Assembly (NCBI RefSeq): GCF_009707485.1
Contig: NZ_CP046121.1
Location: 1,178,001-1,242,000 of the forward strand
Length of the DNA: 64,000 nucleotides
Source of the DNA: Nostocoides sp. HKS02
GTDB taxonomy: Bacteria; Actinomycetota; Actinomycetes; Actinomycetales; Dermatophilaceae
Reading direction: 5' to 3'
Part shown: positions 1 to 64,000 of the stretch, piece after piece
Numbering within the stretch: position 1 is the stretch's first letter
How the letters are laid out: each line of letters starts with the position of its first letter
Position numbers and translations under genes: made by a program
The notes under the pieces: model-generated
What the model was told of the DNA's origin: nothing
What the model saw: the letters and a program-made list of their open reading frames with translations, nothing else
Databases searched by the model: none

Positions 1-2
1 AG

Positions 3-1328
3 GCCGCCGCACTCGCGCCGCACGTCCGCGCCGTCGCCTCGAAGGACCGCCCGATGGTCGGTCACTTCACCGATGCCGAGGTGGTCCTGGAGTTCCTCGC
101 CCACGAGAAGCTCGCCCACCTCGCCGAGCTCGGCACCTCCTGCCCCGACCACTTCCTGCGCACCAAGGTCAAGCCCCTGGTCGTCGACGTCCCCGCGGAC
201 GCCAGCGTCGAGGACACCGTCGCCCGGCTCGGCGAGCGGCACGCGGCATACCGTGAGGACTACCAGGCTTACTACGACCGCCATGCGACGCCCAACTCCT
301 CCGCGATCCGTGGGGCCGACCCGGCGATCGTGCTCGTGCCCGGGGTCGGGATGTTCTCCTTCGGCAAGGACAAGCAGACTGCGCGGGTCGCCGGAGAGTT
401 CTACGTCAACGCCATCAACGTCATGCGCGGCGCCGAGTCGGTCTCGACGTACTCCCCCATCGACGAGTCCGAGAAGTTCCGGATCGAGTACTGGGCGCTC
501 GAGGAGGCCAAGCTGGCCCGCCTGCCCAAGCCCCGCTCCCACGCCGGCCGGATCGCCCTGGTGACCGGCGCCGCCTCCGGCATCGGCAAGGCGATCGCCA
601 CCCGCCTCGCGGCAGAGGGTGCCTGCGTCGTCATCGCCGACCTCGACCTCGCCAAGGCCCAGGACGCGGCGGCCGAGCTGGGCACCGCCGATGTCGCCGT
701 CGGAGTGCAGGCCAACGTCACCGACGCCGCGCAGGTGCAGGCTGCCGTGGACGCGGCCCTGCTCGCCTTCGGCGGACTCGACCTGCTGGTCAACAACGCT
801 GGTCTGTCGATCTCCAAGCCCCTGCTGGAGACCACCGAGGCCGACTGGGACCTGCAGCACGACGTCATGGCCAAGGGCAGCTTCCTCATGGCCAAGGCCG
901 CGGCGAAGGCGATGATCGACCAGAAGCTCGGCGGCGACATCGTGTACATCTCCTCCAAGAACTCCGTGTTCGCCGGTCCCAACAACATCGCCTACAGCGC
1001 CGTGAAGGCCGACCAGGCCCACCAGGTGCGCCTGCTGGCCGCCGAGCTCGGCGAGTACGGCATCAAGGTCAACGGCATCAACCCCGACGGGGTGGTCCGC
1101 GGTAGCGGCATCTTCTCCAGCGGGTGGGGTGCCAAGCGCGCCGCTGTCTACGGCGTGCCGGAGGAGGAGCTGGGGGCCTACTACGCGCAGCGGACGCTGC
1201 TCAAGCGCGAGGTGCTGCCCGACCACGTGGCCAATGCCGCAGCCCTGATCACCTCGGACGAGTTCAGCCACACCACCGGGCTGCACATCCCAGTCGACGC
1301 CGGCGTTGCCGCGGCCTTCCTGCGATAG
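3..1328 (+). CDS. rhaD: Bifunctional rhamnulose-1-phosphate aldolase / short-chain dehydrogenase (C-terminal part)
   Basis: The reading frame is open at the window edge, so only the last ~440 residues are visible; the family is usually about 680 residues. The visible part holds the end of the class II aldolase domain (LAHEKLAHLAELGTSCPDHF region), then an SDR domain from about residue 180 with a TGAASGIGKA cofactor loop, an NNAG motif and a YSAVK catalytic Tyr-Lys. In this family the aldolase splits L-rhamnulose-1-phosphate to dihydroxyacetone phosphate and L-lactaldehyde, and the SDR domain oxidises lactaldehyde to L-lactate. The kinase follows after 12 bases, in one operon. Function is inferred from domain order and context; confidence is high. 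Confidence 0.9.
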   Translation, partial: AAALAPHVRAVASKDRPMVGHFTDAEVVLEFLAHEKLAHLAELGTSCPDHFLRTKVKPLVVDVPADASVEDTVARLGERHAAYREDYQAYYDRHATPNSSAIRGADPAIVLVPGVGMFSFGKDKQTARVAGEFYVNAINVMRGAESVSTYSPIDESEKFRIEYWALEEAKLARLPKPRSHAGRIALVTGAASGIGKAIATRLAAEGACVVIADLDLAKAQDAAAELGTADVAVGVQANVTDAAQVQAAVDAALLAFGGLDLLVNNAGLSISKPLLETTEADWDLQHDVMAKGSFLMAKAAAKAMIDQKLGGDIVYISSKNSVFAGPNNIAYSAVKADQAHQVRLLAAELGEYGIKVNGINPDGVVRGSGIFSSGWGAKRAAVYGVPEEELGAYYAQRTLLKREVLPDHVANAAALITSDEFSHTTGLHIPVDAGVAAAFLR

Positions 1329-1340
1329 TCGGACCGGGCA

Positions 1341-2762
1341 ATGACAGCACGGGTGTTCGGCGCCATCGACATCGGCGCCTCCGGTGGCCGCGTCATGGCC
1401 GGCGTGGTCCATCGGGACGCGACCACGCTGCACACCGTGCACCGCTTCCCCAATGGCGCACTGCACCGTGACGGCCACCTCCGCTGGGACCTCACCGCCC
1501 TGTTCGCCGAGGTGCTGACCGGGCTGCGCGCCCTCGCGCGGGGCTTCCCGGAGGTGGAGTCGGTCGGCATCGACACCTGGGCGGTCGACTACGGGCTGCT
1601 TGACAGCGACGGTGCGCTGCTCGCCGAGCCGGTGTCCTACCGGGACACCAGGAGCGACGCAGCGGTGCCCCGCGTGCACGAACGCGTGAGCCGCGACGCC
1701 CTGTATGCCGTGAACGGGCTCCAGTTCCTGCCCTTCAACACCCTGTACCAGCTGGAGGCCGAGCGCGAGTCCCCGTTGTGGGACAAGGCAGCTCACCTCG
1801 TCCTGATCCCCGACCTCCTCGCGTACTGGCTCACCGGTGCCCTGGCGACCGAGGCCACCAACGCCTCGACCACCGGCCTCGTCGACGTGCGCACCGGGCA
1901 GTGGTCCACGCAGCTCCTGGACGACCTCGCGATCCCGCCCGCCCTGCTGCCGCCCCTCGAGCAGCCAGGGACGATCAGGGGTCGCCTCCTGCCCGCGGTC
2001 CTCGACCAGACGGGACTGTCGCCCAGAACCGTCGTCACCACCGTGGGCTCGCACGACACCGCCTCGGCGGTGGTCGGCGTCCCCGCCACGAGCTCGCGGT
2101 TCGCCTACGTCTCCAGCGGCACCTGGTCGCTCGTGGGGCTCGAGCTCGACAAGCCGGTCCTGACCGCCGAGAGCCAGCAGGCCAACTTCACCCACGAGGG
2201 CGGTGTCGACGGACGGATCCGCTTCCTGCGCAACGTCGGCGGCCTCTGGCTGCTCCAGGAGTCGCTGCGCGACTGGGCGGCGACAGGTCGACCGTTCACC
2301 GCCGCGGACCTCCTCGGCGAAGCCGAGGCCCTCCCCGCGGGCGGCCCGGTCGTCGATGTCGACGACCCAACCTTCATTCCTCCAGACGACATGCCGGCAC
2401 GGATCAGCGCAGCAGCCGTCTCGGCCGGGCTCGCACCCCCGAGTACCCCGGCCCAGACGGTGCGCTGCATCCTCGACTCGCTCGCGACGGCATACGCCCG
2501 GACGGTCCGGCAGGCGACCACGCTGGCCCAGCAGGACGCCGACGTGATCCACATCGTCGGCGGCGGTTCGCAGAACGCCCTGCTGGGCCAGCTCACCGCC
2601 GACCTGTCAGAACTGCCGGTCACCGCAGGGCCGGTCGAGGCGACGGCCCTGGGCAACGTGCTCGTCCAGGCGCGGGCGGTGGGCGCCGCGCCCGCCACCC
2701 TTGAACAGATCCGGGCCGGTCTCGCCCGCACCCAGGCGGTCCGCCGGTACCGCCCGTCGTGA
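1341..2762 (+). CDS. rhaB: Rhamnulokinase, FGGY family
   Basis: This 473-residue protein has the FGGY kinase layout. The N-terminal phosphate loop is GAIDIGASGGRVM, the substrate region is GIDTWAVDYGLLD, VGSHDTASAV lies mid-protein, and an adenosine motif HIVGGGSQNALL is near residue 400. Length fits rhamnulokinases. It phosphorylates L-rhamnulose with ATP to make the substrate of the aldolase encoded just upstream. Other FGGY sugar kinases (xylulo-, fuculokinase) are possible from motifs alone, but the adjacent rhamnulose-1-phosphate aldolase fusion makes rhamnulokinase the best call. Confidence 0.9.
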   Translation: MTARVFGAIDIGASGGRVMAGVVHRDATTLHTVHRFPNGALHRDGHLRWDLTALFAEVLTGLRALARGFPEVESVGIDTWAVDYGLLDSDGALLAEPVSYRDTRSDAAVPRVHERVSRDALYAVNGLQFLPFNTLYQLEAERESPLWDKAAHLVLIPDLLAYWLTGALATEATNASTTGLVDVRTGQWSTQLLDDLAIPPALLPPLEQPGTIRGRLLPAVLDQTGLSPRTVVTTVGSHDTASAVVGVPATSSRFAYVSSGTWSLVGLELDKPVLTAESQQANFTHEGGVDGRIRFLRNVGGLWLLQESLRDWAATGRPFTAADLLGEAEALPAGGPVVDVDDPTFIPPDDMPARISAAAVSAGLAPPSTPAQTVRCILDSLATAYARTVRQATTLAQQDADVIHIVGGGSQNALLGQLTADLSELPVTAGPVEATALGNVLVQARAVGAAPATLEQIRAGLARTQAVRRYRPS

Positions 2763-2841
2763 CACGCGCGCGGGGCGCCGACCAGGGGCCGACCGGCCCC
2801 ACCCACGAACGCGGTACGTTTCCTCGACGAACGGAGTGCGA

Positions 2842-3873
2842 ATGGCATCGGTGAGCATCAAGGACGTGGCGGCGCGGGCCGGGGTCTCCCTCGGCACGGT
2901 ATCCAACGTGCTCAACCGGCCGGCCGCCGTGCGCCCAGCGACCCGCGCCCGGGTCGAGGCCGCCATAGCCGAGCTGGGGTTCGTCCCCAATGGCTCGGCG
3001 AGGCAGCTCGCCGCCGGTCGCAGCCGGACCATCGCCTATCTGGTCCTCGACACCGCCAACCCGTTCTTCAACGACGTCGCCCGCGGCATCGAGGAGGTGG
3101 CGCGCACCAGCGGACTGTCGCTCTTTCTCTGCAACAGCGACCAGGACGCCGAGCGTGAGGACGAGTACCTCGAGCAGCTCGCCCAGCTTCGCGTGCGGGG
3201 TGTCCTCATCACTGCCATGGACTACTCCAACCCGCGGCTGAAGGGGCTGCGCGACCAGGGCGTGCCGGTCGTGCTCGTCGACCGCGCACCGGACACCCCC
3301 GAGGACTGGTGCACCGTCGGCGTCGACGACGTCACCGGCGGCAGCCTCGCCATCAGCCACCTGGTCGAGGGCGGCCACCGCAGGCTCGCCCTGGTGGGCG
3401 GTCCCGGCAACATCCCGCAGGTCGCCGACCGTCACACCGGAGCCGTCAACGCCATGGTGGATGCGGGGCTGGACCCACAGGACCTCGTCTGGATCCAGAC
3501 CGACGCCCTCACCATCGCTGACGGGCGCCGGGCGGGTGAGCGGCTGCTTGGGCTGCCCAAGCGCCGCAGGCCGAGCGGGGTCTTCTGTGCCAACGACCTG
3601 CTCGCCTTGGGGCTGCTCCAGCACCTCATCCAGCACGGGGTCCGCGTCCCGGAGGACGTCGCCATCGTGGGGTACGACGACATCGAGTACGCCGCCGGTG
3701 CGGCCGTCCCGCTGACCTCCGTCGCCCAGCCCCGGCTGCTCCTCGGCCGGACTGCCGCACGGCTCCTGGCAGAGGAGAGCGAAGCCGGAACCGACCACCA
3801 GCACCAGCACGTCGTCTTCCCCCCGGAGCTGGTGGCCAGGGCGTCCACCGCGGTCACGAGGACCGGTCCGTGA
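2842..3873 (+). CDS. LacI-family transcriptional regulator
   Basis: The chosen ATG gives 343 residues and starts right at the LacI helix-turn-helix (SIKDVAARAGVSLGTVSNVLNRP region). An upstream in-frame start inside rhaB would add a non-homologous arginine-rich leader. A periplasmic-binding-protein-like sugar domain follows, ending with the typical VAIVGYDDIEYA segment. It lies between rhaB and lutA and its stop overlaps the GTG of lutA by four bases, so it is probably co-transcribed. It likely represses or activates the rhamnose/lactate genes in response to a rhamnose intermediate; the effector is inference. Confidence 0.88.
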   Translation: MASVSIKDVAARAGVSLGTVSNVLNRPAAVRPATRARVEAAIAELGFVPNGSARQLAAGRSRTIAYLVLDTANPFFNDVARGIEEVARTSGLSLFLCNSDQDAEREDEYLEQLAQLRVRGVLITAMDYSNPRLKGLRDQGVPVVLVDRAPDTPEDWCTVGVDDVTGGSLAISHLVEGGHRRLALVGGPGNIPQVADRHTGAVNAMVDAGLDPQDLVWIQTDALTIADGRRAGERLLGLPKRRRPSGVFCANDLLALGLLQHLIQHGVRVPEDVAIVGYDDIEYAAGAAVPLTSVAQPRLLLGRTAARLLAEESEAGTDHQHQHVVFPPELVARASTAVTRTGP

Positions 3874-4625
3874 AGATCGCGCTGTTCGTGACCTGCCTGG
3901 GTGACGTGGTGTTCCCCGACGTGGGCAAGGCCACGGTGACGGTGCTCGAGCGGTTGGGGCACGAGGTGGTGTTTCCCGGCGAGCAGACGTGTTGCGGCCA
4001 GATGCACACGAACACCGGGTACCAGCGGGACGCCCTTGGCTTGGTCGCGCACCACGTCGAGGTCTTCGAGGCGGCCCTCGCGGCCGGGTGCGAGGCCGTC
4101 GTGGCGCCGTCGGGGTCCTGCGCGGGCTCGGTGCGCCACCAGCACGCGGCGGTGGCGCGCCGGTTCGGCGACGAGGCCCTGGCGGTGCGCGCCGAGGCCG
4201 TGGCGGCGCGGACGTACGAGCTGTCGCAGCTGCTGGTGGAGGTCCTCGGGGTGACCGACGTGGGGGCGTCGTTCCCGCACCGGGTGACCTACCACCCCAC
4301 GTGTCACTCGTTGCGGTTGCTGGGGGTCGGCGACGCGCCACTGCGGCTCCTGCGGGAGGTTCGCGGCATCGACCTCGTCGAGCTCCCAACGGCCGAGGTC
4401 TGCTGCGGGTTCGGGGGCACGTTCTCGGTCAAGAACGCCGAGACCTCCACGGCCATGCTCGCCGACAAGATGACGGCCGTGCTCACCACGCGGGCCGAGG
4501 TCGTCACGGCGGGCGACGCGTCGTGCCTGATGCACATCGGTGGTGGCCTCTCGAGGTTGCGGACCGGGGTGCGCCCGGTGCACCTCGCCGAGATCCTCGC
4601 CTCGACCGAGGGCGGCACCCGGTGA
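3870..4625 (+). CDS. lutA: L-lactate utilisation protein A, (Fe-S)-binding oxidoreductase
   Basis: This 251-residue protein has two Cys-rich CCG modules (TCCGQMHTN near residue 35, VCCGFGGTF near residue 175) plus isolated Cys in GSCAGS, HPTCHS and ASCLMH, as in LutA/GlcF-type subunits that bind a non-canonical Fe-S cluster. LutABC oxidises L-lactate to pyruvate at the membrane side of the cytoplasm. The GTG start overlaps the preceding regulator stop (GTGA). Placement directly after rhamnose genes fits its job: the rhamnose aldolase/dehydrogenase makes L-lactate, which this complex consumes. Confidence 0.92.
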   Translation: MKIALFVTCLGDVVFPDVGKATVTVLERLGHEVVFPGEQTCCGQMHTNTGYQRDALGLVAHHVEVFEAALAAGCEAVVAPSGSCAGSVRHQHAAVARRFGDEALAVRAEAVAARTYELSQLLVEVLGVTDVGASFPHRVTYHPTCHSLRLLGVGDAPLRLLREVRGIDLVELPTAEVCCGFGGTFSVKNAETSTAMLADKMTAVLTTRAEVVTAGDASCLMHIGGGLSRLRTGVRPVHLAEILASTEGGTR

Positions 4626-6145
4626 GCACCTTCCTGGGTATGCCGCGTGGCTGGGCCCCGGGTCCCGCCGGTGTGCGTGGTCCGGCCGCCGACACCGGGG
4701 TCGGTCAGCTGAGCGGTGACCGGTCGTTCCCCGCCGCGGCACACGACGCGCTCGCGGACACCCGGCTGCGGGCCAACCTGGCGCATGCCACCTCCACGAT
4801 CCGCGGCAAGCGCGCCCAGGTCGTCGCCGAGGTACCGGACTGGGAGGCGCTGCGTGATGCGGGGTCGGCGATCAAGGCCGACGCGATGGCCTGCCTGCCC
4901 GAGCTTCTCGAACAGCTCGAGGCCGCAGTGGTAGCCCGTGGCGGGGTGGTGCACTGGGCCCGCGATGCCGCGGAGGCGAACGCGATCGTGGTCGACCTGG
5001 TCAAGGCCACCGGCGCCGACGAGGTCGTCAAGGTCAAGTCGATGGCGACCCAGGAGATCGGGCTCAACGAGGCGCTCGACGCCGCCGGCATCACCCCCCA
5101 CGAGACCGACCTCGCCGAGCTCATCGTCCAGCTCGGGCGCGACAAGCCGTCGCACATCCTCGTGCCGGCGATCCACCGCGGCCGGGCCGAGATCCGCGAG
5201 ATCTTCGCGCGGGAGATGCCCGGCGTCGACCCGACCCTGACCGACGACCCGGCCGCGCTCGCGGCCGCAGCCCGCACCCATCTGCGCGAGGTGTTCCTGC
5301 GCGCCCGTGTGGCCGTGTCGGGTGCGAACTTCGCGGTCGCCGAGACCGGCACCCTGACCGTGGTCGAGTCCGAGGGCAACGGCCGGATGTGCCTGACCCT
5401 GCCCGAGGTCCTGATCACGGTGATGGGCATCGAGAAGGTCATCCCCACCTGGCGCGACCTGGAGGTCTTCCTCCAGCTACTCCCTCGCTCCTCCACAGGC
5501 GAGCGGATGAACCCCTACACCTCCACGTGGACCGGCGTGGTCCCAGGCGACGGGCCGCAAGAGTTCCACCTGGTGCTGCTCGACAACGGCCGCACCCGCG
5601 CCCTGGCCGACGAGCTCGGCCGGACCGCCCTGCACTGCATCCGCTGCTCGGCCTGCCTGAACGTCTGCCCTGTCTACGAACGCACCGGCGGCCATGCGTA
5701 CGGCTCGGTCTACCCCGGCCCGATCGGCGCGATCCTCACGCCTCTGCTGACCGGCCTGACCGGGGGCGACGACCCCAACGACTCGCTGCCCTACGCCTCC
5801 AGCCTCTGCGGCGCCTGCTACGACGTCTGCCCCGTGAAGATCAACATCCCCGACATCCTCGTCCAGCTGCGCGCCGAACACACCGAGGCCCACGCCGACA
5901 CCCATCGGCTGCCCAGCCCGGAAGCCGCCGCGATGAAGGCTGCCGCGTGGGTGATGGCCGACGACGGGCGCTTCGCGAAGGCGGGCCGGGCTGCGGGCTG
6001 GGCACGACACGGCATACGCGACGGCAAACCAGTCCTGCCGCTGCCGCCGCCCCTGAACGGGTGGACCGCCTCTCGGGACGCACCTGCCCTGCCCACGGAG
6101 ACCTTCCGCGACTGGTGGGACCGCACCCGCAAGGCGCCGCAGTGA
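4622..6145 (+). CDS. lutB: L-lactate utilisation protein B, 4Fe-4S ferredoxin-type subunit
   Basis: The GTG at the lutA stop gives 507 residues (about 470-500 is usual). The N-terminal LUD domain (RGKRAQVVAEVPDWEALRD region) precedes two 4Fe-4S motifs, CIRCSACLNVCPVYE near residue 340 and CGACYDVCPVKIN near residue 400. A longer upstream reading through lutA would be non-homologous. The protein is the electron-transfer core of lactate oxidation. Start and stop overlap the neighbours by four bases, which indicates translational coupling across lutA-lutB-lutC. Confidence 0.93.
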   Translation: MSTFLGMPRGWAPGPAGVRGPAADTGVGQLSGDRSFPAAAHDALADTRLRANLAHATSTIRGKRAQVVAEVPDWEALRDAGSAIKADAMACLPELLEQLEAAVVARGGVVHWARDAAEANAIVVDLVKATGADEVVKVKSMATQEIGLNEALDAAGITPHETDLAELIVQLGRDKPSHILVPAIHRGRAEIREIFAREMPGVDPTLTDDPAALAAAARTHLREVFLRARVAVSGANFAVAETGTLTVVESEGNGRMCLTLPEVLITVMGIEKVIPTWRDLEVFLQLLPRSSTGERMNPYTSTWTGVVPGDGPQEFHLVLLDNGRTRALADELGRTALHCIRCSACLNVCPVYERTGGHAYGSVYPGPIGAILTPLLTGLTGGDDPNDSLPYASSLCGACYDVCPVKINIPDILVQLRAEHTEAHADTHRLPSPEAAAMKAAAWVMADDGRFAKAGRAAGWARHGIRDGKPVLPLPPPLNGWTASRDAPALPTETFRDWWDRTRKAPQ

Positions 6146-6780
6146 GCGCCCCCGACACCGCCCGTGCGGAGGTCCTGGCCCGGATCCGCAGCGCTCTCGG
6201 CGATGGCGCCCCCGCCGCGCCGGTGCCCCGCGACTACCGCACCACCGGTGCCTTCGCCCCCGGCTCACCCGAGCTGGTCACCCAGCTCACCGAGCGCCTG
6301 CAGGACTACCGGGCGACCGTCATCCGGGTCGACAGCGAGGCCATGGTCGGCCATGCCGTCGCCGACGCCCTGACCTCCCGGACAGTCGACCACGCCATCG
6401 CGCCCCCGGGGCTGCCACCCGCCTGGACTGCCCGCCTGCCCCACGTCACCACCGACGACGGCAGCGCCACCGCCCGCGACCTCGACCAGATCCCCGCGGT
6501 CATCACCGGATCGGTCCTCGCGGTCGCCGACACCGGCACCATCGCCCTCGACGGCAGCCCCCTGTGCGGACGACGCGCCATCACCCTGGTTCCCGACACC
6601 CATCTGTGCATCGTGCTCGCGGGCGACATCGTGCACACCGTGCCCGAGGGGCTGGCCGGGCTCGACCCCGCCCGGCCACTCACCCTCATCAGCGGGCCGT
6701 CAGCCACCAGCGACATCGAGCTGAGCCGCGTCGAAGGCGTTCACGGCCCGCGCACCCTCATCGTCCTCATCGTTGGCTGA
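6142..6780 (+). CDS. lutC: L-lactate utilisation protein C (LUD domain)
   Basis: Starting at the GTG overlapping the lutB stop gives 212 residues, the family length. The LUD domain is recognisable by GTIALDGSP followed by TLVPDTHLCIV near the C-terminus. LutC is the third subunit of the lactate oxidation complex and has no cofactor motif of its own. It is the last gene of the rhamnose-lactate operon. The 3' end overlaps a small convergent reading frame on the minus strand by about 80 bases. Confidence 0.92.
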   Translation: MSAPDTARAEVLARIRSALGDGAPAAPVPRDYRTTGAFAPGSPELVTQLTERLQDYRATVIRVDSEAMVGHAVADALTSRTVDHAIAPPGLPPAWTARLPHVTTDDGSATARDLDQIPAVITGSVLAVADTGTIALDGSPLCGRRAITLVPDTHLCIVLAGDIVHTVPEGLAGLDPARPLTLISGPSATSDIELSRVEGVHGPRTLIVLIVG

Positions 6781-6948
6781 GCCTGCGGCGGCGGGTGAGC
6801 TCGCTGCCACGAGCCCGAGTGCCTCGTCGAGTGCTCGGCCAGTGAGTCGCCCCTGACAGGTGCGCACTGCGGTGATCACCTCCGCCAGCAGCTCGATCTC
6901 ACCCTCGAGCGCGTAGTCGGTGATCTCGTCTCCGAACAGTTCCCCCAT
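6700..6948 (-). CDS. Small acidic conserved-type hypothetical protein
   Basis: This 82-residue frame has a helical acidic N-terminal half (EITDYALEGEIELLAEVITA then LTGRALDEALGL). It resembles a group of short actinobacterial proteins with a pattern like EIELV..L..AAS...LT..EID..LG; that resemblance is from memory. The C-terminal half is low-complexity and overlaps the 3' end of lutC, so the stop may be extended relative to relatives. No clear ribosome binding site is seen. No function can be given. Confidence 0.45.
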   Translation of the reverse strand: MGELFGDEITDYALEGEIELLAEVITAVRTCQGRLTGRALDEALGLVAASSPAAAGSANDEDDEGARAVNAFDAAQLDVAGG

Positions 6949-7063
6949 GGCACCACAACGACGCGGCGGTGGTCATGGGTATGCCGCACCGGTGTCCAGA
7001 GCGCGTGGCGAGGCGAGTCGGGCCCGAACGGTCGATCCGGCCCTCGTCCGTTCGGCCGAGCCG

Positions 7064-8252
7064 TCAGCGGTCGGGCCAGCCGGTGTAGCCCTCGGCGAGC
7101 CAGGTGGACCCGGCCCGCGAGCCGACCACGGAGGCGAGCTCACCGATCTGACGCCGAATGTCGAAGTCGCTCGCGTCAGGCAGGCGGTGCAGCATCGTGG
7201 TCATCCAGTACGAGAAGTGCTGCGACCGCCACACCCTGGACAGGGCCCGCTGCGTGTAGCCCTCGAGGGCGTCGTCGTCGCCCGTGCGCAGGACGCGCTC
7301 GAGGGCCTCGGCCAGCACCCGCACGTCCGCCAGCGCGAGGTTAAGGCCCTTGGCCCCGGTCGGCGGCACCGTGTGGGCCGCGTCCCCGGCCAACAGCAGG
7401 TTGCCGTAGCGCATCGGCTCGTTGACGAAGCTCCGGAAGCGGAGCACCGCCTTGTCGGTGATCGGCCCCTCGACCAGAGCGTGGCCGTTGGCGCCGACCC
7501 TGGCCTGGAGCTCGGACCAGATCCGGTCGTCGGACCACGAGTCGACGTCCTCCTCGGGATCGCACTGGAAGTACATGCGCTGCATCGACTCGGTGCGCTG
7601 GCTGATGAGCGCGAACCCCCGCTCGGAGTGGTTGTAGATCAGCTCGGGTGCACTCTTCGGTGCCTGGCACAGGATCCCGAACCAGGCGAACGGGTACTCG
7701 CGAAAGTACTGCCGCCGCTGGCTTTCCGGGATCTCGTGGCGAGTCAGGCTGCGCGATCCGTCAGCGCCGACGAGGTACCGACAGTGGACCTCCTGCGACC
7801 CGCCGGAGGAGTCGGTGAAGCGGATCACGGGCCGCTCGCTGGTGAGGTCCGCGACGGCGGTGTCACTGACGCCGAAACGGACGTCCCCGCCGGCCTTCTC
7901 CCGCGCGGTCGCGAGGTCCGTGAAGACCGAGGTCTGCGGGTAGAGCCACACCGACGCCCCGACGAGGTCCCGGAAGTCGACGCGGTGCGAGGAGCCGCCG
8001 AAGGCCAGCTCGATGCCGGCATGCTCGTCACCGGCCGTGAGGACGCGGTCCGAGACCCCGCTGTCCACGAGGGAGCCGGACGCTGTCGCGTTCGAGGATG
8101 CCGGCGCGGACCGTGTTCTCGATCTCGAGCCGGGTGCGGTGGTCCACGACGACCGAGTCGATCCCCTGCAACGCGAGCAAGTGCGCGAGCATCAGGCCGG
8201 CGGGTCCGCCGCCGACGATGCCCACCTCGGTGGTGGTCACCTGCGGTGCCAT
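7064..8252 (-). pseudogene. pobA: 4-hydroxybenzoate 3-monooxygenase, frameshifted
   Basis: Two frames together cover a full PobA (about 395 residues; usual 394). The first carries the FAD motif GIVGGGPAGLM and ends after AGILERDSVRL. The second resumes at VDSGVSDRVLTAG and holds GWDSW-like core motifs and GDAAHTVPPTGAKGLNLA. The break is a one-base insertion in the GGG run at 8071-8073 (total length is 3n+1). The enzyme is a flavoprotein hydroxylating 4-hydroxybenzoate to protocatechuate with NAD(P)H. It starts 7 bases after pcaJ, so it belongs to the pca operon. Given five similar insertions elsewhere, sequence error is as likely as real inactivation. Confidence 0.85.
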
Positions 8253-8259
8253 GGCGTCC

Positions 8260-8949
8260 TCATCTCGGGCTCGAAGGCGTTGTTCCATCAAGGAGCGGTA
8301 TGCCGGTCAGCTCGCGAAGGCGTGCGACCTCGACCCCGAACACCTCGCGGACCACGACGCCCTCAGGGGCGATCAGGAAGACGGCGAGGTCGGTGTAGAC
8401 CCGGCTCACGCACGACACCCCGGTGAGCGGGTAGGTGCACTCGGGCACGAGCTTGGGGGCACCGTCGCGAGCGAGCAAGTTCATCATGACGAACGTCTGC
8501 TTGGCCCCGAGGGCGAGGTCCATGGCGCCCCCGACAGCGGGGATGTCACCGGGCTTGCCGGTGTGCCAGTTGGCGAGGTCGCCGGTCGCCGAGACCTGGT
8601 AGGCGCCGAGGACGCAGACGTCGAGGTGGCCGCCACGCATCATCGCGAACGAGTCGGCATGGTGGAAGTACGACGCCCCTGGGAGCTCGGTGACAGGCAC
8701 CTTGCCCGCGTTGATGAGGTCGGCGTCCACCTCGTCACCGTGCGCCTCTGGACCCATGCCCAGCATGCCGTTCTCGGTGTGCAGCATGACCGCGCCCTCG
8801 GGACTCAGGTGGTTGCCGACCTTGGTGGGCAAGCCGATCCCGAGGTTGACGAACGAGCCGTGCGGGATGTCTCGTGCGACCAAGGCGGCGAGGGAGTCCT
8901 GGTCCAGGCCCGCGTGAACCGGGACGGCTCGTCCCTGCGCCGGGCTCAC
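8260..8949 (-). CDS. pcaJ: 3-oxoadipate CoA-transferase subunit B
   Basis: The GTG overlapping the pcaI stop gives 229 residues, the expected size. The segment GLPTKVGNHL followed by HTENGMLGMGP contains the conserved glutamate (in ENG) of the beta subunit of class I CoA-transferases. With PcaI it activates 3-oxoadipate using succinyl-CoA. A longer in-frame reading through pcaI is a non-homologous artefact. It is the seventh gene of the pca operon; no thiolase (pcaF) follows, so the last step must be encoded elsewhere. Confidence 0.92.
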   Translation of the reverse strand: MSPAQGRAVPVHAGLDQDSLAALVARDIPHGSFVNLGIGLPTKVGNHLSPEGAVMLHTENGMLGMGPEAHGDEVDADLINAGKVPVTELPGASYFHHADSFAMMRGGHLDVCVLGAYQVSATGDLANWHTGKPGDIPAVGGAMDLALGAKQTFVMMNLLARDGAPKLVPECTYPLTGVSCVSRVYTDLAVFLIAPEGVVVREVFGVEVARLRELTGIPLLDGTTPSSPR

Positions 8950-9608
8950 CGCGCCACCTCGACGACACGGTCGACGTAGACGCACGGGGTGACGACGTGC
9001 TCGGGATCCAGCCCGCCGACCGGCACGATCGAGCCCACCTGCACGACGGTCGTCGTCGCGGCGGCCGCCATGATCGGGCCGAAGTTGCGGGCGGTCTTGC
9101 GGTACACGAGGTTGCCGAGAGTGTCGGCGACGTGCGCGGACACGAGGGCGACGTCCGCGTGCAAGGGGTACTCCAGCATGTAGTGCCGCCCGGCGATCTC
9201 GCGGACCTCCTTGCCCTCGGCCAGCGGCGTGCCGTACCCGGTCGGGGTGTAGAACGCCCCGATTCCCGCACCAGCGGCCCGAATTCGTTCGGCGAGGTTG
9301 CCCTGGGGCACCAGCTCGAGCTCCAGCTCCCCGGCCCGGTACGCCGCGTCGAAGTGCCACGAGTCCGCCTGACGGGGGAACGAGCAGACCATCTTGCGCA
9401 CCCGGCCGGCACGGATGAGGGCAGCCAGGCCGACGTCGCCGTTGCCCGCGTTGTTGTTCACCACCGTCAGGCCGGTGGCGCCCGACCCGATGAGCGCGTC
9501 GACGAGCTCGACGGGCTGGCCGGCCGGGCCGAAACCGCCGATCATCACCGTGGCGCCGTCCGCGATGCCTGCCACGGCCTCGGCCGGGCTCGACACGATC
9601 GTCGCCAT
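8946..9608 (-). CDS. pcaI: 3-oxoadipate CoA-transferase subunit A
   Basis: The 220-residue protein shows the alpha-subunit glycine-rich loop MIGGFGPAGQP near residue 21 and the VVNNNAG segment typical of 3-oxoadipate/3-oxoacid CoA-transferases. It starts 2 bases after pcaC stops and overlaps pcaJ by four bases, implying coupled translation of the two subunits in equal amounts. The related acetoacetate CoA-transferase (AtoD/ScoA) cannot be excluded on sequence alone; the pca context decides the call. Confidence 0.92.
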   Translation of the reverse strand: MATIVSSPAEAVAGIADGATVMIGGFGPAGQPVELVDALIGSGATGLTVVNNNAGNGDVGLAALIRAGRVRKMVCSFPRQADSWHFDAAYRAGELELELVPQGNLAERIRAAGAGIGAFYTPTGYGTPLAEGKEVREIAGRHYMLEYPLHADVALVSAHVADTLGNLVYRKTARNFGPIMAAAATTTVVQVGSIVPVGGLDPEHVVTPCVYVDRVVEVAR

Positions 9609-9610
9609 CC

Positions 9611-10021
9611 TCAGTCCCGACCCTCGGCAACGCCGTCGAGTCCTTCGAAGACACCCCGCGCCACGGCATACCCATGGTTGGCGACCGGCACGCCGCAGTA
9701 GACGGCGCTCTGCAGGATCACCTCACCGATCTCCTCGTCGCTCAGGCCGTTCGTGCGAGCAGCCTTGACGTGCATGGCGAACTCGTCCCAGTGACCCAGC
9801 GCGAGGAGGGCGCTCAGCGTGGCGACGCTGCGCATGCGGCGGTCCAGCCCGGGCCGGGTCCAGACACTCCCCCAGGCGTAGCGCGTGATGAGCTCCTGGA
9901 AGTCCTCGGTGAAGGCCGTGGCCGTCGCCTGGGCGCGGTCGACGTGCTCGTCGCCGAGCACCTCGCGGCGCACGGCGAGGCCCGCGGCATACGGGTCGGG
10001 GCGGTCGGTCTGGTCAGGCAC
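9611..10021 (-). CDS. pcaC: 4-carboxymuconolactone decarboxylase
   Basis: The GTG start overlapping the 3' end of pcaD gives 136 residues, matching PcaC. Recognisable segments are the YAWGSVWTRPGLD and LLALGHWDEFAMHVKAA regions, and the active-site region with EVILQSAVYCGVP (Cys and His positions typical of the AhpD-like fold). It decarboxylates 4-carboxymuconolactone to the enol-lactone. Many actinobacteria fuse this domain to PcaD as PcaL; here the two are separate genes. Confidence 0.93.
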   Translation of the reverse strand: MPDQTDRPDPYAAGLAVRREVLGDEHVDRAQATATAFTEDFQELITRYAWGSVWTRPGLDRRMRSVATLSALLALGHWDEFAMHVKAARTNGLSDEEIGEVILQSAVYCGVPVANHGYAVARGVFEGLDGVAEGRD

Positions 10022-10808
10022 GGGAGCCCTCCTCGAGGTGGTGGAGCAGCAGGTATGCCGTGCCCGAGGGGTCCTCGGCCGGCGGCAGGTGGGCACAGCC
10101 GGCCATGACGTGCAGCCGGGCACCGGGCGCGGCCGCGGCGGTGGCCGTGGCCAGCTCGACGGTCACCACCGGGTCGTGCTCGCCCGGGGCCACCACAAGC
10201 GGCACCGCTACCTGGTCGAGGCGCGCCCGGAGGTCGAAGTCCGCCAAGGCCTCGCACGCGAGTGAGTAGGACTCGGCATCCGCATCGGAGAGCGAGAGCA
10301 GGAGCCGGTTCGCGGTGGCCGGGTCGCGGTCGACGAAGCCTGCGGCAAACCAGCGCTGCGCCGACCCGGCAACCATGACGGGTGTGCCGGCCCGGCGCAC
10401 CAGTGCGGCCCGGTCGCGCCAGGCGTCCGGCTCGGAAATCTTCGCGGCCGAGGCGAAGCACCCGACGGCGGCGAACGGACCTGGGTCGATGGCAAGCTCG
10501 AGACCAACGGCGCCCGCGAGTGAGACGCCGGCATACGAGACCGGGCGGGACCCACCGCTCGCGACCGTGGCGCCGATCCGGCGCACCTCGGCGGCGAGCT
10601 CGGCCACGCTGAACGGCGCCGTGGCGGGCCGGCTTCGGCCGTGGCCGGGCAGGTCCCACCCGAATACCTCGAACCGCTCGCTCAGCAGGCTCGCAGCGGC
10701 CCCCCAGAGGGCCTCGACCGACGTGCCCAACGAGGGCCCGACGACGAGAACCTCTGCGCAGGTCGGCGACCCGGCGAGGCGGGTGATGGCCAGCTGTCCC
10801 TCAACCAT
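10014..10808 (-). CDS. pcaD: 3-oxoadipate enol-lactonase
   Basis: The chosen ATG gives 264 residues; longer readings add an unrelated arginine-rich leader. It is an alpha/beta hydrolase with the oxyanion region VGPSLGTS, a GVSLAG nucleophile elbow (Ser near residue 98), an Asp in GEHDPV and a His in GCAHLPP. It hydrolyses beta-ketoadipate enol-lactone to 3-oxoadipate. It overlaps pcaB by eight bases upstream and pcaC by eight bases downstream. Confidence 0.92.
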   Translation of the reverse strand: MVEGQLAITRLAGSPTCAEVLVVGPSLGTSVEALWGAAASLLSERFEVFGWDLPGHGRSRPATAPFSVAELAAEVRRIGATVASGGSRPVSYAGVSLAGAVGLELAIDPGPFAAVGCFASAAKISEPDAWRDRAALVRRAGTPVMVAGSAQRWFAAGFVDRDPATANRLLLSLSDADAESYSLACEALADFDLRARLDQVAVPLVVAPGEHDPVVTVELATATAAAAPGARLHVMAGCAHLPPAEDPSGTAYLLLHHLEEGSRA

Positions 10809-12012
10809 GCCGGGGACCGTCCTTCGGGAGCCGGGCGAGGACGTGGTCGACGAACTGCCCGGTCGCGCCGAGGTAGTCCTGCGGGGTGCCACCGCCACCA
10901 CGTTCCGCCAGCAACGAGTCCGCCGCCGCGACCACCCGGGCCTGCATGACGACGGCATCGACCTCGAGCCCGCTCGCCAGCTCGGCAGCCTGCGAGGTGG
11001 CCGTCACGGTGAGCTCGAGGAGCCGCCGCAGCGCGGGCCACTCGGAGTGCCAGGCGCCATCGGGGCGCTCGTCGACGGCCTGCCCCGCGGCGAGGTGCAG
11101 CTGGGCACCGAGCAGGGGGGCCTGGAGCGCGGCGCTGCGGACCAGGACGCTCAGGACCGGGTTGCGCTTGTGCGGCATCGTCGACGAACCGCCACGGCCG
11201 GCCACCGCGCCCTCACGGACCTCCGCGATCTCCGGGCGCGACAGCAGGGCCACATCGGTGGCCACGACGCCGACCGCGTCGCACGCCCCGACGAGGGCGT
11301 CGCCCAGCCGGGTGACCGGCGTCCGCGTCGTGTGCCAGGGCAGGCCAGGCCACACCAGGGCGAGCTCGTCGGCGAAGGCCCGGGCGACCGCCACCGGGTC
11401 GCCCGCGACCTCGGCAACGAGGGAGAGCGTGCCGCCGGCTCCCCCGCACTGGACCGGCAGGCGGTCCAGGACGTCCTCGACCTGCTCGAGTGCATCGAGC
11501 ACTCCCGAGAGCCACTGGGACGCCTTGAGGCCGAAGGTGATCGGGACGGCATACTGCGTGAGCGTCCGCCCGGCCATCACGGTGCCGCGATGCGTCTGCG
11601 CCAGCTGCCCCAACGCGCGCGCCGCTGCCGCGAGGTCCTCCCGGATGCGCGTGAGGGCATCGCGGGCGAGCAGGACGAGCGCGGTGTCGAGCACATCCTG
11701 GCTGGTCAGGCCGCGGTGGATCAGGGTCGAGACGCGGGGCTCCCGCACGCTGTCGCGCAGCAGCTGGACGAGCGGGACCACCGGGTTGCCGGCAGCTTCG
11801 GTATCGGCTCGCAGCCGGACCAGGTCGACGTCGAGCGACGAGACGGCCGCCGCGGCCATCTCGGCGTCGTCGGGGTTGATCGCGCCGACGGAGGCCAGCG
11901 CGCGCAGCCACCCGACCTCGACGCGCACCATCGCGGCCAACAGGGCGGCGTCGTCGGCGACACCCGACGCCCGGCCGGACCCGGGCTCGAGCAGCCCGTT
12001 CGCGGGGCTCAT
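10801..12012 (-). CDS. pcaB: 3-carboxy-cis,cis-muconate cycloisomerase
   Basis: The 403-residue protein belongs to the fumarase/aspartase superfamily. The signature loop GSSTMPHKRNP near residue 270 holds the catalytic Ser, and HRGLTSQDVLDTA carries the first conserved His/Ser region. PcaB lactonises 3-carboxymuconate to 4-carboxymuconolactone. It is shorter than Pseudomonas PcaB (about 450) but within the actinobacterial range. The start overlaps the pcaG stop by four bases. Confidence 0.92.
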   Translation of the reverse strand: MSPANGLLEPGSGRASGVADDAALLAAMVRVEVGWLRALASVGAINPDDAEMAAAAVSSLDVDLVRLRADTEAAGNPVVPLVQLLRDSVREPRVSTLIHRGLTSQDVLDTALVLLARDALTRIREDLAAAARALGQLAQTHRGTVMAGRTLTQYAVPITFGLKASQWLSGVLDALEQVEDVLDRLPVQCGGAGGTLSLVAEVAGDPVAVARAFADELALVWPGLPWHTTRTPVTRLGDALVGACDAVGVVATDVALLSRPEIAEVREGAVAGRGGSSTMPHKRNPVLSVLVRSAALQAPLLGAQLHLAAGQAVDERPDGAWHSEWPALRRLLELTVTATSQAAELASGLEVDAVVMQARVVAAADSLLAERGGGGTPQDYLGATGQFVDHVLARLPKDGPRHG

Positions 12013-12590
12013 CGCCGGTGCCCGGGGAAGGTCAGGAAGACGGTCTCGGCCTCACCCTGGAGATGGAGGTCGAACCGCAGCCCGCCGTCGGGCTCTCGGG
12101 TGGCCACCAGGCTGTCGCGCCGATCGGCTGGCAGCGAAGCGAGCAGCGGGTCGTCCTGGAGGTGCGGTCCCGGCACGTAGGCCCGGGTGAACAGCCGGTC
12201 CAGCAGACCCCGGGCGACCACGACTACGGAGAAGAACGCCGCGCCATCACGCCCGCTCGGCCCCGGCGCGATGGTGGTGAAGGCGTAGCGGCCGCCCGCG
12301 TCGGTCGCGCACCGGCCCCACCCGGCGAAGACCATCCCGTCGCGGCGCAGGGCACCCTCCACCGCGGGGACCTGACCGTTGCGGTCGGCTTGGCGGATCT
12401 CGACGAGGGAGTCGGGGATGGGTGCCCCGCTGCCGTCGTAGACGACCCCGTGCAGGCGGATGGCGTCCGGGGTCGCCGGGGGCACGAGCTCGTGGTCCTG
12501 GTCGTACGGCAGCGCGTAGTGGAAGAACGGCCCCACGGTTTGTCCAGGAGTGGCGGCGCGTGGGCTCGGGGCGCCAGCCAGGTCAGGCAT
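12009..12590 (-). CDS. pcaG: Protocatechuate 3,4-dioxygenase alpha subunit
   Basis: The chosen ATG gives 193 residues and starts just before the conserved TPGQTVGPFFHYALPY motif that opens PcaG. The dioxygenase fold follows (VVYDGSGAPIPDSLVEIRQAD, then GRYAFTTIAPG). The alpha subunit lacks the complete set of iron ligands found in PcaH, as expected. With PcaH it forms the non-haem Fe(III) enzyme that opens protocatechuate between the two hydroxyls. It overlaps pcaH by eight bases. Confidence 0.93.
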   Translation of the reverse strand: MPDLAGAPSPRAATPGQTVGPFFHYALPYDQDHELVPPATPDAIRLHGVVYDGSGAPIPDSLVEIRQADRNGQVPAVEGALRRDGMVFAGWGRCATDAGGRYAFTTIAPGPSGRDGAAFFSVVVVARGLLDRLFTRAYVPGPHLQDDPLLASLPADRRDSLVATREPDGGLRFDLHLQGEAETVFLTFPGHRR

Positions 12591-13350
12591 CGTCGTCCTC
12601 CCGCTCCACCGGCGTCGCATGGCTGCCCGTGAGGACGACGTCCCAGCGGTAGCCCGTCGCCCACTCGTGCTGCGTCAGGTCGTGGTCGTACGTCGCGACC
12701 AGCAGCTCGCGCGCGGCGGGGTCGGTGATGGACTGGTAGATCGGGTCGAGCGCGAACAGCGGGTCGCCCGGGAAGTACATCTGCGTGACGAGGCGCTGGG
12801 TGAACTCACGCCCGAACAGCGAGAAGTGGATGTGGGCCGGGCGCCAGGCGTTGTGGTGGTTGCGCCACGGGTACGGCCCCGGCTTGATCGTCGTGAAGCG
12901 GTAGACGCCGTCACCGTCGGTCAGGCAGCGCCCCATCCCGGTGAAGTGCGGGTCGAGGGGGGCCGGGTGCTGGTCGCGCTGGTGCACGTAGCGCCCGGCG
13001 GCGTTGGCCTGCCACACCTCGACGAGCTGGTGGCGGACCGGCCGCCCGTCGCCGTCGATGATCCGCCCGGTGACGACGATCCGCTCGCCCAGCGGGTCGC
13101 CGCCTCGCGCAATGGTGAGGTCCGCCTCGAGCGGGCTCACGTCTGAGTGCCCGAAGACCGGGGCCACGAGCTCGGCGCCCTCGGGATCCACCCGCCAGAG
13201 CGCCTTGGTGGGGTGGCGCAGGACCGAGCTGCGGTATGCCGGGAAGTCCACCTGCGGCTGTGGGTCGCCCGGGCGCGCCTCGCGGTGGGCCAGCGCGATC
13301 TCCTCGCTCACCCGGGACTGCGGGTCGAGGCCGGCGTGCGTCGTCGTCAC
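12583..13350 (-). CDS. pcaH: Protocatechuate 3,4-dioxygenase beta subunit
   Basis: The GTG start gives 255 residues. The iron-binding set is visible: Tyr in GVYRFTTIKPGPYPW and Tyr/His ligands in NAWRPAHIHFSLFG. The N-terminal YRSSVLRHPTKAL segment is typical of PcaH. First gene of the operon pcaHGBDCIJ-pobA, 68 bases from the divergent IclR gene with a palindrome between them, so transcription is probably controlled by that regulator and induced by protocatechuate or a pathway intermediate. Confidence 0.94.
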   Translation of the reverse strand: MTTTHAGLDPQSRVSEEIALAHREARPGDPQPQVDFPAYRSSVLRHPTKALWRVDPEGAELVAPVFGHSDVSPLEADLTIARGGDPLGERIVVTGRIIDGDGRPVRHQLVEVWQANAAGRYVHQRDQHPAPLDPHFTGMGRCLTDGDGVYRFTTIKPGPYPWRNHHNAWRPAHIHFSLFGREFTQRLVTQMYFPGDPLFALDPIYQSITDPAARELLVATYDHDLTQHEWATGYRWDVVLTGSHATPVEREDDDA

Positions 13351-13393
13351 CCTCAGATAGTGGCGCGATGCGACCCCAGTGCGCGAGGATGGC

Positions 13394-13410
13394 CTTTCAC
13401 TCAGTGAAAG
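13394..13410. promoter_or_regulatory. Palindromic operator in the pcaH / iclR divergent promoter
   Basis: CTTTCAC-TCA-GTGAAAG, two 7-base arms around three bases (eight-base arms if the outer T/A of the spacer is counted). It lies 8 bases before the ATG of the IclR gene and 43 bases before pcaH, where autorepression and pca control would be expected. Half-sites of the same CTTTCA/TGAAAG type recur at 18171 and 23509. Confidence 0.7.
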
Positions 13411-13418
13411 ACGGAGCC

Positions 13419-14189
13419 ATGGCGGGTAACACCTCGACGGCGGGCGCGACGGTCGTCTCGCGAGCCTTGGCCCTGCTGTACGCCTTCGACGAGCAGCACC
13501 GACGCCTCACCCTCACCGAGCTGGCCACGCGCGCGCAGCTGCCCGTGCCCACGGCATACCGGATGGCTCGCGAGCTCGTGGCCGGTGGCGCGCTGGTGCG
13601 CCGGGCCGGTGGCGAGTACGTCGTGGGGCGCCGGATGTGGGACATCGGGCTGCTGGCGCCGGTGCAGACCGGCTTGCGCCAGGTCGCCTCGCCGTTCCTC
13701 ACCGACATCCACGCGGCGACCCTGGCCACCGTGCACCTCGCCATCCGCGACGGGAGCCACGTGCTCTACCTCGAGCGCCTGTCCGGCAAGGCGTCGGTGC
13801 CCGTGGTGAGCCGGGTGGGTTCGCGCCTGCCGCTGCACGCCACGGGGGTCGGCAAGGTGCTGCTCGCCCACGCGCCCGAGGAGGTGGTCGAGCAGGTCCT
13901 GGCCGGGCTACCCCGGCTGACGCCGTACACGATCGTGCAGCCGGCCCGGCTCCGCGAGCAGCTGGCGACGGTGCGCAGGGACGGCTACGCCACGACGGTG
14001 GAGGAGATGACCCTCGGCGCCTGCTCGCTCGCCGTGCCGGTGTGGTCGGCCCACGGCGAGGACCGCAGCGACGCCGCAGTCGTGGCGGCGGTGGGGGTCG
14101 TGGTGCCGTCGTTGAAGCGCGATCGGAGCCGGCTGTTGGCCGCGCTCCAGGTTGCGGCGCAGGGCATCGGCCGCAGCATCTCGCGGTGA
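13419..14189 (+). CDS. IclR-family regulator of the pca genes
   Basis: The ATG at MAGNTSTAG gives 256 residues. The N-terminal winged helix-turn-helix (LTELATRAQLPVPTAYRMA) is followed by the IclR effector domain (GLRQVASPFLTDIHA, then GVGKVLLAHAPEE and CSLAVPVW). PcaR/PobR-type IclR proteins control protocatechuate genes, usually as activators. Divergent orientation to pcaH supports that role. Longer in-frame starts inside pcaH were rejected because they are antisense leader only. Confidence 0.88.
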   Translation: MAGNTSTAGATVVSRALALLYAFDEQHRRLTLTELATRAQLPVPTAYRMARELVAGGALVRRAGGEYVVGRRMWDIGLLAPVQTGLRQVASPFLTDIHAATLATVHLAIRDGSHVLYLERLSGKASVPVVSRVGSRLPLHATGVGKVLLAHAPEEVVEQVLAGLPRLTPYTIVQPARLREQLATVRRDGYATTVEEMTLGACSLAVPVWSAHGEDRSDAAVVAAVGVVVPSLKRDRSRLLAALQVAAQGIGRSISR

Positions 14190-14211
14190 GCACGGCATCC
14201 CGTCGGGAGGT

Positions 14212-15057
14212 TTACGCCCGCGATCCGTGGTCGACCAGGAAGTCGGCCGTCCGGTCGAGCCAGAGGTCGAGGGCGTCGTCGGGCAGGTCGGGGAACAGGT
14301 GCCCCTGCCCCGGCACGACGGCGAGCTCTGCCTGGGCGCCGACGGCCTCCAGCGCCGCGAGGAGCCGCTCGCTCTGGTGCAGCGGCACCGCCACGTCGGC
14401 GTCACCGTGGACGAGCAGGAACGGCGGGGCGCCCGCTGCCGCGTGGTGGACCGGGCTCGCCGCGCGGGCCAGCTCGGGCACCGCCGCAGCGGGAGCGCCG
14501 AGGAGCAGCGCCTCGCGCGAGCCAGCGCCGCGATCCACCTCGCCTCCCACCGCGGCAAGGTCGTCAGGCATGGCCTCGAGGTCGGTGACGGGGTACCACG
14601 CTGCGACGGCGGCGACGGCTGCACGGTCGGCCGAGGTCAGCGCATGGAGGGCGGCGAGGTGTCCGCCTGCGCTGACCCCGAAGACGGTGAGCCCGCCCGA
14701 GCCCAGGGCTAACTCGTCGCGCCGGTCCAGGACGAAGGCGCAGGCCGCGGCCACGTCGTCCTGCTGTGCCGGGAACTGCGCCTCACCGCTGAGCCGGTAG
14801 TCGGCCGAGACGACCGCGAGCCCGCGTGCCGCCATCCGGGCGAAGCGACGCCACGACGTGGGAGACAGCGACCCCGGACCCTGACGGCGCGACCCGACCC
14901 GCCAGCCGCCGCCGTGCAGGTAGACGCAGACGGCGCGGGGAGCCGGTGGGATGTAGACGTCGAGCGAGAGCGGTCGGAACCCCGTCGGCGAGGAGTACAC
15001 GACGTCGCGGTGGACGACGACCCCCGCGCCCGGATCGGTGGTCTCGGAACCCGTCAC
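14212..15057 (-). CDS. Alpha/beta hydrolase (esterase, hormone-sensitive-lipase-like)
   Basis: The 281-residue protein has the oxyanion-hole motif HGGGW (near residue 49), nucleophile elbow GVSAGG (Ser near 124), a late Asp in HGDADVAVP and a His in GQGHLFPD. The family cleaves short-chain or carbohydrate-linked esters. It has no signal peptide, so it acts in the cytoplasm. Its GTG start overlaps the amidohydrolase stop by four bases, so the two form an operon. In this neighbourhood it may remove an acyl group from an imported glycoside or aromatic; that is inference. Confidence 0.85.
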   Translation of the reverse strand: MTGSETTDPGAGVVVHRDVVYSSPTGFRPLSLDVYIPPAPRAVCVYLHGGGWRVGSRRQGPGSLSPTSWRRFARMAARGLAVVSADYRLSGEAQFPAQQDDVAAACAFVLDRRDELALGSGGLTVFGVSAGGHLAALHALTSADRAAVAAVAAWYPVTDLEAMPDDLAAVGGEVDRGAGSREALLLGAPAAAVPELARAASPVHHAAAGAPPFLLVHGDADVAVPLHQSERLLAALEAVGAQAELAVVPGQGHLFPDLPDDALDLWLDRTADFLVDHGSRA

Positions 15058-16322
15058 GCGGCCAGTGGCGACGGGCTCTTGTGGAAGGCGCCACCCTGCA
15101 CGATGAAGGCCAGGTTGTCGGCGTCCTCGAGGAGCGTCACGTCCGTGGTCGGGTCACCCTCCACGACGAGCAAGTCGGCGAGGTAACCGGGCTTGAGCAG
15201 GCCGAGCTCGTCGCCCATGCCCATCAGCTGGCCGCCGTACTGCGTGGCGGCGACGAGTGCCTCGACCGGGGAGTAGCCCAGCTCCCGCACGAACAGTCCG
15301 AGGTCTCGGGCGTTGCGCCCAATGGGGTTGTTGGGGAAGCCGTAGTCGCCGCCGATGAGCGCCCGGATGCCGCGCTTGCAGATCTCGGGGTAGATCGCGC
15401 GCATCCCGTCCAGGGCATCCACCGAGCCCATGGTCCGGGCGACCTCGCTGGTGATGCCGAACTCCTCGCCCTCGTAGACGTTGGCGTAGATGATGCCGGG
15501 CGCGGGCGAGACGAACGCGAAGTCCTTGACCGACTCGAGCAGGTCCAGGGCCTCCTCGTCGGCATACGTGCAGTGGTAGATCGAGCGGAAGCCCGCCTTC
15601 ACCGCGAGCTTGACCGACTCCGGCGACTGGCAGTGGCCGTTGAGCCAGACACCGGTCTCGCGGGCGGCCTGCCCGGCGGCATTCAGCTCCTCGGCGGTGT
15701 ACTGCGTCATGTGGCTGCCGCCAGGGACGAACACGTCGTCGTTGCTGACGAGGAACTTGACGCTGTCGAACCCCTGCGCCGCGTGCTCGCGAACCCAGGT
15801 CGCGCAGGCCTCGGGGCCCTGCCAGTCGGCCTCGAAATGCCCGTCCGGGCGCTGCGGGTGGTTGTCGCGCTCGGCCGCCGCCGCCAGCAGCCGCGGACCC
15901 GGGATCACCCCGGCGCGGATCTTGTCGCGAACCACCGGCTCGACGGGCATGGGCAGCAGGGAACCCGCGGAGTATGCCGAGGTGAACCCTGCGTCGAGCA
16001 GGATCGCCGCGTTGCGCTCGGTGCGGGCGAGCTCGGACTCGAAGCCCTCGATGTGCCGGAAGAACGAGACGTCGACTGGTGGGTTGAACCGCGGGTCGAT
16101 GTGGCCGACGGCCGAGGGAAAGGTGAGGTGGGCGTGGGACTCGATCAGGCCGGGCATGACGGTGTGACCGGTCACGTCGACGGCGACGGCACCGTCGGGC
16201 ACCTCGTGGCGGCCGACGCGGACCTCGACGATGCGGTCACCCTCGAGCACCACGTCGCCGGGGAAGGCCGCTGATCCCGTCCCGTCGAAGACCTGACCAC
16301 CGGTGAACACTGTGCGCGTCAT
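15054..16322 (-). CDS. Metal-dependent amidohydrolase family protein
   Basis: The 422-residue protein follows the amidohydrolase layout: a small beta domain (GGQVFDGTG, DVTGHTVMPGLIESHAHL with the HxH metal pair near residue 62), a catalytic core with LNGHCQSPE and YHCTYADEE histidines, a late Asp in LIGGDYGFP, and a C-terminal GYLADLLVVEGDP return to the beta domain. Relatives include imidazolonepropionase- and prolidase-like enzymes. The substrate is unknown: a lactone or amide bond in the catabolic pathway is possible. First gene of a two-gene operon with its own operator at 16346. Confidence 0.85.
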   Translation of the reverse strand: MTRTVFTGGQVFDGTGSAAFPGDVVLEGDRIVEVRVGRHEVPDGAVAVDVTGHTVMPGLIESHAHLTFPSAVGHIDPRFNPPVDVSFFRHIEGFESELARTERNAAILLDAGFTSAYSAGSLLPMPVEPVVRDKIRAGVIPGPRLLAAAAERDNHPQRPDGHFEADWQGPEACATWVREHAAQGFDSVKFLVSNDDVFVPGGSHMTQYTAEELNAAGQAARETGVWLNGHCQSPESVKLAVKAGFRSIYHCTYADEEALDLLESVKDFAFVSPAPGIIYANVYEGEEFGITSEVARTMGSVDALDGMRAIYPEICKRGIRALIGGDYGFPNNPIGRNARDLGLFVRELGYSPVEALVAATQYGGQLMGMGDELGLLKPGYLADLLVVEGDPTTDVTLLEDADNLAFIVQGGAFHKSPSPLAA

Positions 16323-16345
16323 GGCGTGACCTCATTATCACATCG

Positions 16346-16360
16346 TGAAAATCGTTTTCA
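16346..16360. promoter_or_regulatory. IclR-type operator upstream of the amidohydrolase operon
   Basis: TGAAAA-TCG-TTTTCA, a perfect six-base inverted repeat with a three-base centre, 23 bases before the amidohydrolase ATG. It matches the arm-and-spacing pattern of the operators at 18182 and 19798. It sits in the 80-base gap after the FAH gene stop, the expected promoter position. Confidence 0.6.
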
Positions 16361-16402
16361 GAATTCTGGATGGCGCGTCGCGCCCTGTCAAGGCTAGGCG
16401 CG

Positions 16403-17254
16403 TCACCGACCGTTCGTCGGGGCGACGAACGTCTGCCGCAGCTCGCCGATCCCCTCGACCCTGCTGACGAGGACCTCGCCGGCCCGCAGGAACCGCGGCG
16501 GGGTGCGGCGGTTGCCCACGCCGGCCGGTGTCCCGGTGAAGATGAGGTCGCCCGGCAGCAAGGGGCAGATCGCCGAGAGGCGCGCGACGAGGTCGTCGAC
16601 GGGGAAGATCATCTCGCTGGTGCGGCCGTGCTGGACGACCTCGCCGTCGAGCGTCGCCTCGAACGCCAGGTCGTCGCGGTCGGGGAGCTCGTCCGGCGTC
16701 ACCGCCACCGGACCCACCGGTCCGAAGCCCGGGTGCGACTTGGCCAGGGAGAACTGCGGCGGGGTGCCCTGGAGCTGGTACACCCGCTCGGAGAGGTCCT
16801 GGCCGACGGTGAGGCCGGCGACAGCGTCCCAGGCCTGCGACCGGTCGATCCGGTACCCGCCCCGGCCGATCACCGCGACGACCTCGATCTCCCAGTCGAC
16901 GTGACCGGGCGGCAGGGCGACGGTGCCGACCGGCCCGGTGATGCAGCTGGGGAACTTCGTGAAGACGAGTGGCTCCTCGGGCGGCACGTACCCCGCTTCG
17001 GCGGCGTGCGGGCGGTAGTTGAGGGCCACGGCGAAGACCTGCCGCGGCATCGGGACCGGCGCGCCGAGCTCCTCGGGCCGCACGTCGCGGGCCAGCGCCC
17101 AGTCGGCCCGCTTCGCCCACTCCCGCACGGCGTCCCACTGGGCCAGGGCCGCAAGGGCATCAGAAGGGATCTCGCCACCCGATGCCGTCGCAACGTCCAG
17201 GGCGCGGTCGCCGTCGACGAGGACGAAGCGGCCCTCGACCGTGCCGAACCGCAC
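16403..17254 (-). CDS. Fumarylacetoacetate hydrolase (FAH) family protein
   Basis: The GTG five bases after the upstream FAH gene stops gives 283 residues. The FAH fold is clear: VALNYRPHAAEAG, then FTKFPSCITGP, DWEIEVVAVIGRGG (metal ligand glutamates), and IFTGTPAGVG at the C-terminal side. Family members hydrolyse C-C bonds of 2,4-diketo acids or decarboxylate/hydrate ring-fission products. Possible roles include 2,4-diketo-3-deoxy-sugar acid hydrolase or a meta-cleavage-type enzyme. Two tandem, clearly different FAH proteins suggest two substrates or a heteromer. Confidence 0.87.
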   Translation of the reverse strand: MRFGTVEGRFVLVDGDRALDVATASGGEIPSDALAALAQWDAVREWAKRADWALARDVRPEELGAPVPMPRQVFAVALNYRPHAAEAGYVPPEEPLVFTKFPSCITGPVGTVALPPGHVDWEIEVVAVIGRGGYRIDRSQAWDAVAGLTVGQDLSERVYQLQGTPPQFSLAKSHPGFGPVGPVAVTPDELPDRDDLAFEATLDGEVVQHGRTSEMIFPVDDLVARLSAICPLLPGDLIFTGTPAGVGNRRTPPRFLRAGEVLVSRVEGIGELRQTFVAPTNGR

Positions 17255-17256
17255 GG

Positions 17257-18141
17257 TCAGTCCGTGGCCGAGGAGTAGAGGTCCGTCGTGTACGGCTCGG
17301 TGTCGTGCGCATCGCGCCAGGCGACGACGTGGTTGCGCAGGATGCCGATGCCCTCGATCTCGGCCTCGATGCGGTCGCCGGGGTTGAGGTAGAACTCGAA
17401 CGGGTCGGGCTGGATGGCGGCCACGCCCGAGATGGTCCCCGTCGTGATGATGTCGCCGGCGCTGTAGCCCTGGGCCGAGTGGTGCGCCACCAGGTGCGGG
17501 ATCGAGATGAGCATCTGCGAGGTGTTGCCCTTCTGCCGCACGTCGCCGTTGACCCGCAGCTCCATCCGCATCGCCTGCGGGTCGGCGATCTCGTCCTTGG
17601 TGACGATCCACGGCCCGATCGGGCAGAAGGTGTCGATGGCCTTGGAGAACGAGAACACGCCTGACTGCATCTCGCGCCGCTGGATGTCGCGGGCCGTGAT
17701 GTCGTTGAAGACCAGGTACCCCGCGATGTAGTCCTCGGCCTCCTCGGGCCCGAAGAACTTGCCGCTCTTGCCGATGACCACGGCCAGCTCGAGCTCGTAG
17801 TCGAGCTCCTTGGTCAGCCCCTCGGGATAGACGATCGCCTCGTCCGGGCCGATGATCGCGTCGACGTTCTGGAAGAACACGATGCCCTTGTGCACGGGGT
17901 GCGACCAGTTGACGGCCTGGAGCTCCTCGTGGTGGTCGGAGAAGTTGCCCGCCGTGTGGAAGAACTTCTTGGGCACGATCGGCGCCCGGAGGGTGACCTC
18001 GGCGAGGGCCAGGCGCTCGCCGGTCTCGGCCACGTCGCCGCCTCGCTCGAAGTACTCGCGCGTCGACGCGCAGTCCAGGACGACGACCGAATCCCCGTCG
18101 ACATGACCGACCCGGCCCTCGTCGAACGTCACGAGCTTCAT
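17257..18141 (-). CDS. Fumarylacetoacetate hydrolase (FAH) family protein
   Basis: The ATG at MKLVTFDEG follows a good GGAGGG site; the upstream ATG at 18177 lies inside the operator and was rejected. The 294-residue protein has AGNFSDHHEE, the metal-binding ELDYELELAVVIGKSG near residue 145, FNDITARDIQ and a late TTGTISGVAA. It resembles FAH-type hydrolases acting on 2-keto or 2,4-diketo acids. First gene of a two-gene operon controlled by half-sites at 18171-18196. Exact substrate unknown; candidates include diketo-deoxy-rhamnonate or an aromatic ring-fission product. Confidence 0.88.
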   Translation of the reverse strand: MKLVTFDEGRVGHVDGDSVVVLDCASTREYFERGGDVAETGERLALAEVTLRAPIVPKKFFHTAGNFSDHHEELQAVNWSHPVHKGIVFFQNVDAIIGPDEAIVYPEGLTKELDYELELAVVIGKSGKFFGPEEAEDYIAGYLVFNDITARDIQRREMQSGVFSFSKAIDTFCPIGPWIVTKDEIADPQAMRMELRVNGDVRQKGNTSQMLISIPHLVAHHSAQGYSAGDIITTGTISGVAAIQPDPFEFYLNPGDRIEAEIEGIGILRNHVVAWRDAHDTEPYTTDLYSSATD

Positions 18142-18170
18142 GGGGCTACCCTCCGCGTTGAGTTCCGCAA

Positions 18171-18196
18171 CTTTCATTCATTGAAAGTGACTTTCA
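18171..18196. promoter_or_regulatory. Compound IclR-type operator upstream of the FAH operon
   Basis: Three alternating half-sites: CTTTCA-ttcat-TGAAAG (18171-18187) overlapping TGAAAG-TGA-CTTTCA (18182-18196). The inner GAAAGTGACTTTC (18183-18195) is repeated exactly at 23501. It lies 30-55 bases before the FAH ATG. Confidence 0.7.
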
Positions 18197-18222
18197 CATT
18201 CTGAACGGGACTCTGGCCGCTG

Positions 18223-18783
18223 TCAAACCCGGAAGACCCGCAGCTGCAGAGCGAGCGTCGCGTAGTAGCCCACCAAGGTGGTCAGCTCGAACACCCCGGC
18301 CTCGCCGACCAGGTCCACCAGCTGCGCGTATGCCGCGTCGTCGAGGTCCCCGTCCCCCGCCAGGCGTGCCGCCGCCTCCGCGAGGGCCCGCTCGTCCGCC
18401 GGCAGCGCGGCATACTCACCGGAGCGGATGCCGTCGAGCTCCTGCTGCGAGAGACCGACGTGGCGACCGACCGCCTCGTGGGCCTGCCATTCGAAGGCGG
18501 ACGACCAGCGCACCGCGACGACGAGGATCGCGACCTCACGGGCGCGGTCGGTCAGGGCCGTGTCGTAGCGGATGGCCGACCCGACGGCCTGGAGCGCTCC
18601 GCCGAGCCGGGGCTGCAGGAGGAAGGCGTTGAACGGGCCCTCGAGCCCGCCGTCGGAGTCGGTGAGCGCGAACAGCTGCGGCCCCTGGGCGCGGCGCCCA
18701 CCGGCGATCGCGTCATAGACGGCGCGCTGGTCGTCGTCGAGGTCCTGGGGGTGGAGCCGGGCGATCCGGGCGACGTGGGTCAT
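18223..18783 (-). CDS. Carboxymuconolactone decarboxylase (AhpD-like) family protein
   Basis: The 186-residue protein has the CMD/AhpD-like helical fold: a central VRWSSAFEWQAHEAVGRHVGL region with the conserved E-x-x-x-H pattern but no Cys pair, so peroxidase activity is unlikely. Relatives lie near PcaC-like decarboxylases or lactonase-type proteins. The start codon is the last of three ATGs in a 14-base tandem repeat, 37 bases after the IclR gene stop on the same strand. Probably co-transcribed with that regulator and a member of the island pathway. Confidence 0.82.
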   Translation of the reverse strand: MTHVARIARLHPQDLDDDQRAVYDAIAGGRRAQGPQLFALTDSDGGLEGPFNAFLLQPRLGGALQAVGSAIRYDTALTDRAREVAILVVAVRWSSAFEWQAHEAVGRHVGLSQQELDGIRSGEYAALPADERALAEAAARLAGDGDLDDAAYAQLVDLVGEAGVFELTTLVGYYATLALQLRVFRV

Positions 18784-18811
18784 GCGACGTGGGTCATGCG
18801 ACGTGGGTCAT
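18770..18811 (-). repeat. 14-base tandem repeat (x3) carrying the CMD start codon
   Basis: On the minus strand ATGACCCACGTCGC occurs three times in a row, with a degenerate fourth copy at 18812-18825 that overlaps the IclR stop. Copies 1 and 2 each form a five-codon open frame, M-T-H-V-A, whose TGA overlaps the next ATG. Only copy 3 leads into the real gene. Confidence 0.9.
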
Positions 18812-18820
18812 GCGACGAGG

Positions 18821-19684
18821 TCACGCGACGACGCCGGAGGACACCAGCGTGCTGATCTCGCCGCAGGTCGCGAGGAGCGCCGGCTTGAGCTCGTCGACGA
18901 GCCGCTCGGTCGACCAGTCGCGCGCCTGCACCGCAAGGTTCACCCCCGCGACGACCTTGCCCTCGGACCCGAGGACGGGGGCAGCCACCGAGCGCAGGCC
19001 GTAGGCGAGCTCCTCGTCCTGCACGGCCCAGCCCTGGGACCGGATGGCGCGCAGCTCGTCGCGCAGCTGCGCGAGCGACCGCTTGGCGTTCGGACCGTGC
19101 TGTGTCTCGAACGACTCCGGGGTGATGCGGGACCGCAGGTCGTCCTCGTCGAGGTGGGCCAGCAGGAGCTTGCCGATGGACGTCGTCACGGCAGGCAGCG
19201 TCGAGCCGACCTGGATGTTGGCGGTCACGAGGTCCCGGTTGCGCAGCCGCACGAGGTAGAGCACCCGGTCGCCGGTGAGGACCGCGAGGTTGACGGTCTC
19301 GCCGGTGGCCTCACCGAGCCGCTGGAGCTTCGGCGTGGCCAGCCCGACGAGGTCCAGGCTGCGCAGGGCGGCCGTGCCCAGCGTGAGCGTGCGCACGCCC
19401 GGGCGGTAGTCGCCGTTCGGCAGGTGGTCGAGGTAGCCCTCGGCGGTCAGCGTCATGACCACGCGGTAGACGGTGGGCATGGGCAGCCCCGCCTCGGCGG
19501 CCAGGTCGGTGACCCGCCAGGTCGGTCGCTGCTCGTCGAAGAGCGTGAGCAGCCGCAACCCCTTCGCCAGCGCCTCGACCCGGTACTCCGGCTTGTCAGC
19601 GACCGCGGCCTCTGACGAGCCGGTGTGCCCGGGGGCGCCGGACTTGGCCGGGGCACCGTCCTGCGCGCTCTTCCTCGGTGACAT
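18821..19684 (-). CDS. IclR-family transcriptional regulator of the catabolic island
   Basis: The 287-residue protein has a disordered Ala/Gly/Ser-rich N-terminal tail (about 30 residues), a winged helix-turn-helix (VTDLAAEAGLPMPTVYRVVM near residue 58) and an IclR effector domain (GLATPKLQRLGEATGETVNLA, then TSIGKLLLAHLDEDDL). It is divergent from the SDR operon with the operator at 19798 between them. Repeated half-sites of one type lie before every transcription unit of the island, and this is the only regulator inside it, so it is the probable binder. Confidence 0.87.
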   Translation of the reverse strand: MSPRKSAQDGAPAKSGAPGHTGSSEAAVADKPEYRVEALAKGLRLLTLFDEQRPTWRVTDLAAEAGLPMPTVYRVVMTLTAEGYLDHLPNGDYRPGVRTLTLGTAALRSLDLVGLATPKLQRLGEATGETVNLAVLTGDRVLYLVRLRNRDLVTANIQVGSTLPAVTTSIGKLLLAHLDEDDLRSRITPESFETQHGPNAKRSLAQLRDELRAIRSQGWAVQDEELAYGLRSVAAPVLGSEGKVVAGVNLAVQARDWSTERLVDELKPALLATCGEISTLVSSGVVA

Positions 19685-19797
19685 GTGTCGACCCTTCCTG
19701 TCCGGCGCCGTGCCGGCGTCAGTGTGACGGCCAGCCTAGAGCCGGCCCTGGTGCGCGGTTCTGTGGACACCAACGCGCCCACCGACTATCTTGTTGA

Positions 19798-19810
19798 GAA
19801 AGTCGCTTTC
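19798..19810. promoter_or_regulatory. IclR-type operator between the regulator and the SDR operon
   Basis: GAAAG-TCG-CTTTC, a perfect inverted repeat with the same arms as the sites at 18183 and 23501. It lies 33 bases before the probable SDR start and 114 bases before the divergent iclR ATG, allowing control of both. Confidence 0.68.
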
Positions 19811-19842
19811 ATAATACGAGAACTCCGGGGAGAATGCACGCG

Positions 19843-20602
19843 ATGGATGACTGGCTCAGCTTGGCGGGACGATCCGCCGTCGTCGTCGGCGCCGGAGGTC
19901 TCGGAGCGGCCAGCGCCCTCAGCCTCGCGGCACAGGGGGGCCAGTGTGGTCGTCCTCGACGTCAACGAGGCCAACCTCGACGCGGTGAACCGCACCGCGA
20001 AGGACACCGGGGTGTCGCTCGAGACCCGCACCGTGGACGTCAGCACCCCCGAGGGGAGCCGCGCCGCGCTCGACGAGGCGGTCGAGGTGGTCGGCACCCC
20101 CCAGGTCTTCCTCCACGCCGTCGGCCGCAACAACCGCCGCCCGATCCTCGACCTGAGCGACGCCGACTGGCAGGGCATGATCACCCTCAACCTGTCCACC
20201 GCGTGGTGGCTGGGTCAGGAGATGGGGCGACGCATGGTGGCAGCCGGCTACGGGCGGATGGTCTTCGTGTCCTCGGTCTCGGGCCTGCTGGCGCACGCCA
20301 ACCACGCGCCCTACGCCGCCAGCAAGGGAGGCATCAACCAGCTGATGCGGGTCATGGCGCGGGAATGGGCGCCGTACAACGTCACCGTCAATGCCGTCGC
20401 CCCCGGCTACGTCGAAACCGACCTCACCCGCGCCTACCTCGACAGCGACGGCCACCGCGCCGAGCTGGAGTCCCTCGTGCCGGCCGGACGGCTGGGCCGA
20501 CCCCACGAGGTCGCCGACGCCGTCACCTTCCTCGCCTCGGACCGCGCCGCGTTCATCACCGGTCAGGTCCTCTACATCGACGGGGGCCGCGTGCTCGTCT
20601 GA
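19843..20602 (+). pseudogene. Short-chain dehydrogenase/reductase, frameshifted in a G run
   Basis: Two frames join to one SDR of about 252 residues. The first gives MDDWLSLAGRSAVVVGAGGLG (cofactor loop); the second resumes at ASVVVLDVNEANLDA and carries HAVGRNN, SSVSG and the catalytic YAASK. The break is one extra G in the G6 run at 19935-19940 (length 3n+1). The ATG at 19843 fits the GGGGAG site better than the one nine bases upstream. It is an NAD(P)-dependent oxidoreductase of the classical type, first gene of the plus-strand island operon. Homopolymer context makes sequence error likely. Confidence 0.82.
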
Positions 20603-20669
20603 CGAGCTCGTCCTGGGCGTTCTCGCCTGAGCCGCTCCCCCACCCGACCCCACCGCAGAAAGGCTGTCC

Positions 20670-21465
20670 ATGTCACTCCCCCCGCTGCCCATCCCCCGCC
20701 GTTTCGAGGGCCGATCCGTCGTCGTCACCGGCGCTGGCACGGGCTTCGGTGCCGAGATCGCGGTCCGGGCCGCCCAGGAGGGCGCCCGCGTCATCGGGAT
20801 CCACTACCGCAGCTCGAAGGAGGGGGCCGAACGCACCGCCGCGCGGGTGCGCGCCGAGGGCGCGGACGCCGTGCTGCTCCAGGCCGACATCGTCGACTGG
20901 GCGCAGGTCGCCGCGATGGCTGACGCGGCGTTCGAACAGCTCGGCTCCGTCGACGTGCTGGTCAACAACGTCGGGGACGTCGCGCGCGAGCAGATGTCCT
21001 GGCGCGACATCACGCAGGAGTCGATCGACCACGTCCTGGCCGTCGACATCAAGGGCACCATGGCCTGCATCCACGAGTTCGGCCAGCGCATGCTCGACCA
21101 GGGTCATGGTGCGATCGTCAACATCGGCTCGACCGTGATCGTCCGTGGCAGCGCCCGCGCACCGCAGTATGCCGCCGCGAAGTACGGCCTGCTCGGCGCC
21201 ACCAAGTCCTACGCCCACGCCTTCGCGCCCACGGTGCGCGTCAACATCTTCGCGCCGGGCTTCATCGAGACCGAGGCCACGCTGGGACGCGACGACTGGA
21301 AGTCCGGACGCGGCGACCAGCTGCGCAAGCTGACCCCGATGGGCCGCATCCCCGGGCCGGCCGAGCTGGCCGGGGCGGCGCTTGTTCCTCGCCACCGACG
21401 ACGCGCACCACATGACGGGCGGGTACCTGGTCGCCGACGGCGGCTACAACATGGTCGGCGCCTGA
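20670..21465 (+). pseudogene. Short-chain dehydrogenase/reductase, frameshifted near its C-terminus
   Basis: The protein runs MSLPPLPIPRRFEGRSVVV with TGAGTGFGAE cofactor loop, NNVGD, GSTVIV and catalytic YAAAK. After PAELAGAAL the frame is lost; the +1 frame gives the expected SDR ending FLATDDAHHMTGGYLVADGG and a stop just before the next ATG. A single extra base at about 21381-21384 explains it. Corrected length is about 264 residues. A second dehydrogenase in the same operon as the first suggests two successive oxidations of a hydroxyl-bearing substrate (for example a sugar acid). Confidence 0.82.
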
Positions 21466-21467
21466 CC

Positions 21468-22448
21468 ATGGCCGCGACCCACCCGCGCGACATCTCCCTG
21501 GCCCAGGCCCGCGCCGTGGTCCGAAGGGCCGTGGACAAGGCCGAGCAGCTCGGCCTGCACGGCGGGATCGCGGTCGTCGGGGCGAGCGGGGCCCTGGTCA
21601 CCGCCTCGCGGCTCGACCACGGCGGACTCGGCGGTATGGGGCGCGCCGCCTCCAAGGCGTGGATCTCCGCCACGCAGCAGATCCCGAGCGTCGAGCACCT
21701 CCACCGGATGACCTCGCTCCCCCAGCCGATCGCGGCAGGCTTCGTCGCCGTCTCCCCACAGGCAGCCTTTCCCGGCGGCGGTGGACTGCCCATCGTCGAC
21801 GACGACGGCGTCGTGGTCGGCGGCATCGCGGCATCCGGCGCCACCGTGAGCCCGTTCTTCCCCGCCGGGCTCGCGGCCGAGGACCTCAGCGTCGACGGGC
21901 AGCCGGCCAACCCCGAAGACCTGCTCATCGCCTACGCCCTCGACCTCCCCTACGTCTCGCAGCACGGCGACGACCAGGGCCGGTGGTCGGCGCGGTTCGG
22001 TGAGCTGCGGGTCGAGCCGGCGGCGAGCCGCGGGATGGCGACTGCACCGGCCGCCTCCCGCCAGCACGAGCTCAACTGGGCCATCGCGCTGTGCGACCGA
22101 CTCATGGCGGCCGCCACCGACCGTGACCTTCGCGTGTCTGTCGCCGTCGTGGACCGCGGCGGCGACCCGGTGCAGCAGGACCGCATGGACGGCGCAGCCG
22201 CCGCGGGCGTCGAGGTGGCCCTCGCGGTGGCCACCTCGTCCGCCCGGTTCGGCGCGCCGAGCGAGCGGCTCGCGACCGACTACGGACCGTCCCTGGCCGC
22301 CGTCGCGGCGCTCCACCCGGCCCCCTTCCTCGCCCTGCCGGGTGGACTCCCCCTCACCGAGGAGGGCCGCCTCGTCGGTGGGGTCGGGGTGGGCGGCGCC
22401 GACCCCGCGACATGCGCCGACCTGCTGCGCAGCGTGGTCGAGGCATGA
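21468..22448 (+). CDS. Tandem-domain GlcG/HbpS (DUF336) heme-degrading-type protein
   Basis: The 326-residue protein contains two copies of the GlcG/HbpS fold. Copy 1 (about residues 8-145) has the GGIAVVGASGALV strand and FPGGGGLPIVDDDGVVVGGIAASG loop. Copy 2 (about 180-320) has VSVAVVDRGGDPVQQDRMDGA and LALPGGLPLTEEGRLVGGVGVGG. Single-domain proteins of this kind accompany glycolate, propanediol and aromatic catabolic genes, and some bind haem or cobalamin. The ATG is two bases after the SDR stop. Function in this pathway is unknown; a duplicated form is less usual. Confidence 0.8.
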   Translation: MAATHPRDISLAQARAVVRRAVDKAEQLGLHGGIAVVGASGALVTASRLDHGGLGGMGRAASKAWISATQQIPSVEHLHRMTSLPQPIAAGFVAVSPQAAFPGGGGLPIVDDDGVVVGGIAASGATVSPFFPAGLAAEDLSVDGQPANPEDLLIAYALDLPYVSQHGDDQGRWSARFGELRVEPAASRGMATAPAASRQHELNWAIALCDRLMAAATDRDLRVSVAVVDRGGDPVQQDRMDGAAAAGVEVALAVATSSARFGAPSERLATDYGPSLAAVAALHPAPFLALPGGLPLTEEGRLVGGVGVGGADPATCADLLRSVVEA

Positions 22449-23410
22449 CCACCACCTCCTCGCCGGTTCGGGTCGCCGTGCTCGGGTGCGGTGCCATCGG
22501 CAGCCTGTATGCCGCGCACCTCGCCCGCGTCGACGGCGTCGAGGTCTGGGGCGTCGACCCGTGGACCGAGCACGTCGAAGCCATCTCGGCGCGCGGCCTG
22601 CGGGTCGTCGGTGCGGCCGAGTTCGTCGCCCGGGTCCATGCGGTCACCGACGCGCGCCACCTGCCATCCTGCGAGTTCGCGATCGTGGCGACCAAGTCGG
22701 CCCACACGCGCGCGGCCGTCGAGGCCGCGCGCGGGGCCATCGCGTCCGCCGCGGCCGTCAGCGTCCAGAACGGCATCGGCAACGAGGAGGCGATCGCCGA
22801 GGTCGTGCCGTTCGTCATCCGCGGCAGCATCGTGCCCGCAGGGGCCGTCCCGGAGCCCGGGGTGGTCCGGTTCGACGCACCCGGGGAGTCCTGGTTCGGC
22901 CCGTTCGAGCCCAGCCCCGCCCCGGCGGGCTCGATCGCCCGGCTCGCCGAGCTGCTGACCCAGGGCGGGCTGCCGACCCATGCGCTCGACGACGCCCGCG
23001 GCCCGCAGTGGACCAAGGTTGTCTTCAACGCCGCGACGAGCCCCCTGTCCGCCCTGACCGGGCTCACCGTGGGTCAGGTGTGCACCGACCCGGCCCTGCG
23101 CCACGAGGTCGACGGGCTGATCGCCGAGGCGCTTGCCGTGTGCGACGTCGCGGGGATCACGCTCACCCGCTCACCCCACGAGTCGGTCGAGGAAGCGATT
23201 CGAGAGGCCTACTGGCACAAGCCTTCCATGCTCCAGGACGTCCTCGCCGGGCGACGCAGCGAGGTCGACGTCCTCAACTGCGGCATCGCGGCGGAGGGAC
23301 AGCGCGTCGGAGTGCCGACGCCGCGACACGACCTCATGGTTGCCCTGGTCCGAGGCCTCGAGCTGGCCCGCTCGGGCAACGCCAGCTCGGCGCCCGAAGA
23401 AACCGCCTGA
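22445..23410 (+). CDS. 2-dehydropantoate 2-reductase (PanE/ApbA) family protein
   Basis: The ATG overlapping the previous stop gives 321 residues. The N-terminal NADP motif VLGCGAIGSLYAAHL and the C-terminal all-helical domain (WTKVVFNAATSPLSALTG, with the conserved Lys and Asn; then KPSMLQDVLAGRRSEVDVLNG-like segment) match ketopantoate reductase. In this catabolic operon it more likely reduces or oxidises another 2-keto/2-hydroxy acid than serves pantothenate synthesis; that is inference from position. Last gene before the ABC transporter operon. Confidence 0.83.
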   Translation: MTTTSSPVRVAVLGCGAIGSLYAAHLARVDGVEVWGVDPWTEHVEAISARGLRVVGAAEFVARVHAVTDARHLPSCEFAIVATKSAHTRAAVEAARGAIASAAAVSVQNGIGNEEAIAEVVPFVIRGSIVPAGAVPEPGVVRFDAPGESWFGPFEPSPAPAGSIARLAELLTQGGLPTHALDDARGPQWTKVVFNAATSPLSALTGLTVGQVCTDPALRHEVDGLIAEALAVCDVAGITLTRSPHESVEEAIREAYWHKPSMLQDVLAGRRSEVDVLNCGIAAEGQRVGVPTPRHDLMVALVRGLELARSGNASSAPEETA

Positions 23411-23500
23411 AGAAACCCTGAGCACCGCCCGCGTCCGCGCCGCGACTTTCGGCAAAACCGTGGACATCGGGGGTGGGTGCGCCTACAGTATTCACAAATC

Positions 23501-23525
23501 GAAAGTGACTTTCACGTAGTGAGAG
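23501..23525. promoter_or_regulatory. Compound IclR-type operator upstream of the ABC transporter
   Basis: GAAAGTGACTTTC (23501-23513), identical to the 18183 site, overlaps CTTTCAC-GTA-GTGAGAG (23509-23525), the outward half-site pair with one mismatch. It lies 26-50 bases before the GTG of the binding protein. Confidence 0.7.
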
Positions 23526-23550
23526 TCCCATCTCAAAGAGGAGACCGATC

Positions 23551-24573
23551 GTGAGCACCCTTCGTCGGCGTCGCACGACATCCCTGTCAGTCCTGGCGAT
23601 CGGCTCGGCGACGGCACTGCTCGCCGCCTGCGCCTCCGGGACCGGCTCCGCCACGACCACCTCGTCGTCCTCGAGCTCGTCGAGCTCCTCGACCTCGGCC
23701 GCCAGCGGCGGGGCGCTCCCGAAGAGCCTCGTCTTCTCTCCGCTGTCGCTCGCTCCGCCCGCCCTGCAGGGGCTGTCCAAGGGCGTCCAGGGCTACGCCG
23801 GGTCCAAGGGCTGGCAGGTGGTCGTCCAGGACCCCAACTTCAACCCCACCAAGCAGACCCAGGACCTCAGCGCCGTCATCGACTCGGGCCGGGTCGGCGC
23901 CGCGTGGGTGCTCGCGATCGCCCCCAAGGGCTTCGGCGACATGCTCAAGAAGGCCCAGTCGAAGGGCGTCCCGATCCTCGTCAACGGCAAGCCGGACGAG
24001 TACGGCCTCTCGGGCCCCCAGCCCGGGATCACGTTCGACTACATCGACTACTCGCAGGCCGGCACCGCGATCGGTGACCAGCTCGGCAAGTGCGTCAACA
24101 GCAAGCTCGGCGGCAAGGCCAACGTCCTGTTCTCCACCTCGGCCGCGGGGACGGCCGGCAAGCAGGAGATGGAGGCCGCGGCGAAGAAGGCCCTGGCCGC
24201 GGCGGCTCCGCAGGCCAAGATCGTCGACGAGCAGATCATCGTCGACCGCACCAAGGGCGTGACGACGATCGCCAGCTCGCTGCAGGGACACCCGAACCTC
24301 AACGCCATCATGTCCACCGGTGACGAGGGCACGCTGGCCGCCATCACCGCGTTTCAGTCCGCTGGCAAGACCCTCGGGTGCAACGTCGACTTCGGCGGCA
24401 ACGACGAGGTCCTCGGCCTCGTGAAGTCGGGCAAGATCTTCGCCTCCGTCGCGCTGCAGTTCCAGGCCGACATGGCCCAGTCCTTCGACACCCTGGTCAA
24501 GATGCAGGCTGACCCCAAGGCGGTCGGCCAGGTGCTGGTCGTGCCGCAGAAGATCGTCACCCAGAACGGCTGA
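23551..24573 (+). CDS. Sugar ABC transporter substrate-binding lipoprotein
   Basis: The GTG after an AAAGAGGAG site gives 340 residues. The signal peptide ends in a lipobox LLAAC (Cys near residue 26), followed by a Ser/Thr linker of about 20 residues, then a periplasmic-binding domain of the ribose/xylose type (VVQDPNFNPTKQTQDLSAVI, GVPILVNGKPDE, STGDEGTLAAITAFQSAG). It is anchored outside the membrane and delivers a sugar or glycoside to the permease. Linked to an alpha-L-rhamnosidase, so a rhamnoside or rhamnose is the probable ligand. Confidence 0.9.
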   Translation: MSTLRRRRTTSLSVLAIGSATALLAACASGTGSATTTSSSSSSSSSSTSAASGGALPKSLVFSPLSLAPPALQGLSKGVQGYAGSKGWQVVVQDPNFNPTKQTQDLSAVIDSGRVGAAWVLAIAPKGFGDMLKKAQSKGVPILVNGKPDEYGLSGPQPGITFDYIDYSQAGTAIGDQLGKCVNSKLGGKANVLFSTSAAGTAGKQEMEAAAKKALAAAAPQAKIVDEQIIVDRTKGVTTIASSLQGHPNLNAIMSTGDEGTLAAITAFQSAGKTLGCNVDFGGNDEVLGLVKSGKIFASVALQFQADMAQSFDTLVKMQADPKAVGQVLVVPQKIVTQNG

Positions 24574-24574
24574 G

Positions 24575-25699
24575 ATGACCCTCATGAACGCCACTCCCAC
24601 CACGCCGCGCGCGGCCGTCCCCTCTCCGGAGGGGGCGGCCGGGACGCCGGGGCCTGCCGCGGCGGGCACTGCAGCGGCCACTGCGGTGGCCCCCGCCGGG
24701 ACGAGTGACCCGCTCGCGATCCGCGCCCTGATCTTCGTGCGCGAGCGCGGCATCTTCGTCCTCTGGGCCCTGATCATCGTGATCTTCTCGCTCTGGGCGA
24801 GCCCCTACTTCGCCACCCTCGACAACAGCGTCCTCATCGCCAACGGCGCCGCCCTGACGGCGATCTTCGCCGCGGGCGTCGCGGTCGGCATCATCTGTGG
24901 AGCGCTCGACCTGTCGATCCCGGGGGTGGCCGCCATCGCCAGCTGCACGACCGGCTGGCTGATGACGCACGGTCAGCTCGTCGTCGTGTCCATCGCCGCT
25001 GGTATCGCGGTGGGTGCGCTGGTCGGGCTCGCGAACGGTCTGATCTCCCTGCGGGGCTTCAACCCCATCATCGTCACGATCGGCACGTTGTCGATCACCA
25101 CCGCGGCCGCGGCGCTCATCGCCGGCGGCTACACCTTCCCGGGCCTGACCAACCTGACCTTCATGGGCACCCAGCGCTACCTCGGGGTGCCCGCCCCGGT
25201 CTGGATCGTGGCGGTGCTCTTCGTGGTCCTCACCGTGTTCCTCACCCGCACGCGCGACGGCATACGGATGATGGCGGTCGGCGGCAACGCCGAAGCCGTG
25301 CGCCGCTCGGGCATCCACAGCGACCGCTACAAGGTGGCGGGATTCGTCATCAGCTCGATCTGCGCCGCCCTCGGAGGTCTGGTCACCACCGCTGTCGTCA
25401 CCGAGGCCAGCCCCTCGGCGAGCCCCGGCATCATCTTCGACGCCCTCACGGCCGTGGCCCTCGCCGGTGTCTCGCTCGCGGGCGGGCGTGGCAGCCTGCC
25501 GCGCGTCCTCGTCGGCGCGCTCGTCCTCGGCACCATCACGAACGGCCTGACCGTCAAGGGCGTCCAGCCCTACTGGGCCACCGGGGTCACCGGCTTCCTC
25601 CTGCTGGCCTCGCTCGGCCTCGAGAAGTGGGTGTCGACCGCGGTCTCCCGCCGGCTCGTGGCCACGGCCTCGGCGTCCGTCCACTCAGGCAGGAGCTGA
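24575..25699 (+). CDS. Sugar ABC transporter permease (RbsC-like)
   Basis: The 374-residue protein has an Ala/Pro-rich N-terminal tail and about 8-10 hydrophobic segments. The family signature is visible in GALDLSIPGVAAIAS, GLANGLISLRGFNPIIVTIGTL and NAEAVRRSGIHSDRYKVAGF. It forms the membrane channel of a ribose-type importer. Start codon lies one base after the binding-protein stop; the ATPase follows after three bases, so the three are one operon. Confidence 0.9.
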   Translation: MTLMNATPTTPRAAVPSPEGAAGTPGPAAAGTAAATAVAPAGTSDPLAIRALIFVRERGIFVLWALIIVIFSLWASPYFATLDNSVLIANGAALTAIFAAGVAVGIICGALDLSIPGVAAIASCTTGWLMTHGQLVVVSIAAGIAVGALVGLANGLISLRGFNPIIVTIGTLSITTAAAALIAGGYTFPGLTNLTFMGTQRYLGVPAPVWIVAVLFVVLTVFLTRTRDGIRMMAVGGNAEAVRRSGIHSDRYKVAGFVISSICAALGGLVTTAVVTEASPSASPGIIFDALTAVALAGVSLAGGRGSLPRVLVGALVLGTITNGLTVKGVQPYWATGVTGFLLLASLGLEKWVSTAVSRRLVATASASVHSGRS

Positions 25700-25702
25700 C
25701 CG

Positions 25703-26518
25703 ATGACGACCCCGACCGCACCCACCACCCGGGCGACCACCGCGACCGACGTCCCGGCTCTCGAGCTCGAGGGGGTCGACATGCACTACGGCTTCGTGCG
25801 TGCCCTGGCGTCCATCGACTTCCACGTCGGCCAGGGCGAGGTCGTCGGCCTGCTCGGCGACAACGGAGCGGGCAAGTCGACCCTCCTGAAGATCATGTCG
25901 GGTGCCCATCGGCCGACCGGCGGGACCATCCGCGTGCACGGCAGCGAGGTGGACTTCCACTCCCCCAGCGACTCGACGTCGGCGGGCATCCAGATGGTCT
26001 ACCAGGACCTCGCCCTCGTCGACGCCGCGGACATCTCGACCAACCTCAACCTCGGCCGCGAGATCCTGCACAAGGGCCCGCTCGGCTGGCTGGGCTTCGT
26101 CGACCACAAGGCGCAGCGGCGCCGCGCCGAGGCCGAGCTGGACCGCCTCGGCGTGCGCACCGCCGCGATGACCCGCCCCGTCGAGATGCTCTCCGGCGGA
26201 CAGCGCCAGGTGGTGGCCCTCGCGCGCAGCGCGACGAGGGTGACCGGCGACCGCAACGGTGTGCTCCTGCTCGACGAGCCCACAGCGGCACTGGGCTACG
26301 AGCAGACCCAGCAGGTCCACACCCTCATCCGGCGCATGTCCGACACCGGCATCGCCGTCGTCCTGGTGACGCACAACCTGCCGCTCGCCGTCGAGGTCTG
26401 CGACCGGATCGCGGTCCTCAACCGGGGGCAGAAGGTCGCCGACCTGCCGACCGCGGAGACCGACAACGACCAGCTCGTCGGCTGGATCACCGGGGCCCGG
26501 CCCTCGATGTTCCTCTGA
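25703..26518 (+). CDS. Sugar ABC transporter ATP-binding protein, single domain
   Basis: The 271-residue ATPase has Walker A GDNGAGKST near residue 53, the Q-loop MVYQDLALV, signature LSGGQRQVVALAR, Walker B VLLLDEPTAALG and a switch His in LVTHNLP. Ribose-type RbsA usually carries two such domains; this is a one-domain version as in FrcA/XylG-like short forms and presumably works as a homodimer. A good GGAG site precedes the ATG. Confidence 0.9.
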   Translation: MTTPTAPTTRATTATDVPALELEGVDMHYGFVRALASIDFHVGQGEVVGLLGDNGAGKSTLLKIMSGAHRPTGGTIRVHGSEVDFHSPSDSTSAGIQMVYQDLALVDAADISTNLNLGREILHKGPLGWLGFVDHKAQRRRAEAELDRLGVRTAAMTRPVEMLSGGQRQVVALARSATRVTGDRNGVLLLDEPTAALGYEQTQQVHTLIRRMSDTGIAVVLVTHNLPLAVEVCDRIAVLNRGQKVADLPTAETDNDQLVGWITGARPSMFL

Positions 26519-26534
26519 TCGGTATGCCGCGCCG

Positions 26535-29219
26535 GTGAGCTCGTCCAGCCCCGCCCCCCAGTCGGTGCGCGCCGACGTCGGCGGCGGCGACCCGTTCGGT
26601 CGCGGCGACCAGCCACGCCTGTCGTGGTGGCTGCCGCCGGGAGCCGTCACGCAGCACGCCTACCGGATCGTCACCGACGACGGCTACGACACCGGCCGGG
26701 TCGAGTCCGCTGACCAGGTCCGCGTCGGCGTTTCGGTGTTCGACCGCTCGCGGCGGGCCACCGCCGCCCGGGTGATGGTGTGGACCGAGCTCGGCGCGAG
26801 CACGTGGAGCGACCCGGTCGAGCTGGACAGCGGTCTGCTCGACGAGAGCGACTGGAGCGCGCAGTGGGTCGGGGTCGCCGAGGACCAGCGCCCGGAGAAG
26901 GGCCTGCGCCCTGCGTACTGGCTGCGGGCGAGGTTCGAGCTGACCGCGGAGCAGGCCGCCGATGGGGCTCGCCTTGAGGCGACCGCGCTCGGGCTCTACG
27001 AGGTCCACCTCAACGGTCAGCGGGTGGGCGACGAGGAGCTCGCACCCGGCTACACGCAGTACGCCCGACGCGTGCAGGCCCAGAGCCACGACGTCTCCGA
27101 CCTGGTGCTCGCGGGCGAGAACGTCGTGGCGGTGCTCGTGTCCGACGGCTGGTACCGGGGCCAGGTGGGACTCCCCCGGGCGGCCGACCAGTACGGCACG
27201 GACCTCGCGCTCCGCCTGCAGATCGACGTACCGGACGCGCCCATCGCCGGCCCGGCGGATCCCGCCTGGCTGAGCGTGGTCGCGACCGGGCCGGACTGGC
27301 GGTGGTCCACCTCCCACATCACCGTGGCCGACCTCATCGGGGGCCAGCGCGAGGACCGACGGCTGGTCGACCCGAGCCTGCACACCCCCGCATACGACGA
27401 CTCATCATGGCTGCCTGTGGTCCCTCGGGAAGTCACCGCGGCGGTCGTCCGCCCGGTCGCACCGCCGGTGCGCCGCATCGAGGAGCTGCGACCGGTCTCC
27501 GTGGCGCGCGTGGGCGAGGGCGGCGACCACCAGGTCGTCGACCTCGGCCAGAACATCAACGGCTGGGCGCGGCTGTCGCGCCTGGGGCCGGAGGGCACGC
27601 GGCTCGTCCTGCGTCACGGTGAGCACCTCGGTCCCGACGGAGACCTCACCACGACCCACCTCGACGTGGACGTGCCGATCTTCCCCGAGGCGCTGCCGGT
27701 CGGCCAGGTCGACGAGGTGACCTCCGCAGGCCGGCCCGGCGACGTCTTCGAGCCGCGGTTCACGACCCACGGCTTTCGCTACGTCCGGGTCGAAGGTCAC
27801 CCTGACGAGCTCACCCCCGAGGACGTCACCGGAGTCGTGGTCCACTCCGACCTGCGCCGCACAGGGTGGTTCGAGTGCAGCGACGAGCGCGTGAACGCGC
27901 TGCACGAGGCCGTGGTCTGGTCGCTGCGCGACAACATCTGCGACATCCCGACCGACTGTCCCCAGCGCGAGCGGTCGGGGTGGACCGGTGACTGGCAGAT
28001 CTTCGCGCCGACGGCCGCGTACCTGTTCGACGTGCTCGGGTTCACCCGCAAGTGGTTGCGGGACGTCGCGCTCGACCAGCGGGCCGACGGCTGCGTCGCC
28101 AACATCTCACCGTGCCCACCGATCGAGGGGTTCAGCGGTCCAGTGGGCCACGTGAACGGCTCGGCCGGGTGGGGAGACGTCGTCGTCAGCGCCCCGTGGG
28201 ACCTCCACGAGGCGTATGCCGACGCGTCACTGCTGCGCGAGCTGTGGGGTCCGCTCACGGCGTGGGTCGACTACGCCGCCCGCGCCGCCCGGGACCAGCG
28301 CCACCCCTTCCGCGCCGCGACGCGACCTGAGGCAGCGGACCATGAGCAGTACCTCTGGGATGCCGGGTTCCACTGGGGTGAGTGGCTCGAGCCCGATGCC
28401 GACCTGAGTGACTTCGGCGCCTTCGCTGCTCAGGACCAGGGCGAGGTGGCCACGGCATACCTCCATCGGTCTGCGGCGACCGCCGCGCGGATCGGTGGGC
28501 TGATCGGCGCCGACGCTGCGCAGGTCGAGCACTACGCGACCACGGCCGAGCGTGCTCGAGCGGCTTGGCAGGCGGAGTTCGTGCGTCCCGACGGGTCCCT
28601 GCGCACGGCCACGCAGGCCGCGCACGTCCGGGCGCTCGCCTTCGGGCTGGTCGCGGACGAGCACCGCCAGGCCGTCGCGGACGAGCTGGTCCGGCTGATC
28701 GAGGCGGCCGGGACGCACCTCGGCACCGGCTTCCTCTCGACACCCATGCTCCTGCCGGTCCTCGCGGACCACGGCCACCTCGAGACCGCCTACGCCCTGC
28801 TGCTGCAGGACTCCGAGCCGTCGTGGCTGACCATGCTCGACCGCGGGGCGACCACCGTGTGGGAGCGCTGGAACGGGGTCGACGCTGCGGGGGTCGCCCA
28901 CGAGTCGCTCAACCACTACAGCAAGGGCGCCGTCGTGTCGTTCCTGCACCGCTACGTCGCCGGGCTGCGGCCGGCCTCACCGGGCTACCGCTCGTTCGAG
29001 GTACGACCCCGACCCGGTGGCGGCCTCACCTCGGCGCACGCGACCCTCGAGTCGCCGTACGGCCGGATCGAGACCGCCTGGCGGCTCGACGCGGGTGTGT
29101 TCACCCTCGACGTCGCCGTGCCCGGGGCCGCCACCGCCGAGGTCGTCCTGCCCCAGGGTGGCACGCACCGCGTCGGCCCGGGCCGGCACACCTGGAGCGA
29201 GTCTTTGCCAACTCTTTAA
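26535..29219 (+). CDS. Alpha-L-rhamnosidase, GH78
   Basis: The GTG start gives 894 residues, the typical size. Domain order follows GH78: N-terminal beta domains (VQAQSHDVSDLVLAGENVV, DGWYRGQVG), the central (alpha/alpha)6 barrel containing CDIPTDCPQRERSGWTGD near residue 470 with the general-acid region, and a C-terminal beta-sandwich (GYRSFEVRPRPGGGL). No signal peptide is seen, so the enzyme is cytoplasmic and acts on imported rhamnosides, matching the ABC importer 16 bases upstream. The released L-rhamnose would feed the pathway at the start of the window. Confidence 0.92.
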   Translation: MSSSSPAPQSVRADVGGGDPFGRGDQPRLSWWLPPGAVTQHAYRIVTDDGYDTGRVESADQVRVGVSVFDRSRRATAARVMVWTELGASTWSDPVELDSGLLDESDWSAQWVGVAEDQRPEKGLRPAYWLRARFELTAEQAADGARLEATALGLYEVHLNGQRVGDEELAPGYTQYARRVQAQSHDVSDLVLAGENVVAVLVSDGWYRGQVGLPRAADQYGTDLALRLQIDVPDAPIAGPADPAWLSVVATGPDWRWSTSHITVADLIGGQREDRRLVDPSLHTPAYDDSSWLPVVPREVTAAVVRPVAPPVRRIEELRPVSVARVGEGGDHQVVDLGQNINGWARLSRLGPEGTRLVLRHGEHLGPDGDLTTTHLDVDVPIFPEALPVGQVDEVTSAGRPGDVFEPRFTTHGFRYVRVEGHPDELTPEDVTGVVVHSDLRRTGWFECSDERVNALHEAVVWSLRDNICDIPTDCPQRERSGWTGDWQIFAPTAAYLFDVLGFTRKWLRDVALDQRADGCVANISPCPPIEGFSGPVGHVNGSAGWGDVVVSAPWDLHEAYADASLLRELWGPLTAWVDYAARAARDQRHPFRAATRPEAADHEQYLWDAGFHWGEWLEPDADLSDFGAFAAQDQGEVATAYLHRSAATAARIGGLIGADAAQVEHYATTAERARAAWQAEFVRPDGSLRTATQAAHVRALAFGLVADEHRQAVADELVRLIEAAGTHLGTGFLSTPMLLPVLADHGHLETAYALLLQDSEPSWLTMLDRGATTVWERWNGVDAAGVAHESLNHYSKGAVVSFLHRYVAGLRPASPGYRSFEVRPRPGGGLTSAHATLESPYGRIETAWRLDAGVFTLDVAVPGAATAEVVLPQGGTHRVGPGRHTWSESLPTL

Positions 29220-29263
29220 GCCCGAGGGTGTGACCCACCCGGCAGGTCCTCGTTGTCCAGATC

Positions 29264-29279
29264 GGCCACACCCGTGGCC
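29264..29279. other. Small GC-rich hairpin after the rhamnosidase gene
   Basis: GGCCAC-accc-GTGGCC in the 86-base gap before the secreted-protein gene. No T run follows, so it is at best a weak terminator or mRNA end structure. Confidence 0.35.
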
Positions 29280-29305
29280 TGCCTGCCGTCGACGAAAGGC
29301 CTCTT

Positions 29306-30439
29306 GTGAACCCGAACCCCGACCGCACCGGTAACCGCCGCGTCCGCGCACGCGTCCTCGCCGCCCTCGGTGTCGCGGCCCTCGCCAGCGCGATGGCGCC
29401 GGCGCTCGCTGCGCAGGCCGCGCCCGTGGGCCCCACGGATCCGTCGGTGACCGTTCCCGGCGGCGCTGGCGACCTGGCCGGACACCCCTACCGGCACGGG
29501 CTCGTCCAGACCCTCGGGGCGGGCCTGCCCAACCTCGGTCTGAACAACCTGCGGTACGGCGGGGGCACGAGCGGGGTCGGCGTGACCACGGGCGCCCCGA
29601 AGGTCTACCTGGTGTTCTGGGGCTCCCAGTGGGGCACGGCGGGCACGGACGCCAAGGGCAACACCACCCTGACCGGCGACCCGCAGGGAACGGCGCCGAT
29701 CCTCCAGGGCTTCTTCAAGGGACTCGGCACCAACGGTGACAGCTGGTCCGGGGTGATGACCCAGTACTGCGAGGGTGTCGCCAGTGGCGCGACCTCCTGC
29801 CCGTCCGGGTCGGCCCATGTCGGCTACCCGACCGGCGGTGCGCTCGCCGGCGTCTGGGCGGACCCGTCGGCTCCCGCGCCGGCTCAGGCCACGGGTAACC
29901 AGATCGGCGCCGAGGCAGTCAAGGCAGCCGGGCACTTCGGCAACACCACGGCCGCCGCCAACCGCAACGTCCAGTACGTCGTCCTCTCCCCCACGGGCAC
30001 CCACCCGGACGGCTTCAACACGACCACCAGCCAGTTCTGCGCGTGGCACGACTACACCGGTGACACCAGCCTCTCCGGCGGTGCGCCGACCTCGCCCTAC
30101 GGCCCGTTGGCGTTCACGAACGAGCCCTACGTCACCGACGCCGGGTCGAGCTGCGGGTCGAACTTCGTCAACCCCGGCCCGTCCGGTGTCACCGACGGCG
30201 TGACGATCGTCGAGGGCCACGAGTATGCCGAGACGATCACCGACCAGTTCCCGGCCGGCGGGTGGACCGACCTCACCGGCTACGAGAACGGCGACAAGTG
30301 CGCATGGATCTCCTCCGGGCAGGGCGCGTCCCAGAACATCACCCTGAGCACGGGCAGCTACCCCGTCCAGTCGACCTGGGCGAACGACTTCAACGGCGGC
30401 TCGGGCGGCTGTGAGGTGTCCCACTCGACGGTGAGCTGA
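29306..30439 (+). CDS. Secreted EXORDIUM/phosphate-induced-protein-like protein
   Basis: The GTG start gives 377 residues with an N-terminal signal peptide (basic RRVRARVLAALG, hydrophobic core, AQAA cleavage near residue 39). The mature part has VYLVFWGSQWG, the GHEYAETITDQFPAGGW segment and GYENGDKCAW, which recall the plant EXORDIUM/PHI-1 fold and its bacterial relatives; the HEYAE motif also looks like a metalloprotease zinc site. Four Cys could form disulfides. Function unknown; an exported polysaccharide-interacting or peptidase-like role is possible. Confidence 0.65.
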   Translation: MNPNPDRTGNRRVRARVLAALGVAALASAMAPALAAQAAPVGPTDPSVTVPGGAGDLAGHPYRHGLVQTLGAGLPNLGLNNLRYGGGTSGVGVTTGAPKVYLVFWGSQWGTAGTDAKGNTTLTGDPQGTAPILQGFFKGLGTNGDSWSGVMTQYCEGVASGATSCPSGSAHVGYPTGGALAGVWADPSAPAPAQATGNQIGAEAVKAAGHFGNTTAAANRNVQYVVLSPTGTHPDGFNTTTSQFCAWHDYTGDTSLSGGAPTSPYGPLAFTNEPYVTDAGSSCGSNFVNPGPSGVTDGVTIVEGHEYAETITDQFPAGGWTDLTGYENGDKCAWISSGQGASQNITLSTGSYPVQSTWANDFNGGSGGCEVSHSTVS

Positions 30440-30520
30440 ACGAGCCGCCTCGCTACGGTGGCGGTCCCGTCCACCGGCGTGCCCAGCAGCACGCCGCCCA
30501 CCCCCGCGAGGTGATCGCGC

Positions 30521-31873
30521 GTGCCCCTACTCACCGGGACACCGTCTGCCCTGGACACCGGCGACACGGCCTGGCTGCTGGTCTCCTGCGCCCTGGTGCT
30601 GCTCATGGCCCCGGGCCTGGCGCTGTTCTACGGCGGCATGGTCCGGGCCAAGAGCGTGCTCAACATGATGATGATGACCTTCGGCGCGCTGGCCGCAGCC
30701 ATCATCGTCTGGACCGTCGTCGGCTACTCCTTCGCCTTCGGTGACGACGTGGGCGGGGGGCTGCTCGGCAGCCCGCTGCAACACGTGGGGCTGCATGGCC
30801 TGATGGCGGCATCCAGCAACGGCGTGTCCCCGATCCCCGTCATCCTCTTCGCGGTCTTCCAGGGGCTCTTCTGCGTGATCACGGGGGCACTCGTCTCGGG
30901 CGCCATCGCCGACCGGGCCCGGTTCGGCGCATGGATGGCGTTCGTCAGCGTGTGGACCGTGGTCGTCTACGCGCCGGTCGCCCACTGGGTCTTCGACGCC
31001 AGCTCGGGCAGCCACGTCGGCGGGTGGCTCGCCAACCAGGTGCACCTCGTCGACTTCGCAGGCGGAACCGCGGTCGAGATCTGTTCCGGCGCCTCGGGGC
31101 TCGCCCTTGCCCTCGTCCTCGGCCGCCGACACGGCTTCGGCAAGGACCCGATGCGCCCCCACAACCTCACGCTGGTGATGATGGGCGCCGGCCTGCTGTG
31201 GTTCGGCTGGTTCGGCTTCAACGCCGGTTCCGCTCTCGCCGCCAACCAGAAGGCCGCCGTCATCTTCACCACCACCCTGCTGGCCGGTGCCGCCGGCACC
31301 CTCGGGTGGTTGGCCGTGGAGCGCTACCGCGACGGGCACGCGACCTCCCTCGGCGCCGCGTCGGGCATGGTGGCGGGCCTCGTCGCGATCACCCCGTCGT
31401 GCGCCTCGCTGTCACCGCTCGGCTCGATCGCCATGGGTGCCCTGGCCGGCATGGTGTGCGCCTTCGCTGTCGGGCTCAAGCACCGGTTCGGCTACGACGA
31501 CTCGCTCGATGTCGTCGGGGTGCACCTGGTGGGAGGCCTCGTCGGCACCCTTGGCATCGGGTTCCTCGCGACGGCGAGCGCACCCACGGGTGTGAACGGC
31601 CTGCTCTACGGCGGTGGGGTCGGGCAGCTCGGGCGCCAAGCGCTCGGGTGCCTCGTGGTGATGGTCTACGCCTTCGTGGTGTCCGGGGTCCTCGGTCTGG
31701 CCGTCGAACGGCTCTTGGGCTTCCGCATCCACGTCGACGACGAGGTCAGCGGCATCGACCTCGTCCTCCACGCAGAGACGGCATACGACCTGCACCACCT
31801 GTCCAGTGGTCGCCCGTCGTTCCACCACGGCCTCACCCACCCGGCCAGCCAACCCCCAGAGCGAGCGGGCTAG
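30521..31873 (+). CDS. amt: Ammonium transporter (Amt family)
   Basis: The 450-residue protein has eleven hydrophobic segments and the Amt signature DFAGGTAVEICSGASGLALAL. The pore twin-His pair is modified: the first position is Glu186, the second His335 in GVHLVGGLVGTLG. Glu at the first site is known in some fungal Mep transporters and affects pH response and selectivity. Phe/Trp gate and Asp in the FGDD region are present. It sits alone, with no glnK beside it. It imports ammonium; its 3' end overlaps the convergent metallo-beta-lactamase-fold gene by four bases. Confidence 0.9.
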   Translation: MPLLTGTPSALDTGDTAWLLVSCALVLLMAPGLALFYGGMVRAKSVLNMMMMTFGALAAAIIVWTVVGYSFAFGDDVGGGLLGSPLQHVGLHGLMAASSNGVSPIPVILFAVFQGLFCVITGALVSGAIADRARFGAWMAFVSVWTVVVYAPVAHWVFDASSGSHVGGWLANQVHLVDFAGGTAVEICSGASGLALALVLGRRHGFGKDPMRPHNLTLVMMGAGLLWFGWFGFNAGSALAANQKAAVIFTTTLLAGAAGTLGWLAVERYRDGHATSLGAASGMVAGLVAITPSCASLSPLGSIAMGALAGMVCAFAVGLKHRFGYDDSLDVVGVHLVGGLVGTLGIGFLATASAPTGVNGLLYGGGVGQLGRQALGCLVVMVYAFVVSGVLGLAVERLLGFRIHVDDEVSGIDLVLHAETAYDLHHLSSGRPSFHHGLTHPASQPPERAG

Positions 31874-32496
31874 AGAACCGTCGCCACACCGGGGACCAGC
31901 GGGCGCACGACGCGCTCGGGGCTGAAGGCGCTCAGCATGCCGGCGTACTTGCCGGGGTCGGTCGTCTCACCAGCGTGGATCGGGATAGCCACGCGCGGGT
32001 CGACGGCGTGGACGTTCTCGACCGCCTCGGCGAGCTTGAGCCAGGGACCGTCCACCGCCACGGCGAGCACGTCGACGTCCTGATCCGGAACGAGGAACGA
32101 GTCCCCCGGGTGCAGCAACGCCCCGTCGTCCACGAGGTAGGCCGAGTTGGTGCAGCCGGGGATCTCGCGCCACACCGCCGCGTGCCACCCGCCGAGCACG
32201 ACGACGCTGGCCCCACCGAGGCTCAACCGGTCCCCCGGTCGCGCCACCCGGTGCTCGGGTAGGCCGAGCACCACATCGGGCGTGTCCGGGTCGACGACCA
32301 GGACTGCCCCGGGGTTGGCTGCGAGGAGCGCGTTGATGCGAGCCGGGTCGATGTGGTCGGCGTGCCCGTGGGTGACGAGGACGGCGTCGAGGTCGCGCAC
32401 CTCGTCGAACTGCGACAGCGTGCCCGGGTCGAACAGCAGCCGGGCCGTCGCGGTCTCGGCGAGCAGGCACGCGTGCCCGAGGTGGGTGAGCTGCAT
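31870..32496 (-). CDS. Metallo-beta-lactamase-fold hydrolase (UlaG/UPF0173-like)
   Basis: The ATG at MQLTHLGHACLL gives 208 residues; the longer reading adds a non-homologous leader. The metal motif is HGHADHI (near residue 53), with GGWHAAVW and LLHPGDSF contributing later ligands. Proteins of this compact type are metal-dependent hydrolases of uncertain substrate. It is divergent from the FMN-reductase cluster. Confidence 0.83.
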   Translation of the reverse strand: MQLTHLGHACLLAETATARLLFDPGTLSQFDEVRDLDAVLVTHGHADHIDPARINALLAANPGAVLVVDPDTPDVVLGLPEHRVARPGDRLSLGGASVVVLGGWHAAVWREIPGCTNSAYLVDDGALLHPGDSFLVPDQDVDVLAVAVDGPWLKLAEAVENVHAVDPRVAIPIHAGETTDPGKYAGMLSAFSPERVVRPLVPGVATVL

Positions 32497-32588
32497 GGTC
32501 GGTGGACTCCTCGCTGGCTGATCTGAACCGGGCCTCTTCCCTTGCGGGCCACGATGACGTACTCTCACTCTGAGAATATCACTTCCAT

Positions 32589-32604
32589 AGAGCGAAGGCG
32601 CTCT
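32589..32604. promoter_or_regulatory. Inverted repeat in the promoter of the 32.6-37.3 kb cluster
   Basis: AGAGCG-AAGG-CGCTCT, six-base arms, 20 bases before the first start codon of the cluster and in the 128-base divergent gap. The neighbouring bases CACTCTGAGAATATCACTT are unusually AT-rich for this genome, as expected for a promoter. A repressor site is possible. Confidence 0.4.
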
Positions 32605-32624
32605 CTGACGTGGGGAGGCCGTGC

Positions 32625-32825
32625 GTGGTCGCAGTCCACCACTTCGGCTACGGGGTCGACGACCTCGACGAGGCGAACGGCGGCCCTGGCCACGTCAGCT
32701 GGGTCGTGCCCGACCTGGCCGCCGAGCGCGCCCGGCTCAGTGCCCTGGCCGACGGCTGGGACGGCACCGACGCCCTTCGCCCGATGGCGCCCTCCTCCGA
32801 CCCGACCGCGCAGGAGACGAGATGA
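32625..32825 (+). pseudogene. Truncated VOC (glyoxalase-fold) protein remnant
   Basis: The GTG with a GGGGAGG site six bases upstream gives 66 residues. It opens like a VOC domain (VAVHHFGYGVDDLDEA), then jumps directly to a segment normally found much later (GPGHVSWVVPDLAAERARL). A VOC domain is about 115 residues, so the middle appears deleted. It overlaps the FMN reductase start by four bases, as if the operon frame was kept. Possibly inactive; a short regulator-like product cannot be excluded. Confidence 0.5.
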
Positions 32826-33730
32826 CCACCACCATGCTGGGCCTGAGCTGCGGCGCACCCGGGGGTAGCGCCGAGATCCTGCTCAAGGAGGCCCTGAGGT
32901 CGGCGCAGGCCGCCGGGGCGCAGGTACAGCTGGTCCGGCTCGAGGAGCTCCACCTGCCCAGCGGACCGGACCCCACCGACCGCGACGACGCCTGGTGGTT
33001 CTGGGAGCGGCTGATGGACGCGGACGGCCTGATCGTCTCCTCCCCCATGTTCAGCCGCACGGTTCCAGGCCGGCTCAAGGTCCTTGCCGACCGGCTGCTC
33101 GGCCCCAACGCCGACGCAGCGATCATCGCGACACTGCTCGACCTGCGCAGCCGGGGCGAGGAGCCGGCGATGGCGTTCCGGGTGGACGAGCGGGTCCTCA
33201 AGCCTCGGGTGGCCGGCTTCATCGCGGTGGGCGGCTCGCTCGTCGACCGGTGGCACACATTGACCCTGCCGGCGATGCACGTCCTCACGTTCTCCATGCA
33301 GACCGCGGTCGTCGACCAGTTCGCGGTCGGCGGTGCGGGCACGCCGAAGTCCGTCGTCCTGAACGAGCCCGCGGTCGCGCGTGCCGCGCAGCTGGGCGCC
33401 CATGTCGCGAGCCAGCTGGGGCGCGCCTTCGACGACGCGACGTATGCCGGTGAGCCGGGCCTGTGCCCCCTGTGCCACCTCGACGTGGTCGTCCTGCGCG
33501 GCACCGCGGTCCAATGCGCGACGTGCGGGGCCACCGGGGAGCTGCGCGCGGACGCGGGCGTCTCGTGGACCGACCTGACGACCTCGGTGATCACGCTGGC
33601 CGAGAAGCGCGAGCACTACCGCGAGATCCTCGAGACCGCGGGCCGGCACGCGGCGCGACGCCCCGAGATCGAGGAACGCGCCACGGCATACGACGACTTC
33701 GATCCCACCATCCGCCCGGACCAGAGGTGA
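32822..33730 (+). CDS. NAD(P)H-dependent FMN reductase with C-terminal zinc ribbon
   Basis: The ATG after CAGGAGACGAG gives 302 residues. Residues 1-215 form a flavodoxin-like FMN reductase (GLSCGAPGGSAEILLKEAL, then DADGLIVSSPMFSRTVPGRLKVLADR). A zinc-ribbon follows near residue 215 (CPLCHLDVV...CATCGATGEL, two CxxC pairs), then a helical tail. Such reductases supply reduced flavin to partner monooxygenases or reduce quinones. The added ribbon is not part of the basic family. It starts the run of oxidoreductases in this cluster. Confidence 0.82.
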   Translation: MTTTMLGLSCGAPGGSAEILLKEALRSAQAAGAQVQLVRLEELHLPSGPDPTDRDDAWWFWERLMDADGLIVSSPMFSRTVPGRLKVLADRLLGPNADAAIIATLLDLRSRGEEPAMAFRVDERVLKPRVAGFIAVGGSLVDRWHTLTLPAMHVLTFSMQTAVVDQFAVGGAGTPKSVVLNEPAVARAAQLGAHVASQLGRAFDDATYAGEPGLCPLCHLDVVVLRGTAVQCATCGATGELRADAGVSWTDLTTSVITLAEKREHYREILETAGRHAARRPEIEERATAYDDFDPTIRPDQR

Positions 33731-33735
33731 CTGCC

Positions 33736-33849
33736 ATGACCGAACCCCGCCCGCTCCACGTCCTCGTCGCCGGCGGCGGCCTGTCCGGCCTGGCCCACAG
33801 CCTCGCGCGCACCGGTGCCGAGCCGGGCGACGAGGGGCGCACCCCGTGA
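33736..33849 (+). pseudogene. N-terminal remnant of an FAD-dependent oxidoreductase
   Basis: A 37-residue frame begins MTEPRPLHVLVAGGGLSGLA, the Rossmann dinucleotide-binding start of flavoprotein monooxygenases, and stops after SLARTGAEPGDEGRTP. The rest of the enzyme (about 350 residues) is absent, in all frames of the following sequence. It lies between the FMN reductase and the SDR and overlaps the SDR start by four bases. A deletion remnant is the simplest reading. Confidence 0.5.
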
Positions 33850-34616
33850 CCGGGCGCCTCGACGGCCTGGCGGTGCTCGTGACGGGCACTGGCGGCGGCA
33901 TCGGCCGTGCGACCGCCGTAGTCTGCGCCCGCGAGGGTGCCCACGTCGTCGGCTGCGACCTCAACGAGGCCGCGTCCGCGGAGACCGTCGACCTGGTGCG
34001 CGCCGCCGGTGGCCGGATGGACGCGATGGCTCCCGTGGACCTGTCCACGGTCGAGGGTGCCCGCAGCTGGGTCGACGAGGCGGCCGCGGTCGCCGGTGGG
34101 GTCGACGTGCTCGTCAACAACGCGTCCGCGATCCGGTTCGGCACGATCGACGAGCTGTCGTGGGAGGACTGGTCGTTCACGATCCGCCACGAGCTCGACA
34201 TCGTCTTCCTCGTGACCCGTGCCGCGTGGCCGCACCTGCGTGCCCGCGGCGGTGGCTCGATCGTCAACGTCGGCTCGATCTCGGGATCGCGCGGCGCGTT
34301 CTTCATGCCGCAGAACGCCCATGGTGCCGCCAAGGGCGGCGTCCTGGCGCTCACCGCCCAGCTCTGCGTCGAGGGCGGACCGCACGGGATCCGGGTCAAC
34401 GCCGTGAGCCCGGCGATGACCGAGACCCCGCACACCAGCCCGATGCTGCGCGACCCGGATGGACCTGCAGCGGCCATCCGGGAGCGAATCCCGTTGCGGC
34501 GCTGGGGCCAGCCCGAGGACGTCGCCCACGCGATCCTGTTCCTCGCCAGCGACGAGGCACGGCACATCAGCGGCGCCAACCTACCGGTCGACGGTGGCAC
34601 GGCGGCGGTCGGATGA
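33846..34616 (+). CDS. SDR-family protein lacking the catalytic tyrosine
   Basis: The GTG start gives 256 residues with the SDR fold: TGTGGGIGRA cofactor loop, NNAS, GSISGS (catalytic Ser region near 143), and the ending ISGANLPVDGGT. At the YxxxK site the sequence is NAHGAAKGG, so the Tyr is His159 while Lys163 remains. This would abolish or alter normal dehydrogenase chemistry. It could be a binding or dehydratase-like SDR, or a partner of the FAD oxidase downstream. Start and stop overlap the neighbours by four bases. Confidence 0.82.
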   Translation: MTGRLDGLAVLVTGTGGGIGRATAVVCAREGAHVVGCDLNEAASAETVDLVRAAGGRMDAMAPVDLSTVEGARSWVDEAAAVAGGVDVLVNNASAIRFGTIDELSWEDWSFTIRHELDIVFLVTRAAWPHLRARGGGSIVNVGSISGSRGAFFMPQNAHGAAKGGVLALTAQLCVEGGPHGIRVNAVSPAMTETPHTSPMLRDPDGPAAAIRERIPLRRWGQPEDVAHAILFLASDEARHISGANLPVDGGTAAVG

Positions 34617-35996
34617 GCACGACCACGGCCCACCTGTTCCTCCGCGGCGAGGAGGGTTACGAGCCGGCCAGGGTTGGCCGGATCTTCAACGCCCGCAAGC
34701 CCGACCGGCTGCCCGCCGCGGTGCTCGAGGCTGCGGACATCGAGGAGGTCGTGGCTGGTGTGCGGCTCGCGGCCGAGCGCGGCTGGACTGTCTCGGTGCG
34801 GTCCGGCGGCCACTCGTGGGCCGCCTGGAGCCTGCGCGCGGACGCTCTGCTCATCGACCTCGGCGCGCTCAGGGCGATGGCGTACGACCCCGCGACCGGC
34901 ATTGTCACCGCGGGTCCGGCGACCATGGGCGGCCTCGAGCTCGCACCGTTCCTCGCCGACCACGGCCGCGCGTTCCCCGGCGGCCACTGCGCGTCGGTCG
35001 GCATCGGCGGATTCCTCCTCCAGGGCGGTCAGGGCTGGAACAAGCCGCTCGCGCGGGTGGGCCTGCGAAAGCGTCGTGGCGGTCGATGTGGTCACCGCCG
35101 CGGGCGAGCTCGTCCGAGCCGACGCGACCCAGAACTCCGACCTCTACTGGGCCGCCCGTGGCGCCGGCCCTGGCTTCCCGGGCATCGTCGTGCGCTTCCA
35201 CCTGCAGACCTATCCGGCACCACCGGTGATGTGGCAGGACACCTGGACCTTCGCCCTCGAGGACGGCGCCGAGCTGCTGCACTGGCTGCACGACGTGCTG
35301 CCCAGCCTGGACCGACGGGTCGAACCGGTCGTCGCGGCAACCCGGCTGCGTGACGTCCCGCTGGATGAGGGCCTCGTCCGCCCCGACGGCACGCTGCTCC
35401 TGCTGCACACGACCGTGATGGGCGACACCGAAGCGGAGGTCCGCGCCCTGCTCACGCCCCTGTCAAACGGACCTCTCGCGGGCCGCGCCCTGGGCCACGT
35501 CCAGGGTCCGACGACCATCCTCGAGGAGAACCTCGCCCAGACCGCGCAGAACCCCGAGGGCTACCGGTATGCCGTCGACTGCACCTGGACGGACGCGTCG
35601 GCCGACGTCCTCGCCCCAGTCCTCACCCGGCTGTGGGGCGAGCTCGACACCGAGCACTCCTTCTCGATCTGGTACGGGTGGGCGCCCAACCGCCAGCTAC
35701 CCGACATGGCCTTCTCCGTCGAGGGGAACGTCTATGTCGCCACCTATGCGATCTATGCCGACGCCGCGGACGACGAGAGGTACCGCACCTGGGTGCACGA
35801 GCGCACCGCCTCGATCGCCCGGCACGGCGGCGTCGGGGTCTACCTCGGCGACACCGACTTCACCCAGCGGCAGGATCGATTCCTGTCTGACGAGAACTGG
35901 GTGCGGCTCAATGAGATTCGCGCCCACCGCGACCCCGACCGACGTTTCGCCTCGTACCTCACCGCCGACCCCGAAGGGCTCAACCGCCATGACTGA
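34613..35996 (+). pseudogene. BBE-like FAD-linked oxidase, frameshifted
   Basis: Two frames cover a full berberine-bridge-type oxidase of about 460 residues. The first gives the FAD (PCMH) domain with VSVRSGGHSWAAWSLR (the covalent-flavin His region) and GGHCASVGIGGFLLQGGQG. The second resumes at WACESVVAVDVVTAAGELV and ends with the BBE domain. A single extra base in 35051-35063 breaks the frame (length 3n+1). These enzymes oxidise sugars, oligosaccharides or alkaloid/flavonoid-like substrates with O2. The stop overlaps the GH1 start by eight bases. Confidence 0.83.
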
Positions 35997-37230
35997 CGAC
36001 CGCTTTCCCCAAGACTTCCTCTGGGGAGTCGCCACCGCCGGCCACCAGAACGAGGGCGACAACACCGGGAGCGACACCTGGTTCCTCGAGCACGTCTCGC
36101 CCACCATCTTCCGGGCGCCCTCGGGCAAGGCGTGCAACGGCTGGGAGCTGTGGCGCGAGGACCTCGACCTCGTCGCAGGGATGGGGTTGAACGCCTACCG
36201 GTTCTCCGTCGAGTGGGCTCGGGTCGAGCCGCGGGAGGGGTCGTTCTCCGACGCTGCGCTCGACCACTACGAGGCCGTCGTCGACCGGTGCCACGAGCTC
36301 GGTATCGCACCCGTCGTCACCTTCAACCACTTCACCTCCCCGCACTGGTTCGCGGCCAAGGGTGCGTGGCTCGACGCGGCGGCGCCAGACCTCTTCGCGC
36401 GGTACTGCGGCGTCGTCATGGACCGCTTCGGCGACCGCATCGCGGTGGCCGTCACCCTCAACGAGCCCGACCTGCCCCGGATGCTGACCTGGGTCGACCT
36501 GCCCCCGTTCGTCCGCGACCTCGAGCGCGCCACCCTCGACGCCGCGTCGCGCGAGGCGGGCGTCGAGCGCTACCGCGCCGGCAACGTCATGCTCCCGGAG
36601 GAGATGGACGCCATCGGCGACGGGATGGCGGCCGGCCACGTGGCGGCCAAGGCGGCCATCAAGTCCCGCCGGCCTGACCTGCCCGTCGGGTTGTCGCTCG
36701 CCATCATCGACGACGTCGTGGCGGGTGACGACGCGACGGTGCGCGACCGCAAGCGCGCCGAGGTCTACCAGCGCTGGCTGGAGCTGGCCCGCGCCGACGA
36801 CTTCATCGGGGTGCAGAACTACGAGCGACGCAGCTACGACGGCCAGGGCGAACAGGCTGCACCGGACGGCGCCGTCCTCAACCAGATGGGCTCGGCCGTC
36901 GAGCCGAAGTCACTGGCCGGCGCCGTGCGCTACGCCCACGACCAGACCGGGGTCCCGGTGCTCGTCACCGAGCACGGCATGGCCACCGCTGACGACAGCG
37001 TGCGCGCCGCGTTCATCGGGCCGTCGCTCGACGAGCTGCGGGCGGTCATCGACGGCGGTGTGCCCGTCCTCGGGTACCTCCACTGGACCCTGCTCGACAA
37101 CTTCGAGTGGATCTTCGGCTACGACATGCACCTGGGCCTGCACGAGGTCGACCGCACGACCTTTGTCCGCACCGCCAAGCCCAGCGCGGGGGTGTACGCC
37201 GACTACGTCCGCTCGGCGACCAGTGGCTGA
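35989..37230 (+). CDS. Beta-glucosidase-type GH1 family protein
   Basis: The ATG overlapping the oxidase stop gives 413 residues, somewhat short for GH1 (about 440-480). The acid/base glutamate is in TLNEPD (near residue 157) and the nucleophile in VTEHGM (near 327); FPQDFLWGVATAGHQNEG opens the barrel and LHWTLLDNFEWIFGY closes it. No signal peptide, so it acts inside the cell. Glucosidase, 6-phospho- or rutinoside-type specificity cannot be told apart here. With the rhamnosidase upstream in the window it could process rhamnosyl-glucosides. Confidence 0.87.
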   Translation: MTDDRFPQDFLWGVATAGHQNEGDNTGSDTWFLEHVSPTIFRAPSGKACNGWELWREDLDLVAGMGLNAYRFSVEWARVEPREGSFSDAALDHYEAVVDRCHELGIAPVVTFNHFTSPHWFAAKGAWLDAAAPDLFARYCGVVMDRFGDRIAVAVTLNEPDLPRMLTWVDLPPFVRDLERATLDAASREAGVERYRAGNVMLPEEMDAIGDGMAAGHVAAKAAIKSRRPDLPVGLSLAIIDDVVAGDDATVRDRKRAEVYQRWLELARADDFIGVQNYERRSYDGQGEQAAPDGAVLNQMGSAVEPKSLAGAVRYAHDQTGVPVLVTEHGMATADDSVRAAFIGPSLDELRAVIDGGVPVLGYLHWTLLDNFEWIFGYDMHLGLHEVDRTTFVRTAKPSAGVYADYVRSATSG

Positions 37231-37336
37231 GGGCCCGATGGTGGCCCGGCTGGACCACGTCGGCCTGTCCGTGGCCGACCTCGCCGCCGCCGGGGCGCGC
37301 CTCGCCACCGTCATGACGCCACACGCCACTGGATGA
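37223..37336 (+). pseudogene. N-terminal remnant of a VOC-family protein
   Basis: A short frame from a GTG overlapping the GH1 stop (37 residues; 32 if the internal ATG at 37238 is used) reads MVARLDHVGLSVADLAAAGARLATV, a typical first VOC strand and helix, and then stops. The rest of the domain is missing. It ends within the inverted repeats before bioB. It is the third truncated gene in this cluster. Confidence 0.45.
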
Positions 37337-37364
37337 GACGTGTGGCACCAGCCCCCTCCAGTGG
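37318..37364. promoter_or_regulatory. Interlocked inverted repeats upstream of bioB
   Basis: GCCACACG (37318-37325) pairs with CGTGTGGC (37339-37346), and CCACTGGA (37326-37333), lying in that loop, pairs with TCCAGTGG (37357-37364). Both arms are eight bases and perfect. As DNA this looks like a compound operator; as RNA it gives alternative hairpins or a pseudoknot. It ends 16 bases before the bioB ATG, and no ribosome binding site is visible between, so a leaderless transcript with the repeats over the promoter is plausible. Confidence 0.6.
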
Positions 37365-37379
37365 GCCACCATTCCCCCT

Positions 37380-38396
37380 ATGACTGCACAGCCGAGAGTC
37401 GACGAAGACATCCTCAGCACCGCCCGGGAGCAGGTCCTCGGACGCGGTGAGCCACTGGCGTACGAGCAGATCCTGGCGGTCATGAACACCGCCGACGACC
37501 AGCTCGAGGAGCTGCTGGCCCTCGCCCACGAGGTGCGGATGACCTACAACGGCCCCGAGGTCGAGGTCGAGGGCATCGTGTCCATCAAGACTGGCGGGTG
37601 CCCCGAGGACTGCCACTTCTGCAGCCAGTCGGGGCAGTTCACCTCGCCGGTGCGGTCGGTGTGGCTCGACATCCCCGAGCTGGTCCGCGCAGCCAAGCAG
37701 ACCCGTGAGACGGGCGCCAGCGAGTTCTGCATCGTCGCTGCCGTTCGTGGGCCGGACGCGCGCCTCATGGACCAGATGCGCGAGGGCGTCGCCGCGATCC
37801 GGGCCGAGGTCGACATCCAGGTGGCTGCCTCGCTGGGCATGCTCACGCAGGACCAGGTGGACGACCTCGTCGCGATGGGGGTGCATCGTTACAACCACAA
37901 TCTCGAGGCCGGTCGCTCCTTCTTCCCGCAGGTCGTCACGACGCACTCCTTCGAGGAGCGCTGGGACACCTGCCTCATGGTCAAGGACTCCGGCATGGAG
38001 CTCTGCTGCGGCGGGCTCGTGGGCATGGGAGAGACGCTCGAGCAGCGGGCCGAGCTCGCGGCCCAGCTGGGCGAGCTCGCGCCGCACGAGGTACCCCTCA
38101 ACTTCCTCAACCCGCGACCCGGCACCCCCTTCGGCGACCTGCCGGTGATGGACAGCGGTGAGGCGCTGCGCACGATCGCCGCCTTCCGCCTCGCGCTCCC
38201 CCACACCATCCTGCGCTACGCCGGGGGTCGTGAGCTGACGCTCGGCGACCTGGGCACGCGCGACGGCCTGCTCGGCGGTATCAACGCCGTGATCGTCGGC
38301 AACTACCTGACCACCCTCGGCCGCGACCCCCGTGAGGACCTCGCCTTGCTGGCCGACCTCGAGATGCCGATCAAGGCGCTCGGGCAGACCTTCTGA
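37380..38396 (+). CDS. bioB: Biotin synthase
   Basis: The 338-residue radical SAM enzyme has the cluster motif [14 protein letters not shown] near residue 73 (Cx3Cx2C), GLVGMGET and the [10 protein letters not shown] segment of BioB. It inserts sulfur into dethiobiotin. No clear ribosome binding site precedes the ATG, which fits leaderless translation. First gene of bioB-bsaP-bioA-bioF-bioD, which covers all four late steps of biotin synthesis. Confidence 0.95.
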
Positions 38397-38406
38397 GCCC
38401 TGAGGT

Positions 38407-38601
38407 ATGCCGGACACTGCGCCGTGGTGCGCCCGCTGCGGTGAGGCGCGGGCAGCGGGCGACCATGCCGCCTGCGACCGTGCCCTGGCTCTGGAGCCGC
38501 CCCGGTTCTGCCCAGCCTGTCGCCGCCGGATGAAGGTGCAGGTGCTCCCACGGGGGTGGTCGGCGGTGTGCGTCGAGCACGGGGAGAGCCACGATGGGTG
38601 A
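38407..38601 (+). CDS. bsaP: Biotin synthase auxiliary protein
   Basis: This 64-residue protein has a CxxC (WCARCGEA), a middle Cys and a second CxxC (FCPACRRRM) followed by a final Cys, and lies 10 bases after bioB. Size, cysteine pattern and position match BsaP, described in mycobacteria as a small protein that actinobacterial BioB needs for activity. Its start codon is inside one copy of the GTATGCCG octamer. It overlaps the bioA start by eight bases. Confidence 0.82.
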
Positions 38602-39907
38602 CCTCGACCGGCTGCTCGCGTTCGACCAGGACCACGTCTGGCACCCCTACTCCTCGGCGCTGGTCCACGACCCGCGCTTCCTCGTGGACTCCGCGTCGGG
38701 CGTGCGGCTCCGCCTGCGCCACGCGGACGGGTCGTCGCAGGACGTCATCGACGCCATGTCGTCGTGGTGGTGCGCCATCCACGGCTACGCGGTGCCCGAG
38801 CTCGACGCGGCGGCGCACCGCCAGCTCGACCAGATGAGCCACGTCATGTTCGGTGGGCTCACCCACGAGCCCGCGATCGCCCTCGCCGAGCGGCTCGTGT
38901 CCCTCACGCCGGACCCGCTGCAGCACGTGTTCTTCGCCGACTCCGGTTCGGTGTCGGTCGAGGTGGCCATGAAGATGGCCCTGCAGCTCCAGGTGGGCAC
39001 CGGCTCGACGCGCACCCGCTTCTTCACCATCCGCGGCGGCTACCACGGCGACACCTTCTCGCCGATGTCCGTGACCGATCCGGTGGGTGGCATGCACTCG
39101 TTGTTCAGCGGCATACTCCCCCAGCACGTGTTCGCACCCGTCCCGCCCGCGGGGGTCGACGTGCCCGACGACGACCCGGCCATGGTCGCGTGGGAGCGCG
39201 AGACCAGGAGCCTCTACGCCGCCCACGCCCACGAGGTCGCCGCCGTGATCCTGGAGCCGGTCCTCCAGGGCGCCGGCGGCATGCGGTTCCACAGCCCGTA
39301 TGCCGTGCGGGTCCTCGCGTCGCTCGCGCGGGAGCACGGCGCGCTCGTCATCTTCGACGAGATCGCCACCGGGTTCGGCCGGACGGGCACGCTGTTCGCC
39401 CTGGAGCGCGCCGAGGTGGTGCCCGACATCCTCTGCCTCGGCAAGGCGCTGACCGGCGGCTACCTCACCCTCGCGGCTGTCCTGTGCACGAGCGAGGTCG
39501 CCCGGGGCGTGAGCAGTCAGGCCGCGGGCGGAGCGCTGATGCACGGGCCGACCTTCATGGCCAACCCGCTTGCGTGCGCGGTGGCGCTGGCCAGCCTGGA
39601 CCTGTTGCGGGCCAACGATTTCGCCCGCCAGGTGGCGACGCTCGAGGCGGGTCTCACGACCGGACTCGCAGCGGCGGACGGCCTCGAGTCGGTCGTCGAC
39701 GTCCGGGTGCTCGGCGGCGTCGGCGTGGTCCAGCTGGGCGAGCCGGTTCGCGCGGCCGAGGTGACGGCGGCGGCCCTGGCCCGCGGGGTCTGGGTGCGGC
39801 CGTTCCGCGACCTCGTCTACACCATGCCGCCCTACGTCACCGCCGCCGACGACCTGGCCACGATCTGCGACGCGATGGTCGCCGCCGTCGCCGACGTGCA
39901 CGGCTGA
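38594..39907 (+). CDS. bioA: Adenosylmethionine-8-amino-7-oxononanoate aminotransferase
   Basis: The 437-residue class III aminotransferase starts with [11 protein letters not shown], the BioA-specific N-terminus. The PLP lysine is in [14 protein letters not shown] (near residue 285), with [12 protein letters not shown] before it and [16 protein letters not shown] after. It converts 7-keto-8-aminopelargonate to 7,8-diaminopelargonate using S-adenosylmethionine as amino donor. Confidence 0.95.
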
Positions 39908-39919
39908 GAGGATGCCCCG

Positions 39920-41044
39920 GTGAGCGAGTTCCTCGACTGGCTGGCCGCCCAGGCGCAGTCCCGCGACCGCGCCGGGCTCCGCCGCGCGACCACGCCGTTC
40001 AAGGCTGACGAGGTCCTCGATCTTGCAGGCAACGACTACCTGGGACTTCGTCGACACCCTGCGGTCGTGGCCGGTGCCGTGGCCGCCGCCGAGACCTACG
40101 GTGGCGGGGCCGGCGCATCGCGGCTGGTGACCGGCACCCTGCCGATCCACGAGCACCTCGAACAGGCACTCTGCGACCTCACAGCTGCGCCGTCGGCGCT
40201 GGTGTTCTCCACCGGGTACCACGCCAATCTCGGCGCCCTGACCGCGCTGGCCGACGCCGACACCCTCATCGTGTCCGATGCCCACGCCCACGCCTCCCTC
40301 ATCGACGGCGCCCGGCTCAGCCGTGGCACCGTCGTCGTGAGCCGCCACAACGACCTCGGCCACGTGCGCGAGCTGCTCGCCCACCGCACGCAGCGCCGAG
40401 CCGTCGTCGTGGTCGAGTCGATCTACTCGGTCTTCGGTGATGCCGCACCCCTGGCCGAGCTGTCGAGCCTGGCACTGGAGTTCGACGCGGTGCTGCTGGT
40501 GGACGACGCCCACGGGCTCGGGGTCCTGGGTGCGCGCGGCGAGGGCGGCCCCGCACACGCCGGCATCACCACGTGCGACCACGTCGTCGTGACTGCAACC
40601 CTCTCGAAATCCCTTGCCGCACAAGGCGGAGTCGTCCTGGGCCACCGGTCAGTGCGCCAACACCTGGTCAACACCTCGAGGCCGTTCATCTACGACACCG
40701 GCTTGGCGCCAGCAGCGGCCGGCGCGGCGTTGGGTGCCCTCGAGGTCCTGGGCGCAGACCCCCGTCTGCCAGAGCGAGCCCGGGCCAACGCGGCAGCACT
40801 TGCGGCGGCGTGTGGCGTCGCTGCGCCGGCGGGAGCAGTCCTCTCGGTCGCGATGCCCGGCCCGGCGCACGCGCTGGCCGCGGTCGCGGAAGCCGAGGCA
40901 CGCGGCATACGCATCGGCTGTTTCCGGCCGCCGTCCACCCCGGACGGCACGTCCCGGCTGCGACTGACCGCCCACGCCAACCACACGCGGCACGACCTCG
41001 ACCGGGCGGCAGCCGTCCTGGAGTCCCTGGTGCCACGTGCCTGA
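39920..41044 (+). CDS. bioF: 8-amino-7-oxononanoate synthase
   Basis: The GTG start gives 374 residues. Alpha-oxoamine synthase features: LAGNDYLGLRRHP near the N-terminus, ESIYSVFGDAAPL, VDDAHGLGVLG and the PLP lysine in TATLSKSLAAQGG (near residue 237). It joins pimeloyl-ACP/CoA with alanine. The stop overlaps the bioD GTG by eight bases. Confidence 0.94.
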   Translation: MSEFLDWLAAQAQSRDRAGLRRATTPFKADEVLDLAGNDYLGLRRHPAVVAGAVAAAETYGGGAGASRLVTGTLPIHEHLEQALCDLTAAPSALVFSTGYHANLGALTALADADTLIVSDAHAHASLIDGARLSRGTVVVSRHNDLGHVRELLAHRTQRRAVVVVESIYSVFGDAAPLAELSSLALEFDAVLLVDDAHGLGVLGARGEGGPAHAGITTCDHVVVTATLSKSLAAQGGVVLGHRSVRQHLVNTSRPFIYDTGLAPAAAGAALGALEVLGADPRLPERARANAAALAAACGVAAPAGAVLSVAMPGPAHALAAVAEAEARGIRIGCFRPPSTPDGTSRLRLTAHANHTRHDLDRAAAVLESLVPRA

Positions 41045-41831
41045 GGCGGTGGCGCTGCCCAGGGTGGTTCTCGTGACCGGGACCGGTACGGGCGTCGGCA
41101 AGACGGTGACCACGGCCGCCCTCGCGGCGGCGCTGCACGGGCGGGGACTCACCGTCGGGGTCGTGAAGCCGACCCAGACCGGCGTTGCCGAGGGCGAACC
41201 TGGTGACGTCGAGGAGATCCGCCGGCTGATCGGCGACGACGCGGCGGTGCGCACCCATGAGCTGGTGCGGCTGCGGGACCCGCTCGCGCCCGACACCGCC
41301 GCTCGACTCGAGGGGGTCGACTTGCCGCGCGTCGAGGCCGTGGCTGAGTCGGTCAAGGATCTCGCCCGGGACGTGGACGTCCTGCTGGTCGAAGGCGCGG
41401 GGGGTCTGCTCGTGCGACTCGACGGCGCAGGGGGCACGTTGGCGGACCTCGGGACGTGCTTGCATGAGGCCGGCGTGACGGTGGGCTACCTCGTCGTCGC
41501 CGCCGCGGAGCTCGGCACCCTCAACCACACCGCGCTGACGGCCGAGGCGCTGGCGAGCCGCGGGTTGCCGCTGCTGGGCGTGGTCATCGGCTCATGGCCG
41601 CAGCAGCCAGGGCTGGCCGAGGAACAGAACCTCGTCGACCTGCCCGCCGTCGCGCAGGCTCCCCTGGTGGGTCGCCTGCCCGCTGGAGCCGCGGCGCTGT
41701 CACCATCGGACTTCCGTGACGCCGCGCCAAGCTGGTGGCACCCCGACTTATTGCCCGCAGTCGACCGATCTGGGCCACCGGTGGCCCCCAAACCGTGGAT
41801 TCAGGGCAATAAGTCGGCGGGAGCGGGCTAG
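41037..41831 (+). CDS. bioD: Dethiobiotin synthetase
   Basis: The GTG start gives 264 residues. The P-loop is TGTGTGVGKTVT (near residue 13), with KPTQTG, VEGAGGLLVRL and a C-terminal VGRLPAGAAAL. The usual length is about 225-240; the last 25-30 residues are encoded by a large inverted repeat (41743-41817) and look like an added tail. It closes the ureido ring of dethiobiotin with ATP and CO2. Convergent with corA, overlapping its stop by four bases. Confidence 0.92.
   Translation: MPEAVALPRVVLVTGTGTGVGKTVTTAALAAALHGRGLTVGVVKPTQTGVAEGEPGDVEEIRRLIGDDAAVRTHELVRLRDPLAPDTAARLEGVDLPRVEAVAESVKDLARDVDVLLVEGAGGLLVRLDGAGGTLADLGTCLHEAGVTVGYLVVAAAELGTLNHTALTAEALASRGLPLLGVVIGSWPQQPGLAEEQNLVDLPAVAQAPLVGRLPAGAAALSPSDFRDAAPSWWHPDLLPAVDRSGPPVAPKPWIQGNKSAGAG
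41743..41817. repeat. Cruciform-like nested inverted repeat at the bioD 3' end
   Basis: Outer arms CCGACTTATTGCCC (41743-41756) and GGGCAATAAGTCGG (41804-41817) are perfect over 14 bases; between them lies GGGCCACCGGTGGCCC (41772-41787), a perfect 16-base palindrome. It ends between two convergent genes. It could be a bidirectional terminator or a small inserted repeat; the AT content of the arms is unusual for this genome. Confidence 0.75.
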
Positions 41832-42868
41832 AGCCATTCCTTGTGGCGGAAGAACACGTAGAGCACGATCGCCATGACGAGCATCACCGTCGTCGAGGCG
41901 TAGAAGCCCGCCGCCGTGCCGAACCCTGGATACGGCACGTTCTGGCCCATGAAACCGGTCACCGCAGTGGGGACGGCGATGATCGCCACCCAGGCCGAGA
42001 TCTTGCGCATGTCGTCGTTCTGGCGCACCGAGATCTGCGCGAGGTCGTCAGAGGCGATCGTCAGGTGGGTGCTCACCCGGGTCTGGAAGAACTCGATGAC
42101 GCCGTGCAGGGACTCGCGCTGCCCGTCCGCCATGCTCGACACCATCTCGAAGCGGTCGGCGAGGTCGGCGACGAGCGGCTCGTGGTCGGCCGGGAGGAAC
42201 CGCGCCAGCCGCGCCATGCGGTCGTAGGTCGCCGTACTGTGCACCGCGATCGTGCGGATCGCCAGGAGCTCGTACCAGACCTGGAAGAGGTCGGTGAGGA
42301 AGCCCTCGGAGTCCTTCATCACCTCGCCCGACATGACGCGCTGCTCGAGCTTGCCGGACTGCTCGGCCAAGGTCGCAATCATGTCGATCTCGCGTCGCGT
42401 CATCGTCGAGATGATCGCCGAGGACAGCTCGAACGCCGTGCGAGGCAGGAACTTCCCGCTCTTCATGCGGTCGAGGACGGCCCCGGTGTCGACGAACGCG
42501 ACGGCGGGCTCCACCTTGGGGTTGAGCGGCCCGTGGATGGTGATGAGGTAGTTCGCGCCGAGGAACTGGTCGAGCTCGATGTAGTGGACGTGCCCGTGCG
42601 CGCCGATCTGGGGGGCGTGCAGCACCGTGAACACGTGGTCGTCGTAGGCCTGGATCTTCGACACGTGGTTGCGGATCACGCAGTCGTGCAAGGCGATCTC
42701 GCTGAACCCGAAGACGTCGCCGAGCATCTCGGACTCCTGCAGTCGGCACTGCGGGATGTCCACCCAGACGAAGCCGGTGCCGTTGTCGTTCGCGCTGCGC
42801 ACCATCTCGGGCAGCTCGTCGGCGGTCCGTTGCGAGATCCCCGACTCATCGATCAGGTAGACGTCCAC
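41828..42868 (-). CDS. corA: CorA-family divalent cation transporter
   Basis: The GTG five bases after an AGAGAGG site gives 346 residues; upstream ATG readings add only leader. A large cytoplasmic domain is followed by two C-terminal membrane helices (AWVAIIAVPTAVTGFMG, then STTVMLVMAIVLYVFF). The loop signature is GQN (FMGQNVPYPG) instead of the classical GMN, a variant seen in some actinobacterial members as I recall. It probably moves Mg2+ or another divalent ion; selectivity is uncertain. Confidence 0.88.
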   Translation of the reverse strand: MDVYLIDESGISQRTADELPEMVRSANDNGTGFVWVDIPQCRLQESEMLGDVFGFSEIALHDCVIRNHVSKIQAYDDHVFTVLHAPQIGAHGHVHYIELDQFLGANYLITIHGPLNPKVEPAVAFVDTGAVLDRMKSGKFLPRTAFELSSAIISTMTRREIDMIATLAEQSGKLEQRVMSGEVMKDSEGFLTDLFQVWYELLAIRTIAVHSTATYDRMARLARFLPADHEPLVADLADRFEMVSSMADGQRESLHGVIEFFQTRVSTHLTIASDDLAQISVRQNDDMRKISAWVAIIAVPTAVTGFMGQNVPYPGFGTAAGFYASTTVMLVMAIVLYVFFRHKEWL

Positions 42869-42937
42869 GACACACCTCTCTGTCCGCTCGGGAAGCGTCC
42901 CCGAGTCTATGGCGGCCACCTGAGAATCCAGCGCAGG

Positions 42938-43756
42938 TCAGGTCGAAAGCGCCTCGTATGCCGCGCTGATGGCCGGTTCCAGCCCTTCCTGGGGCAGCGC
43001 CCATCGGCCCGCTCCGGCCTCACACGCACGCTCGACGGGCACCCCCGCGGCGTGGAGCTCCCGCAGCAGGTCGGCCACCCCTGCGAGCTGGGTCTGCTGG
43101 GCCTCGACGAACAACCGGTTCACCGGCGAGCCGTGGCCCGGGACGACGACATCGTCCGGCCCCACCAGGCGCGCGAGCGCGGCGACCGTCGCCGGCCACT
43201 CCAGCGGAAAGCATCCGGACCCGTACATCGGTGGGCCGGACTCCTCGACGAGGTCGCCGACGATCCAGGTGCCGGCGTCGGCGAGGTGCAGGACGAGGTC
43301 GTTGTCGGTGTGCCCCCGGCCCAGGTGGCGCAGCTCGACGACCCGGTCGCCGATGGTGAGGCGGTGCTCGGCGCCCACCAGCACCGTGGGCGCGGTGATC
43401 CGCACCGCGGCCCACTCCTCCACGGGCTCGATGCCCTCGGCCACCCACGCGGCCAACATCGGCGTCTCGTAGGCCTCCAGGTGTGCGGGCACGAGGTCAT
43501 GACCGTAGATCGGCACGTCCGCGAAGACCTGGTTGCCGAAGCTGTGGTCGAAGTGCGCGTGGGTGTTCACCACCGCCACGACCGGGTCCGCCGTCAGCTC
43601 ACGCAGGTGCTCGCGGATCTCCTCGCCCTGGCGTGGCGACGAGCGGGTGTCCACCACGAGCAGGCCACCCCTGCCGCGGACCACGCAGATGCTGATGTCC
43701 AGCGGGTCGTACCTGCGCTGGAACACCCCATCGCCCACCTCTGCCCACCCGGTCAT
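42938..43756 (-). CDS. Metallo-beta-lactamase-fold hydrolase
   Basis: The ATG at MTGWAEVGDGVF gives 272 residues. Metal motif THAHFDHSFGN (near residue 64), LGRGHTDNDLVLH, WIVGDLVEES and VVPGHGSPV supply the HxHxDH, His, Asp and His ligands. Similar to quinoprotein-linked or glyoxalase II-like hydrolases; substrate unknown. It overlaps the permease stop by four bases and is read after it on the same strand. Confidence 0.85.
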   Translation of the reverse strand: MTGWAEVGDGVFQRRYDPLDISICVVRGRGGLLVVDTRSSPRQGEEIREHLRELTADPVVAVVNTHAHFDHSFGNQVFADVPIYGHDLVPAHLEAYETPMLAAWVAEGIEPVEEWAAVRITAPTVLVGAEHRLTIGDRVVELRHLGRGHTDNDLVLHLADAGTWIVGDLVEESGPPMYGSGCFPLEWPATVAALARLVGPDDVVVPGHGSPVNRLFVEAQQTQLAGVADLLRELHAAGVPVERACEAGAGRWALPQEGLEPAISAAYEALST

Positions 43757-45679
43757 GAGCCGACGGTATCCGTCACCCGCTCCTCGAGTGGGGACCTGCG
43801 CGACGAGCTGAGGTGGTACGGCACGGAGGTGACCATCACACCCGGTTGGTAGAGCAGCCTTCCCTTGAGCCGCAACGCACTCTGGTTGTGCAGCAGATGC
43901 TCCCACCAGTGACCGACGACGTATTCGGGGATGAAGACGGTGATGACGTCTCGAGGGCTGTCGCGCCGGATGGTGGCGAGGTACTCCAGCACCGGGCGGG
44001 TGATCTCCCGGTACGGCGAGGCGACGATGGTGAGGGGGATGTCGAGCCCGCGCTGATCCCAGTCCCGGCGCAGCTGGCGTTCCTCCTCCGGGTTGACGGC
44101 GACGGTGAGGGCGACCAGGTGCGAGGCCCGCGTCGCCTTCGCATAGGCCAGCGCGAGCAGCGTGGGGGCGTGCAGCTTCGAGACGAGCACCACCGCGTGG
44201 TTTCGGCTCGGGAGCAGCACCCCGCCGGGCCCCGGCTCGAGCTCGCGTGCCACCGACTCGTAGTGCCGACGGATGCCCCGCATGAGGAAGAAGATGACGA
44301 CCATCGCGGCGATCGCGAGGTAGGCGCCAGCGAGGAACTTGTAGCGGACCACGATCACGAGGACGAGGGCCGTGACCGCAGCCCCGGTGCCGTTGATGAG
44401 CTGCGAGCGCCGGATGGAGCGGCGTCGCCCGCCGTCGGCGCGGCCCAGCTCGTCGCGCCAGTGCCGGACCATGCCGAACTGCGACAGCGTGAAGGAGGTG
44501 AAGACGCCGACGATGTAGAGCTGGATGAGCTTCTCGATGTTGGCGTCGAACCCGATGATGAGCGCAGCGGAGACCCCCGCGAGCAGGATGATCCCGTTGC
44601 TGAACGCGAGCCGGTCCCCGCGGTTGTGCAGCTGGTGGGGCAGGTAGCGGTCGCGCGCGAGGATCGAGGCGAGGGTCGGGAACCCGTTGAAGGCCGTGTT
44701 GGCAGCGAGCACGAGGATGCCGGCAGTGGCCGCCTGGAAGCCGTAGAACAACACGCCCCGGCCCCACACGCTCTCGGCGATCTGGCTGATCACCGACGGG
44801 TTCCCGTTGCCGTAGGCGCGCGCATGGGTCGCGAGGGCCAGAGCCGTGATCCCCGAGAACATCGTGATGGCGAGGGCACCCATGATGACGAGGGTGGTCG
44901 CGGCGTTCTTGCTCTTCGGCTTCTGGAACGCGGGCACCCCGTTGCTGATGGCCTCGACTCCGGTGAGCGCGGTGCAGCCGGACGCGAAGGCCCGCAAGCA
45001 GAGCAGAAGGGTGAAGACTCCCCCCACCTGGGCGGTGCGCGTCAGGGCGAGGTGGGCACTGACGGCCTCCGGTATGCCGCCGTGCAGGGCGCGGTAGACG
45101 CCGCTCGCCAGCAGCAGCAGGGTGAGCCCCACGAAGGCGTACGTGGGGAAGGCGAAGGCGGTACCGGACTCCTTGACCCCGCGGAGGTTGACCACCGCCA
45201 GCAGGACGACGAAGCCGGCGGACAGCTCCACGGCATACGGCGCGAGCACGGGCAGGGCGGAGATGATCGCCACGACGCCGGACACGACCGAGACGGCGAC
45301 GGTCATCACGTAGTCCACGAGCAGGGCGGCCGCCGCGGTCAGGGCGGCCTTCTCCCCCAGGTTCTCCTTGCTCACGACGTAGGCCCCACCACCGCTCGGG
45401 TAGGCGTAACACGTCTGCCGGTAGGACGCGACGACCACGACGAGGAGGAGTGCGACCGCGGCGGCGATGGGGGCCGCGAGCCCGAGGGAACGAGGCGGCG
45501 CCGGCGGCGCCGAGCACGAGCACGATCTGCTCGGTCGCATACGCGACGGACGAGATCGGGTCCGAGCAGAAGACAGGGAGGGCAAGCTTCTTGGGCAGCA
45601 GGGTCTCGCCGAGGCGGTGGCTGGCCAGGGCCCGGCCGATGACCAGTCGCTTCAGAGCGTCAGCAGCGGTCGTGGACAT
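43753..45679 (-). pseudogene. APC-superfamily permease (KimA/YdaO-like), frameshifted
   Basis: The first frame gives MSTTAADALKRLVIGRALA with ETLLPKKLALPVFCSDPISSVAYATEQI, the opening shared with KimA/YdaO-type potassium or amino-acid permeases. After GAAGAAS a one-base insertion near 45486-45490 shifts the frame, and the second frame supplies about 12 membrane helices (YAYPSGGGAYVVSKENLG, GVEAISNGVPAFQKPKSKNA) and a cytosolic C-terminal domain. Corrected length is about 641 residues. KimA homologues import K+ under c-di-AMP control; that role here is inference. Confidence 0.82.
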
Positions 45680-45749
45680 CGGGGCCGGTCCGGCGTGGTG
45701 GGTTGTTCACGGCGCCAGCCTGCTGCCGGGGTGCCGGCCTGGGCCGTCC

Positions 45750-45799
45750 CTTGACGCCTTCTTCACGCGGCGAGGGCGAATCTTGACGACTTCTTGACG
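45750..45799 (-). promoter_or_regulatory. Array of four CGTCAAG direct repeats upstream of the permease
   Basis: On the minus strand CGTCAAG (one copy CGTGAAG) occurs at 45750-45756, 45761-45767, 45782-45788 and 45793-45799, i.e. with spacings of 11, 21 and 11 bases. Copies fall on one DNA face, as for tandem dimers of OmpR/PhoB-type response regulators. It is 71-120 bases before the permease start. Confidence 0.55.
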
Positions 45800-45820
45800 A
45801 CGCCGTCGGCCCGGCTCGGC

Positions 45821-47378
45821 TCAGTCCGACGACGCGAGGCCGTGGTCGGTCGCGAACAGGCTGAGCGCGACCCGGCTCGAGGCACCGGTCTTGGCGTAGA
45901 TGTGCTCGAGGTGGTTGCGCACCGTCTTCTCCGCGATCTCGAGGCGACGGGCCACCTCGGGCGTCGGCGTGGCGCGTGCGACCAGTCGCAGCACCTCGAC
46001 CTCGCGAGTGGTCAGCCCCGCCGGCCAGGCCGGCTTCGCCGTGGACCGACCGGCCGCCTGGAGCACCGCATCGACGGCCTCGGCCTGCAGGCGCCCCCCC
46101 GCGTGCCTCCTCGCGAAGCATCCGGGCAGCCTCCGCCGGACTCGACCCGGCCCGGCCCGGCCCCTCCTCCACCGCGCACTGGAACAGGTCGGCGGCCGCC
46201 AGGACCTGGTCCAGCAGGGACAGCTCGCCCGCCCGGAGCCGGCCCGGGTACCCGGACCCGTCGAGGCGCTCGTGGTGGTTGACGGCCAACCGGGCCTCGG
46301 CCGCCAGCCCGGGCAGCCGAGCGAGAATCCGGCCGGTGAGGAACGGGTGCAGCTCGACCCGCTCGCGTTCGGCCACTGACAGCGGCGTGGCCTTCTCCCA
46401 GATGAGGTTGGAGATGCCGATCCGCCCGAGGTCGTGCAGGTGCCCGGCCCTGCGGAGCCGGGCGATGCTCTGGTCGGCGAGGCCGAGGTGGCGCCCCGCG
46501 GCTGCGGCCAGTCCGGCGACCGACCGCGAGTGCCCGACGGTGTAGGGGCTCTTGAGGTCGACGAAGTCACCGAGCGCGGCGATGAGGTCCTCGGGGTCGC
46601 TCCCGATCGTCTGGGCCTGCGCACCGGGCGCCTGCGTGACCGCCGCGCTCCAGACGTCGGCGGGCAGGGTGAACAGCTCGGCGTGGTGCCGGGCGAAGCA
46701 CGACACCACGCCCGGGTCGAACTGGCCGCCGCTGCGGGCGGCGAGGACCTCCAGGGCCGCCTCGACCCCGCGCCGGGTGCGGACCACGTCCGCCACGTCG
46801 ACGACCTGGGCGATCCGCATGGACAGCGGTATGCCGGTGCCTCGGGCGCCGTTGGGGAGCCCGCCCCCGTCCCACCGCTCGAAGCCGAACCCGAGCGAGT
46901 GCTGCACGTCCTCGCCGAGCCCGATCCGGCGAGCCAGCAGCGCCGCCGAGGAACAGTGGGACCTCGTCATCGTGGCGAGGTTGGCCCGTGGGTCGCGCAG
47001 GAGCGCCCCTGCGACCTTGAGGCGCTGCGGCAGCGCCCGCCCCCGACCGAGGTTCTGCAGCAGGAAGATCGCGTAGGGCACGCCGGCCCAGTCGACGTCG
47101 TAGGAGTCCCGGCGGACGGCGATGTCGTCGCCGAACCAGCGCGCGTACTCGTGCGACTCGGCATGACAGCCCACCCACATGACGAGGGTCACGGAGTGCG
47201 CGACCTCCTGGGCCTGTTCGTCGCAGCCGAGCAGCCGCGCGAGCCGGCCAGCCATCAGCGCACTGCGCAACACGTGCTCCGCGGGAAGCCCGAGGCCGAG
47301 GTCGATGGCCAGGGAGAGCGCGGCGAGCAGCTCGGCCCGGGTTGGCGTCAGCGCCGCGCGGCGCGCTCCAGCGGCCAT
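45821..47378 (-). pseudogene. HD-GYP-type phosphohydrolase with C-terminal LuxR DNA-binding domain, frameshifted
   Basis: The long first frame has two HD-type halves: FERWDGGGLPNGARGTG near residue 170 and, from about 280, GHLHDLGRIGISNLIWEK and HHERLDGSGYPGRL. A seven-C run at 46093-46099 (G run on the coding strand) carries one extra base; after it the second frame gives a LuxR helix-turn-helix (LTTREVEVLRLVARATPTPEVARRL). Corrected length is about 518 residues. Architecture suggests a regulator linking nucleotide or phosphohydrolase sensing to transcription; c-di-GMP binding is not shown by the sequence. Confidence 0.82.
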
Positions 47379-47635
47379 GTCCAGATCCTGTCACCGGCTG
47401 ACCACGCGCGGCGAGTATGCCGCATCCGGCGCGATCCGCTGGCCAGTCACGACGGGGTGGGAAATGACCCCGATGAGCCATGGTCGGCAGGCCGCGGTCA
47501 CGGGCAGTCTCGGAGGCGGAGGGAATGCTCGCGCCGGTAGGGGCACATCGGGGGATGGTGGGCGCGGGCTCCCCTCCAACGACGCACCTCCGGTCGTCGA
47601 TGCTGGTGCCGTCGCGAAGGAAGGGCCGAGGGGCC

Positions 47636-47857
47636 ATGCACGTGGAGACCAGCGTCACCGTCAACAGGACAGTCGTCGACGATGCCGCGCTTCGCGCACG
47701 GCTCGTCGAGGAGGCCCGTCGGAGGCTGATCGACCTGGGCCTCGCCACGGCCGAACAGCTCACCGACGAGCCCTCGATCACTGCGAGCCCGCAGCTGGCC
47801 GATGGCGAGGAGGTCCCGCGCTGGGTGCACGTGACCTTCGGGTGGGAGCGTCACTGA
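47636..47857 (+). CDS. Small hypothetical protein
   Basis: The 73-residue frame starts at an ATG after a GGGCCGAGGGG stretch and reads HVETSVTVNRTVVDDAALRA with a C-terminal VPRWVHVTFGWERH. Codon third positions are GC-rich and the composition is balanced, which supports a real gene. No family is recognised. It lies 35 bases upstream of the DUF1003 gene on the same strand. Confidence 0.55.
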   Translation: MHVETSVTVNRTVVDDAALRARLVEEARRRLIDLGLATAEQLTDEPSITASPQLADGEEVPRWVHVTFGWERH

Positions 47858-47892
47858 CCCCGACGCGGCATCCGGCAGTGCATATTGATGCC

Positions 47893-48297
47893 ATGAACTC
47901 TCCGGCACCCAGTGCGCCTCAGATCCACCCCGTCACCCGCGCGATGATGGCCCAGCGCGCCCAGGACGTTCAGCTGAAGATCGCCGACGGCATCACGGCG
48001 TTCGCTGGCTCGATGACCTTCGTGTACCTGCACGCCGTGGGCTTCGCGATCTGGATGCTCTTCATCGAGTCGAGCCCCTGGCCCACCCTGACGCTCATCG
48101 TCTCGCTCGAGGCGATCTTCCTGTCGACGTTCGTCATGATCGGGCAGAACCGTCAGGCCGCGTTCCAGCAGGCCAAGGCCGACCACGACTTCGTCGAGTC
48201 CGAGCTCGAGCTCAAGACCAACACCGAGCTGACCCGCCAGATCCACGCGCTCACGACCGAGCTGCACAGCCGCATCGTCGCGCCGGGCAGCAGCTGA
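47893..48297 (+). CDS. DUF1003 membrane protein
   Basis: The 134-residue protein has the DUF1003 layout: ADGITAFAGSMTFVYLHAVGFAIWML (first membrane helix), SPWPTLTLIVSLEAIFLSTFVMIGQNRQ (second), then a charged coiled-coil tail (QAKADHDFVESELELKTNTE). Function of the family is unknown. It is convergent with the ZIP transporter gene. Confidence 0.85.
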   Translation: MNSPAPSAPQIHPVTRAMMAQRAQDVQLKIADGITAFAGSMTFVYLHAVGFAIWMLFIESSPWPTLTLIVSLEAIFLSTFVMIGQNRQAAFQQAKADHDFVESELELKTNTELTRQIHALTTELHSRIVAPGSS

Positions 48298-48334
48298 GCG
48301 CGAGCGCGACGATGCTCCTCGGCGCCCCTCGGCG

Positions 48335-49225
48335 TCAGGCGCCGGCCGCCACGAGGATGCCGTCGGTGAGGAAGCCCAACGCGAGACCGCCGAGGATGCA
48401 CCAGGTCGTGAGCTCCTTCAGACCCGTCCGTCGGGCGACGGCCAGCAGCTCGATCACGACGTAGAGCACCGAGCCGGCGGCCAGCCTGAGGAACGCGATG
48501 GCGAGGGTGTCGTTGACGACGCTCTGACCCACGAGGGTGCCCACGAAGGTCGGACCGCCACCGATGAGGCCGAGCAGGGCCAGCCGACCCCAGCTCGGGC
48601 GCTCGGTGTCGCCGGCCAGCGGCGCGACGATGCCGAACCCCTCGGTGGCGTTGTGCAACGCGAAACCGATCACCAGCAGCAGGGCGAGCGAGAGCTCTCC
48701 GCCGGCCGCGGAGTTGCCGATGGCCAGGCCCTCGGCGAAGTTGTGCAGGCCGATGCCCACCGCGATCATCAGCGCGAGGTCGGCGGCAGCCGTGCGAGCC
48801 GCGGTGGACACGGGAACCTCCCCGGCAGCCAGGGACGGGGTCGACGGGTCACCACCCACCGAGCCCGCGCTCGGCACACCCACAGGCACTGCGGCCGGCG
48901 TCGGGACGGCGCGGGAGCGAGCCCGTCGCGCAGCCATCGCCTTGTCGTAGTAGACGAGTCCGGCCATACCCACGACCAGCCCGAGCGCGAGGACGATGCC
49001 GCCCGTGGTTGCCTGACCCCACTTGTGTGCGGCGAGCGCGCTGTCGGTGGGCTCCCAGGCGTGGGAGAGGATGTCCCACACGAGGAACACCAGCACGCCG
49101 ATGGCGACACCGTTGAGCGCGGCCTTCAGCCGCGGCGCGGGCTGGCGCAGCCGCCCGATGGGCAGGCCGAGAAAGATCGTGAAACCGGCGATCATGCCCA
49201 GAAGGGCAATCTGCATGGCTGACAT
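48335..49225 (-). CDS. ZIP-family metal transporter
   Basis: The 296-residue protein has about eight membrane helices with the two metal-site helices GIGLHNFAEGLAIG (near residue 162) and FALHNATEGFGI (near 190), and a long variable loop after helix 3 rich in Ala, Pro and Ser. ZIP proteins import Zn2+, Fe2+ or Mn2+. The upstream iron-box-like site suggests iron- or manganese-responsive expression, though ZIPs of this type can be constitutive. Confidence 0.88.
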   Translation of the reverse strand: MSAMQIALLGMIAGFTIFLGLPIGRLRQPAPRLKAALNGVAIGVLVFLVWDILSHAWEPTDSALAAHKWGQATTGGIVLALGLVVGMAGLVYYDKAMAARRARSRAVPTPAAVPVGVPSAGSVGGDPSTPSLAAGEVPVSTAARTAAADLALMIAVGIGLHNFAEGLAIGNSAAGGELSLALLLVIGFALHNATEGFGIVAPLAGDTERPSWGRLALLGLIGGGPTFVGTLVGQSVVNDTLAIAFLRLAAGSVLYVVIELLAVARRTGLKELTTWCILGGLALGFLTDGILVAAGA

Positions 49226-49259
49226 CAGTACTCCTGGAGCGAGGACAAACCCGACACGG

Positions 49260-49278
49260 TTAGGCGAGCCTTACCTAT
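49260..49278. promoter_or_regulatory. DtxR/IdeR-type iron box upstream of the ZIP gene
   Basis: TTAGGCGAGCCTTACCTAT matches the DtxR/IdeR consensus (TTAGG-TTAGGCTA-ACCTAA form) at about 14 of 19 positions, including both outer arms. It lies 35 bases before the ZIP start, over the likely promoter. A manganese-responsive MntR-type protein could also bind. Confidence 0.6.
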
Positions 49279-49302
49279 CTAACCATGCCACGGAGGGTCG
49301 GC

Positions 49303-49316
49303 CCGATGCACATCGG
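49303..49316. promoter_or_regulatory. Short palindrome in the ZIP / secreted-protein gap
   Basis: CCGATG-CA-CATCGG, six-base perfect arms, about 100 bases before the secreted-protein start and 78 before the ZIP start. A possible operator; nothing else supports it. Confidence 0.3.
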
Positions 49317-49415
49317 AGCCGTTATGCGCCTCGATGACCGAATTGCCCCGTAACGCAGGGCCCGGCGGCTCGTTGTGACTCATGACACCCACATCCGTCC
49401 TCAGGGAGGCCGTCC

Positions 49416-50828
49416 GTGCTCGTCGTTTCGACCAAGCTCTTGCGTACCTGTGCCGGCGCCGCGATGGTCGGAGCCGCGATTGCGGCTCCCGCTGCGGCGT
49501 CCACCCTCGCCGGGCCGCACCACACGCCTGCGACCAAACCCATCGCCACCACGAACGGGTTCGCCTTCGGCCAGCTCCAGGCCCAGACCGTCGGTGCGAG
49601 CGGGTGCGGGACGAACATCGCGGGCGAGCCCTCCATCCACGTCTCGCGGACGAACCTCGTCGGCCTCGGGTCGGAGGACGGACTCGGCGGGGGCAGCGAG
49701 TTCTGGCGCGGCACGCAGGTCGGCGGCACGTCGAACGCCTCCGCCTGTGCCCTCACCTACAGCGGCCAGCCCAACGCCGTGAGTGGGGTCGGCGCCTCCG
49801 GCGGCGACATCGACACGGCCTTCGCCCCGGCGACCTCGGCCGTCGGGACGCACCGCATCTACGTCGCGAGCCTCAACCTCGGGTCGATCAACGTGGCCAC
49901 CTCGGTCGACGACGGCAAGACCTTCTCGCAGGTCCCCGTCCAGGCCGGCCTCCCGGTGGACGACCGCGAGTGGATCGCGGCATACGGGGCGGACACCAGC
50001 TTGCTGACGTTCCACGACATCACCACGAACAACATCGACGTGCTGCGTTCCGACACCGGTGGCGGCCCCTACGCCCAGATCTCGCAGGCGATCCCGGCCA
50101 CGGACTACAAGGCGACCAACAACGAGCTCGGCAACCTGGTGGTCGACCACAACAACCCCACGCCGGGCGGGTTCTGGGCCTACCAGTCGTTCGTCGCCCC
50201 CTCCGCGGACCCCGGACCGACCGGCAGCTCGCCCTACAACGAGGCGTTCCTGGCCGTCTCACCCGACGGTGGGCACACCTGGGCCGACAAGCCGATCCCG
50301 TGCTCGACGTCGTTCGGGGCGGCGGGCCTCAACCACAACTTCCCGAACGTCTCCGTCGCGCCGAACGGCACGCTGTTCTATGCCGTCAGCAACGACACCT
50401 CCGTGTATGTCGCGTCGTCCAGCGACCACGGGAGCTCGTGGACCTGCTCGGGGCCGGTCAGCTCGGCGTCCCAGGCGATCTTCCCCTGGATCGTCGCCAC
50501 GAGCGCAGGCGAGGACCTCGCGTACTACGGTGCGACGGGCACGGGCGCGAACCAGACGTGGAACGTCTACTTCGCGCAGAACCGCACCCAGTCGGTCAGC
50601 GGCTGGAACACCACGAAGCTCATGCCCGTCCACACCGGCCCGGTGTGCGAGGGAGGCATCAGCTGCACGGGTGGCCGCCAGCTGCTCGACGACTTCGGGA
50701 TCGACACGGACCAGTCGGGGTGGGCGCACATCGCCTACTCGCACGACTCGCCCGACCTGGGTGGCAGCGGCAGCTACACCGGCTACGCCGTCCAGACCAG
50801 CGGCACGCCGGTGGGTGCCCCGAACTGA
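49416..50828 (+). CDS. Secreted Asp-box (sialidase-fold) protein
   Basis: The GTG start gives 470 residues with a signal peptide (VSTKLLRTCAGAAMVGAAIA, cleavage near residue 28). Asp-box-like repeats are visible: SVDDGKTF, SPDGGHTW and SSDHGSSW, typical of BNR/sialidase beta-propellers. Cys residues are few and paired. No catalytic sialidase arginines could be assigned, so the function is open: an exported beta-propeller, perhaps a glycosidase or binding protein. Confidence 0.72.
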   Translation: MLVVSTKLLRTCAGAAMVGAAIAAPAAASTLAGPHHTPATKPIATTNGFAFGQLQAQTVGASGCGTNIAGEPSIHVSRTNLVGLGSEDGLGGGSEFWRGTQVGGTSNASACALTYSGQPNAVSGVGASGGDIDTAFAPATSAVGTHRIYVASLNLGSINVATSVDDGKTFSQVPVQAGLPVDDREWIAAYGADTSLLTFHDITTNNIDVLRSDTGGGPYAQISQAIPATDYKATNNELGNLVVDHNNPTPGGFWAYQSFVAPSADPGPTGSSPYNEAFLAVSPDGGHTWADKPIPCSTSFGAAGLNHNFPNVSVAPNGTLFYAVSNDTSVYVASSSDHGSSWTCSGPVSSASQAIFPWIVATSAGEDLAYYGATGTGANQTWNVYFAQNRTQSVSGWNTTKLMPVHTGPVCEGGISCTGGRQLLDDFGIDTDQSGWAHIAYSHDSPDLGGSGSYTGYAVQTSGTPVGAPN

Positions 50829-50841
50829 GCCGTCAGCGCAC

Positions 50842-50887
50842 CCAGCGGGTGTCGGTGGGCCGCCCTAGGCTGATCGGCACCCGCTGG
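50842..50887. other. Ten-base inverted repeat before the isochorismatase-like gene
   Basis: CCAGCGGGTG (50842-50851) and CACCCGCTGG (50878-50887) are perfect complements around 26 bases that contain GGGCCGCCC. It may be a transcript-end hairpin for the secreted-protein gene or an operator for the next gene, whose ATG is 17 bases away. Confidence 0.4.
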
Positions 50888-50904
50888 AGCCGACGGAGGT
50901 ACCC

Positions 50905-51465
50905 ATGACATCCCTGGAGAACCGACCCGCGACCGCCCTGGTCGTCATCGATGTGCAGAACGGCGTCGTGGGCAGCGCCTACGAGCGCGACCGGGTCGTC
51001 GCCACCATCGCGACCCTCGTCGACAAGGCCCGTGCGGAGCAGGTCCCCGTGGTGTGGGTGCAGCATTCCGACGAGCAGCTCGCCAAGGGCTCCCAGGAGT
51101 GGGAGTACGTCCCGGAACTCACCCGCCTCGACTCCGAGCCGGTGGTCCACAAGAGCTACGGCGACGCGTTCGAGGCCACCGACCTCGAGGAGCAGCTGGC
51201 GCAGCGCCGGGTCGGGCACCTCGTGGTCACCGGCGCACAGACCGAGGAGTGCATCCGCTGCACCCTGCACGGCGCGCTGGTCCGCGGGTACGACGCCACC
51301 CTGGTCTCCGACGCGCACACCACCGAGGACATGCGGCAATGGGGCTTTCCCGTGACGCCCGAGCAGTCCATCGCCTACACCAACACCTACTGGAGCTGGG
51401 CCTCCGCGCCGGGCCGCAAGGGCACGGTGACCCCGAGCGCCGAGGTCGACTTCGCCACCGGGTGA
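50905..51465 (+). CDS. Isochorismatase-like cysteine hydrolase
   Basis: The 186-residue protein has the catalytic triad of the family: Asp in LVVIDVQNGVV (near residue 16), Lys in VVHKSYGDAFEAT (near 90) and Cys in TGAQTEECIRCTLHGA (near 115). Members hydrolyse nicotinamide, ureido or isochorismate-type bonds; the substrate here is unknown. It stands alone after an ACGGAGG-type site. Confidence 0.87.
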   Translation: MTSLENRPATALVVIDVQNGVVGSAYERDRVVATIATLVDKARAEQVPVVWVQHSDEQLAKGSQEWEYVPELTRLDSEPVVHKSYGDAFEATDLEEQLAQRRVGHLVVTGAQTEECIRCTLHGALVRGYDATLVSDAHTTEDMRQWGFPVTPEQSIAYTNTYWSWASAPGRKGTVTPSAEVDFATG

Positions 51466-51478
51466 GGCGCTTGCCTGC

Positions 51479-52126
51479 TCAGGTGCCGACCGAGTCGACC
51501 ACCTCGGCCACCGGCATCCGCCGCACGTGAACCGACGTGGGACTCGCCCGCACGAGCCCGACCTGCACGCGAAACCGGGCGACACCGGGCAGCGCCCACC
51601 CGAGGGACCAGCTCCCTTCCGCCGCATGGTGCTCCTCGTCGGTGAGCGACAGCAACCCGCTGTCAACATCGCGGAAGAGCTCGGCGACGGCTGCCCTCGC
51701 CGCCGCGAGCGCCGCCCCGTGTGGCAGGGCGACGACCGGGGCCGACGGTGCCGCGTGCGCGACCATGCGGGTGAACGCAGCCCGCACCGGCCCGGTCAGG
51801 TCAGGCTCGGGCCACGGCGCTGCCGGGTCGCTCCCCCGGGCCAGCAGCACGGCGATCTGCGCTCGTCCGCCGCCGCCGTCACTGCGATGGCTTCGGGTGA
51901 CGTCGACGACCCACTCGGGCAGGGCGTCGGAGGCCGCCAGGACCGGCTCGAGGTCCGCGAGCCACGGCACCTCGTCGAACCGTGCGCCACCGGGTCCGCC
52001 GTCGTCCGGCAGGGCGAGGTCGAGGTCGATGAGATACACGTCGTGCGGCGACTGGTCGAGCGACCGCGTGACGGCCACGGTGACCCGCAGGCCACCGACG
52101 CGCCCCAGCCGCAACGTCGTGACCAT
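51479..52126 (-). CDS. Hypothetical protein
   Basis: The ATG at MVTTLRLGRVGG gives 215 residues; the longer upstream reading is arginine-rich and antisense-like. No motif or membrane segment is recognised. It contains several short beta-strand-like stretches (LRVTVAVTRSL, HDVYLIDLDLALPD, VARFRVQVGLVRASP), suggesting a globular cytoplasmic protein. Convergent with the isochorismatase-like gene. Confidence 0.6.
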   Translation of the reverse strand: MVTTLRLGRVGGLRVTVAVTRSLDQSPHDVYLIDLDLALPDDGGPGGARFDEVPWLADLEPVLAASDALPEWVVDVTRSHRSDGGGGRAQIAVLLARGSDPAAPWPEPDLTGPVRAAFTRMVAHAAPSAPVVALPHGAALAAARAAVAELFRDVDSGLLSLTDEEHHAAEGSWSLGWALPGVARFRVQVGLVRASPTSVHVRRMPVAEVVDSVGT

Positions 52127-52182
52127 GGGTCCAGCCTCCCCCGTCGCACCCGCCCGGCAAGGCGTGCTCGGCCCGTGAGGGC

Positions 52183-52578
52183 TCAGCGCGTCTCGGTCAC
52201 CGACAGGCCGTTGCCGTCCGGGTCCTTGACCGCGAACATCGGCGGCACTCCCGGCCAGGTCAACAGCTCGCCGACCTCGACGCCGCGGTCGGCGAGGGCC
52301 GCATGCAGCGCGGCGGCGTCGTCGGTACCCAGCCGGATTCCAGTCGCGACCCCGGCCGGCACGCCCGGGGTCGCAGGCACCAGCGCCAAGGTCGTCCCTG
52401 ACCCCGGGGGGCCGACGACGATCCACCGCCCGCCCAGCTGCTCCACCGGTGCGTCCGCGAGCTTGTCCAGCCCCAGCGTCCCGACGTAGAACTCGAGGGC
52501 GCGGTCCTGGTCGGTGACCGGCACTCCGACGGTGTGCACCGAGGTGATTCGTGCCGCTGTCGTGTCAGACATGGTCAT
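52183..52578 (-). CDS. VOC-family (glyoxalase/bleomycin-resistance-like) protein
   Basis: The 131-residue single VOC domain shows SVHTVGVPVTDQDRALEFYVGTLG at the start and FAVKDPDGNGLSVTET at the end. Metal-site positions (His in the first strand, Glu in the last) are present. Such proteins bind or convert small molecules. A second ATG two codons downstream has the better spacing from GGAAAGGGAG and may be the true start. Confidence 0.85.
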   Translation of the reverse strand: MTMSDTTAARITSVHTVGVPVTDQDRALEFYVGTLGLDKLADAPVEQLGGRWIVVGPPGSGTTLALVPATPGVPAGVATGIRLGTDDAAALHAALADRGVEVGELLTWPGVPPMFAVKDPDGNGLSVTETR

Positions 52579-52817
52579 GCTCCCTTTCCTTCGCTTGTGA
52601 GGACAGACCCCGCTGCGGCCCCCAACTCATCGGCCCGGCCGGCTCACGCGCTCGCGGTGCGGTCCTGGCGGGGCAGCCGCATGGTGAACGACGAGCCGGG
52701 GCTCCTCGGCCCGGTGTCGGGACTCGTCGTAGACAGCGATGAAACGCGCACCGCCGTGGTCGGAGGCCGACGCCGCCCACCTGTGACCCGTGGCGCGGTG
52801 GCCGGGCGAGGGAGGGG

Positions 52818-53714
52818 TCAGAGCTCGAACCGCACGCCCGTGAGCTCTTCGCTGACGGTCCACAGTCGCCCGGCCAGGTCCTCGTCGGCCGCCAGCGGGC
52901 TGAGCCTCGCGGTGCCCACGCCGCCGCGGACCTCGCCGCGCCCCTGCGGCCCGGTGTACGACCCCGGTTCGGCCACGGTCGCGGCATACAGCACCGACTC
53001 GGCGCCGCCCCGCGAGCCCGGCAGCACCAGGCGCATGAGCGGCGGAGCGAACGTGCGGACGACCCAGCGGGCACCCATGCCGTCGGTGCTGGCCACGAGG
53101 TTGGTGACGGCGACACCGGGATGGGCGGCCGTCGAGGTCAGCCGCGAGCCCGCAGCGGTCGCGCGCCGGTGCAGCTCGAGCGCGAAGAGGAGGTTGGCCA
53201 GCTTGGACCGGCCGTAGGAGGCACGGGGGTCGTAGTCGGCGACGTCGTTCGCCTCGACGACTCGCGCGTCGCCCTGGTTGTGGGCGATCGAGGCAACGGT
53301 CGTGACCCGCGGCGAGGGGGCGGCCAGGAGGGCAGGGAGCAACCGCGCGGTGAGGGCGAAGTGGCCGAGGTGGTTGGTCCCGAACTGCAGCTCGTGCCCG
53401 TCGACGGTCGTGCGCCGAGCCGGGGGCGCCATCACGCCGGCATTGTTGACGAGCAGGTCGACCCGGCCGCTGACCCGCTCGGCGAAGTCGCGCACGGAGT
53501 CGAGCGAGGCCAGGTCGAGGGCCTCCACCGCGGTGCTGCCGGCGATCCGGGCTGCGGCGACCTGCCCCGCTGCGACGTTGCGCACCGCAAGGATGACGTG
53601 CGCGCCGTGCTCGGCCAGTGTCTGCGCCTCGACGAACCCGATGCCCGAGTTGGCCCCGGTGACGATCGCGGTCGTGCCGGTGAGGTCACCGATCTCGGCA
53701 GGCTTCCAGGCCAT
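52818..53714 (-). CDS. SDR-family oxidoreductase (retinol-dehydrogenase-like)
   Basis: The ATG at MAWKPAEIGDLTG, after GAGGAGT, gives 298 residues. Motifs: TGANSGIGFVEA cofactor loop, NNAGVMAPP, and YGRSKLANLLFA with the catalytic Tyr and Lys. The closest pattern is the actinobacterial group related to retinol/protochlorophyllide-type SDRs. Probably NADP-linked; substrate unknown. It lies alone and is read opposite to the following membrane-protein gene. Confidence 0.87.
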   Translation of the reverse strand: MAWKPAEIGDLTGTTAIVTGANSGIGFVEAQTLAEHGAHVILAVRNVAAGQVAAARIAGSTAVEALDLASLDSVRDFAERVSGRVDLLVNNAGVMAPPARRTTVDGHELQFGTNHLGHFALTARLLPALLAAPSPRVTTVASIAHNQGDARVVEANDVADYDPRASYGRSKLANLLFALELHRRATAAGSRLTSTAAHPGVAVTNLVASTDGMGARWVVRTFAPPLMRLVLPGSRGGAESVLYAATVAEPGSYTGPQGRGEVRGGVGTARLSPLAADEDLAGRLWTVSEELTGVRFEL

Positions 53715-53900
53715 GGTCCACTCCTCGTGCGTCGCTGGCTCAGCCACCCGAGCCTCCCCCACCTAAGCACGACGCCTCGACCCGGAATCGGCCGCCCCTG
53801 CCGTGCCCTGGTGTGCCGGCCGCGCGCCCACCCCGGGGCCCACCGCGTGCCCACCCCGTCCTTTGCTGACGTTCAGGAACCCCTGCAAGACTGCTGCCCC

Positions 53901-54683
53901 GTGACCAGATCCGAACAGCTCCTCGACACAGCCCGACCAGGTCTGACCACCGCGCTGAGCAAGGTGCCCGAGGTCACGGCGATCTTCTGGGTGACCAAGG
54001 TGCTCACCACCGGCATGGGCGAGACGGCCTCCGACTTCCTCGTGCGACGGATCAACCCCTTCGTCGCCGTCGCCCTCGGGGCGGTGGCCTTCGCGGTCGC
54101 CCTGAGCCTGCAGTTCCGGGTGCGCCGTTACGTGCCGTGGGTCTACTGGCTGGCGGTGTCGATGGTCAGCGTGTTCGGCACCATGGCTGCGGACGTCGTG
54201 CACATCGGCTTCGGCGTGCCGTATGCCGTGAGCACCGTCTTCTTCGCCGTCGCCCTGGCAGCGGTGTTCGGCGTCTGGTACGCCACCGAGCGCACGCTGT
54301 CGATCCACAGCATCACCACGGTCCGGCGCGAGCTCTTCTACTGGCTGACGGTGCTGACGACCTTCGCGCTCGGCACAGCCGCCGGAGACCTCACGGCCTC
54401 GACCATGCGGCTCGGCTACTTCGCCTCAGGTGTCCTGTTCGCCGTCGTGATCGCGGTGCCGGCGATCGCCCACCGCAGCCTCGGGCTCAACGCCATCGTG
54501 GCGTTCTGGTTCGCGTACATCGTCACCCGACCGCTCGGAGCCTCGTTCGCGGACTGGCTGGGCGTGCCCGCGAGCCGACGGGGGCTGGACCTCGGCACCG
54601 GGCCGGTCACGCTGGCCCTGGCCGTGGTCATCGCGGTCCTGGTCGGATACCTGTCGCGCACGACGGAAGCCACCGCATCGTGA
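53901..54683 (+). CDS. Membrane protein with three KVP/FW repeats (COG4705-like)
   Basis: The GTG start gives 260 residues with about seven hydrophobic segments. A repeated motif stands out: FWVTKVLTTGMGETASDFL, FYWLTVLTTFALGTAAGDL and FWFAYIVTRPLGASFADWL. This matches an uncharacterised membrane-anchored protein group (COG4705-like). The stop overlaps the GTG of the MscS-like gene, so the two are co-translated. Function unknown. Confidence 0.75.
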   Translation: MTRSEQLLDTARPGLTTALSKVPEVTAIFWVTKVLTTGMGETASDFLVRRINPFVAVALGAVAFAVALSLQFRVRRYVPWVYWLAVSMVSVFGTMAADVVHIGFGVPYAVSTVFFAVALAAVFGVWYATERTLSIHSITTVRRELFYWLTVLTTFALGTAAGDLTASTMRLGYFASGVLFAVVIAVPAIAHRSLGLNAIVAFWFAYIVTRPLGASFADWLGVPASRRGLDLGTGPVTLALAVVIAVLVGYLSRTTEATAS

Positions 54684-55357
54684 TCAACCTCAACGGAAAC
54701 CCGCTCATCCGCCCTGACCTGCGACGGGCGGCAGCGGCGGCTGGTGTCGCCGCAGTCCTGCTGGTGCTGCTGGCGGCGTTCGGCTCCCCGCAGTCCGCCA
54801 ACCTCACCCAGAAGCTGCTCGCGTTCGGCGGCGCGCTGGGTTTCGTCGTCGCCATGGCGATCAGTGTCCGCAGCGCCGCCAACGAGGTCGCTCGCGTCGC
54901 GGCCGTGCGGGCCGGCCCCGGGACCGCCAGTGGTCTGCGGTTGGGCCTGACGGTGGTCGGCTACCTGCTCACCGGGGTCGTGGCGCTGACGGTGCTGCGC
55001 GTCCCGATCGAGAAGCTGCTGCTGTCCGGTGCCATCACGGGAGTCGTCATCGGCATCGCGGCCCAACAGGCCCTCGCCAACCTGTTCGCAGGCCTCGTGC
55101 TGCTGACCTCGCGGCCCTTCCAGATCGGCCAGTCGATCGTCCTGCGCTCGGGCGCGCTGGGCGGCGAGTACTCCGGGCGCGTCATCGGGATCGGTCTGGC
55201 CTACACCGAGATCCTCACCGAGGACGGGCCCTACTCCCTGCCGAACGCAGGCGTCCTCGCCGCCGCGGTCGGCCCCCGTCAGGCGCGGCGCCCGCTCCAG
55301 GCGACGACAGCCCCGATGACCACGACGAACGACCCGACCACGGCCCAGATCGGGTGA
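54680..55357 (+). CDS. MscS-family small-conductance mechanosensitive channel (short)
   Basis: The GTG overlapping the previous stop gives 225 residues. Three N-terminal hydrophobic segments lead to the pore-lining helix and beta domain (LLLSGAITGVVIGIAAQQALANLFAGLVLLTSRPFQIGQSI). The C-terminal part is short and ends with an unrelated Thr/Pro tail, so the cytoplasmic vestibule is truncated compared with typical MscS (about 280). It may be a reduced family member. The 3' end overlaps a small convergent frame. Confidence 0.78.
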   Translation: MINLNGNPLIRPDLRRAAAAAGVAAVLLVLLAAFGSPQSANLTQKLLAFGGALGFVVAMAISVRSAANEVARVAAVRAGPGTASGLRLGLTVVGYLLTGVVALTVLRVPIEKLLLSGAITGVVIGIAAQQALANLFAGLVLLTSRPFQIGQSIVLRSGALGGEYSGRVIGIGLAYTEILTEDGPYSLPNAGVLAAAVGPRQARRPLQATTAPMTTTNDPTTAQIG

Positions 55358-55461
55358 CCGCTCATCGCGCTGCCACCAAGGACGTCGAAGCCCTGTAGCG
55401 CCCAGACCAGGCCCACCAGGGCCACGACCACCCCGACGATCATTCGCGCGCGCCGGCTCAT
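55279..55461 (-). CDS. Small two-helix membrane protein
   Basis: The ATG at MSRRARMIVG gives 60 residues with two hydrophobic helices (IVGVVVALVGLVWALQGF and WAVVGSFVVVIGAVVAW) separated by a short SAMSGHP loop. Small proteins of this kind are common in actinobacteria, with unknown function. Overlaps the 3' end of the MscS-like gene on the other strand by about 80 bases. Confidence 0.6.
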   Translation of the reverse strand: MSRRARMIVGVVVALVGLVWALQGFDVLGGSAMSGHPIWAVVGSFVVVIGAVVAWSGRRA

Positions 55462-55658
55462 GTCACCAAGCCTAGACCGGCGGATGGGGCCCTGGTCGCC
55501 GCCGGTTCGGGGCCCGCGCCCTCGTTCGTTCTGCCGAGGCGGGCCGACCAAAGTGCTAGTCGGGTCTGGACCGACGGTGGATTCGTCCGGGTGCCGCGGA
55601 CCACGAGGATTGAGCCCTCAGGCAAGTTCCCGTGCCCTGTCCCGAAAGGCTCTCCGCA

Positions 55659-55832
55659 ATGACCAAGTTCGTCGCCAAGTTCCAGGCCCGCCTCGCCACG
55701 CGCGAGCAGGGCGCGACCGCAGTCGAGTACGGCCTCATGGTCGCCCTCATCGCGATCGTCATCATCGCCGCTGTCACCCTCCTCGGTGGCAACCTCAACA
55801 ACCTCTTCAACAAGGTGGCCACGAGCGTCTGA
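55659..55832 (+). CDS. Flp-type pilin subunit
   Basis: The ATG gives 57 residues: a short basic leader, then GATAVEYGLMVALIAIVIIAAVTLLG, the Flp pilin hydrophobic segment with the conserved Glu five residues into the mature part. Prepilin cleavage at the G/ATAVEYG-type site by a TadV-like peptidase is expected. It forms the tight-adherence (Tad) pilus. No tad genes are nearby, so the assembly apparatus is elsewhere. A strong terminator follows. Confidence 0.92.
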   Translation: MTKFVAKFQARLATREQGATAVEYGLMVALIAIVIIAAVTLLGGNLNNLFNKVATSV

Positions 55833-55844
55833 GCTCGACCACGA

Positions 55845-55881
55845 CGAAGCGCCCCCTCACACGAGGGGGCGCTTCGCTTTT
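55845..55881 (+). terminator. Rho-independent terminator after the Flp pilin gene
   Basis: A 13-base perfect stem CGAAGCGCCCCCT / AGGGGGCGCTTCG with the loop CACACG is followed by CTTTT. It is the only textbook intrinsic terminator in the window and fits a highly expressed single-gene pilin transcript. Confidence 0.92.
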
Positions 55882-55996
55882 GTGCCGCGACACACCTGAG
55901 GTCCCTTGCCCTCTCGACGGACGCTCAGCGGCGTAGCGTTGTTTGCCCCGGACGTGAGTGGGCAAGGGACTGGGGAGCCGAGGCAAAGGAGCCGAC

Positions 55997-56176
55997 ATGG
56001 ACACCCATCAGTCGCACCTGCAGGAGGACGGGACCACGTTCCCGCCGGTCACGCGCGACACCCCGCAGACACCCGACATGGTCATCCCCGAGGTGCCCGA
56101 CCCGACGATCGTCGCACCCGAGGGTGACGCCGAGGGTGACGCCGACGGCGACTCGGCCACGGACGCGCCCGACTGA
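55997..56176 (+). CDS. Small acidic repeat protein
   Basis: The ATG follows an AAGGAG site and gives 59 residues. It is strongly acidic with the repeat EGDAEGDADGD near the C-terminus and a Pro-rich middle (VTRDTPQTPDMVIPEVP). Probably disordered. No family recognised; the good ribosome site and GC-rich third positions support a real gene. Confidence 0.6.
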   Translation: MDTHQSHLQEDGTTFPPVTRDTPQTPDMVIPEVPDPTIVAPEGDAEGDADGDSATDAPD

Positions 56177-56217
56177 CCTGCCCGCTGTGCGGCACCGTCA
56201 CGCGGTCCGCGCGCACC

Positions 56218-57483
56218 TCAGTGCCGTATGCCGTGTCCTGCCTCCGTGGGAGGCGCACCGTCGGGGTGGGTGAACGCGAACCACGTGAGGATCCCGAAGA
56301 GCCACGCAGCGCCAAGCACCAGCGTCAGCAGGAGGATGTGCAGCCACGGCGGCGGCGCCAGCCCGCCGATGAGGAGGGCAACCGCCGCCGCCGCGACCAG
56401 CGCCGTGGAGGCCGAGCGGTAGACCGGCGCGAGCTCGCGCCAGTCGGCCAGCGAGGTCGCCACCACCACCAGCGCCAGGACGCCCACCGCCACGGACACC
56501 GAGAGCACCATGGGCGCCGGTGCCGGCGCGTGGCCGGCTGACGCGTGCTGGACCATGCTCACCATCACCGCGCCGGTCGCTGCGATCGTCATCGTCACCG
56601 GCAGGTGGCCGACGAGCCAGCGCGACAGCGCTCCGCGCTCCGAGCGCACCCGGCGCGCACCGATGAGGTCGAAGTAGCTCCACCAGTACGCGAACCCGAT
56701 CCCCAGCCCGAGGATCCCGGTGGCCACCGCGATCGGGGAACGTCCATCTTCCGCGATGCCGTTCACGACGCCGACGACCACCTCGCCGAGGACAATGATC
56801 GTGAAGAGGTCGAACCGCTCGATCATCGACTCGCTCGCATTGCTGCTGGTGTCCCTCGTCGCCCCGCTGCGCCAGTCCAGGACGACCAAGCCGACGAGCC
56901 AACCGAGGACCACGAGCGCCCACACGGTCAGGCGCGTGCCACCCGGCAGGAGCGCGCTCAGGCCGATGATCGCGGCCGAGGCCACGACCCCGACGATGTA
57001 CGGCGTCGTCGTGGAGCGGAACGACGGGTCGTCACGCAGGCGTACCGAGAACCAGAGCCAGCCGAGGAGGAACAGGAACGCGCTGTAGATGACGGCGAAG
57101 GCCGGACCGTCGCCCGCCGTCGCGGCGCCGGTGAACACGGCGAGGAGCGCCAGGATGCCCATCTGCAGGAACACGTAGCTCCGGGTCCGCCCCTCGGCAC
57201 GGCCGTGCAGGTCGTGATAGACGGCCCCGTTGATCCAGGCGAGCCAGATCAGCCCGAAGACGATGGCGAACCGGCCCGCCCCAGCCCAGGTCACGTCGCC
57301 CGCCAGGTGGTGAGCGGCCTGCGAGACGACGACGACGTAGACCAGGTCGTAGAAGAGCTCGAGGAAGCTCACCTCGCGTCCCTCGATGACCTCGCCGTGC
57401 GCCCGAGGCGGCTTCCAGAAATGGCGCCGGAACGCCGCCGCGGACTCCCAGGTGAGGCGGGTGCTCGCCTGTCTGGCCGGCAT
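56218..57483 (-). CDS. Low temperature requirement protein A (LtrA) family
   Basis: The ATG at MPARQASTRLTW gives 421 residues. LtrA features: EVSFLELFYDLVYVVVVSQAAHHL near residue 45, WINGAVYHDLHGR and about ten membrane helices ending in FGILTWFAFTHPDG. Members are membrane proteins of unclear function, sometimes linked to cold growth or stress. It is read opposite to the HtrA-like protease. Confidence 0.9.
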   Translation of the reverse strand: MPARQASTRLTWESAAAFRRHFWKPPRAHGEVIEGREVSFLELFYDLVYVVVVSQAAHHLAGDVTWAGAGRFAIVFGLIWLAWINGAVYHDLHGRAEGRTRSYVFLQMGILALLAVFTGAATAGDGPAFAVIYSAFLFLLGWLWFSVRLRDDPSFRSTTTPYIVGVVASAAIIGLSALLPGGTRLTVWALVVLGWLVGLVVLDWRSGATRDTSSNASESMIERFDLFTIIVLGEVVVGVVNGIAEDGRSPIAVATGILGLGIGFAYWWSYFDLIGARRVRSERGALSRWLVGHLPVTMTIAATGAVMVSMVQHASAGHAPAPAPMVLSVSVAVGVLALVVVATSLADWRELAPVYRSASTALVAAAAVALLIGGLAPPPWLHILLLTLVLGAAWLFGILTWFAFTHPDGAPPTEAGHGIRH

Positions 57484-57633
57484 ACGTGCTCCTCCCCCTC
57501 GCCTCCCGGTCAAGGAGATCGTTACCCCGATGATGGACCATCCGAGGTGGCGGCGACACGGGTCGGCAGTGCCCACGATTTCGCCCTCGGTGAACCGTGG
57601 AATCCGGCCGGCCCCGCCGCTCGTTGCATCGCC

Positions 57634-58578
57634 ATGACCATCGACCCGGCGGCGGAGTCGGCCGCGTTGGACGCCTACTCAGCGGTCGTGACCTCCGTTG
57701 CGGCGCAGCTGACGCCGAAGGTTGCCGCGCTGCGCATCCTGTCGCGTCGTGGAGAGTCGGCCGGGTCGGCAGTCGTCCTGACGGGCGAGTCCCACCTGAT
57801 CACCAATGCCCACGTGGTCGGTGACGCGGGCGAGGGCACGGCGGAGTTCGCGGACGGCACGATCGCCCGCTTCGAGGTCGTGGGCCGTGACCCGTTGTCC
57901 GACCTTGCCATCGTCCGCGCCGACCGTGCAGTGCCGCCCCCACCCGAGTACGGCGACGCGAGCTCCCTGCTCGTCGGATCGCTGGTCGTGGCGGTCGGCA
58001 ACCCGTTGGGCCTCTCCGGCACGGTGACAGCCGGCGTCGTGAGCGCTCTCGGCCGCAGCATGCCGGTGCGAACCCGTACGGCGGCGCGGCTGATCGAGGA
58101 CGTCATCCAGACCGACGCCGCGCTCAACCCGGGCAACTCCGGTGGGGCGCTGGCCGACAGCCGCGGTCGCGTCGTCGGGATCAACACGGCCGTCGCCGGA
58201 GTGGGCCTCGGCATGGCGGTGCCGATCAATGCCACGACCCACCGGATCATCTACGCGCTGATGCATGACGGGCGGGTGCGGCGCGCGTACCTTGGCTTGG
58301 TGAGCACCCCGGCCCGGCTGACCCCTGCCCAGGCTGACCGGTACGGTCAGCGCGGCGGGCTGCGAGTCGTCGAGGTTGTCGAGGACAGCCCCGCCGCCAC
58401 GAGTGGCCTGCGCGCTGGCGATCTCGTCCTCGCCATCGACGGCGCCCCGCTCGGCGATGCCCAGTCACTGCAGAAGCGCCTGTTCGCCGAGGCGATCGGG
58501 CAGCGGATGGAAGTCACCGTGATCCGCAACGGCGCGCTGGTGGACGCGGTAGTGCTGCCGACCGAACTTCCCGACTGA
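57634..58578 (+). CDS. HtrA-like serine protease without export signal
   Basis: The 314-residue protein has a trypsin-like domain with His in ITNAHVVG, Asp in DPLSDLAIV and Ser in NPGNSGGALAD, followed by a PDZ domain (LGLVSTPARL, then DSPAATSGLRAGDLVLAIDG). The family is usually membrane-anchored or secreted; here no N-terminal signal or membrane helix is visible, so it appears cytoplasmic. The stop codon lies in a 13-base tandem repeat. Confidence 0.87.
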   Translation: MTIDPAAESAALDAYSAVVTSVAAQLTPKVAALRILSRRGESAGSAVVLTGESHLITNAHVVGDAGEGTAEFADGTIARFEVVGRDPLSDLAIVRADRAVPPPPEYGDASSLLVGSLVVAVGNPLGLSGTVTAGVVSALGRSMPVRTRTAARLIEDVIQTDAALNPGNSGGALADSRGRVVGINTAVAGVGLGMAVPINATTHRIIYALMHDGRVRRAYLGLVSTPARLTPAQADRYGQRGGLRVVEVVEDSPAATSGLRAGDLVLAIDGAPLGDAQSLQKRLFAEAIGQRMEVTVIRNGALVDAVVLPTELPD

Positions 58579-58628
58579 GCTTCCCGACCGAGCTTCCCGA
58601 CCGAGCTTCCCGACCGAGCTTCCCGACT
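58564..58628 (+). repeat. 13-base tandem repeat (x5) at the HtrA stop
   Basis: Five units of the form GAGCTTCCCGACC (first GAACTTCCCGACT, last ending CGACT) run from 58564 to 58628. The HtrA stop TGA overlaps the first unit boundary, and the next gene starts 14 bases after the array. A change in copy number would not move the HtrA stop but would change the distance to the next gene. Confidence 0.92.
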
Positions 58629-58641
58629 GAAGGGCACCCGC

Positions 58642-59079
58642 ATGGCGACGACGAGGTTCACCGTCCACACGAGCTTGTCCCCGAGCGAGGTCATGGCCGT
58701 GATCACCGACTTCGGTCCGCAGCGGTCTCGCTGGTGGCCGAACGTCGACGACGCGCACTTCAGCGTCCACGCGCAGGGTCCGGGCTGGGCCGAGGTGACC
58801 GAGGGCACCACCATGGGCTGGGAACGGGAGCGCTACTCGTGGGATGCCGCCTCGGGCATCGTCACGATCGACACCCTCGAGTCGAACCTGTGGGGCCCCG
58901 GCAGCGGGTGGAGGTACGAGCTCGTGCCCGCCGCCGAGGGCACCGACCTGCGCGTCTCGCTCACCCGGCGGCCGAACTCGTTCAGGGGCAGGCTCGTCGC
59001 AGCCTTGATCCCCATCGTGGGACCACGCGCGCTGGGCAGGCAGTTCCAGGCTGTGCTCCGCAAGGCCGAGAGTCGCTGA
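58642..59079 (+). CDS. SRPBCC (START-like) domain protein
   Basis: The ATG after GAAGGG gives 145 residues. The fold pattern is a beta-sheet opening (RFTVHTSLSPSEVMAVITDFGP), Trp/Asp-rich strand WWPNVDDAHFSV and a C-terminal helix (LGRQFQAVLRKAESR). These proteins bind hydrophobic ligands or act as polyketide-cyclase-like enzymes. Just downstream of the HtrA-like protease. Confidence 0.8.
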   Translation: MATTRFTVHTSLSPSEVMAVITDFGPQRSRWWPNVDDAHFSVHAQGPGWAEVTEGTTMGWERERYSWDAASGIVTIDTLESNLWGPGSGWRYELVPAAEGTDLRVSLTRRPNSFRGRLVAALIPIVGPRALGRQFQAVLRKAESR

Positions 59080-59088
59080 GCGCGAGCA

Positions 59089-61251
59089 TCACTGCGTCCC
59101 GGACGGCCCGTCGCCGGTCGCCGGGTCGCCCGCGAGGGCCTCGGTCAGCAGGGTGACGAGGGCCTCCAGCTGGACGTCGGCCGAGGACCCGACCTCCTCG
59201 TCCGAACCATCCAGGGCCCGGGCTGCGAGCCCGGCCTTGGCGTCGATGAGCTGGGCGATCTTCGGGTCGATGGTCTGGGCGGCGATGATCCGCCATGCGG
59301 TCACTGGCTCGGTCTGGCCGATCCGGTGGACCCGGTCGATGGCCTGAGTCTGTTCCGCCGAGGTCCAGGACAGCTCGGCGAGCACGACGTTCGACGCGAC
59401 CTGGAGGTTGAGCCCCACGCCGGCCGCGGTGAGTGAGCACACGACGACGGCGATGGCGGGGTCGGTGAGGAACGCCTGGATGTTGGCCTGACGCGCCTTC
59501 GGGGTCTGGTCCCCGCGGATCGACGCGTAGCCGATCCCCCGCTTGGCGAAGGTCTGCTCGGCCACATCCATGACGTCGATGTGCTTGGCGAAGAAGACGA
59601 CCTTGCCGACGTTGCGAGCCAGCTGGGCGGCATAGTCCGCGGCGAGGCCGGCCTTGGCCTGCCCGATCTGGCGCATCACCGTGAACACGTTGTCGCCGGT
59701 CTTGCCGGAGCCGTCGCCGTCGCGCTCCCACTTGGCGACCCGGCGGACCAGGTCGTGGTCGATGCCGTCGATGACCGTGGCCACCTTGCGGGTGGCCAGG
59801 GCCGACTCGTAGCGGGCGACCAGACGACGCGCCAGCTCCTGCTCGGCCGCACGGATCGAGCGCCCGGCCACGTCGTCCAGCTCGACCGGGAGGTCCGCGA
59901 CGCGGCGAGCGGGGATGTCGGCGGCGACGTCGACCTTGCGTCGTCGGACGATGCCGAGGTCGATGACACTGGCGCGCGCAGCGGTGTAGAACCCGGAGTC
60001 GGCCGGCGTCAGCCCGGTCTCCTCGAGAGCCGCCAGGAGGGCGCGCCGGGGCTTGGTGTCGTCGATCCAGCCGAGGAACTGCCAGATCGCCTTGAAGTCC
60101 TCGATGTCGTTGATGAGTGGAGTTCCGGTGAGGGCCATCAGGAGCGGGTTCGCGCTTCGCGCCCGGATGCGCTCTGACAGCTCGAGGACGTGCTGCGAGC
60201 GCTGCGACGACTTGTTCTTGATGAGGTGCGCCTCGTCGACGACCATGCCGCGGAAGCCGTGGCTCCCCAGCCACCCCACGTGGCGGTCGAGGAGCTCGTA
60301 GTTGACGATCACGATGTCGGCGAAGCCGTCGATCGTCTCGCCGTCGCCATGGATCACGGTCGATGCGCGGCGCGGCGTCCAGAGCTCGGCTTCGTGCGCC
60401 CAGTTCGCCTTGACGACGTTCGGGACGGCCACCAGCAGGGGGAACGCGTCGGCGGCCTCGGCGGCCAGGAGCGCCTGCGCGGTCTTGCCGAGGCCCGGCT
60501 CGTCGGCGAGCAGGAACGTGCGATGGCCGGCTGCGGCGGCGGCCACGACCTGGGCCTGGTGCGGCATGAGCTCCAGCCCACGGATGCCGTGGAGCAGGTC
60601 CGCGGACTCGGGCAGCGGCATGCACGTGGCATCGCCGCCGTACTCGAAGGCGCGGAACAAGGGCGTCAACAGCTCCCAGCCGCCGAGCCGGTTGGTCGTC
60701 GCCCGACGTGCGGGCACCGCCGAGAAGTCGGGCGCGAGGAACGGGTTGGCCAGCTGTCGGGCGATCACCGTCTGCGGGACCACGCGGCGCGTGGGTGCGG
60801 TCGACCCGGGGCGGACCTCGGGCACCGGCTCGGGTTCCGGCTCGGGCTCGCGCCCAGCCGCACGGAGCATGTCGTTCTTGAGGCTCACGGCATCGGACGA
60901 GACGACAGCGTCATCGGCCAGCAGGGCCAGCAGTGAGGTGTCCCGAGCGGCCGTCTTCGCCAGGATCGTGGCAATGCCGTCGAGTCGCGTCAGCACCCCG
61001 GTCCGCTCCGCCTCGGGCGTGGACGTGTCGGCCTTGACCCGGGCGCGCTCCTCGCGCATGAGCAGGGCGACGACCTGGTATGCCGTGCGGCCGCCCGGCC
61101 GGACCTTGCCCCGCTGCGCGGCGGCCTCGACCTGCCGGACCGCCTTGGCCAGGACCGGGATGATGCCCTCATCGTCGCGCGCGCGGCCGCGATGCTGGTC
61201 GCGGGGCGTGGTGCGCGGCGCGCCGGAACGGCGCGGAGCTCGCTGTGCCAA
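59089..61251 (-). CDS. SNF2-family DNA helicase
   Basis: A TTG start after AGGAGAAGG gives 720 residues; the longer reading upstream lacks a site. Helicase motifs are complete: Walker A DEPGLGKTAQ, Walker B VVDEAHLIKNK, motif III LTGTPLIND, and motifs V/VI in the second lobe (SLTAAGVGLNLQVASNVVLAE, DRVHRIGQTEPV). The N-terminal 200 residues are Pro/Glu-rich (EPEPEPEPVPE) and without known domain. It remodels or unwinds DNA; no methylase, nuclease or phage-defence partner is adjacent. Confidence 0.88.
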   Translation of the reverse strand: MAQRAPRRSGAPRTTPRDQHRGRARDDEGIIPVLAKAVRQVEAAAQRGKVRPGGRTAYQVVALLMREERARVKADTSTPEAERTGVLTRLDGIATILAKTAARDTSLLALLADDAVVSSDAVSLKNDMLRAAGREPEPEPEPVPEVRPGSTAPTRRVVPQTVIARQLANPFLAPDFSAVPARRATTNRLGGWELLTPLFRAFEYGGDATCMPLPESADLLHGIRGLELMPHQAQVVAAAAAGHRTFLLADEPGLGKTAQALLAAEAADAFPLLVAVPNVVKANWAHEAELWTPRRASTVIHGDGETIDGFADIVIVNYELLDRHVGWLGSHGFRGMVVDEAHLIKNKSSQRSQHVLELSERIRARSANPLLMALTGTPLINDIEDFKAIWQFLGWIDDTKPRRALLAALEETGLTPADSGFYTAARASVIDLGIVRRRKVDVAADIPARRVADLPVELDDVAGRSIRAAEQELARRLVARYESALATRKVATVIDGIDHDLVRRVAKWERDGDGSGKTGDNVFTVMRQIGQAKAGLAADYAAQLARNVGKVVFFAKHIDVMDVAEQTFAKRGIGYASIRGDQTPKARQANIQAFLTDPAIAVVVCSLTAAGVGLNLQVASNVVLAELSWTSAEQTQAIDRVHRIGQTEPVTAWRIIAAQTIDPKIAQLIDAKAGLAARALDGSDEEVGSSADVQLEALVTLLTEALAGDPATGDGPSGTQ

Positions 61252-61272
61252 GCGGTTCCTTCTCCTGAGTCG

Positions 61273-61293
61273 GACACGGCGCGGAGCCGTGTC
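61273..61293. promoter_or_regulatory. Hairpin in the SNF2 leader
   Basis: GACACGGC-gcgga-GCCGTGTC, eight-base perfect arms, 22 bases before the TTG start on the minus strand and next to the ribosome site. It may affect translation or be an operator; not further supported. Confidence 0.45.
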
Positions 61294-61495
61294 GGTGCGG
61301 GGTGCACCGAACGTGAGGCGACGCGCAGGCTGCGCCCGGCCGCGGCATACCGGATCAAGTGCGGCCTCGCGCCAGGGACCAGACCCCGGCCCCCGTGTCG
61401 CTGATGCGTCCACGTCGAACGACGGGACACAGGGGCAAGCCTACGTGGTCCACCGCGCAGACGGGTACTGCCTCGCGGGTTTCCTCACCCGGGCG

Positions 61496-62728
61496 CTACC
61501 CGAGCTGATCGCGGCGCCGGGTCAGGTAGGCGATCTCGGCCGTGTTGCCCGCGAGCTCGATCGCCCTGTCGTAGGCCGCGCGGGACTGCCCGCTGCGGCC
61601 CAGCCGGCGCAGCAGGTCGGCGCGCGTCGCGTGGAAGGCGTGGTAGCCGGCCAACGGGCCTTCGAGACGGTCCACCGCCGCGAGCGCCACCTCCGGCCCG
61701 TCGAGCTCGGCGACGGCGATGGCCCGGTTGAGGGCGACGATCGGCGACGGATCGATGCGGACGAGCTGGTCATAGAGGACGACGACCTGCGACCAGTCGG
61801 TATCACGGGCGTCGCGGGCGGAGGTGTGGACGGCGTTGATCGCCGCGAGGATCTGGTATCGGCCAGGAGCTACCCCGGCTGCCAGCCGCTCCCGCACCAG
61901 CCGATGTCCCTCGGCCACCAGCGCCGCGTCCCAGGCCCCGCGGTCCTGCTCGTCGAGCCTGACCAGCTCGCCACGAGCCGAGACGCGGGCAGTGCGGCGG
62001 GCCTCGGTGAGCAGCATCAGGGCCAGCAGCCCGGTCACCTCACCATCGTCCGGCAGGAGGCTACGGATCAGGCGAGTCAGCCGGATCGCCTCGGAGGTCA
62101 GGTCCTGGCGCACGGGGTCGCTGTCCGGGCCGGTCGCAAGATAGCCCTCGTTGAAGACGAGGAAGAGGACCGCCAGCACGCCGGAGACGCGCGCCGGCAG
62201 GTCCTCGGCGGACGGCACCCGGTACGGGATGTGCGCCGCCTTGATCTTGGCCTTCGCGCGTGTGATGCGCTGCCCCATGGTCGCCTCCTGCACGAGGAAC
62301 GCGTGGGCGATCTCGGGCACGGTCAGACCGCCCACCATGCGCAGCGTCAGGGCCACGCGGGACTCCAGGGCGAGTGCGGGGTGGCAGCAGGTGAAGATCA
62401 GTCGGAGCCGTTCGTCGTCGATGGCGCCGAGAGGCTCGGGCGGCTCGTTGTCGTACCCCATCTGGGCCTGCTTCTGCTTGTCGTCACGCTTGTTCTCACG
62501 CCGGATCCGGTCGATGGCCTTGCGCTTCGCGGTGGTGGTCAGCCACGCGCCAGGGTTCGGCGGTATGCCGTCGACCGGCCAGCGCTCGACAGCGGTGGCG
62601 AACGCCTCGGCCGACGCCTCCTCGGCGATGTCGAGGTCGCCGAACCGTCTGGCCAGGGCGGCGACCACGCACGCCCACTCCTCGTGGTGCGCACGGGTGA
62701 TCGCGTCCTGGATGTCGCCGATGCTCAC
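61496..62728 (-). CDS. ECF-type RNA polymerase sigma factor with DUF6596 C-terminus
   Basis: The GTG start gives 410 residues. Sigma region 2 (FGDLDIAEEASAEAFATAVERWP) and region 4 (LTLRMVGGLTVPEIAHAFLV) are followed by a TPR-rich C-terminal half (GRYQILAAINAVHTSA, YDQLVRIDPSPIVALNRAIAVAELDGP). This matches the ECF42-like group. Such sigma factors are often paired with a DGPF/YCII protein; none is seen within the window. Confidence 0.88.
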   Translation of the reverse strand: MSIGDIQDAITRAHHEEWACVVAALARRFGDLDIAEEASAEAFATAVERWPVDGIPPNPGAWLTTTAKRKAIDRIRRENKRDDKQKQAQMGYDNEPPEPLGAIDDERLRLIFTCCHPALALESRVALTLRMVGGLTVPEIAHAFLVQEATMGQRITRAKAKIKAAHIPYRVPSAEDLPARVSGVLAVLFLVFNEGYLATGPDSDPVRQDLTSEAIRLTRLIRSLLPDDGEVTGLLALMLLTEARRTARVSARGELVRLDEQDRGAWDAALVAEGHRLVRERLAAGVAPGRYQILAAINAVHTSARDARDTDWSQVVVLYDQLVRIDPSPIVALNRAIAVAELDGPEVALAAVDRLEGPLAGYHAFHATRADLLRRLGRSGQSRAAYDRAIELAGNTAEIAYLTRRRDQLG

Positions 62729-62772
62729 ACCAGTTCTACGAACAACGGTGCTCCGATCCGACGCCGCCGGGC

Positions 62773-63768
62773 TCACGGCGTGGGGAAGAAGCCGGGGAAG
62801 GGGGGTACGGCGGCGGGGAGCATCGCGCCTTCGGGGACGGTGACGTTGCTGGGTGTGGCCCCGTCGATGAGCCGAAGCACCTTGGTCCAGGCCAGGTCCA
62901 GCCAGTGCATGACGAAGTCCAGCAACCACAGGACGAACCGCGTCACCATGGTCACCACGACCAGGGGCAGCACCGGGGGCGCGGTGAGAACACCCACCAC
63001 GCCGGCGCCGACCAGGCTCAGCAGCGCCGGCAGCGAGAACCTCACCGGCCCGCCAGCGGCTGGGCGTTCGAAGCTGCGGTAGACGAGCGCCACGAGCGAG
63101 ATCGTCGCCACGGCGATCATGATGCCGGTGTAGGGCTGGTTCGGACGAAGAGCGGTCGCCAGCTGCGCCAACCCCCACGCGATTCCTTGGGGGACCCAGT
63201 CGAGCCAGGACAGCCACGGCCAGATGGTGACCTTGTTGAGCAGGTCCGACACCGACACGAAGACATTGCTGGACTGGTGCAGCATGCTCACGATGATCCC
63301 GGCGAGGACGGCGACGCCGAGAGGCCGGAAACCGAACAGCCGCACCGCGCACCACATGATGTACCGCGTCACGACGCCCTGGTCGGCGTGCGCCTTGAGG
63401 GTGTGCCGGAACTGGTGGTCGGCATGCCGTCGCAGGTATGCCGTGCGCGCCCGTCCGCCGTTCCCGGCGGCCGCCTTGGACGCATCGCAGCGGACGTCGT
63501 GGAGGATCGCGGGCATGGTGTGCCGCCCGTAGCTGGCGATCAACCCCCAGAGGAACGGGGGGATGGATGCGAGGTCGGTGGAGGTGTCGAGGGCGACGCG
63601 TGAGTCCAGGTCGGGGACGCCCGGGGTGCGGTTCGCCCAGCCGAAGGCGTCCCCACAGGTGAAGGACGTCTTGGTCGAGGCGGACCCCAGCTGGGTGAGC
63701 CGCACGTCCTGCTTGGGGCTGGTGTCGTAGTCGTCCGGTTCCGGCCCGACGTGGTCGAAGAACGGCAT
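62773..63768 (-). CDS. DUF1353 protein with C-terminal membrane helices
   Basis: The ATG at MPFFDHVGPEPD gives 331 residues. The N-terminal 150 residues contain the DUF1353 pattern (DLASIPPFLWGLIASYGRHTMPAILHDVRCD). Four to five hydrophobic helices follow, then a Pro-rich tail. DUF1353 is of unknown function and occurs in phages and bacteria. The added membrane part suggests an envelope location. Confidence 0.75.
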   Translation of the reverse strand: MPFFDHVGPEPDDYDTSPKQDVRLTQLGSASTKTSFTCGDAFGWANRTPGVPDLDSRVALDTSTDLASIPPFLWGLIASYGRHTMPAILHDVRCDASKAAAGNGGRARTAYLRRHADHQFRHTLKAHADQGVVTRYIMWCAVRLFGFRPLGVAVLAGIIVSMLHQSSNVFVSVSDLLNKVTIWPWLSWLDWVPQGIAWGLAQLATALRPNQPYTGIMIAVATISLVALVYRSFERPAAGGPVRFSLPALLSLVGAGVVGVLTAPPVLPLVVVTMVTRFVLWLLDFVMHWLDLAWTKVLRLIDGATPSNVTVPEGAMLPAAVPPFPGFFPTP

Positions 63769-63911
63769 GGTGTCCTCCTCGTGGCACCGCACGGTCCACA
63801 CGCTCGAGCAATCATGGTCCCGCGATGGTCCCCGGACGAGCAACGGTGACAAAAGCCGTCAGACCGACTCCTGCGGAAGGTGCGCCGGCGGCTATGCCGG
63901 CACGACTCGGA

Positions 63912-63998
63912 TCACCAGTGTTCGTCGGCCTTGTGCTTGGCAAGCACGGCGTCAGCTCCGACGGCTGGGCTGAACTCGCACGACCCGTCATGGCCGTG
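63912..63998 (-). CDS. C-terminal end of an unidentified protein (partial)
   Basis: On the minus strand an open frame enters from the window edge and ends in CEFSPAVGADAVLAKHKADEHW and TGA. The composition and third-position GC are gene-like, and a longer plus-strand frame over the same bases is Arg/Ser-rich and unlikely. Too short to identify; the Cys/His spacing could be part of a zinc motif. Confidence 0.35.
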   Translation of the reverse strand, partial: HGHDGSCEFSPAVGADAVLAKHKADEHW

Positions 63999-64000
63999 TC

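Follow-up and report, generated by a model that had tools for sequence, protein, structure and literature searches.

The octamer GTATGCCG is scattered at high density over both strands of the Nostocoides sp. HKS02 genome, and its copies repel one another up to a distance of about 1.5 kb when they share a strand; copies on opposite strands do not. We consider it probable, at roughly 0.6 and judging from sequence comparisons, that the octamer is a self tag resembling a DNA uptake sequence, read directionally, in Gram-positive bacteria. The observations behind this reading are the abundance and distribution of the word, its dialects, the exclusion between copies on the same strand, the absence of copies from two islands, pairs resembling terminators and the conservation of sites at genus level.

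Abundance and placement of the octamer

The window (the whole 64,000-nt stretch of DNA analysed) contains 47 exact copies of GTATGCCG, 26 on the plus and 21 on the minus strand, compared with a mean of 1.09 and a maximum of 5 in dinucleotide-shuffled versions. An earlier note on this DNA had reported about 47 repeats, this orientation split and a spacing of 1.36 kb, and the recount returned the same values. The note held that nearly all heptamers extend to the octamer, which is true of all 47 occurrences of GTATGCC, and its chance estimate of about six heptamers and two octamers is close to the 5.1 and 2.3 given by an order-3 Markov model of the window. GTATGCCG ranks first among the over-represented 8-mers of the window, and no conserved base was found flanking the window copies. 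These are listed by window coordinates, strand and context, from the first at 244-251 to the last at 63436-63443.

244..251, minus, in gene, antisense GCA-TAC
1703..1710, plus, in gene, sense TAT-GCC
2488..2495, minus, in gene, antisense GCA-TAC
4638..4645, plus, in gene, sense GGT-ATG-CCG
6010..6017, minus, in gene, antisense GGC-ATA
6979..6986, plus, outside called genes
8298..8305, plus, in gene, antisense GGC-ATA
9664..9671, minus, in gene, sense TAT-GCC
9985..9992, minus, in gene, sense TAT-GCC
10053..10060, plus, in gene, antisense GCA-TAC
10529..10536, minus, in gene, sense TAT-GCC
11547..11554, minus, in gene, sense TAT-GCC
13234..13241, plus, in gene, antisense GCA-TAC
13552..13559, minus, in gene, antisense GCA-TAC
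15560..15567, minus, in gene, sense TAT-GCC
15972..15979, plus, in gene, antisense GCA-TAC
18328..18335, plus, in gene, antisense GCA-TAC
18408..18415, minus, in gene, sense TAT-GCC
21167..21174, plus, in gene, sense TAT-GCC
22507..22514, plus, in gene, sense TAT-GCC
25258..25265, minus, in gene, antisense GGC-ATA
26522..26529, plus, outside called genes
28214..28221, plus, in gene, sense TAT-GCC
28453..28460, minus, in gene, antisense GCA-TAC
30223..30230, plus, in gene, sense TAT-GCC
31779..31786, minus, in gene, antisense GCA-TAC
33442..33449, plus, in gene, sense TAT-GCC
33684..33691, minus, in gene, antisense GCA-TAC
35567..35574, plus, in gene, sense TAT-GCC
38405..38412, plus, contains bsaP start codon (ATG 38407)
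39109..39116, minus, in gene, antisense GGC-ATA
39298..39305, plus, in gene, sense TAT-GCC
40903..40910, minus, in gene, antisense GGC-ATA
42956..42963, plus, in gene, antisense GCA-TAC
45072..45079, plus, in gene, antisense GGC-ATA
45231..45238, minus, in gene, sense TAT-GCC
46829..46836, plus, in gene, antisense GGC-ATA
47415..47422, plus, outside called genes
49978..49985, minus, in gene, antisense GCA-TAC
52982..52989, minus, in gene, sense TAT-GCC
54221..54228, plus, in gene, sense TAT-GCC
56226..56233, plus, in gene, antisense GGC-ATA
57478..57485, minus, spans start of a called gene
61078..61085, plus, in gene, antisense GCA-TAC
61343..61350, minus, outside called genes
62563..62570, plus, in gene, antisense GGC-ATA
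63436..63443, plus, in gene, antisense GCA-TAC

Genome-wide counting, which the note had proposed, confirmed the enrichment: the single 3.48 Mb contig holds 2537 copies (1273 forward, 1264 reverse), against 159 of the reversed word used as a control. Across 464 kb (the window plus 20 further stretches), 319 copies were seen where 3.6 are expected with the motif masked, and words one mismatch away numbered 360 against 232 expected. Strand counts per stretch were even (chi2 7.8, 21 df), in agreement with the earlier view that the word is unlike strand-biased KOPS or Chi.

Our gene caller placed 41 of the 47 window copies inside genes. The 464 kb sample, 82% of it called coding, has 261 copies in coding DNA, 56 between genes and 2 at the edge of a gene; coding and non-coding DNA alike carry about 0.68 copies per kb, which bears out the claim that copies lie within and between genes. 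By frame, the coding copies comprise 121 sense TAT-GCC, 97 antisense GCA-TAC, 26 antisense GGC-ATA and 17 others. The predicted effect on codon use is likewise evident in this sample, where GTATGCCG accounts for 121 of the 269 TAT codons and for 26 of the 42 ATA codons, while TAT and GCA are avoided as codons outside it. According to the published text consulted (PMC2346458), uptake words within genes are biased in orientation; no sense/antisense bias was found here (135 sense, 124 antisense, P 0.53), nor any effect by quintile in the same test inside genes (P 0.23 and 0.54). The copy at 38405-38412 does, as had been proposed, hold the bsaP start codon, and the 64-residue product is named BsaP by NCBIfam NF052237 (E 4e-25). 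The bsaP gene was overlooked by our gene caller.

Same-strand exclusion, hairpins and islands

Same-strand pairs of GTATGCCG less than 1 kb apart numbered 34, compared with 103.6 +- 9.1 expected, while opposite-strand pairs numbered 120 against 112.9 expected, and opposite-strand neighbours were placed randomly or slightly closer. Pooling 70 regions (1.42 Mb, 847 copies) gave 110 same-strand pairs against 252 expected. Since the exclusion is confined to copies that share a strand, each strand bears its own evenly spaced array. When 1853 8-mers were scored for same-strand exclusion, GTATGCCG reached z -6.8; the runners-up were words overlapping it (z -2.8), and the first unrelated word stood at z -2.3.

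Convergent pairs within 50 bp were in modest excess (13 against 7.3 expected). Six inverted pairs folded into terminator-like hairpins of -28 to -42 kcal/mol, and in all three folded pairs with gene calls the hairpin lay just beyond a gene 3′ end. Two islands carry no copy: L077 1-12008, with an integrase, a TraG-like gene and a tRNA just ahead of the first copy, and L078 1-12856, with an integrase and a Schlafen-type helicase; both were picked from motif-poor stretches and mobile genes were sought in three such stretches alone, so the comparison is one-sided. In alignments covering the genus and g12, the motif was conserved at 686 of 1201 sites (57%), compared with 21% for background 8-mers; seven control words were kept in 8-43%, so the best control approaches the motif. 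Between genera sites were hardly kept (7 of 34, G000 against six motif-bearing genomes).

Dialects and machinery across the family

Among the sampled genomes, strong enrichment was restricted to one family (Knoellia, Terrabacter, Ornithinimicrobium and relatives). A single genus spans copy numbers of 625 to 3986, and the word is at background in several genera, including sister genera of similar GC. This comparison with relatives, also proposed earlier, revealed sister-genus dialects: GAATGCCG (G408 has 3135 copies, and 27 of the control word), GGATGCCG (79 copies in 80 kb of G418 against 8.5 expected) and possibly GTACGCCG. Same-strand pairs of GGATGCCG were depleted in G418 (22 against 36.0 +- 6.0), but exclusion was absent for GGATGCCG in G411 and for GTACGCCG in G456. 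A further word that shares no core with GTATGCCG, CGAAGGGGG, is found 1265-1939 times in each of the 11 genomes sampled from two genera; these genomes hold just 7-41 copies of GTATGCCG, and same-strand exclusion of CGAAGGGGG is weak (21 against 28.8 +- 5.0; 6 against 9.9 +- 2.9).

In a model of preferential import, a cell-surface receptor belonging to the competence machinery (for this lineage possibly a Tad/Flp pilus with ComEA-ComEC) would bind GTATGCCG in free DNA, such that DNA of relatives is imported by preference. Recombination of the imported strands may then spread and maintain the word by molecular drive, selection or both. Uptake, the receptor and the polarity of import are the parts that we infer. 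Because exclusion over about 1.5 kb affects only copies that share a strand, the word appears to be read in a polar manner. A single copy would allow one strand to be imported or recombined, unidirectionally, along a tract of some 1-2.5 kb; within that tract another copy facing the same way would be redundant, and one facing the opposite way would not. Co-evolution of receptor and word would be expected to yield the dialects of sister clades, GAATGCCG, GGATGCCG and, possibly, GTACGCCG, or another word altogether, as with CGAAGGGGG.

The genome encodes Tad-type T2SSF genes and ComEC, the latter adjoined by a ComEA-like ORF (by eye) and split across two frames by an assembly error or a lesion. 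ComEC was present in 145 of 149 family genomes, including motif-less ones; no match was obtained in four fragmented drafts of 330-760 contigs, one of them 95% complete, which carry 341-1407 copies of GTATGCCG. T2SSF was found in 27 of 27 genomes, and since both are near-universal, competence genes fail to track the motif. PilM was found in none of the 27, so a ComP-like receptor would require a different pilus, and comparison of the comEA-comEC and Tad loci returned no gene common to motif genomes yet missing elsewhere. The earlier likeness to uptake sequences stands as regards copy number, strand balance, even coding and non-coding density, the two motif-free islands, hairpin pairs and dialects, but ComEC presence does not follow the motif and no receptor emerged from the loci compared.

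Alternative readings, known systems and meaning

The main rival, which we regard as unlikely, is a Chi-like hotspot read on one strand that switches AdnAB, the unwinding enzyme that resects DNA ends in actinobacteria, to recombination. Directional reading would account for an independent array on each strand, and same-strand exclusion suits a polar reader. RecC (PF04257) was not found in 13 of 15 genomes with GTATGCCG, G000 included, and was present in 10 of 12 lacking it (Fisher P 0.0004, kinship not corrected). AdnAB may accordingly be chiefly responsible for resection in genomes with the word, and the inverse relation could indicate end resection rather than uptake; the scarcity of RecC also makes a RecBCD-Chi role unlikely. 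There are exceptions, however: G005 and G263 have both motif and RecC, and two motif-less genomes have no RecC. While GTATGCCG resembles E. coli Chi (GCTGGTGG) as a short, asymmetric, over-represented octamer, Chi is about 3x sparser, lacks the same-strand exclusion (15 pairs closer than 1 kb, with 16.9 expected) and had biased strand counts in most of nine stretches (12:0 to 2:10, some near even), in contrast to the evenness here. Nor was RecC found in the present genome.

Less probable still is a chromosome-organisation or nucleoid-protein site needing regular spacing (SMC loading, compaction or membrane attachment). Even spacing and the two islands would fit, but regularity exists within strands only, a pattern not expected of a compaction protein that binds the duplex, and copy number is uneven (625 to 3986 in a single genus, background in several genera). 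A methylation or other DNA-modification target is very unlikely. The cyanobacterial word HIP1 is a precedent for such enrichment, and dialects could follow methyltransferase specificity; a mark on the duplex, however, gives no cause for exclusion in one orientation over 1.5 kb, and GTATGCCG is non-palindromic. Both had been raised earlier as possibilities and neither is favoured.

Three specific patterns do not fit: the strand bias of KOPS toward the terminus and the co-orientation of RecBCD Chi with replication, both because strands are balanced as counted per stretch, and a HIP1-type palindrome, because the reverse complement of GTATGCCG is CGGCATAC. Although 218 of 261 coding copies (464 kb) read TAT-GCC or GCA-TAC, a by-product of Tyr-Ala/Ala-Tyr codon-pair preference or local base composition can be dismissed, because it is contradicted by equal density outside called genes, antisense copies, 26 Gly-Ile(ATA) copies, the use of otherwise avoided TAT and GCA, same-strand exclusion and sister genera of similar GC without the motif.

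The preferred reading, an uptake-like self tag, has its closest parallel in the DUS of Neisseriaceae, which share thousands of short asymmetric copies on both strands, genic and intergenic, with inverted pairs as terminators and clade dialects. DUS spacing, similar to that seen here, is given as about 1.1-1.5 kb in the sections consulted of PMC3630211 and PMC2397512, and under-representation in the accessory genome in those of PMC5031613. The present system differs in its phylum, its 8-mer without conserved flank, the search for PilM that found none, a word (CGAAGGGGG) that shares no core, the absence of sense/antisense bias and the same-strand exclusion, for which E. coli was the known-system genome scored. 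The Pasteurellaceae USS is an unrelated word; according to the text consulted (PMC1939737), its orientation does not affect uptake, and same-strand exclusion is therefore not an expected hallmark of uptake. Micrococcus luteus, also an actinobacterium with ComEA/ComEC and Tad/Flp genes, requires tad genes and comEC for transformation, and the portions consulted describe no uptake word for it (PMC4322843).

We tentatively propose, at somewhat short of even odds, a fuller scenario of independent Gram-positive origin and polar reading, in which each orientation tiles one strand at about the length of the import or recombination tract and the word drifted by single bases and, in one lineage, was replaced outright (GTATGCCG to CGAAGGGGG). 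If AdnAB were instead the reader, the finding would answer whether AdnAB has a Chi. As of 2016, self-DNA tags for transformation were described in two Gram-negative families, in the sections consulted of PMC5031613. If the self-tag reading is true, this would be a third such system, of independent origin among high-GC Gram-positives that have neither an outer membrane nor a PilM-type pilus. Strand-specific exclusion would provide a statistical means of gauging how long the imported DNA is and in which polarity it enters, and the word would allow naturally transformable actinobacteria in the environment to be predicted.

Abundance and placement of the octamer

The octamer GTATGCCG is the most over-represented 8-mer of the window, with 47 exact copies (26 on the plus strand, 21 on the minus strand) compared to about one in shuffled sequences. 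While the earlier note had reported about 47 GTATGCC heptamers, nearly all extended to the octamer, every one of them (47/47) proved to be a complete GTATGCCG; no conservation of flanking bases was found around the window copies. The genome-wide count that the note had called for returned 1273 forward and 1264 reverse copies in the single 3.48 Mb contig of Nostocoides sp. HKS02 (G000), compared to 94 and 65 for the reversed control word; the window spans C1:1178001-1242000 of this contig. In a 464 kb sample of this genome (the window plus 20 stretches of 20 kb), 319 copies were observed where 3.6 were expected after masking the motif, and one-mismatch variants numbered 360 against 232 expected.

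Within this sample 261 copies were coding, 56 intergenic and two at gene edges, giving equal density in coding and non-coding DNA as defined by our own codon-usage caller, which called 82% of the sample coding and misses genes such as bsaP. Coding copies were read mainly as sense TAT-GCC (121), antisense GCA-TAC (97) and antisense GGC-ATA (26). The motif thus accounts for 121 of 269 TAT codons and 26 of 42 ATA codons, in keeping with the earlier proposal that it alters codon use, and one copy does contain the bsaP start codon, as had been suggested. Dicodon preference was ruled out as the cause of the motif, since the intergenic copies occur at coding-like density and several frames are used. 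Another copy (window 57478-57485) overlaps what is probably the initiation codon of a long ORF on the minus strand, which by eye we take to be LtrA-like; an NCBIfam search of this ORF gave no match.

Seventeen of the 20 stretches carried 12-20 copies, and L071, L077 and L078 carried 2, 10 and 6, respectively. Mobile genes were sought in these three copy-poor stretches alone.

Islands without GTATGCCG in copy-poor stretches of G000
L077 1-12008: island without GTATGCCG; integrase, TraG/TraD-like coupling protein, tRNA at its end
L077 11860-11931: tRNA of this island; the first GTATGCCG copy lies ~80 bases past it
L078 1-12856: island without GTATGCCG; lower GC, phage-type integrase, Schlafen-type helicase over two ORFs

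L071 encodes SpoIIE, HD-domain and HipA-like genes, and no gene diagnostic of an island was found there.

Strand-specific spacing and convergent pairs

Each strand carries its own array of GTATGCCG. Adjacent copies in the G000 sample switch strand in 217 of 298 cases. Same-strand pairs closer than 1 kb were depleted (34 against 103.6 expected), opposite-strand pairs numbered 120 against 112.9 expected, and copies on one strand were spaced ~2.4-2.5 kb apart (coefficient of variation 0.51-0.54). Ranked over 1853 8-mers having 60-600 copies, this same-strand exclusion was strongest for GTATGCCG (z -6.8), ahead of overlapping words (-2.8) and of the best-ranked unrelated one (-2.3). Pooling 70 regions from several genera (1.42 Mb, 847 copies) gave 110 same-strand pairs closer than 1 kb compared to 252 expected, with the deficit tailing off near 1.5 kb; with G000 omitted, pooled neighbours alternated strand in 293 of 451 cases (P 2e-10). 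In the G000 sample strand counts per stretch were even (chi2 7.8, 21 df), and KOPS was rejected on this balance over stretches.

Convergent GTATGCCG pairs less than 50 bp apart were found 13 times against 7.3 expected, with none closer than 45 bp in the window. Six such pairs, when folded, gave extended stems (-28 to -42 kcal/mol), and in all three with gene calls (L064, L072, L073) the hairpin lay directly past the 3' end of the called gene. The word CGAAGGGGG likewise occurs in convergent pairs at 16-37 bp (G185, L057-L058, L091-L098), with a change of strand between neighbours in 67 of 98 cases.

Distribution, dialects and site turnover

Among 396 genomes of the order, at least 600 copies of GTATGCCG were present in 22 of the 34 from the window's family, and counts in other families were 180 or fewer. 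The highest count outside the family among 196 genomes of the class was 386 in 7.5 Mb, where the reversed word reached 176. The family, which takes in Knoellia and Dermacoccus (identical ComEC rows), was represented by 149 genomes, of which about 80 had at least 500 copies. A locus scan covered 80 of 234 relatives; among the matches listed, dense loci belonged to Knoellia remsis, Phycicoccus elongatus, Humibacillus xanthopallidus, Terrabacter sp., Ornithinimicrobium sp. and five MAGs, and those without the motif include Intrasporangium flavum, an uncultured Phycicoccus and Dermacoccus abyssi. The word can be absent within a genus: in g127, G449 has 19 copies compared to 1062 in G417 and 3681 in G470, and in g2, G493 (89% complete) has 37 compared to 1251-1660 in the others. 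These two sets offer the best contrasts in which to search for a reader gene.

In a tree of ComEC, motif-bearing rows encircle the motif-less rows and the CGAAGGGGG genus g4, and because of this arrangement losses of GTATGCCG plus one replacement are likely, as judged from one gene, without g2, g8 and g13; the group test on this tree counts labelled rows alone and is no evidence for either event. CGAAGGGGG is found in place of GTATGCCG in two genera (1265-1939 against 7-41 copies, 11/11 sampled genomes) and never exceeds 80 copies in the remaining family genomes. GAATGCCG accompanies GTATGCCG in G408 (3135 and 1025 copies) and G436 (730 and 2311). In G418, 80 kb held 79 copies of GGATGCCG (8.5 expected) and none of GTATGCCG, with 22 same-strand GGATGCCG pairs closer than 1 kb against 36.0 +- 6.0; G411 held 37 copies in 40 kb (4.9 expected), with no exclusion (20 against 16.1).

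As dialects of other genera, GGATGCCG in g10 and GTACGCCG in g7 and g143 were weak or failed. GGATGCCG was enriched 3.7x in g10, and as much as 2.6x elsewhere in genomes that do not have it as their main word; its exclusion in g10 was not clear (20 against 23.0). GTACGCCG was enriched 2.8x in g7 (G144) and 4.5x in g143 (G456), as well as 2.5x in g123 (G413) and 2.2x in g2, and showed no same-strand exclusion in g143; in g7 the overlapping word CGTACGC did (49 against 78.1). G414 gave a weak GTATGCG signal (17 against 2.1), and no clear word emerged from 60-100 kb each of g3, g5, g14, g116 and g123.

Across 132 ordered, non-independent pairs of 12 loci (the genus plus g12, 79% identity), aligned GTATGCCG sites were retained in 686 of 1201 cases (57%), compared to 21% of background 8-mers and 8 to 43% for seven control words. 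Between G000 and six motif-bearing genomes of other genera, 7 of 34 sites were retained (background 11-16%), and against two motif-less g10 genomes 0 of 13; these alignments indicate turnover of individual sites from one genus to another, with the word itself persisting.

Likeness to uptake sequences and other readings

We favour, at a probability of about 0.6, a model in which GTATGCCG constitutes an uptake-sequence-like system with a presumed role in DNA uptake. The earlier note had preferred such a likeness to KOPS or Chi, and four hallmarks bear it out (abundance, strand balance, terminator-like pairs and dialects); a fifth, islands without the motif, fits in a one-sided test. A further hallmark, orientation bias inside genes, was tested and did not appear. 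In the 98 of 319 copies of the G000 sample that precede a T, GTATGCCG has ATGCCGT in common with the DUS of Neisseria, ATGCCGTCTGAA; this overlap is probably coincidence because the DUS core is CTG. The 1.5 kb exclusion is similar in size to the DUS spacing of Neisseria, which is reported to agree with conversion-tract length (about 1.1-1.7 kb; PMC2397512). The apparent directionality of GTATGCCG is new relative to USS, whose orientation is reported to have no effect (PMC1939737). Among the literature matches listed, mostly titles and abstract starts, no uptake word for Actinobacteria was described.

A Chi-like role dependent on AdnAB, the actinobacterial end-resection enzyme, is unlikely. In its favour, RecC was detected in just 2 of 15 genomes carrying GTATGCCG compared to 10 of 12 others (P 0.0004, kinship ignored), a distribution that argues against RecBCD-Chi in G000 and is compatible with the AdnAB reading. 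Regulation of AdnAB by Chi is described as unknown in a 2016 paper (PMC4824097). Unlike GTATGCCG, E. coli Chi was strand-biased in most of nine 50-kb stretches (113 copies) and had no same-strand deficit (15 against 16.9), which also counts against RecBCD-Chi. A site for chromosome organisation is less probable still, and a DNA modification target is very improbable.

With regard to uptake machinery, ComEC (PF03772) was detected in 145 of 149 family genomes, whether or not they carry GTATGCCG, and the four lacking a match are drafts carrying the motif. T2SSF genes were present in 27/27 family genomes and PilM in 0/27. Neither the comEA-comEC locus nor any of three Tad loci, when compared, revealed a candidate gene tracking GTATGCCG. 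In G000, ComEC spans two overlapping frames (L068 8197-10598, C1 ~1517000), either an assembly error or a lesion, and it is in two or three pieces in a few other genomes (e.g. G464, G465, G510). In Gram-positive bacteria a single strand passes ComEC with polarity. If GTATGCCG acts as an uptake sequence, such polar entry could make its orientation count.
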